Positions 1 through 64,000 of a stretch of 64,000 nt of DNA are shown here, piece by piece. The stretch is from Henricia sp. BOLD:AAB3569 (lineage: Eukaryota > Echinodermata > Asteroidea > Spinulosida > Echinasteridae): contig JBBELK010001068.1 in NCBI GenBank assembly GCA_037783545.1, forward strand, positions 124,001-188,000, in the 5' to 3' direction. Positions within the stretch are counted from its first letter, which is position 1, and every line of letters starts with the position of its first letter. The notes beneath the pieces were generated by a model. The model saw nothing but the letters and a program-made list of their open reading frames with translations. It had not been told where the DNA came from and did no database searches. The translations under genes and the position numbers were made by a program.

Positions 1-3000
1 GTGAGAGCAGTCAGGAAGCATCAACCCAGTTTTTTCTAAACTTTGAAATTTCTCTGCCATTTCCCGGCGAAAGTCTGTCAATTTTTTATGACAAGTGCGC
101 AATATAGAGAGTTTAGGGCATGCAAAATTTGAAGTTCGTCTGAACATTTTTCGACCTCCAAATTTGCCGACGTTTGGACCACACTTTGACCAAATTGCCG
201 AGCCAAACTGCGGTGCGTTAACGACAGTCCGAATGACTGAGCATGCGCACAACTCAGGAGTACCCCAAAGAGGTGTGTACAGACAGCCACGGTTTGCGTG
301 AGAGCAGTCAGGAAGCCTCAACCCAGTTTTTTTCTAAACTTTGAAATTTCTCTGCCATTTCCCGACGAAAGTCTGTCAATTTTTTATGACAAGTGCGCAA
401 TATAGAGAGTTTAGGGCATGCAAAATGTGAAGTTCGTCGGAACATTTTTCGACCTCCAAATTTGCCGACGTTTGGACCACACTTTGACCAAATTGCCGAG
501 CCAAACTGCGGTGCGTTAACGACAGTCCGAATGACTGAGCATGCGCACAACTCAGGAGTACCCCAAAGATGTGTGTACAGACAGCCACGGTTTGCGTGAG
601 AGCAGTCAGGAAGCATCAACCCAGTTTTTTTCTAAACTTTGAAATTTCTCTGCCATTTCCCGGTGAAAGTCTGTCAATTTTTTTATGACAAGTGCGCAAT
701 ATAGAGAGTTTAGGGCATGCAAAATTTGAAGTTCGTCGGAACATTTTTCGACCTCCAAATTTGCCGACGTTTGGACCACACTTTGACCAAATTGCCGAGC
801 CAAACTGCGGTGCGTTAACGACAGTCCGAATGACTGAGCATGCGCACAACTCAGGAGTACCCCAAAGAGGTGTGTACAGACAGCCACGGTTTGCGTGAGA
901 GCAGTCAGGAAGCCTCAACCCAGTTTTTTCTAAACTTTGAAATTTCTCTGCCATTTCCCGGCGAAAGTCTGTCAATTTTTTATGACAAGTGCGCAATATA
1001 GAGAGTTTAGGGCATGCAAAATTTGAAGTTCGTCGGAACATTTTTCGACCTCCAAATTTGCCGACGTTTGGACCACACTTTGACCAAATTGCCGAGCCAA
1101 ACTGCGGTGCGTTAACGACAGTCCGAATGACTGAGCATGCGCACAACTCAGGAGTACCCCAAAGAGGTGTGTACAGACAGCCACGGTTTGCGTGAGAGCA
1201 GTCAGGAAGCATCAACCCAGTTTTTTCTAAACTTTGAAATTTCTCTGCCATTTCCCGGCGAAAGTCTGTCAATTTTTTATGACAAGTGCGCAATATAGAG
1301 AGTTTAGGGCATGCAAAATTTGAAGTTCATCGGAACATTTTTCGACCTCCAAATTTGCCGACGTTTGGACCACACTTTGACCAAATTGCCGAGCCAAACT
1401 GCGGTGCGTTAACGACAGTCCGAATGACTGAGCATGCGCACAACTCAGGAGTACCCCAAAGAGGTGTGTACAGACAGCCACGGTTTGCGTGAGAGCAGTC
1501 AGGAAGCCTCAACCCAGTTTTTTCTAAACTTTGAAATTTCTCTGCCATTTCCGGGCGAAAGTCTGTCAATTTTTTATGACAAGTGCGCAATATAGAGAGT
1601 TTAGGGCATGCAAAATTTGAAGTTCGTCGGAACATTTTTCGACCTCCAAATTTGCCGACGTTTGGACCACACTTTGACCAAATCGCCGAGCCAAACTGCG
1701 GTGCGTTAACGACAGTCCGAATGACTGAGCATGCGCACAACTCAGGAGTACCCCAAAGAGGTGTGTACAGACAGCCACGGTTTGCGTGAGAGCAGTCAGG
1801 AAGCCTCAACCCAGTTTTTTCTAAACTTTGAAATTTCTCTGCCATTTCCCGGCGAAAGTCTGTCAATTTTTTATGACAAGTGCGCAATATAGAGAGTTTA
1901 GGGCATGCAAAATTTGAAGTTCGTCGGAACATTTTTCGACCTCCAAATTTGCCGACGTTTGGACCACACTTTGACCAAATTGCCGAGCCAAACTGCGGTG
2001 CGTTAACGACAGTCCGAATGACTGAGCATGCGCACAACTCAGGAGTACCCCAAAGAGGTGTGTACAGACAGCCACGGTTTGCGTGAGAGCAGTCAGGAAG
2101 CCTCAACCCAGTTTTTTCTAAACTTTGAAATTTCTCTGCCATTTCCCGGCGAAAGTCTGTCAATTTTTGATGACAAGTGCGCAATATAGAGAGTTTAGGG
2201 CATGCAAAATTTGAAGTTCGTCGGAACATTTTTCGACCTCCAAATTTGCCGACGTTTGGACCACACTTTGACCAAATTGCCGAGCCAAACTGCGGTGCGT
2301 TAACGACAGTCCGAATGACTGAGCATGCGCACAACTCAGGAGTACCCCAAAGAGGTGTGTACAGACAGCCACGGTTTGCGTGAGAGCAGTCAGGAAGCCT
2401 CAACCCAGTTTTTTCTAAACTTTGAAATTTCTCTGCCATTTCCCGGTGAAAGTCTGTCAATTTTTTTATGACAAGTGCGCAATATAGAGAGTTTAGGGCA
2501 TGCAAAATTTGAAGTTCGTCGGAACATTTTTCGACCTCCAAATTTGCCGACGTTTGGACCACACTTTGACCAAATTGCCGAGCCAAACTGCGGTGCGTTA
2601 ACGACAGTCCGAATGACTGAGCATGCGCACAACTCAGGAGTACCCCAAAGAGGTGTGTACAGACAGCCACGGTTTGCGTGAGAGCAGTCAGGAAGCCTCA
2701 ACCCAGTTTTTTCTAAACTTTGAAATTTCTCTGCCATTTCCCGGCGAAAGTCTGTCAATTTTTTATGACAAGTGCGCAATATAGAGAGTTTAGGGCATGC
2801 AAAATTTGAAGTTCGTCGGAACATTTTTCGACCTCCAAATTTGCCGACGTTTGGACCACACTTTGACCAAATTGCCGAGCCAAACTGCGGTGCGTTAACG
2901 ACAGTCCGAATGACTGAGCATGCGCACAACTCAGGAGTACCCCAAAGAGGTGTGTACAGACAGCCACGGTTTGCGTGAGAGCAGTCAGGAAGCATCAACC

Positions 3001-6000
3001 CAGTTTTTTCTAAACTTTGAAATTTCTCTGCCATTTCCCGGCGAAAGTCTGTCAATTTTTTATGACAAGTGCGCAATATAGAGAGTTTAGGGCATGCAAA
3101 ATTTGAAGTTCGTCGGAACATTTTTCGACCTCCAAATTTGCCGACGTTTGGACCACACTTTGACCAAATTGCCGAGCCAAACTGCGGTGCGTTAACGACA
3201 GTCCGAATGACTGAGCATGCGCACAACTCAGGAGTACCCCAAAGAGGTGTGTACAGACAGCCACGGTTTGCGTGAGAGCAGTCAGGAAGCCTCAACCCAG
3301 TTTTTTCTAAACTTTGAAATTTCTCTGCCATTTCCGGGCGAAAGTCTGTCAATTTTTTATGACAAGTGCGCAATATAGAGAGTTTAGGGCATGCAAAATT
3401 TGAAGTTCGTCGGAACATTTTTCGACCTCCAAATTTGCCGACGTTTGGACCACACTTTGACCAAATCGCCGAGCCAAACTGCGGTGCGTTAACGACAGTC
3501 CGAATGACTGAGCATGCGCACAACTCAGGAGTACCCCAAAGAGGTGTGTACAGACAGCCACGGTTTGCGTGAGAGCAGTCAGGAAGCCTCAACCCAGTTT
3601 TTTCTAAACTTTGAAATTTCTCTGCCATTTCCCGGCGAAAGTCTGTCAATTTTTTATGACAAGTGCGCAATATAGAGAGTTTAGGGCATGCAAAATTTGA
3701 AGTTCGTCGGAACATTTTTCGACCTCCAAATTTGCCGACGTTTGGACCACACTTTGACCAAATTGCCGAGCCAAACTGCGGTGCGTTAACGACAGTCCGA
3801 ATGACTGAGCATGCGCACAACTCAGGAGTACCCCAAAGAGGTGTGTACAGACAGCCACGGTTTGCGTGAGAGCAGTCAGGAAGCCTCAACCCAGTTTTTT
3901 CTAAACTTTGAAATTTCTCTGCCATTTCCCGGCGAAAGTCTGTCAATTTTTTATGACAAGTGCGCAATATAGAGAGTTTAGGGCATGCAAAATTTGAAGT
4001 TCGTCGGAACATTTTTCGACCTCCAAATTTGCCGACGTTTGGACCACACTTTGACCAAATTGCCGAGCCAAACTGCGGTGCGTTAACGACAGTCCGAATG
4101 ACTGAGCATGCGCACAACTCAGGAGTACCCCAAAGAGGTGTGTACAGACAGCCACGGTTTGCGTGAGAGCAGTCAGGAAGCCTCAACCCAGTTTTTTCTA
4201 AACTTTGAAATTTCTCTGCCATTTCCCGGCGAAAGTCTGTCAATTTTTTATGACAAGTGCGCAATATAGAGAGTTTAGGGCATGCAAAATTTGAAGTTCG
4301 TCGGAACATTTTTCGACCTCCAAATTTGCCGACGTTTGGACCACACTTTGACCAAATTGCCGAGCCAAACTGCGGTGCGTTAACGACAGTCCGAATGACT
4401 GAGCATGCGCACAACTCAGGAGTACCCCAAAGAGGTGTGTACAGACAGCCACGGTTTGCGTGAGAGCAGTCAGGAAGCCTCAACCCAGTTTTGTTCTAAA
4501 CTTTGAAATTTCTCTGCCATTTCCCGGCGAAAGTCTGTCAATTTTTTATGACAAGTGCGCAATATAGAGAGTTTAGGGCATGCAAAATTTAAAGTTCGTG
4601 GGAACATTTTTCGACCTCCAAATTTGCCGACGTTTGGACCACACTTTGACCAAATTGCCGAGCCAAACTGCGGTGGGTTAACGACAGTCCGAATGACTGA
4701 GCATGCGCACAACTCAGGAGTACCCCAAAGAGGTGTGTACAGACAGCCACGGTTTGCGTGAGAGCAGTCAGGAAGCATCAACCCAGTTTTTTCTAAACTT
4801 TGAAATTTCTCTGCCATTTCCCGGCGAAAGTCTGTCAATTTTTTATGACAAGTGCGCAATATAGAGAGTTTAGGGCATGCAAAATTTGAAGTTCGTCGGA
4901 ACATTTTTCGACCTCCAAATTTGCCGACGTTTGGACCACACTTTGACCAAATTGCCGAGCCAAACTGCGGTGCGTTAACGACAGTCCGAATGACTGAGCA
5001 TGCGCACAACTCAGGAGTACCCCAAAGAGGTGTGTACAGACAGCCACGGTTTGCGTGAGAGCAGTCAGGAAGCCTCAACCCAGTTTTTTCTAAACTTTGA
5101 AATTTCTCTGCCATTTCCCGGCGAAAGTCTGTCAATTTTTTATGACAAGTGCGCAATATAGAGAGTTTAGGGCATGCAAAATTTGAAGTTCGTCGGAACA
5201 TTTTTCGACCTCCAAATTTGCCGACGTTTGGACCACACTTTGACCAAATCGCCGAGCCAAACTGCGGTGCGTTAACGACAGTCCGAATGACTGAGCATGC
5301 GCACAACTCAGGAGTACCCCAAAGAGGTGTGTACAGACAGCCACGGTTTGCGTGAGAGCAGTCAGGAAGCCTCAACCCAGTTTTTTCTAAACTTTGAAAT
5401 TTCTCTGCCATTTCCCGGCGAAAGTCTGTCAATTTTTTATGACAAGTGCGCAATATAGAGAGTTTAGGGCATGCAAAATTTGAAGTTCGTCGGAACATTT
5501 TTCGACCTCCAAATTTGCCGACGTTTGGACCACACTTTGACCAAATTGCCGAGCCAAACTGCGGTGCGTTAACGACAGTCCGAATGACTGAGCATGCGCA
5601 CAACTCAGGAGTACCCCAAAGAGGTGTGTACAGACAGCCACGGTTTGCGTGAGAGCAGTCAGGAAGCCTCAACCCAGTTTTTTCTAAACTTTGAAATTTC
5701 TCTGCCATTTCCCGGCGAAAGTCTGTCAATTTTTTATGACAAGTGCGCAATATAGAGAGTTTAGGGCATGCAAAATTTGAAGTTCGTCGGAACATTTTTC
5801 GACCTCCAAATTTGCCGACGTTTGGACCACACTTTGACCAAATTGCCGAGCCAAACTGCGGTGCGTTAACGACAGTCCGAATGACTGAGCATGCGCACAA
5901 CTCAGGAGTACCCCAAAGAGGTGTGTACAGACAGCCACGGTTTGCGTGAGAGCAGTCAGGAAGCCTCAACCCAGTTTTTTCTAAACTTTGAAATTTCTCT

Positions 6001-7630
6001 GCCATTTCCCGGCGAAAGTCTGTCAATTTTTTATGACAAGTGCGCAATATAGAGAGTTTAGGGCATGCAAAATTTGAAGTTCGTCGGAACATTTTTCGAC
6101 CTCCAAATTTGCCGACGTTTGGACCACACTTTGACCAAATTGCCGAGCCAAACTGCGGTGCGTTAACGACAGTCCGAATGACTGAGCATGCGCACAACTC
6201 AGGAGTACCCCAAAGAGGTGTGTACAGACAGCCACGGTTTGCGTGAGAGCAGTCAGGAAGCCTCAACCCAGTTTTGTTCTAAACTTTGAAATTTCTCTGC
6301 CATTTCCCGGCGAAAGTCTGTCAATTTTTTATGACAAGTGCGCAATATAGAGAGTTTAGGGCATGCAAAATTTAAAGTTCGTGGGAACATTTTTCGACCT
6401 CCAAATTTGCCGACGTTTGGACCACACTTTGACCAAATTTCCGAGCCAAACTGCGGTGGGTTAACGACAGTCCGAATGACTGAGCATGCGCACAACTCAG
6501 GAGTACCCCAAAGAGGTGTGTACAGACAGCCACGGTTTGCGTGAGAGCAGTCAGGAAGCCTCAACCCAGTTTTTTCTAAACTTTGAAATTTCTCTGCCAT
6601 TTCCCGGCGAAAGTCTGTCAATTTGTTATGACAAGTGCGCAATATAGAGAGTTTAGGGCATGCAAAATTTGAAGTTCGTCGGAACATTTTTCGACCTCCA
6701 AATTTGCCGACGTTTGGACCACACTTTGACAAAATTGCCGAGCCAAACTGCGGTGCGTTAACGACAGTCCGAATGACTGAGCATGCGCACAACTCAGGAG
6801 TACCCCAAAGAGGTGTGTACAGACAGCCACGGTTTGCGTGAGAGCAGTCAGGAAGCCTCAACCCAGTTTTTTCTAAACTTTGAAATTTCTCTGCCATTTC
6901 CCGGCGAAAGTCTGTCAATTTTTTATGACAAGTGCGCAATATAGAGAGTTTAGGGCATGCAAAATTTGAAGTTCGTCGGAACATTTTTCGACCTCCAAAT
7001 TTGCCGACGTTTGGACCACACTTTGACCAAATTGCCGAGCCAAACTGCGGTGCGTTAACGACAGTCCGAATGACTGAGCATGCGCACAACTCAGGAGTAC
7101 CCCAAAGAGGTGTGTACAGACAGCCACGGTTTGCGTGAGAGCAGTCAGGAAGCCTCAACCCAGTTTTTTCTAAACTTTGAAATTTCTCTGCCATTTCCCG
7201 GCGAAAGTCTGTCAATTTTTTATGACAAGTGCGCAATATAGAGAGTTTAGGGCATGCAAAATTTGAAGTTCGTCGGAACATTTTTCGACCTCCAAATTTG
7301 CCGACGTTTGGACCACACTTTGACCAAATTGCCGAGCCAAACTGCGGTGCGTTAACGACAGTCCGAATGACTGAGCATGCGCACAACTCAGGAGTACCCC
7401 AAAGAGGTGCGTACAGACAGCCACGGTTTGCGTGAGAGCAGTCAGGAAGCCTCAACCCAGTTTTTTCTAAACTTTGAAATTTCTCTGCCATTTCCCGGCG
7501 AAAGTCTGTCAATTTTGTATGACAAGTGCGCAATATAGAGAGTTTAGGGCATGCAAAATTTGAAGTTCGTCGGAACATTTTTCGACCTCCAAATTTGCCG
7601 ACGTTTGGACCACACTTTGACCAAATTGCC
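1..7630. repeat. 297-bp satellite array, block 1 (about 26 monomers)
   Basis: Tandem head-to-tail copies of a unit whose length is 297 bp, or 298-299 when a T-run gains a base. I take gtgagagcagtcaggaagc as monomer position 1; it recurs at 1, 298, 596 and onward. Landmarks in order are the T-run before ctaaactttgaaa, the motif cccggcgaaagtctgtca, a second T-run before atgacaagtgcgc, ttcgtcggaac, ccgacgtttggaccacac, gcgttaacgacag and gagcatgcgcacaactcagg. The consensus has 16 CpG dinucleotides by my count. Most neighbouring copies differ by zero to four bases. The block ends abruptly at 7630, inside a monomer just after accaaattgcc, where foreign sequence begins. No gene is visible. Strand is arbitrary. 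Confidence 0.98.
1566..6915. repeat. Hexameric higher-order repeat, about 1,783 bp
   Basis: Rare monomer variants recur at a fixed spacing of 1,783 bp, six monomers. The variant aaatcgccgag (for aaattgccgag) occurs near 1681, 3464 and 5247. The gggcgaaag variant of cccggcgaaag occurs near 1554 and 3336. A multiply marked monomer (gttttgttcta, aaagttcgtggg and ggtgggttaac together) occurs near 4490-4680 and 6273-6465. Several linked variants at the same spacing show that blocks of six monomers were copied together. Boundaries are approximate because I defined them by eye from diagnostic variants. Confidence 0.85.
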
Positions 7631-7642
7631 TTTTTCTAAAAT

Positions 7643-7664
7643 GTTTTATTCGTCCGAATAAAAC
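7643..7664. other. Perfect hairpin with embedded aataaa, near the insert's 3' end
   Basis: gttttattcg (7643-7652) and cgaataaaac (7655-7664) are perfect inverted repeats with a 2-base loop. On the minus strand the second arm reads through an aataaa-type signal, followed by a short A-rich terminus. In LINE-mobilised elements a 3' hairpin can serve as reverse-transcriptase recognition structure; that role here is inference. The Helitron rule (hairpin just before CTRR at the 3' end) is not met on either strand. Confidence 0.7.
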
Positions 7665-7714
7665 ACGCTAACCAGTCCAACGTTGTTACCGATAGAACCA
7701 GTGCTTCAGCCGTT

Positions 7715-8000
7715 GTCGTTGCCAGTCCAGGTCATTTATCCACTAAGCGTTCGCCGTTATTGCCAAATTTCCTCATTCGTAGTCGTTGCCAGTCCAGGTC
7801 ATTTATCCACTAAGCGTTCGCCGTTATTGCCAAATTTCCTCATTCGTAGTCGTTGCCAGTCCAGGTCATTTATCCACCAATTGTTCGCCGTTATTGCCAA
7901 ATTTCCTCATTCGTTGTCGTTGCCAGTCCAGGTCATTTATCCACCAAATTTCCTCATTCGTTGTCGTTGCCAATCCAGGTCATTATCCGGCGAGTATTCT
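7715..8000. repeat. 67-bp minisatellite, about 4.5 copies
   Basis: The phrase gtcgttgccagtccagg begins at 7715, 7782, 7849 and 7916 (period 67 bp), then at 7963 after a copy shortened to 47 bp; a degenerate last copy fades near 8000 (ccaatccaggtcattatcc). Copies 1-3 have ccactaagcg where copies 3-4 drift to ccaccaattg. A looser echo, accagtccaggtc, appears at about 8091. Because 67 is not a multiple of 3, the same low-stop sequence is read in all three frames, which explains the apparent 96-161 codon ORFs here. Confidence 0.9.
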
Positions 8001-8267
8001 CCATCACAATCATCACCAATCGTGTCCGAGTATCAGGTCATATCCTTCGAGAAGCACCACAGGTACATCCTCATAAAACCACAATCGTCACCAGTCCAGG
8101 TCTGGAAGAATCAAGACCGCAGACTCGGATCCAATCGTGTTCCAAAATTGTATCGGCGTTCCCCGTGACGTACGTACTGGTCACTCCATCATTGAGCAAC
8201 GTTCCAGGACATCACGGGATTCCGCGAAAAACTCCTCCAAACTACCTATGTGCAAGGGTAGTCCTTT
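8001..8267. other. Unique tract inside the 7.6-8.3 kb insert
   Basis: Single-copy sequence between the minisatellite and the SINE-like head. It is C-rich on the plus strand, with scattered tcgtgtcc, tccaatcgtgttcc and cgtacgtactgg words. I see no tandem structure, no RNA gene and no protein motif. The plus-strand frame through it is the continuation of the minisatellite ORF and has no recognisable product. Confidence 0.5.
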
Positions 8268-8299
8268 GGAAAGAACCCGTACGCCAACCCGACCGCCCC
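8268..8299 (-). other. SINE-head fragment (A-box half only)
   Basis: These 32 bases are identical to the head of the eight SINE copies (for example the same stretch ending at 13016). They include the A-box-like ccgtacgccaa (minus strand ttggcgtacgg). The B box is absent: upstream sequence departs immediately at cctttgg. Thus only the first part of the tRNA-like promoter is present, and the fragment is probably not a functional pol III promoter. Confidence 0.85.
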
Positions 8300-9000
8300 A
8301 AACTGCGGTGCGTTAACGACAGTCCGAATGACTGAGCATGCGCACAACTCAGGAGTACCCCAAAGAGGTGTGTACAGACAGCCACGGTTTGCGTGAGAGC
8401 AGTCAGGAAGCCTCAACCCAGTTTTTTCTAAACTTTGAAATTTCTCTGCCATTTCCCGGCGAAAGTCTGTCAATTTTTTATGACAAGTGCGCAATATAGA
8501 GAGTTTAGGGCATGCAAAATTTGAAGTTCGTCGGAACATTTTTCGACCTCCAAATTTTCCGACGTTTGGACCACACTTTGACCAAATTGCCGAGCCAAAC
8601 TGCGGTGCGTTAACGACAGTCCGAATGACTGAGCATGCGCACAACTCAGGAGTACCCCCAAAGAGGTGTGTACAGACAGCCACGGTTTGCGTGAGAGCAG
8701 TCAGGAAGCCTCAACCCAGTTTTTTTCTAAACTTTGAAATTTCTCTGCCATTTCCCGGCGAAAGTCTGTCAATTTTGTATGACAAGTGCGCAATATAGAG
8801 AGTTTAGGGCATGCAAAATTTGAAGTTCGTCGGAACATTTTTCGACCTCCAAATTTGCCGACGTTTGGACCACACTTTGACCAAATTGCCGAGCCAAACT
8901 GCGGTGCGTTAACGACAGTCCGAATGACTGAGCATGCGCACAACTCAGGAGTACCCCAAAGAGGTGTGTACAGACAGCCACGGTTTGCGTGAGAGCAGTC

Positions 9001-9020
9001 AGGAAGCAGTTTGGACCACA
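9001..9020. other. Deletion junction inside a monomer, first copy
   Basis: Normal order is gaagcctcaaccc, with gccgacgtttggacc about 150 bp later. Here gaagc is joined directly to agtttggacc, removing about 150 bp of the monomer (positions 20 to about 171). The same junction occurs 1,930 bp downstream at 10937/10938, so it is inherited by block duplication. Confidence 0.9.
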
Positions 9021-10930
9021 CTTTGACCAAATTGCCGAGCCAAACTGCGGTGCGTTAACGACAGTCCGAATGACTGAGCATGCGCACAACTCAGGAGTAC
9101 CCCAAAGAGGTGTGTACAGACAGCCACGGTTTGCGTGAGAGCAGTCAGGAAGCCTCAACCCAGTTTTTTCTAAACTTTGAAATTTCTCTGCCATTTCCCG
9201 GCGAAAGTCTGTCAATTTTTTATGACAAGTGCGCAATATAGAGAGTTTAGGGCATGCAAAATTTGAAGTTCGTCGGAACATTTTTCGACCTCCAAATTTG
9301 CCGACGTTTGGACCACACTTTGACCAAATTGCCGAGCCAAACTGCGGTGCGTTAACGACAGTCCGAATGACTGAGCATGCGCACAACTCAGGAGTACCCC
9401 AAAGAGGTGTGTACAGACAGCCACGGTTTGCGGGAGAGCAGTCAGGAAGCCTCAACCCAGTTTTTTCTAAACTTTGAAATTTCTCTGCCATTTCCCGGCG
9501 AAAGTCTGTCAATTTTTTATGACAAGTGCGCAATATAGAGAGTTTAGGGCATGCAAAATTTGAAGTTCGTCGGAACATTTTTCGACCTCCAAATTTGCCG
9601 ACGTTTGGACCACACTTTGACCAAATTGCCGAGCCAAACTGCGGTGCGTTAACGACAGTCCGAATGACTGAGCATGCGCACAACTCAGGAGTACCCCAAA
9701 GAGGTGTGTACAGACAGCCACGGTTTGCGTGAGAGCAGTCAGGAAGCCTCAACCCAGTTTTTTCTAAACTTTGAAATTTCTCTGCCATTTCCCGGCGAAA
9801 GTCTGTCAATTTTTTATGACAAGTGCGCAATATAGAGAGTTTAGGGCATGCAAAATTTGAAGTTCGTCGGAACATTTTTCGACCTCCAAATTTGCCGACG
9901 TTTGGACCACACTTTGACCAAATTGCCGAGCCAAACTGCGGTGCGTTAACGACAGTCCGAATGACTGAGCATGCGCACAACTCAGGAGTACCCCAAAGAG
10001 GTGTGTACAGACAGCCACGGTTTGCGTGAGAGCAGTCAGGAAGCCTCAACCCAGTTTTTTCTAAACTTTGAAATTTCTCTGCCATTTCCCGGCGAAAGTC
10101 TGTCAATTTGTTATGACAAGTGCGCAATATAGAGAGCTTAGGGCATGCAAAATTTGAAGTTCGTCGGAACATTTTTCGACCTCCAAATTTGCCGACGTTT
10201 GGACCACACTTTGACCAAATTGCCGAGCCAAACTGCGGTGCGTTAACGACAGTCCGAATGACTGAGCATGCGCACAACTCAGGAGTACCCCAAAGAGGTG
10301 TGTACAGACAGCCACGGTTTGCGTGAGAGCAGTCAGGAAGCCTCAACCCAGTTTTTTCTTAACTTTGAAATTTCTCTGCCATTTCCCGGCGAAAGTCTGT
10401 CAATTTTTTATGACAAGTGCGCAATATAGAGAGTTTAGGGCATGCAAAATTTGAAGTTCGTCGGAACATTTTTCGACCTCCAAATTTGCCGACGTTTGGA
10501 CCACACTTTGACCAAATTGCCGAGCCAAACTGCGGTGCGTTAACGACAGTCCGAATGACTGAGCATGCGCACAACTCAGGAGTACCCCCAAAGAGGTGTG
10601 TACAGACAGCCACGGTTTGCGTGAGAGCAGTCAGGAAGCCTCAACCCAGTTTTTTTCTAAACTTTGAAATTTCTCTGCCATTTCCCGGCGAAAGTCTGTC
10701 AATTTTTTATGACAAGTGCGCAATATAGAGAGTTTAGGGCATGCAAAATTTGAAGTTCGTCGGAACATTTTTCGACCTCCAAATTTGCCGACGTTTGGAC
10801 CACACTTTGACCAAATTGCCGAGCCAAACTGCGGTGCGTTAACGACAGTCCGAATGACTGAGCATGCGCACAACTCAGGAGTACCCCAAAGAGGTGTGTA
10901 CAGACAGCCACGGTTTGCGTGAGAGCAGTC

Positions 10931-10950
10931 AGGAAGCAGTTTGGACCACA
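10931..10950. other. Deletion junction inside a monomer, second copy
   Basis: Identical to the junction at 9007/9008: aggaagc followed by agtttggacc with about 150 bp of the monomer absent. It marks the second copy of the 1,930-bp block. Confidence 0.9.
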
Positions 10951-12714
10951 CTTTGACCAAATTGCCGAGCCAAACTGCGGTGCGTTAACGACAGTCCGAA
11001 TGACTGAGCATGCGCACAACTCAGGAGTACCCCAAAGAGGTGTGTACAGACAGCCACGGTTTGCGTGAGAGCAGTCAGGAAGCCTCAACCCAGTTTTTTC
11101 TAAACTTTGAAATTTCTCTGCCATTTCCCGGCGAAAGTCTGTCAATTTTTTATGACAAGTGCGCAATATAGAGAGTTTAGGGCATGCAAAATTTGAAGTT
11201 CGTCGGAACATTTTTCGACCTCCAAATTTGCCGACGTTTGGACCACACTTTGACCAAATTGCCGAGCCAAACTGCGGTGCGTTAACGACAGTCCGAATGA
11301 CTGAGCATGCGCACAACTCAGGAGTACCCCAAAGAGGTGTGTACAGACAGCCACGGTTTGCGGGAGAGCAGTCAGGAAGCCTCAACCCAGTTTTTTCTAA
11401 ACTTTGAAATTTCTCTGCCATTTCCCGGCGAAAGTCTGTCAATTTTTTATGACAAGTGCTCAATATAGAGAGTTTAGGGCATGCAAAATTTGAAGTTCGT
11501 CGGAACATTTTTCGACCTCCAAATTTTCCGACGTTTGGACCACACTTTGACCAAATTGCCGAGCCAAACTGCGGTGCGTTAACGACAGTCCGAATGACTG
11601 AGCATGCACACAACTCAGGAGTACCCCCAAAGAGGTGTGTACAGACAGCCACGGTTTGCGTGAGAGCAGTCAGAAAGCCTCAACCCAGTTTATTTCTAAA
11701 TTTTGAAATTTCTCTGCCATTTCCCGGCGAAAGTCTGTCAATTTTTTATGACAAGTGCGCAATATAGAGAGTTTAGGGCATGCAAAATTTGAAGTTCGTC
11801 GGAACATTTTTCGACCTCCAAATTTGCCGACGTTTGGACCACACTTTGACCAAATTGCCGAGCCAAACTGCGGTGCGTTAACGACAGTCCGAATGACTGA
11901 GCATGCGCACAACTCAGGAGTACCCCAAAGAGGTGTGTACAGACAGCCACGGTTTGCGTGAGAGCAGTCAGGAAGCCTCAACCCAGTTTTTTTCTAAACT
12001 TTGAAATTTCTCTGCCATTTCCCGGCGAAAGTCTGTCAATTTTTTATGACAAGTGCGCAATATAGAGAGTTTAGGGCATGCAAAATTTGAAGTTCGTCGG
12101 AACATTTTTCGACCTCCAAATTTGCCGACGTTTGGACCACACTTTGACCAAATTGCCGAGCCAAACTGCGGTGCGTTAACGACAGTCCGAATGACTGAGC
12201 ATGCGCACAACTCAGGAGTACCCCAAAGAGGTGTGTACAGACAGCCACGGTTTGCGTGAGAGCAGTCAGGAAGCCTCAACCCAGTTTTTTCTAAACTTTG
12301 AAATTTCTCTGCCATTTCCCGGCGAAAGTCTGTCAATTTTTTTATGACAAGTGCGCAATATAGAGAGTTTAGGGCATGCAAAATTTGAAGTTCGTCGGAA
12401 CATTTTTCGACCTCCAAATTTTCCGACGTTTGGACCACACTTTGACCAAATTGCCGAGCCAAACTGCGGTGCGTTAACGACAGTCCGAATGACTGAGCAT
12501 GCGCACAACTCAGGAGTACCCCAAAGAGGTGTGTACAGACAACCACGGTTTGCGTGAGAGCAGTCAGGAAGCCTCAACCCAGTTTTTTCTAAACTTTGAA
12601 ATTTCTCTGCCATTTCCCGGCGAAAGTCTGTCAATTTTCTATGACAAGTGCGCAATATAGAGAGTTCAGGGCATGCAAAATTTGAAGTTCGTCGGAACAT
12701 TTTTCGACCTCCAA

Positions 12715-12727
12715 ATTTGCCGACGTT
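12715..12727. repeat. Left target-site duplication of SINE copy 1
   Basis: atttgccgacgtt, satellite monomer positions 162-174, repeated at 13017-13029 on the other side of the SINE. All eight SINE copies have this same duplication, except that the right-hand copy of SINE 5 (46711-46723) carries one substitution (gccaacg). Confidence 0.92.
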
Positions 12728-13016
12728 GTTGTTGTTGTTGTTGTATGTTTTATGGCATCTTCGGCAACTATAGGCCCTTTATGCCATCAACTATACGGTT
12801 TTAGCTTTAACTATACTATATTATCAACTTGAGATGACGAAGAAGGAGTTGCAGTTTTAGAAGTGGGAGGAAAACCCCCAGAGAAATGCCCCAGGGGAAA
12901 ACCCACGCGGTCAAGTAGGGACTGCAAACCCAATCCACATACACGCCCCGGATTCGAACCCGGGACCCCAGAGGTGAAAGGCGAGGAAAGAACCCGTACG
13001 CCAACCCGACCGCCCC
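12728..13016 (-). mobile_element. tRNA-derived SINE, copy 1 (V-SINE-like core, CAA tail)
   Basis: Full-length SINE read on the minus strand. The head starts ggggcggtcgggttggcg with an A-box-like ttggcgtacgg (plus 12994-13004) and a perfect B box ggttcgaatcc (plus 12950-12960), the internal pol III promoter of a tRNA. The body (roughly 12862-12943) aligns by eye with the conserved core I remember from V-SINEs such as HE1 and DANA: tttgcag, gcgtgggttttccc and ttttcctccca in the same order and spacing. The 3' region has a 7-bp hairpin (atggcat 12752-12758, atgccat 12781-12787) and ends in five CAA units. It is flanked by a 13-bp target duplication, atttgccgacgtt, at 12715-12727 and 13017-13029. 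The tRNA fold is degenerate, so it is not a tRNA gene. Confidence 0.92.
12950..13004 (-). promoter_or_regulatory. Internal pol III promoter (B box and A box) of SINE copy 1
   Basis: The B box, minus strand ggttcgaatcc, spans plus 12950-12960 and matches the eukaryotic consensus GGTTCGANTCC fully. The A-box-like ttggcgtacgg spans 12994-13004 and is a looser match. Spacing of about 33 bp between them is normal for a tRNA-type promoter. The same arrangement is kept in all eight copies; B boxes lie at 40175, 44250, 45448, 46644, 51115, 53499 and 56764 in copies 2-8. Confidence 0.85.
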
Positions 13017-14377
13017 ATTTGCCGACGTTTGGACCACACTTTGACCAAATTGCCGAGCCAAACTGCGGTGCGTTAACGACAGTCCGAATGACTGAGCATG
13101 CGCACAACTCAGGAGTACCCCAAAGAGGTGTGTACAGACAGCCACGGTTTGCGTGAGAGCAGTCAGGAAGCCTCAACCCAGTTTTTTTCTAAACTTTGAA
13201 ATTTCTCTGCCATTTCCCGGCGAAAGTCTGTCAATTTTTTATGACAAGTGCGCAATATAGAGAGTTTAGGGCATGCAAAATTTGAAGTTCGTCGGAACAT
13301 TTTTCGACCTCCAAATTTGCCGACGTTTGGACCACACTTTGACCAAATTGCCGAGCCAAACTGCGGTGCGTTAACGACAGTCCGAATGACTGAGCATGCG
13401 CACAACTCAGGAGTACCCCAAAGAGGTGTGTACAGACAGCCACGGTTTGCGTGAGAGCAGTCAGGAAGCCTCAACCCAGTTTTTTCTAAACTTTGAAATT
13501 TCTCTGCCATTTCCCGGCGAAAGTCTGTCAATTTTTTATGACAAGTGCGCAATATAGAGAGTTTAGGGCATGCAAAATTTGAAGTTCGTCGGAACATTTT
13601 TCGACCTCCAAATTTGCCGACGTTTGGACCACACTTTGACCAAATTGCCGAGCCAAACTGCGGTGCGTTAACGACAGTCCGAATGACTGAGCATGCGCAC
13701 AACTCAGGAGTACCCCAAAGAGGTGTGTACAGACAGCCACGGTTTGCGTGAGAGCAGTCAGGAAGCCTCAACCCAGTTTTTTCTAAACTTTGAAATTTCT
13801 CTGCCATTTCCCGGCGAAAGTCTGTCAATTTTTTATGACAAGTGCGCAATATAGAGAGTTTAGGGCATGCAAAATTTGAAGTTCGTCGGAACATTTTTCG
13901 ACCTCCAAATTTGCCGACGTTTGGACCACACTTTGACCGAATTGCCGAGCCAAACTGCGGTGCGTTAACGACAGTCCGAATGACTGAGCATGCGCACAAC
14001 TCAGGAGTACCCCAAAGAGGTGTGTACAGACAGCCACGGTTTGCGTGAGAGCAGTCAGGAAGCCTCAACCCAGTTTTTTCTAAACTTTGAAATTTCTCTG
14101 CCATTTCCCGGCGAAAGTCTGTCAATTTTTTATGACAAGTGCGCAATATAGAGAGTTTAGGGCATGCACAATTTGAAGTTCGTCGGAACATTTTTCGACC
14201 TCCAAATTTGCCGACGTTTGGACCACACTTTGACCAAATTGCCGAGCCAAACTGCGGTGCGTTAACGACAGTCCGAATGACTGAGCATGCGCACAACTCA
14301 GGAGTACCCCAAAGAGGTGTGTACAGACAGCCACGGTTTGCGTGAGAGCAGTCAGGAAGCCTCAACCCAGTTTTTTC

Positions 14378-17300
14378 TTAACTTTGAAATTTCTCTGCCA
14401 TTTCCCTGCGAAAGTCTGTCAATTTTTTATGACAAGTGCGCAATATAGAGAGTTTCGGGCATGCAAAATTTGAAGTTCGTCGGAACATTTTTCGACCTCC
14501 AAATTTGCCGACGTTTGGACCACACTTTGACCAAATTGCCGAGCCAAACTGCGGTGCGTTAACGACAGCCCGAATGACTGAGCATGCGCACAACTCAGGA
14601 GTACCCCAAAGAGGTGTGTACAGACAGCCACGGTTTGCGTGAGAGCAGTCAGGAAGCCTCAACCCAGTTTTTTCTAAACTTTGAAATTTCTCTGCCATTT
14701 CCCGGCGAAAGTCTGTCAATTTTGTATGACAAGTGCGCAATATAGAGAGTTTAGGGCATGCAAAATTTGAAGTTCGTCGGAACATTTTTCGACCTCCAAA
14801 TTTGCCGACGTTTGGACCACACTTTGACCAAATTGCCGAGCCAAACTGCAGTGCGTTAACGACAGCCCGAATGACTGAGCATGCGCACAACTCAGGAGTA
14901 CCCCAAAGAGGTGTGTACAGACAGCCACGGTTTGCGTGAGAGCAGTCAGGAAGCCTCAACCCAGTTTTTTCTAAACTTTGAAATTTCTCTGCCATTTCCC
15001 GGCGAAAGTCTGTCAATTTATTTATGACAAGTGCGCAATATAGAGAGTTTAGGGCATGCAAAATTTGAAGTTCGTCGGAACATTTTTCGACCTCCAAATT
15101 TGCCGACGTTTGGACCACACTTTGACCAAATTGCCGAGCCAAACTGCGGTGCGTTAACGACTCAGGAGTACCCCAAAGAGGTGTGTACAGACAGCCACGG
15201 TTTGCGTGAGAGCAGTCAGGAAGCCTCAACCCAGTTTTTTCTAAACTTTGAAATTTCTCTGCCATTTCCCGGCGAAAGTCTGTCAATTTTTTTATGACAA
15301 GTGCGCAATATAGAGAGTTTAGGGCATGCAAAATTTGAAGTTCGTGGGAACATTTTTCGACCTCCAAATTTGCCGACGTTTGGACCACACTTTGACCAAA
15401 TTGCCGAGCCAAACTGCAGTGCGTTAACGACAGCCCGAATGACTGAGCATGCGCACAACTCAGGAGTACCCCAAAGAGGTGTGTACAGACAGCCACGGTT
15501 TGCGTGAGAGCAGTCAGGAAGCCTCAACCCAGTTTTTTCTAAACTTTGAAATTTCTCTGCCATTTCCCGGCGAAAGTCTGTCAATTTTTTATGACAAGTG
15601 CGCAATATAGAGAGTTTAGGGCATGCAAAATTTGAAGTTCGTCGGAACATTTTTCGACCTCCAAATTTGCCGACGTTTGGACCACACTTTGACCAAATTG
15701 CCGAGCCAAACTGCGGTGCGTTAACGACAGTCCGAATGACTGAGCATGCGCACAACTCAGGAGTACCCCAAAGAGGTGTGTACAGACAGCCACGGTTTGC
15801 GTGAGAGCAGTCAGGAAGCCTCAACCCAGTTTTTTCTAAACTTTGAAATTTCTCTGCCATTTCCCGGCGAAAGTCTGTCAATTTTTTATGACAAGTGCGC
15901 AATATAGAGAGTTTAGGGCATGCAAAATTTGAAGTTCGTCGGAACATTTTTCGACCTCCAAATTTGCCGACGTTTGGACCACACTTTGACCAAATTGCCG
16001 AGCCAAACTGCGGTGCGTTAACGACAGTCCGAATGACTGAGCATGCGCACAACTCAGGAGTACCCCAAAGAGGTGTGTACAGACAGCCACGGTTTGCGTG
16101 AGAGCAGTCAGGAAGCCTCAACCCAGTTTTTTCTAAACTTTGAAATTTCTCTGCCATTTCCCGGCGAAAGTCTGTCAATTTTTTATGACAAGTGCGCAAT
16201 TTAGAGAGTTTAGGGCATGCAAAATTTGAAGTTCGTCGGAACATTTTTCGACCTCCAAATTTGCCGACGTTTGGACCACACTTTGACCAAATTGCCGAGC
16301 CAAACTGCGGTGCGTTAACGACAGTCCGAATGACTGAGCATGCGCACAACTCAGGAGTACCCCAAAGAGGTGTGTACAGACAGCCACGGTTTGCGTGAGA
16401 GCAGTCAGGAAGCCTCAACCCAGTTTTTTCTTAACTTTGAAATTTCTCTGCCATTTCCCTGCGAAAGTCTGTCAATTTTTTATGACAAGTGCGCAATATA
16501 GAGAGTTTCGGGCATGCAAAATTTGAAGTTCGTCGGAACATTTTTCGACCTCCAAATTTGCCGACGTTTGGACCACACTTTGACCAAATTGCCGAGCCAA
16601 ACTGCGGTGCGTTAACGACAGCCCGAATGACTGAGCATGCGCACAACTCAGGAGTACCCCAAAGAGGTGTGTACAGACAGCCACGGTTTGCGTGAGAGCA
16701 GTCAGGAAGCCTCAACCCAGTTTTTTCTAAACTTTGAAATTTCTCTGCCATTTCCCGGCGAAAGTCTGTCAATTTTTTATGACAAGTGCGCAATATAGAG
16801 AGTTTAGGGCATGCAAAATTTGAAGTTCGTCGGAACATTTTTCGACCTCCAAATTTGCCGACGTTTGGACCACACTTTGACCAAATTGCCGAGCCAAACT
16901 GCAGTGCGTTAACGACAGCCCGAATGACTGAGCATGCGCACAACTCAGGAGTACCCCAAAGAGGTGTGTACAGACAGCCACGGTTTGCGTGAGAGCAGTC
17001 AGGAAGCCTCAACCCAGTTTTTTCTAAACTTTGAAATTTCTCTGCCATTTCCCGGCGAAAGTCTGTCAATTTATTTATGACAAGTGCGCAATATAGAGAG
17101 TTTAGGGCATGCAAAATTTGAAGTTCGTCGGAACATTTTTCGACCTCCAAATTTGCCGACGTTTGGACCACACTTTGACCAAATTGCCGAGCCAAACTGC
17201 GGTGCGTTAACGACTCAGGAGTACCCCAAAGAGGTGTGTACAGACAGCCACGGTTTGCGTGAGAGCAGTCAGGAAGCCTCAACCCAGTTTTTTCTAAACT

Positions 17301-20300
17301 TTGAAATTTCTCTGCCATTTCCCGGCGAAAGTCTGTCAATTTTTTATGACAAGTGCGCAATATAGAGAGTTTAGGGCATGCAAAATTTGAAGTTCGTGGG
17401 AACATTTTTCGACCTCCAAATTTGCCGACGTTTGGACCACACTTTGACCAAATTGCCGAGCCAAACTGCAGTGCGTTAACGACAGCCCGAATGACTGAGC
17501 ATGCGCACAACTCAGGAGTACCCCAAAGAGGTGTGTACAGACAGCCACGGTTTGCGTGAGAGCAGTCAGGAAGCCTCAACCCAGTTTTTTCTAAACTTTG
17601 AAATTTCTCTGCCATTTCCCGGCGAAAGTCTGTCAATTTTTTTATGACAAGTGCGCAATATAGAGAGTTTAGGGCATGCAAAATTTGAAGTTCGTCGGAA
17701 CATTTTTCGACCTCCAAATTTGCCGACGTTTGGACCACACTTTGACCAAATTGCCGAGCCAAACTGCGGTGCGTTAACGACAGTCCGAATGACTGAGCAT
17801 GCGCACAACTCAGGAGTACCCCAAAGAGGTGTGTACAGACAGCCACGGTTTGCGTGAGAGCAGTCAGGAAGCCTCAACCCAGTTTTTTCTAAACTTTGAA
17901 ATTTCTCTGCCATTTCCCGGCGAAAGTCTGTCAATTTTTTATGACAAGTGCGCAATATAGAGAGTTTAGGGCATGCAAAATTTGAAGTTCGTGGGAACAT
18001 TTTTCGACCTCCAAATTTGCCGACGTTTGGACCACACTTTGACCAAATTGCCGAGCCAAACTGCAGTGCGTTAACGACAGCCCGAATGACTGAGCATGCG
18101 CACAACTCAGGAGTACCCCAAAGAGGTGTGTACAGACAGCCACGGTTTGCGTGAGAGCAGTCAGGAAGCCTCAACCCAGTTTTTTCTAAACTTTGAAATT
18201 TCTCTGCCATTTCCCGGCGAAAGTCTGTCAATTTTTTTATGACAAGTGCGCAATATAGAGAGTTTAGGGCATGCAAAATTTGAAGTTCGTCGGAACATTT
18301 TTCGACCTCCAAATTTGCCGACGTTTGGACCACACTTTGACCAAATTGCCGAGCCAAACTGCGGTGCGTTAACGACAGTCCGAATGACTGAGCATGCGCA
18401 CAACTCAGGAGTACCCCAAAGAGGTGTGTACAGACAGCCACGGTTTGCGTGAGAGCAGTCAGGAAGCCTCAACCCAGTTTTTTCTAAACTTTGAAATTTC
18501 TCTGCCATTTCCCGGCGAAAGTCTGTCAATTTTTTATGACAAGTGCGCAATATAGAGAGTTTAGGGCATGCAAAATTTGAAGTTCGTCGGAACATTTTTC
18601 GACCTCCAAATTTGCCGACGTTTGGACCACACTTTGACCAAATTGCCGAGCCAAACTGCGGTGCGTTAACGACAGTCCGAATGACTGAGCATGCGCACAA
18701 CTCAGGAGTACCCCAAAGAGGTGTGTACAGACAGCCACGGTTTGCGTGAGAGCAGTCAGGAAGCCTCAACCCAGTTTTTTTCTAAACTTTGAAATTTCTC
18801 TGCCATTTCCCGGCGAAAGTCTGTCAATTTTTTATGACAAGTGCGCAATATAGAGAGTTTAGGGCATGCAAAATTTGAAGTTCGTCGGAACATTTTTCGA
18901 CCTCCAAATTTGCCGACGTTTGGACCACACTTTGACCAAATTGCCGAGCCAAACTGCGGTGCGTTAACGACAGTCCGAATGACTGAGCATGCGCACAACT
19001 CAGGAGTACCCCAAAGAGGTGTGTACAGACAGCCACGGTTTGCGTGAGAGCAGTCAGGAAGCCTCAACCCAGTTTTTTCTAAACTTTGAAATTTCTCTGC
19101 CATTTCCCGGCGAAAGTCTGTCAATTTTTTATGACAAGTGCGCAATATAGAGAGTTTAGGGCATGCAAAATTTGAAGTTCGTCGGAACATTTTTCGACCT
19201 CCAAATTTGCCGACGTTTGGACCACACTTTGACCAAATTGCCGAGCCAAACTGCGGTGCGTTAACGACAGTCCGAATGACTGAGCATGCGCACAACTCAG
19301 GAGTACCCCAAAGAGGTGTGTACAGACAGCCACGGTTTGCGTGAGAGCAGTCAGGAAGCCTCAACCCAGTTTTTTCTAAACTTTGAAATTTCTCTGCCAT
19401 TTCCCGGCGAAAGTCTGTCAATTTTTTATGACAAGTGCGCAATATAGAGAGTTTAGGGCATGCAAAATTTGAAGTTCGTGGGAACATTTTTCGACCTCCA
19501 AATTTGCCGACGTTTGGACCACACTTTGACCAAATTGCCGAGCCAAACTGCGGTGCGTTAACGACAGTCCGAATGACTGAGCATGCGCACAACTCAGGAG
19601 TACCCCAAAGAGGTGTGTACAGACAGCCACGGTTTGCGTGAGAGCAGTCAGGAAGCCTCAACCCAGTTTTTTCTAAACTTTGAAATTTCTCTGCCATTTC
19701 CCGGCGAAAGTCTGTCAATTTTTTATGACAAGTGCGCAATATAGAGAGTTTAGGGCATGCAAAATTTGAAGTTCGTGGGAACATTTTTCGACCTCCAAAT
19801 TTGCCGACGTTTGGACCACACTTTGACCAAATTGCCGAGCCAAACTGCGGTGCGTTAACGACAGTCCGAATGACTGAGCATGCGCACAACTCAGGAGTAC
19901 CCCAAAGAGGTGTGTACAGACAGCCACGGTTTGCGTGAGAGCAGTCAGGAAGCCTCAACCCAGTTTTTTCTAAACTTTGAAATTTCTCTGCCATTTCCCG
20001 GCGAAAGTCTGTCAATTTTTTATGACAAGTGCGCAATATAGAGAGTTTAGGGCATGCAAAATTTGAAGTTCGTCGGAACATTTTTCGACCTCCAAATTTG
20101 CCGACGTTTGGACCACACTTTGACCAAATTGCCGAGCCAAACTGCGGTGCGTTAACGACAGTCCGAATGACTGAGCATGCGCACAACTCAGGAGTACCCC
20201 AAAGAGGTGTGTACAGACAGCCACGGTTTGCGTGAGAGCAGTCAGGAAGCCTCAACCCAGTTTTTTCTTAACTTTGAAATTTCTCTGCCATTTCCCGGCG

Positions 20301-23300
20301 AAAGTCTGTCAATTTTTTATGACAAGTGCGCAATATAGAGAGTTTAGGGCATGCAAAATTTGAAGTTCGTCGGAACATTTTTCGACCTCCAAATTTGCCG
20401 ACGTTTGGACCACACTTTGACCAAATTGCCGAGCCAAACTGCGGTGCGTTAACGACAGCCCGAATGACTGAGCATGCGCACAACTCAGGAGTACCCCAAA
20501 GAGGTGTGTACAGACAGCCACGGTTTGCGTGAGAGCAGTCAGGAAGCCTCAACCCAGTTTTTTCTAAACTTTGAAATTTCTCTGCCATTTCCCGGCGAAA
20601 GTCTGTCAATTTTTTATGACAAGTGCGCAATATAGAGAGTTTAGGGCATGCAAAAATTGAAGTTCGTCGGAACATTTTTCGACCTCCAAATTTGCCGACG
20701 TTTGGACCACACTTTGACCAAATTGCCGAGCCAAACTGCAGTGCGTTAACGACAGCCCGAATGACTGAGCATGCGCACAACTCAGGAGTACCCCAAAGAG
20801 GTGTGTACAGACAGCCACGGTTTGCGTGAGAGCAGTCAGGAAGCCTCAACCCAGTTTTTTCTAAACTTTGAAATTTCTCTGCCATTTCCCGGCAAAAGTC
20901 TGTCAATTTATTTATGACAATTGCGCAATATAGAGAGTTTAGGGCATGCAAAATTTGAAGTTCGTCGGAACATTTTTCGACCTCCAAATTTGCCGACGTT
21001 TGGACCACACTTTGACCAAATTGCCGAGCCAAACTGCGGTGCGTTAACGACTCAGGAGTACCCCAAAGAGGTGTGTACAGACAGCCACGGTTTGCGTGAG
21101 AGCAGTCAGGAAGCCTCAACCCAGTTTTTTCTAAACTTTGAAATTTCTCTGCCATTTCCCGGCGAAAGTCTGTCAATTTTTTATGACAAGTGCGCAATAT
21201 AGAGAGTTTAGGGCATGCAAAATTTGAAGTTCGTGGGAACATTTTTCGACCTCCAAATTTGCCGACGTTTGGACCACACTTTGACCAAATTGCCGAGCCA
21301 AACTGCAGTGCGTTAACGACAGCCCGAATGACTGAGCATGCGCACAACTCAGGAGTACCCTAAAGAGGTGTGTACAGACAGCCACGGTTTGCGTGAGAGC
21401 AGTCAGGAAGCCTCAACCCAGTTTTTTCTAAACTTTGAAATTTCTCTGCCATTTCCCGGCCAAAGTCTGTCAATTTTGTATGACAAGTGCGCAATATAGA
21501 GAGTTTAGGGCATGCAAAATTTGAAGTTCGTGGGAACATTTTTCGACCTCCAAATTTGCCGACGTTTGGACCACACTTTGACCAAATTGCCGAGCCAAAC
21601 TGCGGTGCGTTAACGACAGTCCGAATGACTGAGCATGCGCACAACTCAGGAGTACCCCAAAGAGGTGTGTACAGACAGCCACGGTTTGCGTGAGAGCAGT
21701 CAGGAAGCCTCAACCCAGTTTTTTCTAAACTTTGAAATTTCTCTGCCATTTCCCGGCGAAAGTCTGTCAATTTTTTATGACAAGTGCGCAATATAGAGAG
21801 TTTAGGGCATGCAAAATTTGAAGTTCGTGGGAACATTTTTCGACCTCCAAATTTGCCGACGTTTGGACCACACTTTGACCAAATTGCCGAGCCAAACTGC
21901 GGTGCGTTAACGACAGTCCGAATGACTGAGCATGCGCACAACTCAGGAGTACCCCAAAGAGGTGTGTACAGACAGCCACGGTTTGCGTGAGAGCAGTCAG
22001 GAAGCCTCAACCCAGTTTTTTCTAAACTTTGAAATTTCTCTGCCATTTCCCGGCGAAAGTCTGTCAATTTGTTATGACAAGTGCGCAATATAGAGAGTTT
22101 AGGGCATGCAAAATTTGAAGTTCGTGGGAACATTTTTCGACCTCCAAATTTGCCGACGTTTGGACCACACTTTGACCAAATTGCCGAGCCAAACTGCGGT
22201 GCGTTAACGACAGTCCGAATGACTGAGCATGCGCACAACTCAGGAGTACCCCAAAGAGGTGTGTACAGACAGCCACGGTTTGCGTGAGAGCAGTCAGGAA
22301 GCCTCAACCCAGTTTTTTCTTAACTTTGAAATTTCTCTGCCATTTCCCGGCGAAAGTCTGTCAATTTTTTATGACAAGTGCGCAATATAGAGAGTTTAGG
22401 GCATGCAAAATTTGAAGTTCGTCGGAACATTTTTCGACCTCCAAATTTGCCGACGTTTGGACCACACTTTGACCAAATTGCCGAGCCAAACTGCGGTGCG
22501 TTAACGACAGCCCGAATGACTGAGCATGCGCACAACTCAGGAGTACCCCAAAGAGGTGTGTACAGACAGCCACGGTTTGCGTGAGAGCAGTCAGGAAGCC
22601 TCAACCCAGTTTTTTCTAAACTTTGAAATTTCTCTGCCATTTCCCGGCGAAAGTCTGTCAATTTTTTATGACAAGTGCGCAATATAGAGAGTTTAGGGCA
22701 TGCAAAATTTGAAGTTCGTCGGAACATTTTTCGACCTCCAAATTTGCCGACGTTTGGACCACACTTTGACCAAATTGCCGAGCCAAACTGCAGTGCGTTA
22801 ACGACAGCCCGAATGACTGAGCATGCGCACAACTCAGGAGTACCCCAAAGAGGTGTGTACAGACAGCCACGGTTTGCGTGAGAGCAGTCAGGAAGCCTCA
22901 ACCCAGTTTTTTCTAAACTTTGAAATTTCTCTGCCATTTCCCGGCGAAAGTCTGTCAATTTATTTATGACAAGTGCGCAATATAGAGAGTTTAGGGCATG
23001 CAAAATTTGAAGTTCGTCGGAACATTTTTCGACCTCCAAATTTGCCGACGTTTGGACCACACTTTGACCAAATTGCCGAGCCAAACTGCGGTGCGTTAAC
23101 GACAGTCCGAATGATTGAGCATGCGCACAACTCAGGAGTACCCCAAAGAGGTGTGTACAGACAGCCACGGTTTGCGTGAGAGCAGTCAGGAAGCCTCAAC
23201 CCAGTTTTTTCTAAACTTTGAAATTTCTCTGCCATTTCCCGGCGAAAGTCTGTCAATTTTTTATGACAAGTGCGCAATATAGAGAGTTTAGGGCATGCAA

Positions 23301-24400
23301 AATTTGAAGTTCGTCGGAACATTTTTCGACCTCCAAATTTGCCGACGTTTGGACCACACTTTGACCAAATTGCCGAGCCAAACTGCGGTGCGTTAACGAC
23401 AGTCCGAATGACTGAGCATGCGCACAACTCAGGAGTACCCCAAAGAGGTGTGTACAGACAGCCACGGTTTGCGTGAGAGCAGTCAGGAAGCCTCAACCCA
23501 GTTTTTTCTAAACTTTGAAATTTCTCTGCCATTTCCCGGCGAAAGTCTGTCAATTTTTTATGACAAGTGCGCAATATAGAGAGTTTAGGGCATGCAAAAT
23601 TTGAAGTTCGTGGGAACATTTTTCGACCTCCAAATTTGCCGACGTTTGGACCACACTTTGACCAAATTGCCGAGCCAAACTGCGGTGCGTTAACGACAGT
23701 CCGAATGACTGAGCATGCGCACAACTCAGGAGTACCCCAAAGAGGTGTGTACAGACAGCCACGGTTTGCGTGAGAGCAGTCAGGAAGCCTCAACCCAGTT
23801 TTTTCTAAACTTTGAAATTTCTCTGCCATTTCCCGGCGAAAGTCTGTCAATTTGTTATGACAAGTGCGCAATATAGAGAGTTTAGGGCATGCAAAATTTG
23901 AAGTTCGTGGGAACATTTTTCGACCTCCAAATTTGCCGACGTTTGGACCACACTTTGACCAAATTGCCGAGCCAAACTGCGGTGCGTTAACGACAGTCCG
24001 AATGACTGAGCATGCGCACAACTCAGGAGTACCCCAAAGAGGTGTGTACAGACAGCCACGGTTTGCGTGAGAGCAGTCAGGAAGCCTCAACCCAGTTTTT
24101 TCTTAACTTTGAAATTTCTCTGCCATTTCCCGGCGAAAGTCTGTCAATTTTTTATGACAAGTGCGCAATATAGAGAGTTTAGGGCATGCAAAATTTGAAG
24201 TTCGTCGGAACATTTTTCGACCTCCAAATTTGCCGACGTTTGGACCACACTTTGACCAAATTGCCGAGCCAAACTGCGGTGCGTTAACGACAGCCCGAAT
24301 GACTGAGCATGCGCACAACTCAGGAGTACCCCAAAGAGGTGTGTACAGACAGCCACGGTTTGCGTGAGAGCAGTCAGGAAGCCTCAACCCAGTTTTTTCT
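14378..24400. repeat. Higher-order repeat zone, 2.05-kb and 1.78-kb periods
   Basis: The variant tttttcttaactttg recurs at about 14378, 16431, 20268, 22320 and 24103, giving spacings of 2,053, 3,837, 2,052 and 1,783 bp. A monomer lacking about 28 bp (gttaacgactcaggag) travels with it at 15160, 17213 and 21050 but is replaced by a normal-length monomer in the 22-24 kb copies. The variant caatttatttatgac is present at about 15017, 17070, 20907, 22960 and 24741. So 2.05 kb is seven monomers with one shortened, and 1.78 kb is six. The zone shows copies of one HOR that later gained or lost monomers. Confidence 0.82.
15151..15170. other. 28-bp deletion in a monomer (first of three)
   Basis: gttaacga is joined to ctcaggagtacc, removing about 28 bp that normally include gactgagcatgcgcac. 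The dinucleotide ac is shared at both ends, a microhomology. The same junction is found at 17213/17214 and 21050/21051, carried by the 2.05-kb higher-order repeat. Confidence 0.9.
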
Positions 24401-25927
24401 AAACTTTGAAATTTCTCTGCCTTTTCCCGGCGAAAGTCTGTCAATTTTTTATGACAAGTGCGCAATATAGAGAGTTTAGGGCATGCAAAATTTGAAGTTC
24501 GTCGGAACATTTTTCGACCTCCAAATTTGCCGACGTTTGGACCACACTTTGACCAAATTGCCGAGCCAAACTGCAGTGCGTTAACGACAGCCCGAATGAC
24601 TGAGCATGCGCACAACTCAGGAGTACCCCAAAGAGGTGTGTACAGACAGCCACGGTTTGCGTGAGAGCAGTCAGGAAGCCTCAACCCAGTTTTTTCTAAA
24701 CTTTGAAATTTCTCTGCCATTTCCCGGCGAAAGTCTGTCAATTTATTTATGACAAGTGCGCAATATAGAGAGTTTAGGGCATGCAAAATTTGAAGTTCGT
24801 CGGAACATTTTTCGACCTCCAAATTTGCCGACGTTTGGACCACACTTTGACCAAATTGCCGAGCCAAACTGCGGTGCGTTAACGACAGTCCGAATGACTG
24901 AGCATGCGCACAACTCAGGAGTACCCCAAAGAGGTGTGTACAGACAGCCACGGTTTGCGTGAGAGCAGTCAGGAAGCCTCAACCCAGTTTTTTTCTAAAC
25001 TTTGAAATTTCTCTGCCATTTCCCGGCGAAAGTCTGTCATTTTTTTATGACAAGTGCGCAATATAGAGAGTTTAGGGCATGCAAAATTTGAAGTTCGTCG
25101 AACATTTTTCGACCTCCAAATTTGCCGACGTTTGGACCACACTTTGACCAAATTGCCGAGCCAAACTGCGGTGCGTTAACGACAGTCCGAATGACTGAGC
25201 ATGCGCACAACTCAGGAGTACCCCAAAGAGGTGTGTACAGACAGCCACGGTTTGCGTGAGAGCAGTCAGGAAGCCTCAACCCAGTTTTTTTCTAAGCTTT
25301 GAAATTTCTCTGCCATTTCCCGGCGAAAGTCTGTCAATTTTTTATGACAAGTGCGCAATATAGAGAGTTTAGGGCATGCAAAATTTGAAGTTCGTCGGAA
25401 CATTTTTCGACCTCCAAATTTGCCGACGTTTGGACCACACTTTGACCAAATTGCCGAGCCAAACTGCGGTGCGTTAACGACAGTCCGAATGACTGAGCAT
25501 GCGCACAACTCAGGAGTACCCCAAAGAGGTGTGTACAGACAGCCACGGTTTGCGTGAGAGCAGTCAGGAAGCCTCAACCCAGTTTTTTCTAAACTTTGAA
25601 ATTTCTCTGCCATTTCCCGGCGAAAGTCTGTCATTTTTTTATGACAAGTGCGCAATATAGAGAGTTTAGGGCATGCAGAATTTGAAGTTCGTCGGAACAT
25701 TTTTCGACCTCCAAATTTGCCGACGTTTGGACCACACTTTGACCAAATTGCCGAGCCAAACTGCGGTGCGTTAACGACAGTCCGAATGACTGAGCATGCG
25801 CACAACTCAGGAGTACCCCAAAGAGGTGTGTACAGACAGCCACGGTTTGCGTGAGAGCAGTCAGGAAGCCTCAACCCAGTTTTTTCTAAACTTTGAAATT
25901 TCTCTGCCATTTCCCAGCGAAAGTCTG

Positions 25928-28900
25928 TCAATTTTTTATGACAAGTGCGCAATATAGAGAGTTTAGGGCATGCAAAATTTGAAGTTCGTCGGAAAATTTT
26001 TCGACCTCCAAATTTGCCGACGTTTGGACCACACTTTGACCAAATTGCCGAGCCAAACTGCGGTGCGTTAACGACAGTCCGAATGACTGAGCATGCGCAC
26101 AACTCAGGAGTACCCCAAAGAGGTGTGTACAGACAGCCACGGTTTGCGTGAGAGCAGTCAGGAAGCCTCAACCCAGTTTTTTTCTAAACTTTGAAATTTC
26201 TCTGCCATTTCCCGGCGAAAGTCTGTCATTTTTTTATGACAAGTGCGCAATATAGAGAGTTTAGGGCATGCAAAATTTGAAGTTCGTGGGAACATTTTTC
26301 GACCTCCAAATTTGCCGACGTTTGGACCACACTTTGACCAAATTGCCGAGCCAAACTGCGGTGCGTTAACGACAGCCCGAATGACTGAGCATGCGCACAA
26401 CTCAGGAGTACCCCAAAGAGGTGTGTACAGATAGCCACGGTTTGCGTGAGAGCAGTCAGGAAGCCTCAACCCAGTTTTTTCTAAACTTTGAAATTTCTCT
26501 GCCATTTCCCGGCGAAAGTCTGTCAATTTTTTTATGACAAGTGCGCAATATAGAGAGTTTAGGGCATGCAAAATTTGAAGTTCGTCGGAACATTTTTCGA
26601 CCTCCAAATTTGCCGACGTTTGGACCACACTTTGACCAAATTGCCGAGCCAAACTGCGGTGCGTTAACGACAGTCCGAATGACTGAGCATGCGCACAACT
26701 CAGGAGTACCCCAAAGAGGTGTGTACAGACAGCCACGGTTTGCGTGAGAGCAGTCAGGAAGCCTCAACCCAGTTTTTTCTAAACTTTGAAATTTCTCTGC
26801 CATTTCCCGGCGAAAGTCTGTCAATTTTTTATGACAAGTGCGCAATATAGAGAGTTTAGGGCATGCAAAATTTGAAGTTCGTCGGAACATTTTTCGACCT
26901 CCAAATTTGCCGACGTTTGGACCACACTTTGACCAAATTGCCGAGCCAAACTGCGGTGCGTTAACGACAGTCCGAATGACTGAGCATGCGCACAACTCAG
27001 GAGTACCCCAAAGAGGTGTGTACAGACAGCCACGGTTTGCGTGAGAGCAGTCAGGAAGCCTCAACCCAGTTTTTTTCTAAACTTTGAAATTTCTCTGCCA
27101 TTTCCCGGCGAAAGTCTGTCAATTTTTTATGACAAGTGCGCAATATAGAGAGTTTAGGGCATGCAAAATTTGAAGTTCGTCGGAACATTTTTCGACCTCT
27201 AAATTTGCCGACGTTTGGACCACACTTTGACCAAATTGCCGAGCCAAACTGCGGTGCGTTAACGACAGTCCGAATGACTGAGCATGCGCACAACTCAGGA
27301 GTACCCCAAAGAGGTGTGTACAGACAGCCACGGTTTGCGTGAGAGCAGTCAGGAAGCCTCAACCCAGTTTTTTCTAAACTTTGAAATTTCTCTGCCATTT
27401 CCCGGCGAAAGTCTGTCATTTTTTTATGACAAGTGCGCAATATAGAGAGTTTAGGGCATGCAAAATTTGAAGTTCGTCGGAACATTTTTCGACCTCCAAA
27501 TTTGCCGACGTTTGGACCACACTTTGACCAAATTGCCGAGCCAAACTGCGGTGCGTTAACGACAGTCCGAATGACTGAGCATGCGCACAACTCAGGAGTA
27601 CCCCAAAGAGGTGTGTACAGACAGCCACGGTTTGCGTGAGAGCAGTCAGGAAGCCTCAACCCAGTTTTTTTCTAAACTTTGAAATTTCTCTGCCATTTCC
27701 CGGCGAAAGTCTGTCAATTTTTTATGACAAGTGCGCAATATAGAGAGTTTAGGGCATGCAAAATTTGAAGTTCGTCGGAACATTTTTCGACCTCCAAATT
27801 TGCCGACGTTTGGACCACACTTTGACCAAATTGCCGAGCCAAACTGCGGTGCGTTAACGACAGTCCGAATGACTGAGCATGCGCACAACTCAGGAGTACC
27901 CCAAAGAGGTGTGTACAGACAGCCACGGTTTGCGTGAGAGCAGTCAGGAAGCCTCAACCCAGTTTTTTCTAAACTTTGAAATTTCTCTGCCATTTCCCGG
28001 CGAAAGTCTGTCAATTTTTTATGACAAGTGCGCAATATAGAGAGTTTAGGGCATGCAAAATTTGAAGTTCGTCGGAAAATTTTTCGACCTCCAAATTTGC
28101 CGACGTTTGGACCACACTTTGACCAAATTGCCGAGCCAAACTGCGGTGCGTTAACGACAGTCCGAATGACTGAGCATGCGCACAACTCAGGAGTACCCCA
28201 AAGAGGTGTGTACAGACAGCCACGGTTTGCGTGAGAGCAGTCAGGAAGCCTCAACCCAGTTTTTTTCTAAACTTTGAAATTTCTCTGCCATTTCCCGGCG
28301 AAAGTCTGTCATTTTTTTATGACAAGTGCGCAATATAGAGAGTTTAGGGCATGCAAAATTTGAAGTTCGTGGGAACATTTTTCGACCTCCAAATTTGCCG
28401 ACGTTTGGACCACACTTTGACCAAATTGCCGAGCCAAACTGCGGTGCGTTAACGACAGCCCGAATGACTGAGCATGCGCACAACTCAGGAGTACCCCAAA
28501 GAGGTGTGTACAGATAGCCACGGTTTGCGTGAGAGCAGTCAGGAAGCCTCAACCCAGTTTTTTCTAAACTTTGAAATTTCTCTGCCATTTCCCGGCGAAA
28601 GTCTGTCAATTTTTTATGACAAGTGCGCAATATAGAGAGTTTAGGGCATGCAAAATTTGAAGTTCGTCGGAACATTTTTCGACCTCCAAATTTGCCGACG
28701 TTTGGACCACACTTTGACCAAATTGCCGAGCCAAACTGCGGTGCGTTAACGACAGTCCGAATGACTGAGCATGCGCACAACTCAGGAGTACCCCAAAGAG
28801 GTGTGTACAGACAGCCACGGTTTGCGTGAGAGCAGTCAGGAAGCCTCAACCCAGTTTTTTCTAAACTTTGAAATTTCTCTGCCATTTCCCGGCGAAAGTC

Positions 28901-31900
28901 TGTCAATTTTTTATGACAAGTGCGCAATATAGAGAGTTTAGGGCATGCAAAATTTGAAGTTCGTCGGAACATTTTTCGACCTCCAAATTTGCCGACGTTT
29001 GGACCACACTTTGACCAAATTGCCGAGCCAAACTGCGGTGCGTTAACGACAGTCCGAATGACTGAGCATGCGCACAACTCAGGAGTACCCCAAAGAGGTG
29101 TGTACAGACAGCCACGGTTTGCGTGAGAGCAGTCAGGAAGCCTCAACCCAGTTTTTTCTAAACTTTGAAATTTCTCTGCCATTTCCCGGCGAAAGTCTGT
29201 CAATTTTTTATGACAAGTGCGCAATATAGAGAGTTTAGGGCATGCAAAATTTGAAGTTCGTCGGAACATTTTTCGACCTCTAAATTTGCCGACGTTTGGA
29301 CCACACTTTGACCAAATTGCCGAGCCAAACTGCGGTGCGTTAACGACAGTCCGAATGACTGAGCATGCGCACAACTCAGGAGTACCCCAAAGAGGTGTGT
29401 ACAGACAGCCACGGTTTGCGTGAGAGCAGTCAGGAAGCCTCAACCCAGTTTTTTCTAAACTTTGAAATTTCTCTGCCATTTCCCGGCGAAAGTCTGTCAA
29501 TTTTTTATGACAAGTGCGCAATATAGAGAGTTTAGGGCATGCAAAATTTGAAGTTCGTCGGAACATTTTTCGACCTCCAAATTTGCCGACGTTTGGACCA
29601 CACTTTGACCAAATTGCCGAGCCAAACTGCGGTGCGTTAACGACAGTCCGAATGACTGAGCATGCGCACAACTCAGGAGTACCCCAAAGAGGTGTGTACA
29701 GACAGCCACGGTTTGCGTGAGAGCAGTCAGGAAGCCTCAACCCAGTTTTTTTCTAAACTTTGAAATTTCTCTGCCATTTCCCGGCGAAAGTCTGTCAATT
29801 TTTTATGACAAGTGCGCAATATAGAGAGTTTAGGGCATGCAAAATTTGAAGTTCGTCGGAACATTTTCGACCTCCAAATTTGCCGACGTTTGGACCACAC
29901 TTTGACCAAATTGCCGAGCCAAACTGCGGTGCGTTAACGACAGTCCGAATGACTGAGCATGCGCACAACTCAGGAGTACCCCAAAGAGGTGTGTACAGAC
30001 AGCCACGGTTTGCGTGAGAGCAGTCAGGAAGCCTCAACCCAGTTTTTTTCTAAACTTTGAAATTTCTCTGCCATTTCCCGGCGAAAGTCTGTCAATTTTT
30101 TATGACAAGTGCGCAATATAGAGAGTTTAGGGCATGCAAAATTTGAAGTTCGTCGGAACATTTTTCGACCTCCAAATTTGCCGACGTTTGGACCACACTT
30201 TGACCAAATTGCCGAGCCAAACTGCGGTGCGTTAACGACAGTCCGAATGACTGAGCATGCGCACAACTCAGGAGTACCCCAAAGAGGTGTGTACAGACAG
30301 CCACGGTTTGCGTGAGAGCAGTCAGGAAGCCTCAACCCAGTTTTTTCTAAACTTTGAAATTTCTCTGCCATTTCCCGGCGAAAGTCTGTCAATTTTTTAT
30401 GACAAGTGCGCAATATAGAGAGTTTAGGGCATGCAAAATTTGAAGTTCGTCGGAACATTTTTCGACCTCTAAATTTGCCGACGTTTGGACCACACTTTGA
30501 CCAAATTGCCGAGCCAAACTGCGGTGCGTTAACGACAGTCCGAATGACTGAGCATGCGCACAACTCAGGAGTACCCCAAAGAGGTGTGTACAGACAGCCA
30601 CGGTTTGCGTGAGAGCAGTCAGGAAGCCTCAACCCAGTTTTTTCTAAACTTTGAAATTTCTCTGCCATTTCCCGGCGAAAGTCTGTCAATTTTTTATGAC
30701 AAGTGCGCAATATAGAGAGTTTAGGGCATGCAAAATTTGAAGTTCGTCGGAACATTTTTCGACCTCCAAATTTGCCGACGTTTGGACCACACTTTGACCA
30801 AATTGCCGAGCCAAACTGCGGTGCGTTAACGACAGTCCGAATGACTGAGCATGCGCACAACTCAGGAGTACCCCAAAGAGGTGTGTACAGACAGCCACGG
30901 TTTGCGTGAGAGCAGTCAGGAAGCCTCAACCCAGTTTTTTTCTAAACTTTGAAATTTCTCTGCCATTTCCCGGCGAAAGTCTGTCAATTTTTTATGACAA
31001 GTGCGCAATATAGAGAGTTTAGGGCATGCAAAATTTGAAGTTCGTCGGAACATTTTCGACCTCCAAATTTGCCGACGTTTGGACCACACTTTGACCAAAT
31101 TGCCGAGCCAAACTGCGGTGCGTTAACGACAGTCCGAATGACTGAGCATGCGCACAACTCAGGAGTACCCCAAAGAGGTGTGTACAGACAGCCACGGTTT
31201 GCGTGAGAGCAGTCAGGAAGCCTCAACCCAGTTTTTTTCTAAACTTTGAAATTTCTCTGCCATTTCCCGGCGAAAGTCTGTCAATTTTTATGACAAGTGC
31301 GCAATATAGAGAGTTTAGGGCATGCAAAATTTGAAGTTCGTCGGAACATTTTTCGACCTCCAAATTTGCCGACGTTTGGACCACACTTTGACCAAATTGC
31401 CGAGCCAAACTGCGGTGCGTTAACGACAGTCCGAATGACTGAGCATGCGCACAACTCAGGAGTACCCCAAAGAGGTGTGTACAGACAGCCACGGTTTGCG
31501 TGAGAGCAGTCAGGAAGCCTCAACCCAGTTTTTTCTAAACTTTGAAATTTCTCTGCCATTTCCCGGCGAAAGTCTGTCAATTTTTTATGACAAGTGCGCA
31601 ATATAGAGAGTTTAGGGCATGCAAAATTTGAAGTTCGTCGGAAAATTTTTCGACCTCCAAATTTGCCGACGTTTGGACCACACTTTGACCAAATTGCCGA
31701 GCCAAACTGCGGTGCGTTAACGACAGTCCGAATGACTGAGCATGCGCACAACTCAGGAGTACCCCAAAGAGGTGTGTACAGACAGCCACGGTTTGCGTGA
31801 GAGCAGTCAGGAAGCCTCAACCCAGTTTTTTTCTAAACTTTGAAATTTCTCTGCCATTTCCCGGCGAAAGTCTGTCATTTTTTTATGACAAGTGCGCAAT

Positions 31901-32105
31901 ATAGAGAGTTTAGGGCATGCAAAATTTGAAGTTCGTGGGAACATTTTTCGACCTCCAAATTTGCCGACGTTTGGACCACACTTTGACCAAATTGCCGAGC
32001 CAAACTGCGGTGCGTTAACGACAGCCCGAATGACTGAGCATGCGCACAACTCAGGAGTACCCCAAAGAGGTGTGTACAGATAGCCACGGTTTGCGTGAGA
32101 GCAGT
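25928..32105. repeat. Heptameric higher-order repeat, about 2,083 bp
   Basis: A monomer with tcggaaaattttt (for tcggaacattttt) lies at about 25990, 28074 and 31640, followed each time by a monomer with acagatagcc (about 26428, 28511 and 32078). The spacings are 2,083 bp (seven monomers) and 3,566 bp (twelve). Within this zone a one-base loss giving gaacattttcgacc occurs at about 29862 and 31051, 1,189 bp apart (four monomers), showing a younger tetramer duplication nested in the heptamer zone. Confidence 0.82.
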
Positions 32106-33293
32106 CAGGAAGCCTCAACCCAGTTTTTTCTAAACTTTGAAATTTCTCTGCCATTTCCCGGCGAAAGTCTGTCAATTTTTTTATGACAAGTGCGCAATAT
32201 AGAGAGTTTAGGGCATGCAAAATTTGAAGTTCGTCGGAACATTTTTCGACCTCCAAATTTGCCGACGTTTGGACCACACTTTGACCAAATTGCCGAGCCA
32301 AACTGCGGTGCGTTAACGACAGTCCGAATGACTGAGCATGCGCACAACTCAGGAGTACCCCAAAGAGGTGTGTACAGACAGCCACGGTTTGCGTGAGAGC
32401 AGTCAGGAAGCCTCAACCCAGTTTTTTCTAAACTTTGAAATTTCTCTGCCATTTCCCGGCGAAAGTCTGTCAATTTTTTATGACAAGTGCGCAATATAGA
32501 GAGTTTAGGGCATGCAAAATTTGAAGTTCGTCGGAACATTTTTCGACCTCCAAATTTGCCGACGTTTGGACCACACTTTGACCAAATTGCCGAGCCAAAC
32601 TGCGGTGCGTTAACGACAGTCCGAATGACTGAGCATGCGCACAACTCAGGAGTACCCCAAAGAGGTGTGTACAGACAGCCACGGTTTGCGTGAGAGCAGT
32701 CAGGAAGCCTCAACCCAGTTTTTTCTAAACTTTGAAATTTCTCTGCCATTTCCCGGCGAAAGTCTGTCAATTTTTTATGACAAGTGCGCAATATAGAGAG
32801 TTTAGGGCATGCAAAATTTGAAGTTCGTCGGAACATTTTTCGACCTCTAAATTTGCCGACGTTTGGACCACACTTTGACCAAATTGCCGAGCCAAACTGC
32901 GGTGCGTTAACGACAGTCCGAATGACTGAGCATGCGCACAACTCAGGAGTACCCCAAAGAGGTGTGTACAGACAGCCACGGTTTGCGTGAGAGCAGTCAG
33001 GAAGCCTCAACCCAGTTTTTTCTAAACTTTGAAATTTCTCTGCCATTTCCCGGCGAAAGTCTGTCAATTTTTTATGACAAGTGCGCAATATAGAGAGTTT
33101 AGGGCATGCAAAATTTGAAGTTCGTCGGAACATTTTTCGACCTCCAAATTTGCCGACGTTTGGACCACACTTTGACCAAATTGCCGAGCCAAACTGCGGT
33201 GCGTTAACGACAGTCCGAATGACTGAGCATGCGCACAACTCAGGAGTACCCCAAAGAGGTGTGTACAGACAGCCACGGTTTGCGTGAGAGCAG

Positions 33294-36200
33294 TCAGGAA
33301 GCCTCAACCCAGTTTTTTTCTAAACTTTGAAATTTCTCTGCCATTTCCCGGCGAAAGTCTGTCAATTTTTTATGACAAGTGCGCAATATAGAGAGTTTAG
33401 GGCATGCAAAATTTGAAGTTCGTCGGAACATTTTTCGACCTCCAAATTTGCCGACGTTTGGACCACACTTTGACCAAATTGCCGAGCCAAACTGCGGTGC
33501 GTTAACGACAGTCCGAATGACTGAGCATGCGCACAACTCAGGAGTACCCCAAAGAGGTGTGTACAGACAGCCACGGTTTGCGTGAGAGCAGTCAGGAAGC
33601 CTCAACCCAGTTTTTTCTAAACTTTGAAATTTCTCTGCCATTTCCCGGCGAAAGTCTGTCAATTTTTTATGACAAGTGCGCAATATAGAGAGTTTAGGGC
33701 ATGCAAAATTTGAAGTTCGTGGGAACATTTTTCGACCTCCAAATTTGCCGACGTTTGGACCACACTTTGACCAAATTGCCGAGCCAAACTGCGGTGCGTT
33801 AACGACAGTCCGAATGACTGAGCATGCGCACAACTCAGGAGTACCCCAAAGAGGTGTGTACAGACAGCCACGGTTTGCGTGAGAGCAGTCAGGAAGCCTC
33901 AACCCAGTTTTTTCTAAACTTTGAAATTTCTCTGCCATTTCCCGGCGAAAGTCTGTCAATTTTTTATGACAAGTGCGCAATATAGAGAGTTTAGGGCATG
34001 CAAAATTTGAAGTTCGTGGGAACATTTTTCGACCTCCAAATTTGCCGACGTTTGGACCACACTTTGACCAAATTGCCGAGCCAAACTGCGGTGCGTTAAC
34101 GACAGTCCGAATGACTGAGCATGCGCACAACTCAGGAGTACCCCAAAGAGGTGTGTACAGACAGCCACGGTTTGCGTGAGAGCAGTCAGGAAGCCTCAAC
34201 CCAGTTTTTTCTAAACTTTGAAATTTCTCTGCCATTTCCCGGCGAAAGTCTGTCAATTTTTTATGACAAGTGCGCAATATAGAGAGTTTAGGGCATGCAA
34301 AATTTGAAGTTCGTCGGAACATTTTTCGACCTCCAAATTTGCCGACGTTTGGACCACACTTTGACCAAATTGCCGAGCCAAACTGCGGTGCGTTAACGAC
34401 AGTCCGAATGACTGAGCATGCGCACAACTCAGGAGTACCCCAAAGAGGTGTGTACAGACAGCCACGGTTTGCGTGAGAGCAGTCAGGAAGCCTCAACCCA
34501 GTTTTTTCTAAACTTTGAAATTTCTCTGCCATTTCCCGGCGAAAGTCTGTCAATTTTTTATGACAAGTGCGCAATATAGAGAGTTTAGGGCATGCAAAAT
34601 TTGAAGTTCGTGGGAACATTTTTCGACCTCCAAATTTGCCGACGTTTGGACCACACTTTGACCAAATTGCCGAGCCAAACTGCGGTGCGTTAACGACAGT
34701 CCGAATGACTGAGCATGCGCACAACTCAGGAGTACCCCAAAGAGGTGTGTACAGACAGCCACGGTTTGCGTGAGAGCAGTCAGGAAGCCTCAACCCAGTT
34801 TTTTCTAAACTTTGAAATTTCTCTGCCATTTCCCGGCGAAAGTCTGTCAATTTTTTATGACAAGTGCGCAATATAGAGAGTTTAGGGCATGCAAAATTTG
34901 AAGTTCGTCGGAACATTTTTCGACCTCCAAATTTGCCGACGTTTGGACCACACTTTGACCAAATTGCCGAGCCAAACTGCGGTGCGTTAACGACAGTCCG
35001 AATGACTGAGCATGCGCACAACTCAGGAGTACCCCAAAGAGGTGTGTACAGACAGCCACGGTTTGCGTGAGAGCAGTCAGGAAGCCTCAACCCAGTTTTT
35101 TCTAAACTTTGAAATTTCTCTGCCATTTCCCGGCGAAAGTCTGTCAATTTTTTATGACAAGTGCGCAATATAGAGAGTTTAGGGCATGCAAAATTTGAAG
35201 TTCGTGGGAACATTTTTCGACCTCCAAATTTGCCGACGTTTGGACCACACTTTGACCAAATTGCCGAGCCAAACTGCGGTGCGTTAACGACAGTCCGAAT
35301 GACTGAGCATGCGCACAACTCAGGAGTACCCCAAAGAGGTGTGTACAGACAGCCACGGTTTGTGTGAGAGCAGTCAGGAAGCCTCAACCCAGTTTTTTCT
35401 AAACTTTGAAATTTCTCTGCCATTTCCCGGCGAAAGTCTGTCAATTTTTTATGACAAGTGCGCAATATAGAGAGTTTAGGGCATGCAAAATTTGAAGTTC
35501 GTGGGAACATTTTTCGACCTCCAAATTTGCCGACGTTTGGACCACACTTTGACCAAATTGCCGAGCCAAACTGCGGTGCGTTAACGACAGTCCGAATGAC
35601 TGAGCATGCGCACAACTCAGGAGTACCCCAAAGAGGTGTGTACAGACAGCCACGGTTTGCGTGAGAGCAGTCAGGAAGCCTCAACCCAGTTTTTTCTAAA
35701 CTTTGAAATTTCTCTGCCATTTCCCGGCGAAAGTCTGTCAATTTTTTATGACAAGTGCGCAATATAGAGAGTTTAGGGCATGCAAAATTTGAAGTTCGTC
35801 GGAACATTTTTCGACCTCCAAATTTGCCGACGTTTGGACCACACTTTGACCAAATTGCCGAGCCAAACTGCGGTGCGTTAACGACAGTCCGAATGACTGA
35901 GCATGCGCACAACTCAGGAGTACCCCAAAGAGGTGTGTACAGACAGCCACGGTTTGCGTGAGAGCAGTCAGGAAGCCTCAACCCAGTTTTTTCTAAACTT
36001 TGAAATTTCTCTGCCATTTCCCGGCGAAAGTCTGTCAATTTTTTATGACAAGTGCGCAATATAGAGAGTTTAGGGCATGCAAAATTTGAAGTTCGTGGGA
36101 ACATTTTTCGACCTCCAAATTTGCCGACGTTTGGACCACACTTTGACCAAATTGCCGAGCCAAACTGCGGTGCGTTAACGACAGTCCGAATGACTGAGCA

Positions 36201-36803
36201 TGCGCACAACTCAGGAGTACCCCAAAGAGGTGTGTACAGACAGCCACGGTTTGCGTGAGAGCAGTCAGGAAGCCTCAACCCAGTTTTTTCTAAACTTTGA
36301 AATTTCTCTGCCATTTCCCGGCGAAAGTCTGTCAATTTTTTATGACAAGTGCGCAATATAGAGAGTTTAGGGCATGCAAAATTTGAAGTTCGTCGGAACA
36401 TTTTTCGACCTCCAAATTTGCCGACGTTTGGACCACACTTTGACCAAATTGCCGAGCCAAACTGCGGTGCGTTAACGACAGTCCGAATGACTGAGCATGC
36501 GCACAACTCAGGAGTACCCCAAAGAGGTGTGTACAGACAGCCACGGTTTGCGTGAGAGCAGTCAGGAAGCCTCAACCCAGTTTTTTCTAAACTTTGAAAT
36601 TTCTCTGCCATTTCCCGGCGAAAGTCTGTCAATTTGTTATGACAAGTGCGCAATATAGAGAGTTTAGGGCATGCAAAATTTGAAGTTCGTGGGAACATTT
36701 TTCGACCTCCAAATTTGCCGACGTTTGGACCACACTTTGACCAAATTGCCGAGCCAAACTGCGGTGCGTTAACGACAGTCCGAATGACTGAGCATGCGCA
36801 CAA
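33294..36803. repeat. Pentameric higher-order repeat, about 1,485 bp
   Basis: Twelve consecutive monomers from about 33,300 are scored by the base after ttcgt: C-type (ttcgtcggaac) or G-type (ttcgtgggaac). The order is C G G C G, C G G C G, C G, a clean five-monomer pattern. These monomers are all exactly in register at 297 bp, which is also why this is one of the longest apparent minus-strand ORFs (1,169 codons). Confidence 0.85.
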
Positions 36804-36840
36804 CTCAGGAGTACCCCAAAGAGGTGTGTACAGACAGCCA

Positions 36841-36880
36841 CGGTTTGCGTGAGAGCAGTACTTTGAAATTTCTCTGCCAT
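36841..36880. other. 28-bp deletion at a monomer boundary
   Basis: gtgagagcagta is followed directly by ctttgaaatttctc at 36859/36860. About 28 bp that normally contain caggaagcctcaaccc, the first T-run and ctaa are missing. I saw this junction only once in the window, so it is a private event. Confidence 0.85.
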
Positions 36881-39240
36881 TTCCCGGCGAAAGTCTGTCA
36901 ATTTTTTATGACAAGTGCGCAATATAGAGAGTTTAGGGCATGCAAAATTTGAAGTTCGTCGGAACATTTTTCGACCTCCAAATTTGCCGACGTTTGGACC
37001 ACACTTTGACCAAATTGCCGAGCCAAACTGCGGTGCGTTAACGACAGTCCGAATGACTGAGCATGCGCACAACTCAGGAGTACCCCAAAGAGGTGTGTAC
37101 AGACAGCCACGGTTTGCGTGAGAGCAGTCAGGAAGCCTCAACCCAGTTTTTTCTAAACTTTGAAATTTCTCTGCCATTTCCCGGCGAAAGTCTGTCAATT
37201 TTTTATGACAAGTGCGCAATATAGAGAGTTTAGGGCATGCAAAATTTGAAGTTCGTCGGAAAATTTTTCGACCTCCAAATTTGCCGACGTTTGGACCACA
37301 CTTTGACCAAATTGCCGAGCCAAACTGCGGTGCGTTAACGACAGTCCGAATGACTGAGCATGCGCACAACTCAGGAGTACCCCAAAGAGGTGTGTACAGA
37401 CAGCCACGGTTTGCGTGAGAGCAGTCAGGAAGCCTCAACCCAGTTTTTTTCTAAACTTTGAAATTTCTCTGCCATTTCCCGGCGAAAGTCTGTCATTTTT
37501 TTATGACAAGTGCGCAATATAGAGAGTTTAGGGCATGCAAAATTTGAAGTTCGTCGGAACATTTTTCGACCTCCAAATTTGCCGACGTTTGGACCACACT
37601 TTGACCAAATTGCCGAGCCAAACTGCGGTGCGTTAACGACAGTCCGAATGACTGAGCATGCGCACAACTCAGGAGTACCCCAAAGAGGTGTGTACAGACA
37701 GCCACGGTTTGCGTGAGAGCAGTCAGGAAGCCTCAACCCAGTTTTTTCTAAACTTTGAAATTTCTCTGCCATTTCCCGGCGAAAGTCTGTCAATTTTTTA
37801 TGACAAGTGCGCAATATAGAGAGTTTAGGGCATGCAAAATTTGAAGTTCGTCGGAACATTTTTCGACCTCCAAATTTGCCGACGTTTGGACCACACTTTG
37901 ACCAAATTGCCGAGCCAAACTGCGGTGCGTTAACGACAGTCCGAATGACTGAGCATGCGCACAACTCAGGAGTACCCCAAAGAGGTGTGTACAGACAGCC
38001 ACGGTTTGCGTGAGAGCAGTCAGGAAGCCTCAACCCAGTTTTTTCTAAACTTTGAAATTTCTCTGCCATTTCCCGGCGAAAGTCTGTCAATTTGTTATGA
38101 CAAGTGCGCAATATAGAGAGTTTAGGGCATGCAAAATTTGAAGTTCGTCGGAACATTTTTCGACCTCTAAATTTGCCGACGTTTGGACCACACTTTGACC
38201 AAATTGCCGAGCCAAACTGCGGTGCGTTAACGACAGTCCGAATGACTGAGCATGCGCACAACTCAGGAGTACCCCAAAGAGGTGTGTACAGACAGCCACG
38301 GTTTGCGTGAGAGCAGTCAGGAAGCCTCAACCCAGTTTTTTCTAAACTTTGAAATTTCTCTGCCATTTCCCGGCGAAAGTCTGTCAATTTTTTATGACAA
38401 GTGCGCAATATAGAGAGTTTAGGGCATGCAAAATTTGAAGTTCGTCGGAACATTTTTCGACCTCCAAATTTGCCGACGTTTGGACCACACTTTGACCAAA
38501 TTGCCGAGCCAAACTGCGGTGCGTTAACGACAGTCCGAATGACTGAGCATGCGCACAACTCAGGAGTACCCCAAAGATGTGTGTACAGACAGCCACGGTT
38601 TGCGTGAGAGCAGTCAGGAAGCCTCAACCCAGTTTTTTCTAAACTTTGAAATTTCTCTGCCATTTCCCGGCGAAAGTCTGTCAATTTTTTATGACAAGTG
38701 CGCAATATAGAGAGTTTAGGGCATGCACAATTTGAAGTTCGTCGGAACATTTTTCGACCTCCAAATTTGCCGACGTTTGGACCACACTTTGACCAAATTG
38801 CCGAGCCAAACTGCGGTGCGTTAACGACAGTCCGAATGACTGAGCATGCGCACAACTCAGGAGTACCCCAAAGAGGTGTGTACAGACAGCCACGGTTTGC
38901 GTGAGAGCAGTCAGGAAGCCTCAACCCAGTTTTTTTCTAAACTTTAAAATTTCTCTGCCATTTCCCGGCGAAAGTCTGTCATTTTTTTATGACAAGTGCG
39001 CAATATAGAGAGTTTAGGGCATGCAAAATTTGAAGTTCGTCGGAACATTTTTCGACCTCCAAATTTGCCGACGTTTGGACCACACTTTGACCAAATTGCC
39101 GAGCCAAACTGCGGTGCGTTAACGACAGTCCGAATGACTGAGCATGCGCACAACTCAGGAGTACCCCAAAGAGGTGTGTACAGACAGCCACGGTTTGCGT
39201 GAGAGCAGTCAGGAAGCCTCAACCCAGTTTTTTCTAAACT

Positions 39241-39260
39241 TTGAAATTTCCCGGCGAAAG
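39241..39260. other. 11-bp deletion between short direct repeats
   Basis: Normal monomers read gaaatttctctgccatttcc; here gaaatttcccgg. The missing 11 bp lie between two copies of atttc, the expected product of replication slippage. The distance between adjacent monomers falls from 297 to 286 bp accordingly. Confidence 0.85.
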
Positions 39261-39760
39261 TCTGTCAATTTTGTATGACAAGTGCGCAATATAGAGAGTT
39301 TAGGGCATGCAAAATTTGAAGTTCGTGGGAACATTTTTCGACCTCCAAATTTGCCGACGTTTGGACCACACTTTGACCAAATTGCCGAGCCAAACTGCGG
39401 TGCGTTAACGACAGTCCGAATGACTGAGCATGCGCACAACTCAGGAGTACCCCAAAGAGGTGTGTACAGACAGCCACGGTTTGCGTGAGAGCAGTCAGGA
39501 AGCCTCAACCCAGTTTTTTCTAAACTTTGAAATTTCTCTGCCATTTCCCGGCGAAAGTCTGTCAATTTTTTATGACAAGTGCGCAATATAGAGAGTTTAG
39601 GGCATGCAAAATTTGAAGTTCGTCGGAACATTTTTCGACCTCCAAATTTGCCGACGTTTGGACCACACTTTGACCAAATTGCCGAGCCAAACTGCGGTGC
39701 GTTAACGACAGTCCGAATGACTGAGCATGCGCACAACTCAGGAGTACCCCAAAGAGGTGT

Positions 39761-39780
39761 GTACAGACGGTTTGCGTGAG
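39761..39780. other. 6-bp deletion in a monomer
   Basis: Normal tgtacagacagccacggttt is here tgtacagacggtttg, a loss of 6 bp (agccac or equivalent). It is seen once, in the monomer pair just before SINE copy 2. Confidence 0.85.
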
Positions 39781-39949
39781 AGCAGTCAGGAAGTCTTAAC
39801 CCAGTTTTTTCTAAACTTTGAAATTTCTCTGCCATTTCCCGGCGAAAGTCTGTCAATTTTTTATGACAAGTGCGCAATATAGAGAGTTTAGGGCATGCAA
39901 CATTTGAAGTTCGTCGGAACATTTTTCGACCTCCAAATTTGCCGACGTT

Positions 39950-40241
39950 GTTGTTGTTGTTGTTGTTGTATGTTTTATGGCATCTTCGGCAACTATAGGC
40001 CCTTTATGCCATCAACTATACGGTTTTAGCTTTAACTATACTATATTATCAACTTGAGATGACGAAGAAGGAGTTGCAGTTTTAGAAGTGGGAGGAAAAC
40101 CCCCAGAGAAATGCCCCAGGGGAAAACCCACGCGGTCAAGTAGGGACTGCAAACCCAATCCACATACACGCCCCGGATTCGAACCCGGGACCCCAGAGGT
40201 GAAAGGCGAGGAAAGAACCCGTACGCCAACCCGACCGCCCC
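39950..40241 (-). mobile_element. tRNA-derived SINE, copy 2
   Basis: Same element and orientation as copy 1, with six CAA units in the tail. The B box is at plus 40175-40185. The 13-bp duplication atttgccgacgtt lies at 39937-39949 and 40242-40254. It begins the tandem set in which SINEs alternate with exactly three monomers (copies 2-5). The monomer next to its head carries tttgttcta and tcatttttttttatg plus tcggaaaattttt, markers shared with the monomer after copy 3. Confidence 0.93.
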
Positions 40242-41146
40242 ATTTGCCGACGTTTGAACCACACTTTGACCAAATTGCCGAGCCAAACTGCGGTGCGTTA
40301 ACGACAGTCCGAATGACTGAGCATGCGCACAACTCAGGAGTACCCCAAAGAGGTGTGTACAGACAGCCACGGTTTGCGTGAGAGCAGTCAGGAAGCCTCA
40401 ACCCAGTTTGTTCTAAACTTTGAAATTTCTCTGCCATTTCCCGGCGAAAGTCTGTCATTTTTTTTATGACAAGTGCGCAATATAGAGAGTTTAGGGCATG
40501 CAAAATTTGAAGTTCGTCGGAAAATTTTTCGACCTCCAAATTTGCCGACGTTTGGACCACACTTTGACCAAATTGCCGAGCCAAACTGCGGTGCGTTAAC
40601 GACAGTCCGAATGACTGAGCATGCGCACAACTCAGGAGTACCCCAAAGAGGTGTGTACAGACAGCCACGGTTTGCGTGAGAGCAGTCAGGAAGCCTCAAC
40701 CCAGTTTTTTCTAAACTTTGAAATTTCTCTGCCATTTCCCGGCGAAAGTCTGTCAATTTTTTATGACAAGTGCGCAATATAGAGAGTTTAGGGCATGCAA
40801 AATTTGAAGTTCGTCGGAACATTTTTCGACCTCCAAATTTGCCGACGTTTGGACCACACTTTGACCAAATTGCCGAGCCAAACTGCGGTGCGTTAACGAC
40901 AGTCCGAATGACTGAGCATGCGCACAACTCAGGAGTACCCCAAAGAGGTGTGTACAGACAGCCACGGTTTGCGTGAGAGCAGTCAGGAAGCCTTAACCCA
41001 GTTTTTTCTAAACTTTGAAATTTCTCTGCCATTTCCCGGCGAAAGTCTGTCAATTTTTTATGACAAGTGCGCAATATAGAGAGTTTAGGGCATGCAAAAT
41101 TTGAAGTTCGTCGGAACATTTTTCGACCTCCAAATTTGCCGACGTT
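40242..41146. repeat. Satellite block 4 (three monomers between SINE copies 2 and 3)
   Basis: 905 bp, three monomers plus the flanking target duplication. The first includes the gtttgaacc substitution and the tttgttcta variant, the second-unit marker tcggaaaattttt is at about 40518, and the last begins ccttaaccc. It ends at the left target duplication of copy 3. Confidence 0.96.
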
Positions 41147-41152
41147 GTTGTT
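41147..41152 (-). mobile_element. SINE copy 3, tail fragment cut off by the transposon
   Basis: Two GTT units (CAA on the minus strand) directly after the 13-bp duplication at 41134-41146. The remainder of the same SINE continues at 44036 on the other side of the TIR element. Removing the transposon and one 7-bp duplication restores an unbroken SINE whose tail would have two GTT units, as in copy 8. Confidence 0.88.
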
Positions 41153-41169
41153 CAGTCAGTCCGCAGCGC
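41153..41169 (+). repeat. Left terminal inverted repeat of the transposon
   Basis: cagtcagtccgcagcgc, perfect inverse of 44019-44035. Confidence 0.93.
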
Positions 41170-41214
41170 CCCCGATAATGAGGTAAAATGCCCAATTTTA
41201 TCTGCACAGCTCAT

Positions 41215-41330
41215 TGGCGTGAACGCGCCGCGAGAAAGTCCGGGATGTTCGCGAGATTTCGTTGGCCTTATTTCGTTGCTCGCATGCGTTTTTAACGAGT
41301 AGTTGGTGGCCAAGATGGCGGGATAAGTTT
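41215..41330 (+). promoter_or_regulatory. CpG-rich, YY1-motif promoter-like region
   Basis: This tract near the left end of the transposon is dense in CpG (gaacgcgccgcgagaaag, tgttcgcgag, gctcgcatgcg) and contains gccaagatggcggg at 41309-41322, a strong match to the YY1 core AAGATGGCGG found in TATA-less animal promoters. It could be the element's own promoter or captured host sequence. There is no supported coding region downstream, so the call rests on motif content alone. Confidence 0.45.
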
Positions 41331-41460
41331 GTAGAATAATTCTTCCTCTTTCGATTGATGTATATTTTGTCACAATTTGGGTCATTGTTTAGTTGGTAAT
41401 TGTGTAAATCTGAAGTGATGGGTCGTATCGTGGATTTTGAGGGGGTCAATTGGTTTGTGA

Positions 41461-41482
41461 TTCCTGACTGGACTAGACAAAA
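41461..41482 (+). repeat. Internal 22-bp direct repeat, left copy
   Basis: Twenty-two bases beginning ttcctgactggactagac are identical to 43624-43645. The left copy lies about 140 bp downstream of the YY1-type motif, and the right copy about 90 bp downstream of a CRE/CCAAT cluster. The bases before them (ttggtttgtgattcc and ttggatttcgctgtttcc) are loosely similar, suggesting an old partial duplication of a leader segment. Confidence 0.8.
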
Positions 41483-41637
41483 CTTTGGAAAACAATAGCG
41501 TTTTTCCGATAGATGAAGACAAGTGCTTTCGTTTAACGTGCCATGTGGCTTGCTGATAGAGTTTTTTCAATGGTTTTTGCGCTGCGATTTTACAGCGAGA
41601 TTTCACCCTTTTAGCAGTGCGATGTTACTGTGGCTGC

Positions 41638-41676
41638 ACACGTACGTACGTGCGTACGTACGTACGTGTGCACGCA
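41638..41676. repeat. ACGT simple repeat
   Basis: A short self-complementary run of (ACGT)n with a tgcg interruption, near the middle of a low-complexity tract; able to form cruciform or Z-type structure. No gene-related function is implied. Confidence 0.85.
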
Positions 41677-41714
41677 GACATTGTAGAAATGCGCCTAAAC
41701 ACATTCATGACAGT

Positions 41715-41773
41715 CAACTCGACCATTGGACCAACTCGACCGTTGGAACAACTCGTCCGTTGACCGACTCGAC
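41715..41773. repeat. 17-bp degenerate tandem repeat, about 3.5 copies
   Basis: Copies start at 41715, 41732, 41749 and 41765: caactcgaccattggac, caactcgaccgttggaa, caactcgtccgttgac and cgactcgac. A second, related cluster lies at 41953-42018. Confidence 0.8.
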
Positions 41774-41952
41774 TTCAAAGTTGAGGGAAATTTGGGGAGT
41801 CGATCATGGCTTTAGACCTTGAGTGCAAAACATACGAGCCAGGCTGACAAATTGTTAAGTCTTTCTTCACACAATTTAAAAGAAATCTGTTTATCCCACT
41901 TATGTTTTTCTAAAGGTAGGCCTATGCCTATTGGTAATTAAGTTGGAATCAG

Positions 41953-42018
41953 GTCAAGTCGCCACCTTATGTACTCGGCCCCTTTCCAACTCGCCCCCTG
42001 ACCGACTCGCCCCCTGAT
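41953..42018. repeat. Second cluster of ctcg-cc tandem units
   Basis: Units of 16-17 bp such as caactcgccccctgac (41987) and cgactcgccccctgat (42003), preceded by the more diverged tcaagtcgccaccttat and tactcggcccctttc. The core, actcg followed by a or c and then cc, is shared with the units at 41715-41773, about 240 bp upstream. Confidence 0.7.
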
Positions 42019-42190
42019 ATCATCGATGCAGTGATTTACGCAGTTGCAATACCGTAACTATATGCATTTCTTAACGCGTTATGGTTACTGTAACTATATA
42101 TATAGCCACTGCGATTTTTAAAGTGTTTCCTCAGGGAATGTTAAATTTTCCCCACTCAAAATGTGGGTTAAATCTGCACGGCACTGACAA

Positions 42191-42229
42191 CTCCCCCTCC
42201 CCCTCCCCCTCCCCCTCCCCCTCCCCCTC
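42191..42229. repeat. (CTCCCC)n microsatellite, 6.5 units
   Basis: Uninterrupted ctcccc repeats, a pyrimidine-only strand able to form triplex or, on the G-rich complement, quadruplex-type structure. It explains the prolines and serines of the small frame read across it. Confidence 0.95.
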
Positions 42230-43500
42230 GATGTTATTATTAGTGCTCACTAATTTTGTTTTAACTATTTTAAATTACTGCAGTGGTCATCATGGGGACC
42301 TGCTATTATGTACATGTATGCAGCATCAGAAGTACAATGGCATAGGATAACGCAAAGTTCATCTGAGACACATCTCCTGACAACTTCACAGAGACTCCGG
42401 CAATTATCCCTGGTAATTTTAGTCATTCTAACTCACTCACATTTTCATTTGACATAGTGTCAAGCATTCTGCCAAGGAACATAAAAACATACATTTACCG
42501 GTAATTAAGTTGCAGTACTTATCCTATAATGAAATGTGGCAGTGTGTGTATATGCAAGACTTTTATTTGCAGGGTTTGTACCAGTGTGCTATTTTAATTG
42601 CAATGTATGTCAAAATTGTCAACTGATATTAATAACTTGTACTTCATTTTTGTTATGCATGTTAGTGCAAGTCCCACCTAGAGTTTAGATGTACATGTAC
42701 ATGTACCTGTATATAATTTTAAACCAGCTGATGAGAGATACAACCTATATTTTATTTTTGGGATCTGTGCAGCTTGAAATACATGTACAAGCAATAAACC
42801 ATATATTTTGTATCGTCATACATGTATTTGTCTTTTACAGTTGATTCAGTATACTCTAATCAGACAGTGTTTACCTGTGTGGCAGTTATCAAGTTTTAAA
42901 AAACGTTTTATAATATTTATGTAATTATACACTCTCTGCAACAACAGAACCTGTTGTGACTATTCCGCTCGTGGTTTTTCATTATGGTTACATTTTTGGC
43001 AATAATAACGGTTTTGAAATCCACCATATGTCAATCATAAGTCATGTAGTTGTTTTAACAGATTTATTTATCAGTTGCTGTGTAGTATCCAAAGATGTGT
43101 GACATTGAATAAATTAAAAAGAACCGTTAACAATCTGTCATGTTTCCTGTGTCATATAATCCTTTTCCCAACTGGACTGATTACTGTTTAAAATTTATTT
43201 GGGCAGATGGAGGCATAAAACAAGGAACCAGAAGATTAGGAAATTACTTCAATCTTGTGTAAACATAAAAAAAAGCTTCAGATCCTAGCTAAGTGACATT
43301 TAGGAAAAGATAATCAAAACTAAGATTGAATACACACTTGGTTATGCTTTGAGAATTTTTACACCGGTTTGAATTTAACTCGATTTATGGGGGCTTAACT
43401 ATACTGTTCGAAGAGGAGAAAAGAAAATCAAGGTAGACCTATACATGCATTCAATAACTAGCTCCATGGTACAACCCACGAAAACATTGGTGGACTTGAA
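42230..43500. other. AT-rich single-copy core of the transposon
   Basis: I find no ORF of note, RNA gene or tandem array here. It has repeated acatgtac words (42690-42712 and 42780-42790, for example), aataaa at 42792 and 43109, and A/T runs. Codon-like structure is absent in all frames. It is probably non-coding filler of a non-autonomous element or captured intergenic DNA. Confidence 0.6.
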
Positions 43501-43524
43501 ACCAGTCTAATCTGGAACTAGCAA

Positions 43525-43547
43525 TGACGTCATCGTTAGCCAATCGG
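43525..43547 (+). promoter_or_regulatory. CRE plus CCAAT-box cluster
   Basis: A perfect palindromic CRE, tgacgtca, at 43525-43532 is followed 8 bases later by gccaatcgg (CCAAT at 43540-43544), the NF-Y-type motif. A GC-richer leader, gcggtgccacggcggtaa, follows. The arrangement is typical of animal proximal promoters. Below it are only an 80-codon frame (43668-43910) and an overlapping 73-codon frame (43852-44073), neither recognisable. Function is inference. Confidence 0.45.
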
Positions 43548-43623
43548 ACTACGGGAAACTATGCGGTGCCACGGCGGTAATTTTGGGTTTGTGTTTTTTA
43601 GGAATGCCGTTGGATTTCGCTGT

Positions 43624-43645
43624 TTCCTGACTGGACTAGACAAAA
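43624..43645 (+). repeat. Internal 22-bp direct repeat, right copy
   Basis: Exact copy of 41461-41482 inside the same transposon, followed by gtacgtac instead of ctttggaa. Confidence 0.8.
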
Positions 43646-43667
43646 GTACGTACAATTTTCATTAGTT

Positions 43668-43910
43668 ATGGGTAGAATATTACATATTCTTTGTATAAAA
43701 GGTAAACATGGACTGCTGCAAGTAGTGACAAAGGGAGATATTTGCCGATGTTTTGGGTGTCTTTTGTCGTCTTTTTTGACGTGTTTTTTCTTGAATATTT
43801 CTCAACTCAAAATACAAAAAAAACATAAATTAGTGGTACTCGACGACAGATATGTTTCTCATCTTTCCGAAAATCCTACTCTTATTGTTCAGATCCCTAG
43901 AAATGAATGA
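43668..43910 (+). other. Small unrecognised frame, 80 codons
   Basis: Begins at an ATG about 140 bp after the CRE/CCAAT cluster and ends shortly before the transposon's right end. The predicted product has a Cys/Phe-rich stretch (residues about 27-43) and a basic Lys-rich segment (about 48-54), but no motif I know from transposases or other families. Its length is close to chance expectation for this base composition, so it may well not be coding. Confidence 0.15.
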
Positions 43911-44018
43911 GAAATCCTTGGTTTTCGACAGGCTGTTCAAGCTCATTAAATATGCAAGACTGCAACTGGCTGAAGTCACGCTTGCATACTGTGCACATAA
44001 AAGGAAGCACTTTTGTGT

Positions 44019-44035
44019 GCGCTGCGGACTGACTG
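44019..44035 (-). repeat. Right terminal inverted repeat of the transposon
   Basis: gcgctgcggactgactg, perfect inverse of 41153-41169, followed by tgttgtt, which matches the bases before the left terminus. Confidence 0.93.
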
Positions 44036-44316
44036 TGTTGTTGTATGTTTTATGGCATCTTCGGCAACTATAGGCCCTTTATGCCATCAACTATACGGTT
44101 TTAGCTTTAACTATACTATATTATCAACTTGAGATGACGAAGAAGGAGTTGCAGTTTTAGAAGTGGGAGGAAAACCCCCAGAGAAATGCCCCAGGGGAAA
44201 ACCCACGCGGTCAAGTAGGGACTGCAAACCCAATCCACATACACGCCCCGGATTCGAACCCGGGACCCCAGAGGTGAAAGGCGAGGAAAGAACCCGTACG
44301 CCAACCCGACCGCCCC
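44036..44316 (-). mobile_element. tRNA-derived SINE, copy 3 (main part)
   Basis: Continuation of the SINE whose tail end is at 41147-41152. It begins with the transposon's 7-bp duplication tgttgtt inside the GTT tail, then the whole 3' hairpin, V-like core, B box (44250-44260) and head. The right target duplication atttgccgacgtt is at 44317-44329 and pairs with 41134-41146, 2.9 kb away across the transposon. Confidence 0.92.
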
Positions 44317-45222
44317 ATTTGCCGACGTTTGGACCACACTTTGACCAAATTGCCGAGCCAAACTGCGGTGCGTTAACGACAGTCCGAATGACTGAGCATG
44401 CGCACAACTCAGGAGTACCCCAAAGAGGTGTGTACAGACAGCCACGGTTTGCGTGAGAGCAGTCAGGAAGCCTCAACCCAGTTTGTTCTAAACTTTGAAA
44501 TTTCTCTGCCATTTCCCGGCGAAAGTCTGTCATTTTTTTTATGACAAGTGCGCAATATAGAGAGTTTAGGGCATGCAAAATTTGAAGTTCGTCGGAAAAT
44601 TTTTCGACCTCCAAATTTGCCGACGTTTGGACCACACTTTGACCAAATTGCCGAGCCAAACTGCGGTGCGTTAACGACAGTCCGAATGACTGAGCATGCG
44701 CACAACTCAGGAGTACCCCAAAGAGGTGTGTACAGACAGCCACGGTTTGCGTGAGAGCAGTCAGGAAGCCTCAACCCAGTTTTTTCTAAACTTTGAAATT
44801 TCTCTGCCATTTCCCGGCGAAAGTCTGTCAATTTTTTATGACAAGTGCGCAATATAGAGAGTTTAGGGCATGCAAAATTTGAAGTTCGTCGGAACATTTT
44901 TCGACCTCCAAATTTGCCGACGTTTGGACCACACTTTGACCAAATTGCCGAGCCAAACTGCGGTGCGTTAACGACAGTCCGAATGACTGAGCATGCGCAC
45001 AACTCAGGAGTACCCCAAAGAGGTGTGTACAGACAGCCACGGTTTGCGTGAGAGCAGTCAGGAAGCCTTAACCCAGTTTTTTTCTAAACTTTGAAATTTC
45101 TCTGCCATTTCCCGGCGAAAGTCTGTCAATTTTTTATGACAAGTGCGCAATATAGAGAGTTTAGGGCATGCAAAATTTGAAGTTCGTCGGAACATTTTTC
45201 GACCTCCAAATTTGCCGACGTT
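44317..45222. repeat. Satellite block 5 (three monomers)
   Basis: 906 bp between SINE copies 3 and 4. It carries the same markers as block 4 (tttgttcta, tcattttttttatg, tcggaaaattttt, ccttaaccc), showing that the two are copies of one amplified unit. Confidence 0.96.
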
Positions 45223-45514
45223 GTTGTTGTTGTTGTTGTTGTATGTTTTATGGCATCTTCGGCAACTATAGGCCCTTTATGCCATCAACTATACGGTTTT
45301 AGCTTTAACTATACTATATTATCAACTTGAGATGACGAAGAAGGAGTTGCAGTTTTAGAAGTGGGAGGAAAACCCCCAGAGAAATGCCCCAGGGGAAAAC
45401 CCACGCGGTCAAGTAGGGACTGCAAACCCAATCCACATACACGCCCCGGATTCGAACCCGGGACCCCAGAGGTGAAAGGCGAGGAAAGAACCCGTACGCC
45501 AACCCGACCGCCCC
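45223..45514 (-). mobile_element. tRNA-derived SINE, copy 4
   Basis: Full-length, with six CAA units. The B box is at 45448-45458 and the 13-bp duplications at 45210-45222 and 45515-45527. By eye it is identical or nearly identical to copy 2. Confidence 0.93.
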
Positions 45515-46418
45515 ATTTGCCGACGTTTGGACCACACTTTGACCAAATTGCCGAGCCAAACTGCGGTGCGTTAACGACAGTCCGAATGACTGAGCATGCG
45601 CACAACTCAGGAGTACCCCAAAGAGGTGTGTACAGACAGCCACGGTTTGCGTGAGAGCAGTCAGGAAGCCTCAACCCAGTTTTTTCTAAACTTTGAAATT
45701 TCTCTGCCATTTCCAGGCGAAAGTCTGTCAATTTTTTATGACAAGTGCGCAATATAGAGAGTTTAGGGCATGCAAAATTTGAAGTTCGTCGGAAAATTTT
45801 TCGACCTCCAAATTTGCCGACGTTTGGACCACACTTTGACCAAATTGCCGAGCCAAACTGCGGTGCGTTAACGACAGTCCGAATGACTGAGCATGCGCAC
45901 AACTCAGGAGTACCCCAAAGAGGTGTGTACAGACAGCCACGGTTTGCGTGAGAGCAGTCAGGCAGCCTCAACCCAGTTTTTTCTAAACTTTGAAATTTCT
46001 CTGCCATTTCCCGGCGAAAGTCTGTCATTTTTTTATGACAAGTGCGCAATATAGAGAGTTTAGGGCATGCAAAATTTGAAGTTCGTCGGAACATTTTTCG
46101 ACCTCCAAATTTGCCGACGTTTGGACCACACTTTGACCAAATTGCCGAGCCAAACTGCGGTGCGTTAACGACAGTCCGAATGACTGAGCATGCGCACAAC
46201 TCAGGAGTACCCCAAAGAGGTGTGTACAGACAGCCACGGTTTGCGTGAGAGCAGTCATGAAGCCTCAACCCAGTTTTTTCTAAACTTTGAAATTTCTCTG
46301 CCATTTCCCGGCGAAAGTCTGTCTATTTTTTATGACAAGTGCGCAATATAGAGAGTTTAGGGCATGCAAAATTTGAAGTTCGTCGGAACATTTTTCGACC
46401 TCCAAATTTGCCGACGTT
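45515..46418. repeat. Satellite block 6 (three monomers)
   Basis: 904 bp between SINE copies 4 and 5. Private variants include ccatttccaggcg (about 45710), agtcaggcagcc and agtcatgaagcc (about 46257). The last is also present near 47460 and 54308, linking these monomers. Confidence 0.96.
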
Positions 46419-46710
46419 GTTGTTGTTGTTGTTGTTGTATGTTTTATGGCATCTTCGGCAACTATAGGCCCTTTATGCCATCAACTATACGGTTTTAGCT
46501 TTAACTATACTATATTATCAACTTGAGATGACGAAGAAGGAGTTGCAGTTTTAGAAGTGGGAGGAAAACCCCCAGAGAAATGCCCCAGGGGAAAACCCAC
46601 GCGGTCAAGTAGGGACTGCAAACCCAATCCACATACACGCCCCGGATTCGAACCCGGGACCCCAGAGGTGAAAGGCGAGGAAAGAACCCGTACGCCAACC
46701 CGACCGCCCC
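46419..46710 (-). mobile_element. tRNA-derived SINE, copy 5
   Basis: Full-length, six CAA units, B box 46644-46654. The left duplication is at 46406-46418; the right one (46711-46723) has one substitution, gccaacg for gccgacg, which arose after insertion. Confidence 0.93.
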
Positions 46711-49700
46711 ATTTGCCAACGTTTGGACCACACTTTGACCAAATTGCCGAGCCAAACTGCGGTGCGTTAACGACAGTCCGAATGACTGAGCATGCGCACA
46801 ACTCAGGAGTACCCCAAAGAGGTGTGTACAGACAGCCACGGTTTGCGTGAGAGCAGTCAGGAAGCCTCAACCCAGTTTTTTCTAAACTTTGAAATTTCTC
46901 TGCCATTTCCCGGCGAAAGTCTGTCAATTTTTTATGACAAGTGCGCAATATAGAGAGTTTAGGGCATGCAAAATTTGAAGTTCGTCGGAAAATTTTTCGC
47001 CCTCCAAATTTGCCGACGTTTGGACCACACTTTGACCAAATTGCCGAGCCAAACTGCGGTGCGTTAACGACAGTCCGAATGACTAATGACTGAGCATGCG
47101 CACAACTCAGGAGTACCCCAAAGAGGTGTGTACAGACAGCCACGGTTTGCGTGAGAGCAGTCAGGAAGCCTCAACCCAGTTTTTTCTAAACTTTGAAATT
47201 TCTCTGCCATTTCCCGGCGAAAGTCTGTCAATTTTTTATGACAAGTGCGCAATATAGAGAGTTTAGGGCATGCAAAATTTGAAGTTCGTCGGAACATTTT
47301 TCGACCTCCAAATTTGCCGACGTTTGGACCACACTTTGACCAAATTGCCGAGCCAAACTGCGGTGCGTTAACGACTGTCCGAATGACTGAGCATGCGCAC
47401 AACTCAGGAGTACCCCAAAGAGGTGTGTACAGACAGCCACGGTTTGCGTGAGAGCAGTCATGAAGCCTCAACCCAGTTTTTTCTAAACTTTGAAATTTCT
47501 CTGCCATTTCCCGGCGAAAGTCTGTCTATTTTTTATGACAAGTGCGCAATATAGAGAGTTTAGGGCATGCAAAATTTGAAGTTCGTCGGAACATTTTTCG
47601 ACCTCCAAATTTGCCGACGTTTGGACCACACTTTGACCAAATTGCCGAGCCAAACTGCGGTGCGTTAACGACAGTCCGAATGACTGAGCATGCGCACAAC
47701 TCAGGAGTACCCCAAAGAGGTGTGTACAGACAGCCACGGTTTGCGTGAGAGCAGTCAGGAAGCCTCAACCCAGTTTTTTCTAAACTTTGAAATTTCTCTG
47801 CCATTTCCCGGCGAAAGTCTGTCAAGTTGTTATGACAAGTGCGCAATATAGAGAGTTTAGGGCATGCAAAATTTGAAGTTCGTCGGAACATTTTTCGACC
47901 TCCAAATTTGCCGACGTTTGGACCACACTTTGACCAAATTGCCGAGCCAAACTGCGGTGCGTTAACGACAGTCCGAATGACTGAGCATGCGCACAACTCA
48001 GGAGTACACCAAAGAGGTGTGTACAGACAGCCACGGTTTGCGTGAGAGCAGTCAGGAAGCCTCAACCCAGTTTTTTCTAAACTTTGAAATTTCTCTGCCA
48101 TTTCCCGGCGAAAGTCTGTCAATTTTTTATGACAAGTGCGCAATATAGAGAGTTTAGGGCATGCAAAATTTGAAGTTCGTCGGAACATTTTTCGACCTCC
48201 AAATTTGCCGACGTTTGGACCACACTTTGACCAAATTGCCGAGCCAAACTGCGGTGCGTTAACGACAGTCCGAATGACTGAGCATGCGCACAACTCAGGA
48301 GTACCCCAAAGAGGTGTGTACAGACAGCCACGGTTTGCGTGAGAGCAGTCAGGAAGCCTCAACCCAGTTTTTTCTAAACTTTGAAATTTCTCTGCCATTT
48401 CCCGGCGAAAGTCTGTCAATTTTTTATGACAAGTGCGCAATATAGAGAGTTTAGGGCATGCAAAATTTGAAGTTCGTCGGAACATTTTTCGACCTCCAAA
48501 TTTGCCGACGTTTGGACCACACTTTGACCAAATTGCCGAGCCAAACTGCGGTGCGTTAACGACAGTCCGAATGACTGAGCATGCGCACAACTCAGGAGTA
48601 CCCCAAAGAGGTGTGTACAGACAGCCACGGTTTGCGTGAGAGCAGTCAGGAAGCCTCAACCCAGTTTTTTCTAAACTTTGAAATTTCTCTGCCATTTCCC
48701 GGCGAAAGTCTGTCAATTTTTTGTGACAAGTGCGCAATATAGAGAGTTTAGGGCATGCAAAATTTGAAGTTCGTCGGAACATTTTTCGACCTCCAAATTT
48801 GCCGACGTTTGGACCACACTTTGACCAAATTGCCGAGCCAAACTGCGGTGCGTTAACGACAGTCCGAATGACTGAGCATGCGCACAACTCAGGAGTACCC
48901 CAAAGATGTGTGTACAGACAGCCACGGTTTGCGTGAGAGCAGTCAGGAAGCCTCAACCCAGTTTTTTCTAAACTTTGAAATTTATCTGCTATTTCCCGGC
49001 GAAAGTCTGTCAATTTTTTATGACAAGTGCGCAATATAGAGAGTTTAGGGCATGCACAATTTGAAGTTCGTCGGAACATTTTTCGACCTCCAAATTTGCC
49101 GACGTTTGGACCACACTTTGACCAAATTGCCGAGCCAAACTGCGGTGCGTTAACGACAGTCCGAATGACTGAGCATGCGCACAACTCAGGAGTACCCCAA
49201 AGAGGTGTGTACAGACAGCCACGGTTTGCGTGAGAGCAGTCAGGAAGCCTCAACCCAGTTTTTTCTAAACTTTGAAATTTCTCTGCCATTTCCCGGCGAA
49301 AGTCTGTCAATTTTTTATGACAAGTGCGCAATATAGAGAGTTTAGGGCATGCAAAATTTGAAGTTCGTCGGAACATTTTTCGACCTCCAAATTTGCCGAC
49401 GTTTGGACCACACTTTGACCAAATTGCCGAGCCAAACTGCGGTGCGTTAACGACAGTCCGAATGACTGAGCATGCGCACAACTCAGGAGTACCCCAAAGA
49501 GGTGTGTACAGACAGCCACGGTTTGCGTGAGAGCAGTCAGGAAGCCTCAACCCAGTTTTTTTCTAAACTTTGAAATTTCTCTGCCATTTCCCGGCGAAAG
49601 TCTGTCAATTTTTTATGACAAGTGCGCAATATAGAGAGTTTAGGGCATGCAAAATTTGAAGTTCGTCGGAACATTTTTCGACCTCCAAATTTGCCGACGT

Positions 49701-50889
49701 TTGGACCACACTTTGACCAAATTGCCGAGCCAAACTGCGGTGCGTTAACGACAGTCCGAATGACTGAGCATGCGCACAACTCAGGAGTACCCCAAAGAGG
49801 TGTGTACAGACAGCCACGGTTTGCGTGAGAGCAGTCAGGAAGCCTCAACCCAGTTTTTTCTAAACTTTGAAATTTCTCTGCCATTTCCCGGCGAAAGTCT
49901 GTCAATTTTTTGTGACAAGTGCGCAATATAGAGAGTTTAGGGCATGCAAAATTTGAAGTTCGTCGGAACATTTTTCGACCTCCAAATTTGCCGACGTTTG
50001 GACCACACTTTGACCAAATTGCCGAGCCAAACTGCGGTGCGTTAACGACAGTCCGAATGACTGAGCATGCGCACAACTCAGGAGTACCCCAAAGAGGTGT
50101 GTACAGACAGCCACGGTTTGCGTGAGAGCAGTCAGGAAGCCTCAACCCAGTTTTTTCTAAACTTTGAAATTTCTCTGCCATTTCCCGGCGAAAGTCTGTC
50201 AATTTTTTATGACAAGTGCGCAATATAGAGAGTTTAGGGCATGCAAAATTTGAAGTTCGTGGGAACATTTTTCGACCTCCAAATTTGCCGACGTTTGGAC
50301 CACACTTTGACCAAATTGCCGAGCCAAACTGCGGTGCGTTAACGACAGTCCGAATGACTGAGCATGCGCACAACTCAGGAGTACCCCAAAGAGGTGTGTA
50401 CAGACAGCCACGGTTTGCGTGAGAGCAGTCAGGAAGCCTCAACCCAGTTTTTCCTAAACTTTGAAATTTCTCTGCCATTTCCCGGCGAAAGTCTGTCATT
50501 TTTTTATGACAAGTGCGCAATATAGAGAGTTTAGGGCATGCAAAATTTGAAGTTCGTCGGAACATTTTTCGACCTCCAAATTTGCCGACGTTTGGACCAC
50601 ACTTTGACCAAATTGCCGAGCCAAACTGCGGTGCGTTAACGACAGTCCGAATGACTTAGCATGCGCACAACTCAGGAGTACGCCAAAGAGGTGTGTACAG
50701 ACAGCCACGGTTTGCGTGAGAGCAGTCAGGAAGCCTTAACCCAGTTTTTTCTAAACTTTGAAATTTCTCTGCCATTTCCCGGCGAAAGTCTGTCAATTTT
50801 TTATGACAAGTGCGCAATATAGAGAGTTTAGGGCATGCAAAATTTGAAGTTCGTCGGAACATTTTTCGACCTCCAAATTTGCCGACGTT
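46711..50889. repeat. Satellite block 7 (about 14 monomers)
   Basis: Begins with the compound-unit marker tcggaaaattttt and a 7-bp tandem duplication (47078-47091). It then returns to near-consensus monomers, including tttatctgctatttcc at about 48982 (seen again at about 51665), catgcacaatttg variants and the gtacgccaaag variant at about 50678 (again at about 53064). Confidence 0.97.
47078..47091. other. 7-bp tandem duplication in a monomer
   Basis: aatgact occurs twice in direct succession where other monomers have it once. It shifts the reading frame of the satellite ORF, which stops soon afterwards, evidence that the frame is not under strong constraint. Confidence 0.88.
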
Positions 50890-51181
50890 GTTGTTGTTGT
50901 TGTTGTTGTATGTTTTATGGCATCTTCGGCAACTATAGGCCCTTTATGCCATCAACTATACGGTTTTAGCTTTAACTATACTATATTATCAACTTGAGAT
51001 GACGAAGAAGGAGTTGCAGTTTTAGAAGTGGGAGGAAAACCCCCAGAGAAATGCCCCAGGGGAAAACCCACGCGGTCAAGTAGGGACTGCAAACCCAATC
51101 CACATACACGCCCCGGATTCGAACCCGGGACCCCAGAGGTGAAAGGCGAGGAAAGAACCCGTACGCCAACCCGACCGCCCC
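50890..51181 (-). mobile_element. tRNA-derived SINE, copy 6
   Basis: Full-length, six CAA units, B box 51115-51125, 13-bp duplications at 50877-50889 and 51182-51194. It shares its flanking monomer variants with copy 7, about 2,384 bp downstream (seven monomers plus the SINE). Confidence 0.93.
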
Positions 51182-53273
51182 ATTTGCCGACGTTTGGACC
51201 ACACTTTGACCAAATTGCCGAGCCAAACTGCGGTGCGTTAACGACAGTCCGAATGACTGAGCATGCGCACAACTCAGGAGTACCCCAAAGAGGTGTGTAC
51301 AGACAGCCACGGTTTGCGTGAGAGCAGTCAGGAAGCCTCAACCCAGTTTTTTCTAAACTTTGAAATTTCTCTGCCATTTCCCGGCGAAAGTCTGTCGATT
51401 TTTTATGACAAGTGCGCAATATAGAGAGTTTAGGGCATGCAAAATTTGAAGTTCGTCGGAAAATTTTTCGACCTCCAAATTTGCCGACGTTTGGACCACA
51501 CTTTGACCAAATTGCCGAGCCAAACTGCGGTGCGTTAACGACAGTCCGAATGACTGAGCATGCGCACAACTCAGGAGTACCCCAAAGAGGTGTGTACAGA
51601 CAGCCACGGTTTGCGTGAGAGCAGTCAGGAAGCCTCAACCCAGTTATTTCTAAACTTTGAAATTTATCTGCTATTTCCCGGCGAAAGTCTGTCAATTTTT
51701 TATGACAAGTGCGCAATATAGAGAGTTTAGGGCATGCACAATTTGAAGTTCGTCGGAACATTTTTCGACCTCCAAATTTGCCGACGTTTGGACCACACTT
51801 TGACCAAATTGCCGAGCCAAACTGCGGTGCGTTAACGACAGTCCGAATGACTGAGCATGCGCACAACTCAGGAGTACCCCAAAGAGGTGTGTACAGACAG
51901 CCACGGTTTGCGTGAGAGCAGTCAGGAAGCCTCAACCCAGTTTTTTCTAAACTTTGAAATTTCTCTGCCATTTCCCGGCGAAAGTCTGTCAATTTTTTAT
52001 GACAAGTGCGCAATATAGAGAGTTTAGGGCATGCAAAATTTGATGTTCGTCGGAACATTTTTCGACCTCCAAATTTGCCGACGTTTGGACCACACTTTGA
52101 CCAAATTGCCGAGCCAAACTGCGGTGCGTTAACGACAGTCCGAATGACTGAGCATGCGCACAACTCAGGAGTACCCCAAAGAGGTGTGTACAGACAGCCA
52201 CGGTTTGCGTGAGAGCAGTCAGGAAGCCTCAACCCAGTTTTTTCTAAACTTTGAAATTTCTCTGCCATTTCCCGGCGAAAGTCTGTCAATTTTTTATGAC
52301 AAGTGCGCAATATAGAGAGTTTAGGGCATGCAAAATTTGAAGTTCGTGGGAACATTTTTCGACCTCCAAATTTGCCGACGTTTGGACCACACTTTGACCA
52401 AATTGCCGAGCCAAACTGCGGTGCGTTAACGACAGTCCGAATGACTGAGCATGCGCACAACTCAGGAGTACCCCAAAGAGGTGTGTACAGACAGCCACGG
52501 TTTGCGTGAGAGCAGTCAGGAAGCCTCAACCCAGTTTTTTCTAAACTTTGAAATTTCTCTGCCATTTCCCGGCGAAAGTCTGTCAATTTTTTATGACAAG
52601 TGCGCAATATAGAGAGTTTAGGGCATGCAAAATTTGAAGTTCGTCGGAACATTTTTCGACCTCCAAATTTGCCGACGTTTGGACCACACTTTGACCAAAT
52701 TGCCGAGCCAAACTGCGGTGCGTTAACGACAGTCCGAATGACTGAGCATGCGCACAACTCAGGAGTACCCCAAAGAGGTGTGTACAGACAGCCACGGTTT
52801 GCGTGAGAGCAGTCAGGAAGCCTCAACCCAGTTTTTCCTAAACTTTGAAATTTCTCTGCCATTTCCCGGCGAAAGTCTGTCATTTTTTTATGACAAGTGC
52901 GCAATATAGAGAGTTTAGGGCATGCAAAATTTGAAGTTCGTCGGAACATTTTTCGACCTCCAAATTTGCCGACGTTTGGACCACACTTTGACCAAATTGC
53001 CGAGCCAAACTGCGGTGCGTTAACGACAGTCCGAATGACTGAGCATGCGCACAACTCAGGAGTACGCCAAAGAGGTGTGTACAGACAGCCACGGTTTGCG
53101 TGAGAGCAGTCAGGAAGCCTTAACCCAGTTTGTTCTAAACTTTGAAATTTCTCTGCCATTTCCCGGCGAAAGTCTGTCAATTTTTTATGACAAGTGCGCA
53201 ATATAGAGAGTTTAGGGCATGCAAAATTTGAAGTTCGTCGGAACATTTTTCGACCTCCAAATTTGCCGACGTT
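51182..53273. repeat. Satellite block 8 (seven monomers)
   Basis: 2,092 bp between SINE copies 6 and 7. Marker tcggaaaattttt is at about 51459; gtttttcctaaac with gtacgccaaag near 52830-53070 repeats the pattern seen at 50450-50690 before copy 6, so the SINE, the seven monomers and these markers were duplicated together. Confidence 0.96.
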
Positions 53274-53565
53274 GTTGTTGTTGTTGTTGTTGTATGTTTT
53301 ATGGCATCTTCGGCAACTATAGGCCCTTTATGCCATCAACTATACGGTTTTAGCTTTAACTATACTATATTATCAACTTGAGATGACGAAGAAGGAGTTG
53401 CAGTTTTAGAAGTGGGAGGAAAACCCCCAGAGAAATGCCCCAGGGGAAAACCCACGCGGTCAAGTAGGGACTGCAAACCCAATCCACATACACGCCCCGG
53501 ATTCGAACCCGGGACCCCAGAGGTGAAAGGCGAGGAAAGAACCCGTACGCCAACCCGACCGCCCC
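53274..53565 (-). mobile_element. tRNA-derived SINE, copy 7
   Basis: Full-length, six CAA units, B box 53499-53509, 13-bp duplications at 53261-53273 and 53566-53578. The next monomer again carries tcggaaaattttt (about 53842). Confidence 0.93.
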
Positions 53566-56550
53566 ATTTGCCGACGTTTGGACCACACTTTGACCAAATT
53601 GCCGAGCCAAACTGCGGTGCGTTAACGACAGTCCGAATGACTGAGCATGCGCACAACTCAGGAGTACCCCAAAGAGGTGTGTACAGACAGCCACGGTTTG
53701 CGTGAGAGCAGTCAGGAAGCCTCAACCCAGTTTTTTCTAAACTTTGAAATTTCTCTGCCATTTCCCGGCGAAAGTCTGTCAATTTTTTATGACAAGTGCG
53801 CAATATAGAGAGTTTAGGGCATGCAAAATTTGAAGTTCGTCGGAAAATTTTTCGACCTCCAAATTTGCCGACGTTTGGACCACACTTTGACCAAATTGCC
53901 GAGCCAAACTGCGGTGCGTTAACGACAGTCCGAATGACTGAGCATGCGCACAACTCAGGAGTACCCCAAAGAGGTGTGTACAGACAGCCACGGTTTGCGT
54001 GAGAGCAGTCAGGAAGCCTCAACCCAGTTATTTCTAAACTTTGAAATTTCTCTGCCATTTCCCGGCGAAAGTCTGTCTATTTTTTATGACAAGTGCGCAA
54101 TATAGAGAGTTTAGGGCATGCAAAATTTGAAGTTCGTCGGAACATTTTTCGACCTCCAAATTTGCCGACGTTTGGACCACACTTTGACCAAATTGCCGAG
54201 CCAAACTGCGGTGCGTTAACGACAGTCCGAATGACTGAGCATGCGCACAACTCAGGAGTACCCCAAAGAGGTGTGTACAGACAGCCACGGTTTGCGTGAG
54301 AGCAGTCATGAAGCCTCAACCCAGTTTTTTCTAAACTTTGAAATTTCTCTGCCATTTCCCCAGCGAAAGTCTGTCTATTTTTTATGACAAGTGCGCAATA
54401 TAGAGAGTTTAGGGCATGCAAAATTTGAAGTTCGTCGGAACATTTTTCGACCTCCAAATTTGCCGACGTTTGGACCACACTTTGACCAAATTGCCGAGCC
54501 AAACTGCGGTGCGTTAACGACAGTCCGAATGACTGAGCATGCGCACAACTCAGGAGTACCCCAAAGAGGTGTGTACAGACAGCCACGGTTTGCGTGAGAG
54601 CAGTCAGGAAGCCTCAACCCAGTTTTTTCTAAACTTTGAAATTTCTCTGCCATTTCCCGGCGAAAGTCTGTCAATTTGTTATGACAAGTGCGCAATATAG
54701 AGAGTTTAGGGCATGCAAAATTTGAAGTTCGTCGGAACATTTTTCGACCTCCAAATTTGCCGACGTTTGGACCACACTTTGACCAAATTGCCGAGCCAAA
54801 CTGCGGTGCGTTAACGACAGTCCGAATGACTGAGCATGCGCACAACTCAGGAGTACCCCAAAGAGGTGTGTACAGACAGCCACGGTTTGCGTGAGAGCAG
54901 TCAGGAAGCCTCAACCCAGTTTTTTCTAAACTTTGAAATTTCTCTGCCATTTCCCGGCGAAAGTCTGTCAATTTTTTATGACAAGTGCGCAATATAGAGA
55001 GTTTAGGGCATGCAAAATTTGGAGTTCGTCGGAACATTTTTCGACCTCCAAATTTGCCGACGTTTGGACCACACTTTGACCAAATTGCCGAGCCAAACTG
55101 CGGTGCGTTAACGACAGTCCGAATGACTGAGCATGCGCACAACTCAGGAGTACCCCAAAGAGGTGTGTACAGACAGCCACGGTTTGCGTGAGAGCAGTCA
55201 GGAAGCCTCAACCCAGTTTTTTCTAAACTTTGAAATTTCTCTGCCATTTCCCGGCGAAAGTCTGTCAATTTTTTATGACAAGTGCGCAATATAGAGAGTT
55301 TAGGGCATGCAAAATTTGGAGTTCGTCGGAACATTTTTCGACCTCCAAATTTGCCGACGTTTGGACCACACTTTGACCAAATTGCCGAGCCAAACTGCGG
55401 TGCGTTAACGACAGTCCGAATGACTGAGCATGCGCACAACTCAGGAGTACCCCAAAGAGGTGTGTACAGACAGCCACGGTTTGCGTGAGAGCAGTCAGGA
55501 AGCCTCAACCCAGTTTTTTCTAAACTTTGAAATTTCTCTGCCATTTCCCAGCGAAAGTCTGTCAATTTTTTATGACAAGTGCGCAATATAGAGAGTTTAG
55601 GGCATGCAAAATTTGAAGTTCGTCGGAACATTTTTCGACCTCCAAATTTGCCGACGTTTGGACCACACTTTGACCAAATTGCCGAGCCAAACTGCGGTGC
55701 GTTAACGACAGTCCGAATGACTGAGCATGCGCACAACTCAGGAGTACCCCAAAGAGGTGTGTACAGACAGCCACGGTTTGCGTGAGAGCAGTCAGGAAGC
55801 CTCAACCCAGTTTTTTCTAAACTTTGAAATTTCTCTGCCATTTCCCGGCGAAAGTCTGTCAATTTTTTATAACAAGTGCGCAATATAGAGAGTTTAGGGC
55901 ATGCAAAATTTGAAGTTCGTCGGAACATTTTTCGACCTCCAAATTTGCCGACGTTTGGACCACACTTTGACCAAATTGCCGAGCCAAACTGCGGTGCGTT
56001 AACGACAGTCCGAATGACTGAGCATGCGCACAACTCAGGAGTACCCCAAAGAGGTGTGTACAGACAGCCACGGTTTGCGTGAGAGCAGTCAGGAAGCCTC
56101 AACCCAGTTTTTTTCTAAACTTTGAAATTTCTCTGCCATTTCCCGGCGAAAGTCTGTCAATTTTTTATGACAAGTGCGCAATATAGAGAGTTTAGGGCAT
56201 GCAAAATTTGAAGTTCGTCGGAACATTTTTCGACCTCCAAATTTGCCGACGTTTGGACCACACTTTGACCAAATTGCCGAGCCAAACTGCGGTGCGTTAA
56301 CGACAGTCCGAATGACTGAGCATGCGCACAACTCAGGAGTACCCCAAAGAGGTGTGTACAGACAGCCACGGTTTGCGTGAGAGCAGTCAGGAAGCCTCAA
56401 CCCAGTTTTTTCTAAACTTTGAAATTTCTCTGCCATTTCCTGGCGAAAGTCTGTCTATTTTTTATGACAAGTGCGCAATATAGAGAGTTTAGGGCATGCA
56501 AAATTTGAAGTTCGTCGGAACATTTTTCGACCTCCAAATTTGCCGACGTT
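53566..56550. repeat. Satellite block 9 (ten monomers)
   Basis: 2,985 bp. Two adjacent monomers share the private variant aaaatttggagttcg (about 55014 and 55311), a very recent duplication. Other variants include catttccccagcg (about 54355) and tataacaag (about 55868). Confidence 0.96.
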
Positions 56551-56830
56551 GTTGTTGTATGTTTTATGGCATATTCGGCAACTATAGGCCCTTTATGCCA
56601 TCAACTATACGGTTTTAGCTTTAACTACACTATATTATCAACTTGAGATGACGAAGAAGGAGTTGCAGTTTTAGAAGTGGGAGGAAAACCCCCAGAGAAA
56701 TGCCCCAGGGGAAAACCCATGCGGTCAAGTAGGGACTGCAAACCCAATCCACATACACGCCCCGGATTCGAACCCGGGACCCCAGAGGTGAAAGGCGAGG
56801 AAAGAACCCGTACGCCAACCCGACCGCCCC
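56551..56830 (-). mobile_element. tRNA-derived SINE, copy 8 (short tail, most diverged)
   Basis: Same site and same 13-bp duplication (56538-56550 and 56831-56843), B box 56764-56774, but only two CAA units and private substitutions (catattcgg, actacacta, cccatgcgg). Its downstream monomers lack the tcggaaaattttt marker of copies 2-7 and instead have catgcacaatttg and aaatttaccgacg (about 57090-57130). It represents a separate lineage of the SINE-bearing unit. Confidence 0.92.
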
Positions 56831-59800
56831 ATTTGCCGACGTTTGGACCACACTTTGACCAAATTGCCGAGCCAAACTGCGGTGCGTTAACGACAGTCCG
56901 AATGACTGAGCATGCGCACAACTCAGGAGTACCCCAAAGAGGTGTGTACAGACAGCCACGGTTTGCGTGAGAGCAGTCAGGAAGCCTCAACCCAGTTTTT
57001 TCTAAACTTTGAAATTTCACTGCCATTTCCCGGCGAAAATCTGTCAATTTTTTATGACAAGTGCGCAATATAGAGAGTTTAGGGCATGCACAATTTGAAG
57101 TTCGTCGGAACATTTTTCGACCTCCAAATTTACCGACGTTTGGACCACACTTTGACCAAATTGCCGAGCCAAACTGCGGTGCGTTAACGACAGTCCGAAT
57201 GACTGAGCATGCGCACAACTCAGGAGTACCCCAAAGAGGTGTGTACAGACAGCCACGGTTTGCGTGAGAGCAGTCAGGAAGCCTCAACCCAGTTTTTTCT
57301 AAACTTTGAAATTTCTCTGCCATTTCCCGGCGAAAGTCTGTCAATTTTTTATGACAAGTGCGCAATATAGAGAGTTTAGGGCATGCAAAATTTGAAGTTC
57401 GTCGGAACATTTTTCGACCTCCAAATTTGCCGACGTTTGGACCACACTTTGACCAAATTGCCGAGCCAAACTGCGGTGCGTTAACGACAGTCCGAATGAC
57501 TGAGCATGCGCACAACTCAGAAGTACCCCAAAGAGGTGTGTACAGACAGCCACGGTTTGCGTGAGAGCAGTCAGGAAGCCTCAACCCAGTTTTTTCTAAA
57601 CTTTGAAATTTCTCTGCCATTTCCCGCCGAAAGTCTGTCAATTTTTTATGACAAGTGCGCAATATAGAGAGTTTAGGGCATGCAAAATTTGAAGTTCGTC
57701 GGAACATTTTTCGACCTCCAAATTTGCCGACGTTTGGACCACACTTTGACCAAATTGCCGAGCCAAACTGCGGTGCGTTAACGACAGTCCGAATGACTGA
57801 GCATGCGCACAACTCAGGAGTACCCCAAAGAGGTGTGTACAGACAGCCACGGTTTGCGTGAGAGCAGTCAGGAAGCCTCAACCCAGTTTTTTCTAAACTT
57901 TGAAATTTCTCTGCCATTTCCCGGCGAAAGTCTGTCAATTTTTTATGACAAGTGCGCAATATAGAGAGTTTAGGGCATGCAAAATTTGAAGTTCGTCGGA
58001 ACATTTTTCGACCTCCAAATTTGCCGACGTTCGGACCACACTTTGACCAAATTGCCGAGCCAAACTGCGGTGCGTTAACGACAGTCCGAATGACTGAACA
58101 TGCGCACAACTCAGGAGTACCCCAAATAGGTGTGTACAGACAGCCACGGTTTGCGTGAGAGCAGTCAGGAAGCCTCAACCCAGTTTTTTCTAAACTTTGA
58201 AATTTCTCTGCCATTTCCTGGCGAAAGTCTGTCAATTTTGTATGACAAGTGCGCAATATAGAGAGTTTAGGGCATGCAAAATTTGAAGTTCGTCGGAACA
58301 TTTTTCGACCTCCAAATTTGCCGACGTTTGGACCACACTTTGACCAAATTGACGAGCCAAACTGCGGTGCGTTAACGACAGTCCGAATGACTGAGCATGC
58401 GCACAACTCAGGAGTACCCCAAAGAGGTGTGTACAGACAGCCACGGTTTGCGTGAGAGCAGTCAGGAAGCCTCAACCCAGTTTTTTCTAAACTTTGAAAT
58501 TTCTCTGCCATTTCCCGGCGAAAGTCTGTCAATTTGTTATGACAAGTGCGCAATATAGAGAGTTTAGGGCATGCAAAATTTGAAGTTCGTCGGAACATTT
58601 TTCGACCTCCAAATTTGCCGACGTTTGGACCACACTTTGACCAAATTGCCGAGCCAAACTGCGGTGCGTTAACGACAGTCCGAATGACTGAGCATGCGCA
58701 CAACTCAGGAGTACCCCAAAGAGGTGTGTACAGACAGCCACGGTTTGCGTGAGAGCAGTCAGGAAGCCTCAACCCAGTTTTTTCTAAACTTTGAAATTTC
58801 TCTGCCATTTCCCGGCGAAAGTCTGTCAATTTTTTATGACAAGTGCGCAATATAGAGAGTTTAGGGCATGCAAAATTTGAAGTTCGTCGGAATATTTTTC
58901 GACCTCCAAATTTGCCGACGTTTGGACCACACTTTGACCAACTTGCCGAGCCAAACTGCGGTGCGTTAACGACAGTCCGAATGACTGAGCATGCGCACAA
59001 CTCAGGAGTACCCCAAAGAGGTGTGTACAGACAGCCACGGTTTGCGTGAGAGCAGTCAGGAAGCCTCAACCCAGTTTTTTCTAAACTTTGAAATTTCTCT
59101 GCCATTTCCCGGCGAAAGTCTGTCAATTTTTTATGACAAGTGCGCAATATAGAGAGTATAGGGCATGCAAAATGTTAAGTTCGTCGGAACATTTTTCGAC
59201 CTCCAAATTTGCCGACGTTTGGACCACACTTTGACCAAATTGCCGAGCCAAACTGCGGTGCGTTAACGACAGTCCGAATGACTGAGCATGCGCACAACTC
59301 AGGAGTACCCCAAAGAGGTGTGTACAGACAGCCACGGTTTGCGTGAGAGCAGTCAGGAAGCCTCAACCCAGTTTTTTCTAAACTTTGAAATTTCTCTGCC
59401 ATTTCCCGGCGAAAGTCTGTCAATTTTTTATGACAAGTGCGCAATATAGAGAGTTTAGGGCATGCAAAATTTGAAGTTCGTCGGAACATTTTTCGACCTC
59501 CAAATATGCCGACGTTTGGACCACACTTTGACCAAATTGCCGAGCCAAACTGCGGTGCGTTAACGACAGTCCGAATGACTGAGCATGCGCACAACTCAGG
59601 AGTACCCCAAAGAGGTGTGTACAGACAGCCACGGTTTGCGTGAGAGCAGTCAGGAAGCCTCAACCCAGTTTTTTCTAAACTTTGAAATTTCTCTGCCATT
59701 TCCGGGCGAAAGTCTGTCAATTTTGTATGACAAGTGCGCAATATAGAGAGTTTAGGGCATGCAAAATTTGAAGTTCGTCGGAACATTTTTCGACCTCCAA

Positions 59801-62800
59801 ATTTGCCGACGTTTGGACCACACTTTGACCAAATTGCCGAGCCAAACTGCGGTGCGTTAACGACAGTCCGAATGACTGAGCATGCGCACAACTCAGGAGT
59901 ACCCCAAAGAGGTGTGTACAGACAGCCACGGTTTGCGTGAGAGCAGTCAGGAAGCCTCAACCCAGTTTGTTCTAAACTTTGAAATTTCTCTGCCATTTCC
60001 CAGCGAAAGTCTGTCAATTTTTTATGACAAGTGCGCAATATAGAGAGTTTAGGGCATGCAAAATGTGAAGTTCGTCGGAACATTTTTCGACCTCCAAATT
60101 TGCCGACGTTTGGACCACACTTTGACCAAATTGCCGAGCCAAACTGCGGTGCGTTAACGACAGTCCGAATGACTGAGCATGCGCACAACTCAGGAGTACC
60201 CCAAAGAGGTGTGTACAGACAGCCACGGTTTGCGTGAGAGTAGTCAGGAAGCCTCAACCCAGTTTTTTCTAAACTTTGAAATTTCTCTGCCATTTCCCGG
60301 CGAAAGTCTGTCAATTTTTTATGACAAGTGCGCAATATAGAGAGTTTAGGGCATGCAAAATTTGAAGTTCGTCGGAACATTTTTCGACCTCCAAATTTGC
60401 CGACGTTTGGACCACACTTTGACCAAATTGCCGAGCCAAACTGCGGTGCGTTAACGACAGTCCGAATGACTGAGCATGCGCACAACTCAGGAGTACCCCA
60501 AAGAGGTGTGTACAGACAGCCACGGTTTGCGTGAGAGCAGTCAGGAAGCCTCAACCCAGTTTTTTCTAAACTTTGAAATTTCTCTGCCATTTCCCGGCGA
60601 AAGTCTGTCAATTTTTTATGACAAGTGCGCAATATAGAGAGTTTAGGGCATGCAAAATTTGAAGTTCGTCGGAACATTTTTCGACCTCCAAATTTGCCGA
60701 CGTTTGGACCACACTTTGACCAAATTGCCGAGCCAAACTGCGGTGCGTTAACGACAGTCCGAATGACTGAGCATGCGCACAACTCAGGAGTACCACAAAG
60801 AGGTGTGTACAGACAGCCACGGTTTGCGTGAGAGCAGTCAGGAAGCCTCAACCCAGTTTTTTCTAAACTTTGAAATTTCTCTGCCATTTCCCGGCGAAAG
60901 TCTGTCAATTTTGTATGACAAGTGCGCAATATAGAGAGTTTAGGGCATGCAAAATTTGAAGTTCGTCGGAACATTTTTCGACCTCCAAATTTGCCGACGT
61001 TTGGACCACACTTTGACCAAATTGCCGAGCCAAACTGCGGTGCGTTAACGACAGTCCGAATGACTGAGCATGCGCACAACTCAGGAGTACCCCAAAGAGG
61101 TGTGTACAGACAGCCACGGTTTGCGTGAGAGCAGTCAGGAAGCCTCAACCCAGTTTTTTCTAAACTTTGAAATTTCTCTGCCATTTCCCGGCGAAAGTCT
61201 GTCAATTTTTTATGACAAGTGCGCAATATAGAGAGTTTAGGGCATGCAAAATTTGAAGTTCGTCGGAACATTTTTCGACCTCCAAATATGCCGACGTTTG
61301 GACCACACTTTGACCAAATTGCCGAGCCAAACTGCGGTGCGTTAACGACAGTCCGAATGACTGAGCATGCGCACAACTCAGGAGTACCCCAAAGAGGTGT
61401 GTACAGACAGCCACGGTTTGCGTGAGAGCAGTCAGGAAGCCTCAACCCAGTTTTTTCTAAACTTTGAAATTTCTCTGCCAATTCCCGGCGAAAGTCTGTC
61501 AATTTTGTATGACAAGTGCGCAATATACAGAGTTTAGGGCATGCAAAATTTGAAGTTCGTCGGAACATTTTTCGACCTCCAAATTTGCCGACGTTTGGAC
61601 CACACTTTGACCAAATTGCCGAGCCAAACTGCGGTGCGTTAACGACAGTCCGAATGACTGAGCATGCGCACAACTCAGGAGTACCCCAAAGAGGTGTGTA
61701 CAGACAGCCACGGTTTGCGTGAGAGCAGTCAGGAAGCCTCAACCCAGTTTGTTCTAAACTTTGAAATTTCTCTGCCATTTCCCAGCGAAAGTCTGTCAAT
61801 TTTGTATGACAAGTGCGCAATATAGAGAGTTTAGGGCATGCAAAATGTGAAGTTCGTCGGAACATTTTTCGACCTCCAAATTTGCCGACGTTTGGACCAC
61901 ACTTTGACCAAATTGCCGAGCCAAACTGCGGTGCGTTAACGACAGTCCGAATGACTGAGCATGCGCACAACTCAGGAGTACCCCAAAGAGGTGTGTACAG
62001 ACAGCCACGGTTTGCGTGAGAGCAGTCAGGAAGCCTCAACCCAGTTTTTTCTAAACTTTGAAATTTCTCTGCCATTTCCCGGCGAAAGTCTGTCAATTTT
62101 TTATGACAAGTGCGCAATATAGAGAGTTTAGGGCATGCAAAATTTGAAGTTCGTCGGAACATTTTTCGACCTCCAAATTTGCCGACGTTTGGACCACACT
62201 TTGACCAAATTGCCGAGCCAAACTGCGGTGCGTTAACGACAGTCCGAATGACTGAGCATGCGCACAACTCAGGAGTACCCCAAAGAGGTGTGTACAGACA
62301 GCCACGGTTTGCGTGAGAGCAGTCAGGAAGCCTCAACCCAGTTTTTTCTAAACTTTGAAATTTCTCTGCCATTTCCCGGCGAAAGTCTGTCAATTTTTTA
62401 TGACAAGTGCGCAATATAGAGAGTTTAGGGCATGCAAAATTTGAAGTTCGTCGGAACATTTTTCGACCTCCAAATTTGCCGACGTTTGGACCACACTTTG
62501 ACCAAATTGCCGAGCCAAACTGCGGTGCGTTAACGACAGTCCGAATGACTGAGCATGCGCACAACTCAGGAGTACCCCAAAGAGGTGTGTACAGACAGCC
62601 ACGGTTTGCGTGAGAGCAGTCAGGAAGCCTCAACCTAGTTTTTTCTAAACTTTGAAATTTCTCTGCCATTTCCCGGCGAAAGTCTGTCAATTTTGTATGA
62701 CAAGTGCGCAATATAGAGAGTTTAGGGCATGCAAAATTTGAAGTTCGTCGGAACATTTGTCGACCTCCAAATTTGCCGACGTTTGGACCACACTTTGTCC

Positions 62801-64000
62801 AAATTGCCGAGCCAAACTGCGGTGCGTTAACGACAGTCCGAATGACTGAGCATGCGCACAACTCAGGAATACCCCAAAGAGGTGTGTACAGACAGCCACG
62901 GTTTGCGTGAGAGCAGTCAGGAAGCCTCAACCCAGTTTTTTTTTAAACTTTGAAATTTCTCTGCCATTTCCCGGCGAAAGTCTGTCAATTTTTTATGACA
63001 AGTGCGCAATATAGAGAGTTTAGGGCATGCAAAATTTGAAGTTCGTCGGAACATTTTTCGACCTCCAAATTTGCCGACGTTTGGACCACACTTTGACCAA
63101 ATTGCCGAGCCAAACTGCGGTGCGTTAACGACAGTCCGAATGACTGAGCATGCGCACAACTCAGGAGTACCCCAAAGAGGTGTGTACAGACAGCCACGGT
63201 TTGCGTGAGAGCAGTCAGGAAGCCTCAACCCAGTTTTTTCTAAACTTTGAAATTTCTCTGCCATTTCCCGGCGAAAGTCTGTCAATTTTTTATGACAAGT
63301 GCGCAATATAGAGAGTTTAGGGCATGCAAAATTTGAAGTTCGTGGGAACATTTTTCGACCTCCAAATTTGCCGACGTTTGGACCACACTTTGACCAAATT
63401 GCCGAGCCAAACTGCGGTGCGTTAACCACAGTCCGAATGACTGAGCATGCGCACAACTCAGGAGTACCCCAAAGAGGTGTGTACAGACAGCCACGGTTTG
63501 CGTGAGAGCAGTCAGGAAGCCTCAACCCAGTTTTTTCTAAACTTTGAAATTTCTCTGCCATTTCCCGGCGAAAGTCTGTCAAATTTTTATGACAAGTGCG
63601 CATTATAGAGAGTTTAGGGCATGCACAATTTGAAGTTCGTCGGAACATTTTTCGACCTCCAAATTTGCCGACGTTTGGACCACACTTTGACCAAATTGCC
63701 GAGCCAAACTGCGGTGCGTTAACGACAGTCCGAATGACTGAGCATGCGCACAACTCAAGAGTACCCCAAAGAGGTGTGTACAGACAGCCACGGTTTGCGT
63801 GAGAGCAGTCAGGAAGCCTCAACCCAGTTTTTTCTAAACTTTGAAATATCTCTGCCATTTCCCGGCGAAAGTCTGTCAATTTTTTATGACAAGTGCGCAA
63901 TATAGAGAGTTTAGGGCATGCAAAATTTGAAGTTCGTCGGAACATTTTTCGACCTCCAAATTTGCCGACGTTTGGACCACACTTTGACCAAATTGCCGAG
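56831..64000. repeat. 297-bp satellite array, block 10 (about 24 monomers)
   Basis: Uninterrupted monomers to the window end, in exact 297-bp register over long runs. Scattered single substitutions are more numerous here than in the middle of the window (for example tcggaatattttt at about 58890, agagtatagggc at about 59156, atacagagttt at about 61527, acatttgtcgacc at about 62755), suggesting less recent homogenisation. The array continues past the window. Confidence 0.97.
59420..62020. repeat. Hexameric higher-order repeat, 1,782 bp
   Basis: Linked variants recur at 1,782 bp: ccaaatatgccg (about 59500 and 61282), gtttgttcta with tttcccagcg (about 59966 and 61749), and caaaatgtgaagttc (about 60059 and 61842). 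This is the same six-monomer period as the HOR at the start of the window, but with different diagnostic variants. Confidence 0.83.

Follow-up and report, generated by a model that had tools for sequence, protein, structure and literature searches.

One SINE insertion, retroposed a single time into a satellite monomer and then spread with the marked block by the satellite itself, best accounts for the eight SINEs found in this stretch of the Henricia genome, with separate and apparently independent insertions at the same nick elsewhere in the genome. We give this combined reading a probability of about 0.9.

A satellite array carrying eight SINEs

The window, meaning the whole 64,000-nucleotide stretch that was analysed, corresponds to C1068:124001-188000 of a 740.7-Mb assembly and contains the following features.

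1..64000, plus strand, 297-bp satellite array
12715..13029, minus strand, SINE copy 1 (12728-13016) with both duplications, tail (GTT)6G
39937..40254, minus strand, SINE copy 2 (39953-40241) with duplications
39950..46723, plus strand, higher-order block of four SINEs with exactly three monomers between neighbours and a 2.9-kb insert in one of the SINEs
41134..44329, minus strand, SINE copy 3 (44036-44316, rest 41147-41152) with duplications; an insert in the tail splits it
41153..44035, no strand given, 2,883-bp insert in the tail of SINE copy 3, 28-nt inverted termini that are 82% complementary
45210..45527, minus strand, SINE copy 4 (45226-45514) with duplications
46406..46723, minus strand, SINE copy 5 (46422-46710) with duplications, the right one with G-to-A
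50877..51194, minus strand, SINE copy 6 (50893-51181) with duplications
53261..53578, minus strand, SINE copy 7 (53277-53565) with duplications
56538..56843, minus strand, SINE copy 8 (56548-56830) with duplications, tail (GTT)3G, three substitutions

The SINEs are 289 bp in length. As the earlier note had reported, they share one monomer position, one orientation and the same 13-bp duplication. ATTTGCCGACGTT flanks each of them on both sides, with one G-to-A change in the right copy at 46711, and the junctions are identical in all eight save for one point change and the length of the tail. Seven of the eight are mutually 100% identical over 281-289 bp, and the copy at 56548 carries three substitutions. 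Counting the duplication's own GTT, five tails read (GTT)7G, that at 12728 reads (GTT)6G and that at 56548 (GTT)3G, while the tail of the split copy is broken by its insert. The final GTT of the duplication may equally belong to the tail, itself made of GTT, so the duplication measures 10-13 bp.

The target 13-mer, allowing at most one mismatch, has 204 matches in the window against 0.17 expected in shuffles. As 203 of these serve as monomer boundaries, the target is simply the satellite monomer, and genome-wide the 13-mer is present 291,408 times. Other recurring markers of the array are an identical 28-bp deletion in three monomers and two 443-bp segments.

Nature of the inserted element

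Exact 22-mer SINE heads occur 2,493 times in the genome, including those of a composite element described below. Dispersed copies have target duplications of their own, of 8-18 bp in 20 of 30 non-satellite rows of the alignment, the longest of which include tail letters; six of the other ten rows were left out as repeats and four were without a clean duplication. All eight window SINEs contain GGTTCGAATCC, an internal pol III B box whose pattern has eight matches in the window, and they end in a simple-repeat 3′ tail, (AAC)n in the element sense. Rfam gave no tRNA match for a single copy (E ≤ 10) or for positions 39800-47100 (E ≤ 1), nor did ARAGORN on the whole window, and the class of tRNA-derived SINE is withheld because neither program recognised a tRNA-related head. 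Nor is this a site-specific retroelement, for which nearly all insertions should lie at one target: the targets of the non-satellite copies are unrelated and further monomer positions are used as well.

Diagnostic marks and flank haplotypes

Two derived marks, A4G and +T28, are present in all eight window SINEs. Among 131 aligned SINEs they occur together in 53, every one at the monomer site of the window, and the same 53 are found among 59 copies read at the window junction, one of the 59 reading GTTTGCC in place of ATTTGCC. The pair is absent from the 30 non-satellite rows (26 distinct places) and from 42 satellite copies with other junctions. An exact 38-mer spanning both marks is present at 171 places genome-wide, and the 100 matches listed fall on 11 contigs, each also in the junction list; a non-satellite source SINE with both marks is possible among the other places. 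The window SINEs are nearer to satellite copies than to the 30 non-satellite rows, the reverse of what the earlier note had said would count against co-amplification: seven of them have a satellite copy at 0 differences and one has its nearest at 2, against 2 and 5 to the nearest non-satellite row. Conversely, all 18 unmarked copies at the window junction or nick (from C440, C488, C770, C969:100435, C199, C278, C371, C649 and C814) are nearer a non-satellite SINE than the window lineage.

The earlier note had suggested a comparison of SINE and flank trees. SINE and flank distances correlate across 39 copies (Spearman 0.22, a value reached in none of 2,000 permutations and none of 5,000 within-contig permutations). 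The maximum-likelihood SINE tree was uninformative: in it the derived copies do not form a supported clade, since they are defined by only one substitution and one indel, the latter outside the model. SINE pairs with a derived variant in common share 4.8 flank variants and the remaining pairs 0.27. Individual flank variants follow the same pattern: among the 191 window monomers, the five with C145T each lie immediately upstream of a SINE, six of the ten with C268A lie immediately downstream of one, and the three with G137T are each the third after a SINE. Compared with 2,000 random sets of eight monomers, sharing of rare flank variants gave p values of 0.0005 (offset -1), 0.001 (+1) and 0.0025 (+3), with p < 0.05, uncorrected, at only six of the 16 offsets tested, while 50 shifts of the eight SINEs with their spacing kept averaged 30.1 and never exceeded 106.9, against 158.6 observed. 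Across contigs, the T191C SINEs of C313 and C265 have five flank variants in common and match over three or more monomers.

Concordance between element and flank haplotypes is weakest for the copies at 12728 and 56548, which have hardly any flank variants in common with the remaining six. Their link to the lineage consists of the two diagnostics and of partners on other contigs with 1-3 common flank variants. The copy at 12728 has flank variants in common with C969:56814, and that at 56548 has its tail and one upstream variant in common with both C287:132413 and C313:138566, and C16A with C287:132413 only.

Other insertions at the same nick

Ten groups of SINEs read in the genome use the nick of the window. 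Those of C488, C770, C278, C371 and C814 differ from the window lineage by at least 13-34 positions per 260 bp of flank and by at least 2-5 in the SINE, whereas the 53 derived copies differ on average by 2.8 and 1.3, respectively. Short of transfer by conversion, the satellite subfamilies of these five contigs are too diverged for one common insertion. Duplication boundaries at the nick vary (ATTTGCC, TTTGCC, CTTTGCC, TTTTGCC, TGCC), and same-nick SINEs outside the window lineage have either different boundaries or private mutations. Judged from these sequences, the same-nick SINEs in other subfamilies are apparently independent insertions. The statement in the earlier note that independent insertions would not share a position thus does not hold, and common position alone is rejected as proof of one event.

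A second monomer position shows a similar number of groups; 22 groups were distinguished over the two sites, and GTT|T is common to both in most copies read. Junctions between SINE heads and the satellite lie at further positions as well, and exclusive targeting of one site is rejected. This survey used five exact-letter anchors in one SINE orientation, with 39 of the 297 monomer positions beyond anchor reach. Same-nick groups in diverged subfamilies, together with the second position, point to recurrent landing sites, mostly at GTT|T, whose 3′ end could pair with the AAC tail of the SINE. We lean towards regarding the monomer as a standing landing pad, in which the SINE machinery re-nicks two sites (mostly GTT|T, about 290,000 genome-wide) and many of the landings are then copied as the satellite turns over. 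It is less probable, though a real contender, that the two favoured sites are those where the array tolerates and amplifies insertions and not sites of enzymatic nicking. Insertions do exist elsewhere in the monomer, and 15 of the 22 groups have two or more copies among the matches listed; however, each of the other seven has just one exact junction (main site, C440 and C770; second site, C543, C766, C1208, C1518 and C1650), and a simple filter of this kind also has the shared GTT|T against it.

Mode of spread

The private marks, the concordant haplotypes and the unit of a SINE plus three monomers support the view of the earlier note that one insertion was spread with the satellite and not by retrotransposition. 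In the history that we propose, one SINE would have retroposed once into one monomer, with target-primed reverse transcription probably beginning at the nick CCGACGTT|TGG, where the GTT 3′ end could anneal to the (AAC)n tail of the SINE transcript. The inserted copy would have had or acquired A4G and +T28, and satellite turnover, through unequal exchange or the duplication of segments and perhaps also conversion, would then have multiplied the SINE-bearing block into the eight copies of the window and some 170-190 in the genome as a whole. Other, apparently independent insertions in other contigs and subfamilies would have used the same nick, most of them being amplified locally.

Spread of the one insertion by short-tract gene conversion, in place of unequal exchange or block duplication, we consider unlikely. 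Flank sharing is strongest within three monomers, and left and right junctions are mismatched in C969:100435, C278:430818 and C199:125817, both as conversion would have it, whereas multi-monomer blocks recur, such as the block of four SINEs and the T191C clade, in which at least three monomers match. Descent of all same-nick SINEs of the genome from one old insertion is more doubtful still. The ATTTGCC boundary of the window is also present in C440, C488 and C770, and their SINEs radiate star-like from the family consensus, as do the plain-consensus SINEs of C814 and C278, yet the flank and SINE divergence of the five contigs and the differing boundaries between groups speak against it. That the eight window SINEs are separate same-site insertions from one active source is rejected as very improbable, even with a site that appears repeatedly hit and two copies (12728 and 56548) with differing flanks and tails, given haplotypes concordant within and across contigs, two private marks missing from all 30 non-satellite rows and exactly three monomers between each of four SINEs.

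Relation to known systems

A common site with a common duplication is the classical argument for identity by descent of retroposons. Inside a satellite of this genome the argument appears to fail, because the same site was, on this evidence, independently hit several times, and it takes private mutations together with flank haplotypes to separate one amplified insertion from several. If the monomer is a landing pad as described, the SINE gains a second route of replication, the satellite is re-seeded at the same base, and position, orientation and duplication are no evidence of common descent in satellites. The SINE insertions are also of use as tags for following the movement of satellite blocks between arrays.

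R1 and R2 are site-specific non-LTR elements of rDNA, where a repeated target likewise takes many insertions at one base; since the Henricia SINE is also found at many unrelated genomic sites, it shows a preference, unlike their strict specificity. Cantrell 2001 is reportedly a reference on SINE insertion hot spots. At two CanSINE loci, four and six independent insertions were recognised by different, overlapping duplications (PMC4084570), a likeness in that target duplications distinguish independent insertions at one locus; the hot spot here differs from these in being a base of a satellite monomer, with many of its insertions amplified. Sites in NF1 were likewise used twice, independently, by L1-dependent insertion (PMC3219598), but these are human L1/Alu disease alleles with no satellite. 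Complex satellite higher-order repeats occur 'frequently with extraneous sequence elements', and in these foreign sequence is likewise multiplied as part of the repeat (PMC5615363); here, by contrast, one insertion is separable from apparently independent same-base insertions and extends over at least 11 contigs. A satellite-amplified insertion is of a known kind; what stands out here is recurrence with subsequent amplification. A literature search with all terms required jointly returned no paper, which is not proof that the matter is unpublished.

Further insertions in the array

The 2,883-bp insert that interrupts the tail of SINE copy 3 is presumably a DNA transposon. It contains no ORF longer than 99 amino acids (41153-44035), and its target duplication is ambiguous, being either TGTT or TGTTGTT. 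A 670-bp composite insert (7630-8299) includes the 5′ 32 bp of the SINE and lies at a different monomer position; like the split SINE copy, it is an addition to what the earlier note had described.

SINE copies within the satellite array

A 297-bp satellite array fills the entire window (C1068:124001-188000; C with a number denotes a contig of assembly GCA_037783545.1), and its target 13-mer has 291,408 exact matches in the 740.7-Mb assembly, a number that at 297 bp each suggests a satellite share of about one tenth. The array contains the following insertions:

12728, 39953, 45226, 46422, 50893, 53277 and 56548 (starts), minus strand: SINE copies
44036 (start), minus strand: split SINE copy (copy 3)
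41153-44035: insert of 2,883 bp that breaks the tail of copy 3 and carries 28-nt inverted ends; longest ORF 99 aa
7630-8299: composite insert, 670 bp

Junctions and strand read in the window bear out the single satellite position, common duplication and common orientation reported in the earlier note, with ATTTGCCGACGTT on both sides of each SINE and all eight on the minus strand. Seven copies match one another exactly over 281-289 bp and the eighth differs by three substitutions; all eight carry an exact B box, and tRNA models gave no match to the SINE or window sequence.

Descent of the window copies

The SINE 5′ 22-mer has 2,493 genome matches, including the head of the composite element. 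As reference we utilized the consensus of 30 non-satellite rows, which represent 26 distinct places because loci overlap in two pairs; of the 30 loci taken from the 22-mer matches, five gave no full-length row, and one of these five lies in the satellite and holds the composite element. Window SINEs differ from this consensus by two derived marks, A4G and +T28, present together in 53 of 131 aligned copies, all 53 at the window junction (the ATTTGCC boundary), where the remaining six of 59 SINEs read carry neither. A 38-mer with both marks has 171 genome matches; among the 100 listed are at least 11 contigs, each also among the junction matches listed, and these may include alleles. Each window SINE has its closest relative among the satellite copies, with 0 differences in seven cases and 2 in one, versus 2 and 5 differences from the closest of the 30 non-satellite rows; among the rows compared, the window SINEs are not closer to genomic SINEs elsewhere, the pattern that the earlier note took to count against a single amplified insertion. 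The derived copies were not recovered as a supported clade in a maximum-likelihood SINE tree.

Cutting the array at the target site gave 204 segments, 191 of which were aligned; the 13 omitted comprise the eight that hold SINEs, one at each window edge, two of 443 bp and one of 961 bp that contains the composite insert. C145T occurs in five of the 191 monomers, every one immediately upstream of a SINE, C268A in ten (six immediately downstream of a SINE, four in other places) and G137T in three, each the third after a SINE; exactly three monomers separate neighbours in a run of four SINEs. Compared with 2,000 random eight-position sets, flank sharing gave p values of 0.0005 (offset -1), 0.001 (+1) and 0.0025 (+3), six of the 16 offsets tested falling below 0.05 and ten not (uncorrected). 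Summed sharing was 158.6; when the eight were shifted 50 times along the array with their spacing kept, it averaged 30.1 and did not exceed 106.9. Copies 12728 and 56548 share almost no flank variants with the other six.

The exact SINE-satellite junction has 190 genome matches, 100 of them listed, and we read 32 further satellite copies from 30 loci, giving 40 with the window's eight. SINE and flank haplotypes largely agree. T191C SINEs of C313 and C265 have five flank variants in common, S38A lies downstream in four of five copies with a 16-base tail (two contigs), and S203T lies upstream in all three 10-base-tail copies among the 40 (three contigs) and in one copy with a 22-base tail; in three further 10-base-tail copies on C498 the fetched flank was too short to score it. 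Since tail and flank variants are shared, each outlier likely has a partner on another contig: 56548 belongs to the 10-base-tail group, and 12728 has in common with C969:56814 upstream S209C and S237C and a downstream added T at 152, itself common in the window (28 of 191 monomers). SINE and flank divergence, whose comparison had been proposed earlier as a check on co-amplification, were concordant: distances correlated at 0.22 across 39 copies (the fortieth was dropped for a length change), a value reached in 0 of 2,000 permutations and 0 of 5,000 within-contig permutations, and pairs with a common derived SINE variant shared a mean of 4.8 flank variants (37 pairs) versus 0.27 in the other 704. 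The copies combine identical junctions, private marks and concordant flanks, and the SINE would have spread via unequal exchange or block duplication; conversion would be another possible route.

Other SINEs at the same nick

The six unmarked window-junction copies are on C440, C488, C770 and C969. A same-nick scan with the junction left free (100 of 222 matches listed) identified further boundaries among the matches listed, including TTTGCC (C199, C278, C371), CTTTGCC (C278), TTTTGCC (C649) and TGCC (C814). Across 12 copies read, private SINE changes were found in C199, C371, C649 and three of four C278 copies; C814 and the fourth C278 copy have the plain family consensus, and G160A, on both C278 and C969:100435, is not private to one group. 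In C488, C770, C278, C371 and C814 the right flanks are at least 13-34 of 260 bp, and the SINEs at least 2-5 differences, from the window lineage, and the SINEs are 0-3 differences from a non-satellite copy; within the 53 derived copies mean distances are 2.8 (flank) and 1.3 (SINE). We read the SINEs of these five contigs as probable independent insertions, because one old insertion would need conversion to explain the diverged flanks. Such same-nick SINEs in diverged subfamilies contradict the earlier reasoning that independent insertions would not share position and duplication. At C440, C199, C649 and C969:100435 the satellite is close to the subfamily of the window (minimum flank distance 0-4); C440 and C969:100435 are told from the window lineage by SINE marks only, C199 and C649 by boundaries too.

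Other monomer positions and insertion mechanism

Repeated use of two monomer sites is strongly indicated. The second site, GAGAGTT|T, accounted for 54 of 58 junctions by right end (all 58 listed); both junctions were clean in 16 of 20 copies read, forming about 12 haplotype groups, one common to C313, C530, C623 and C1438. CACAGG junctions, fewer than those of the second site, made up 10 of 10 in one anchored scan (C140 and C1273; three read), and others, likewise fewer, lie at GCATG, GACTG, GTCAG, GCATGC and AATTTG. Sorting the copies by contig group, boundary and haplotype gives roughly 31-34 groups, of which 22 fall at the two sites; 15 of these 22 have at least two copies among the matches listed and seven have one. 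The sorting is a matter of judgement rather than a test, and it excludes displaced-junction copies and the composite element; exact anchors reached 258 of 297 monomer positions in one orientation.

Insertion probably proceeded by target-primed reverse transcription, in which the AAC tail would anneal to the GTT end left by the nick. The last base of 20 non-satellite duplications is T in 11, G in six and A in three, a loose fit to this pairing, as the ends are ambiguous versus the tail. Two of the 16 clean copies (C1518, C1914) occupy the same monomer position in monomers lacking GTT there, evidence against strict GTT pairing.

Left and right junctions fall at different monomer positions at three loci, L091 (C278:430240-431200; left GAGAGTT, right TTTGCC), L045 (C969:99820-100800) and L089 (C199:125240-126200), which may reflect recombination between SINEs of different sites or deletion.

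Complex higher-order repeats containing extraneous elements (PMC5615363), SINE hot spots distinguished by overlapping duplications (PMC4084570) and site reuse by L1-dependent insertion (PMC3219598) are already known; the passages of PMC10048060 consulted held nothing that bears on this. The combination of repeated landing at a single satellite-monomer base and subsequent local amplification was not found in the literature searched, which is weak evidence of novelty.

Composite element and other structural variants

The composite insert, also found at loci L088, L132, L133 and L134, fuses the exact 5′ 32-36 bp of the SINE with unrelated sequence that contains 67-bp tandem repeats and, read in element sense, terminates in AATAAAACATTTTAGAAAAA. 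The junction of this element, SINE head plus AAACTG, made up 64 of 100 listed of 602 matches and 85 of 100 listed of 658, and all five AAACTG-junction loci read were composites. The element is apparently a retrocopy that has a SINE head and was multiplied along with the satellite.

Two tandem SINEs about 300 bp apart with one common duplication sequence occur twice on C10 (315684 and 647624; L079-L082), with near-identical flanks. Monomers of 269-270 bp lie at 15111, 17164, 21001 and 36726 in the window, and the first three have a 28-bp deletion in common, a further structural marker that the array has spread.
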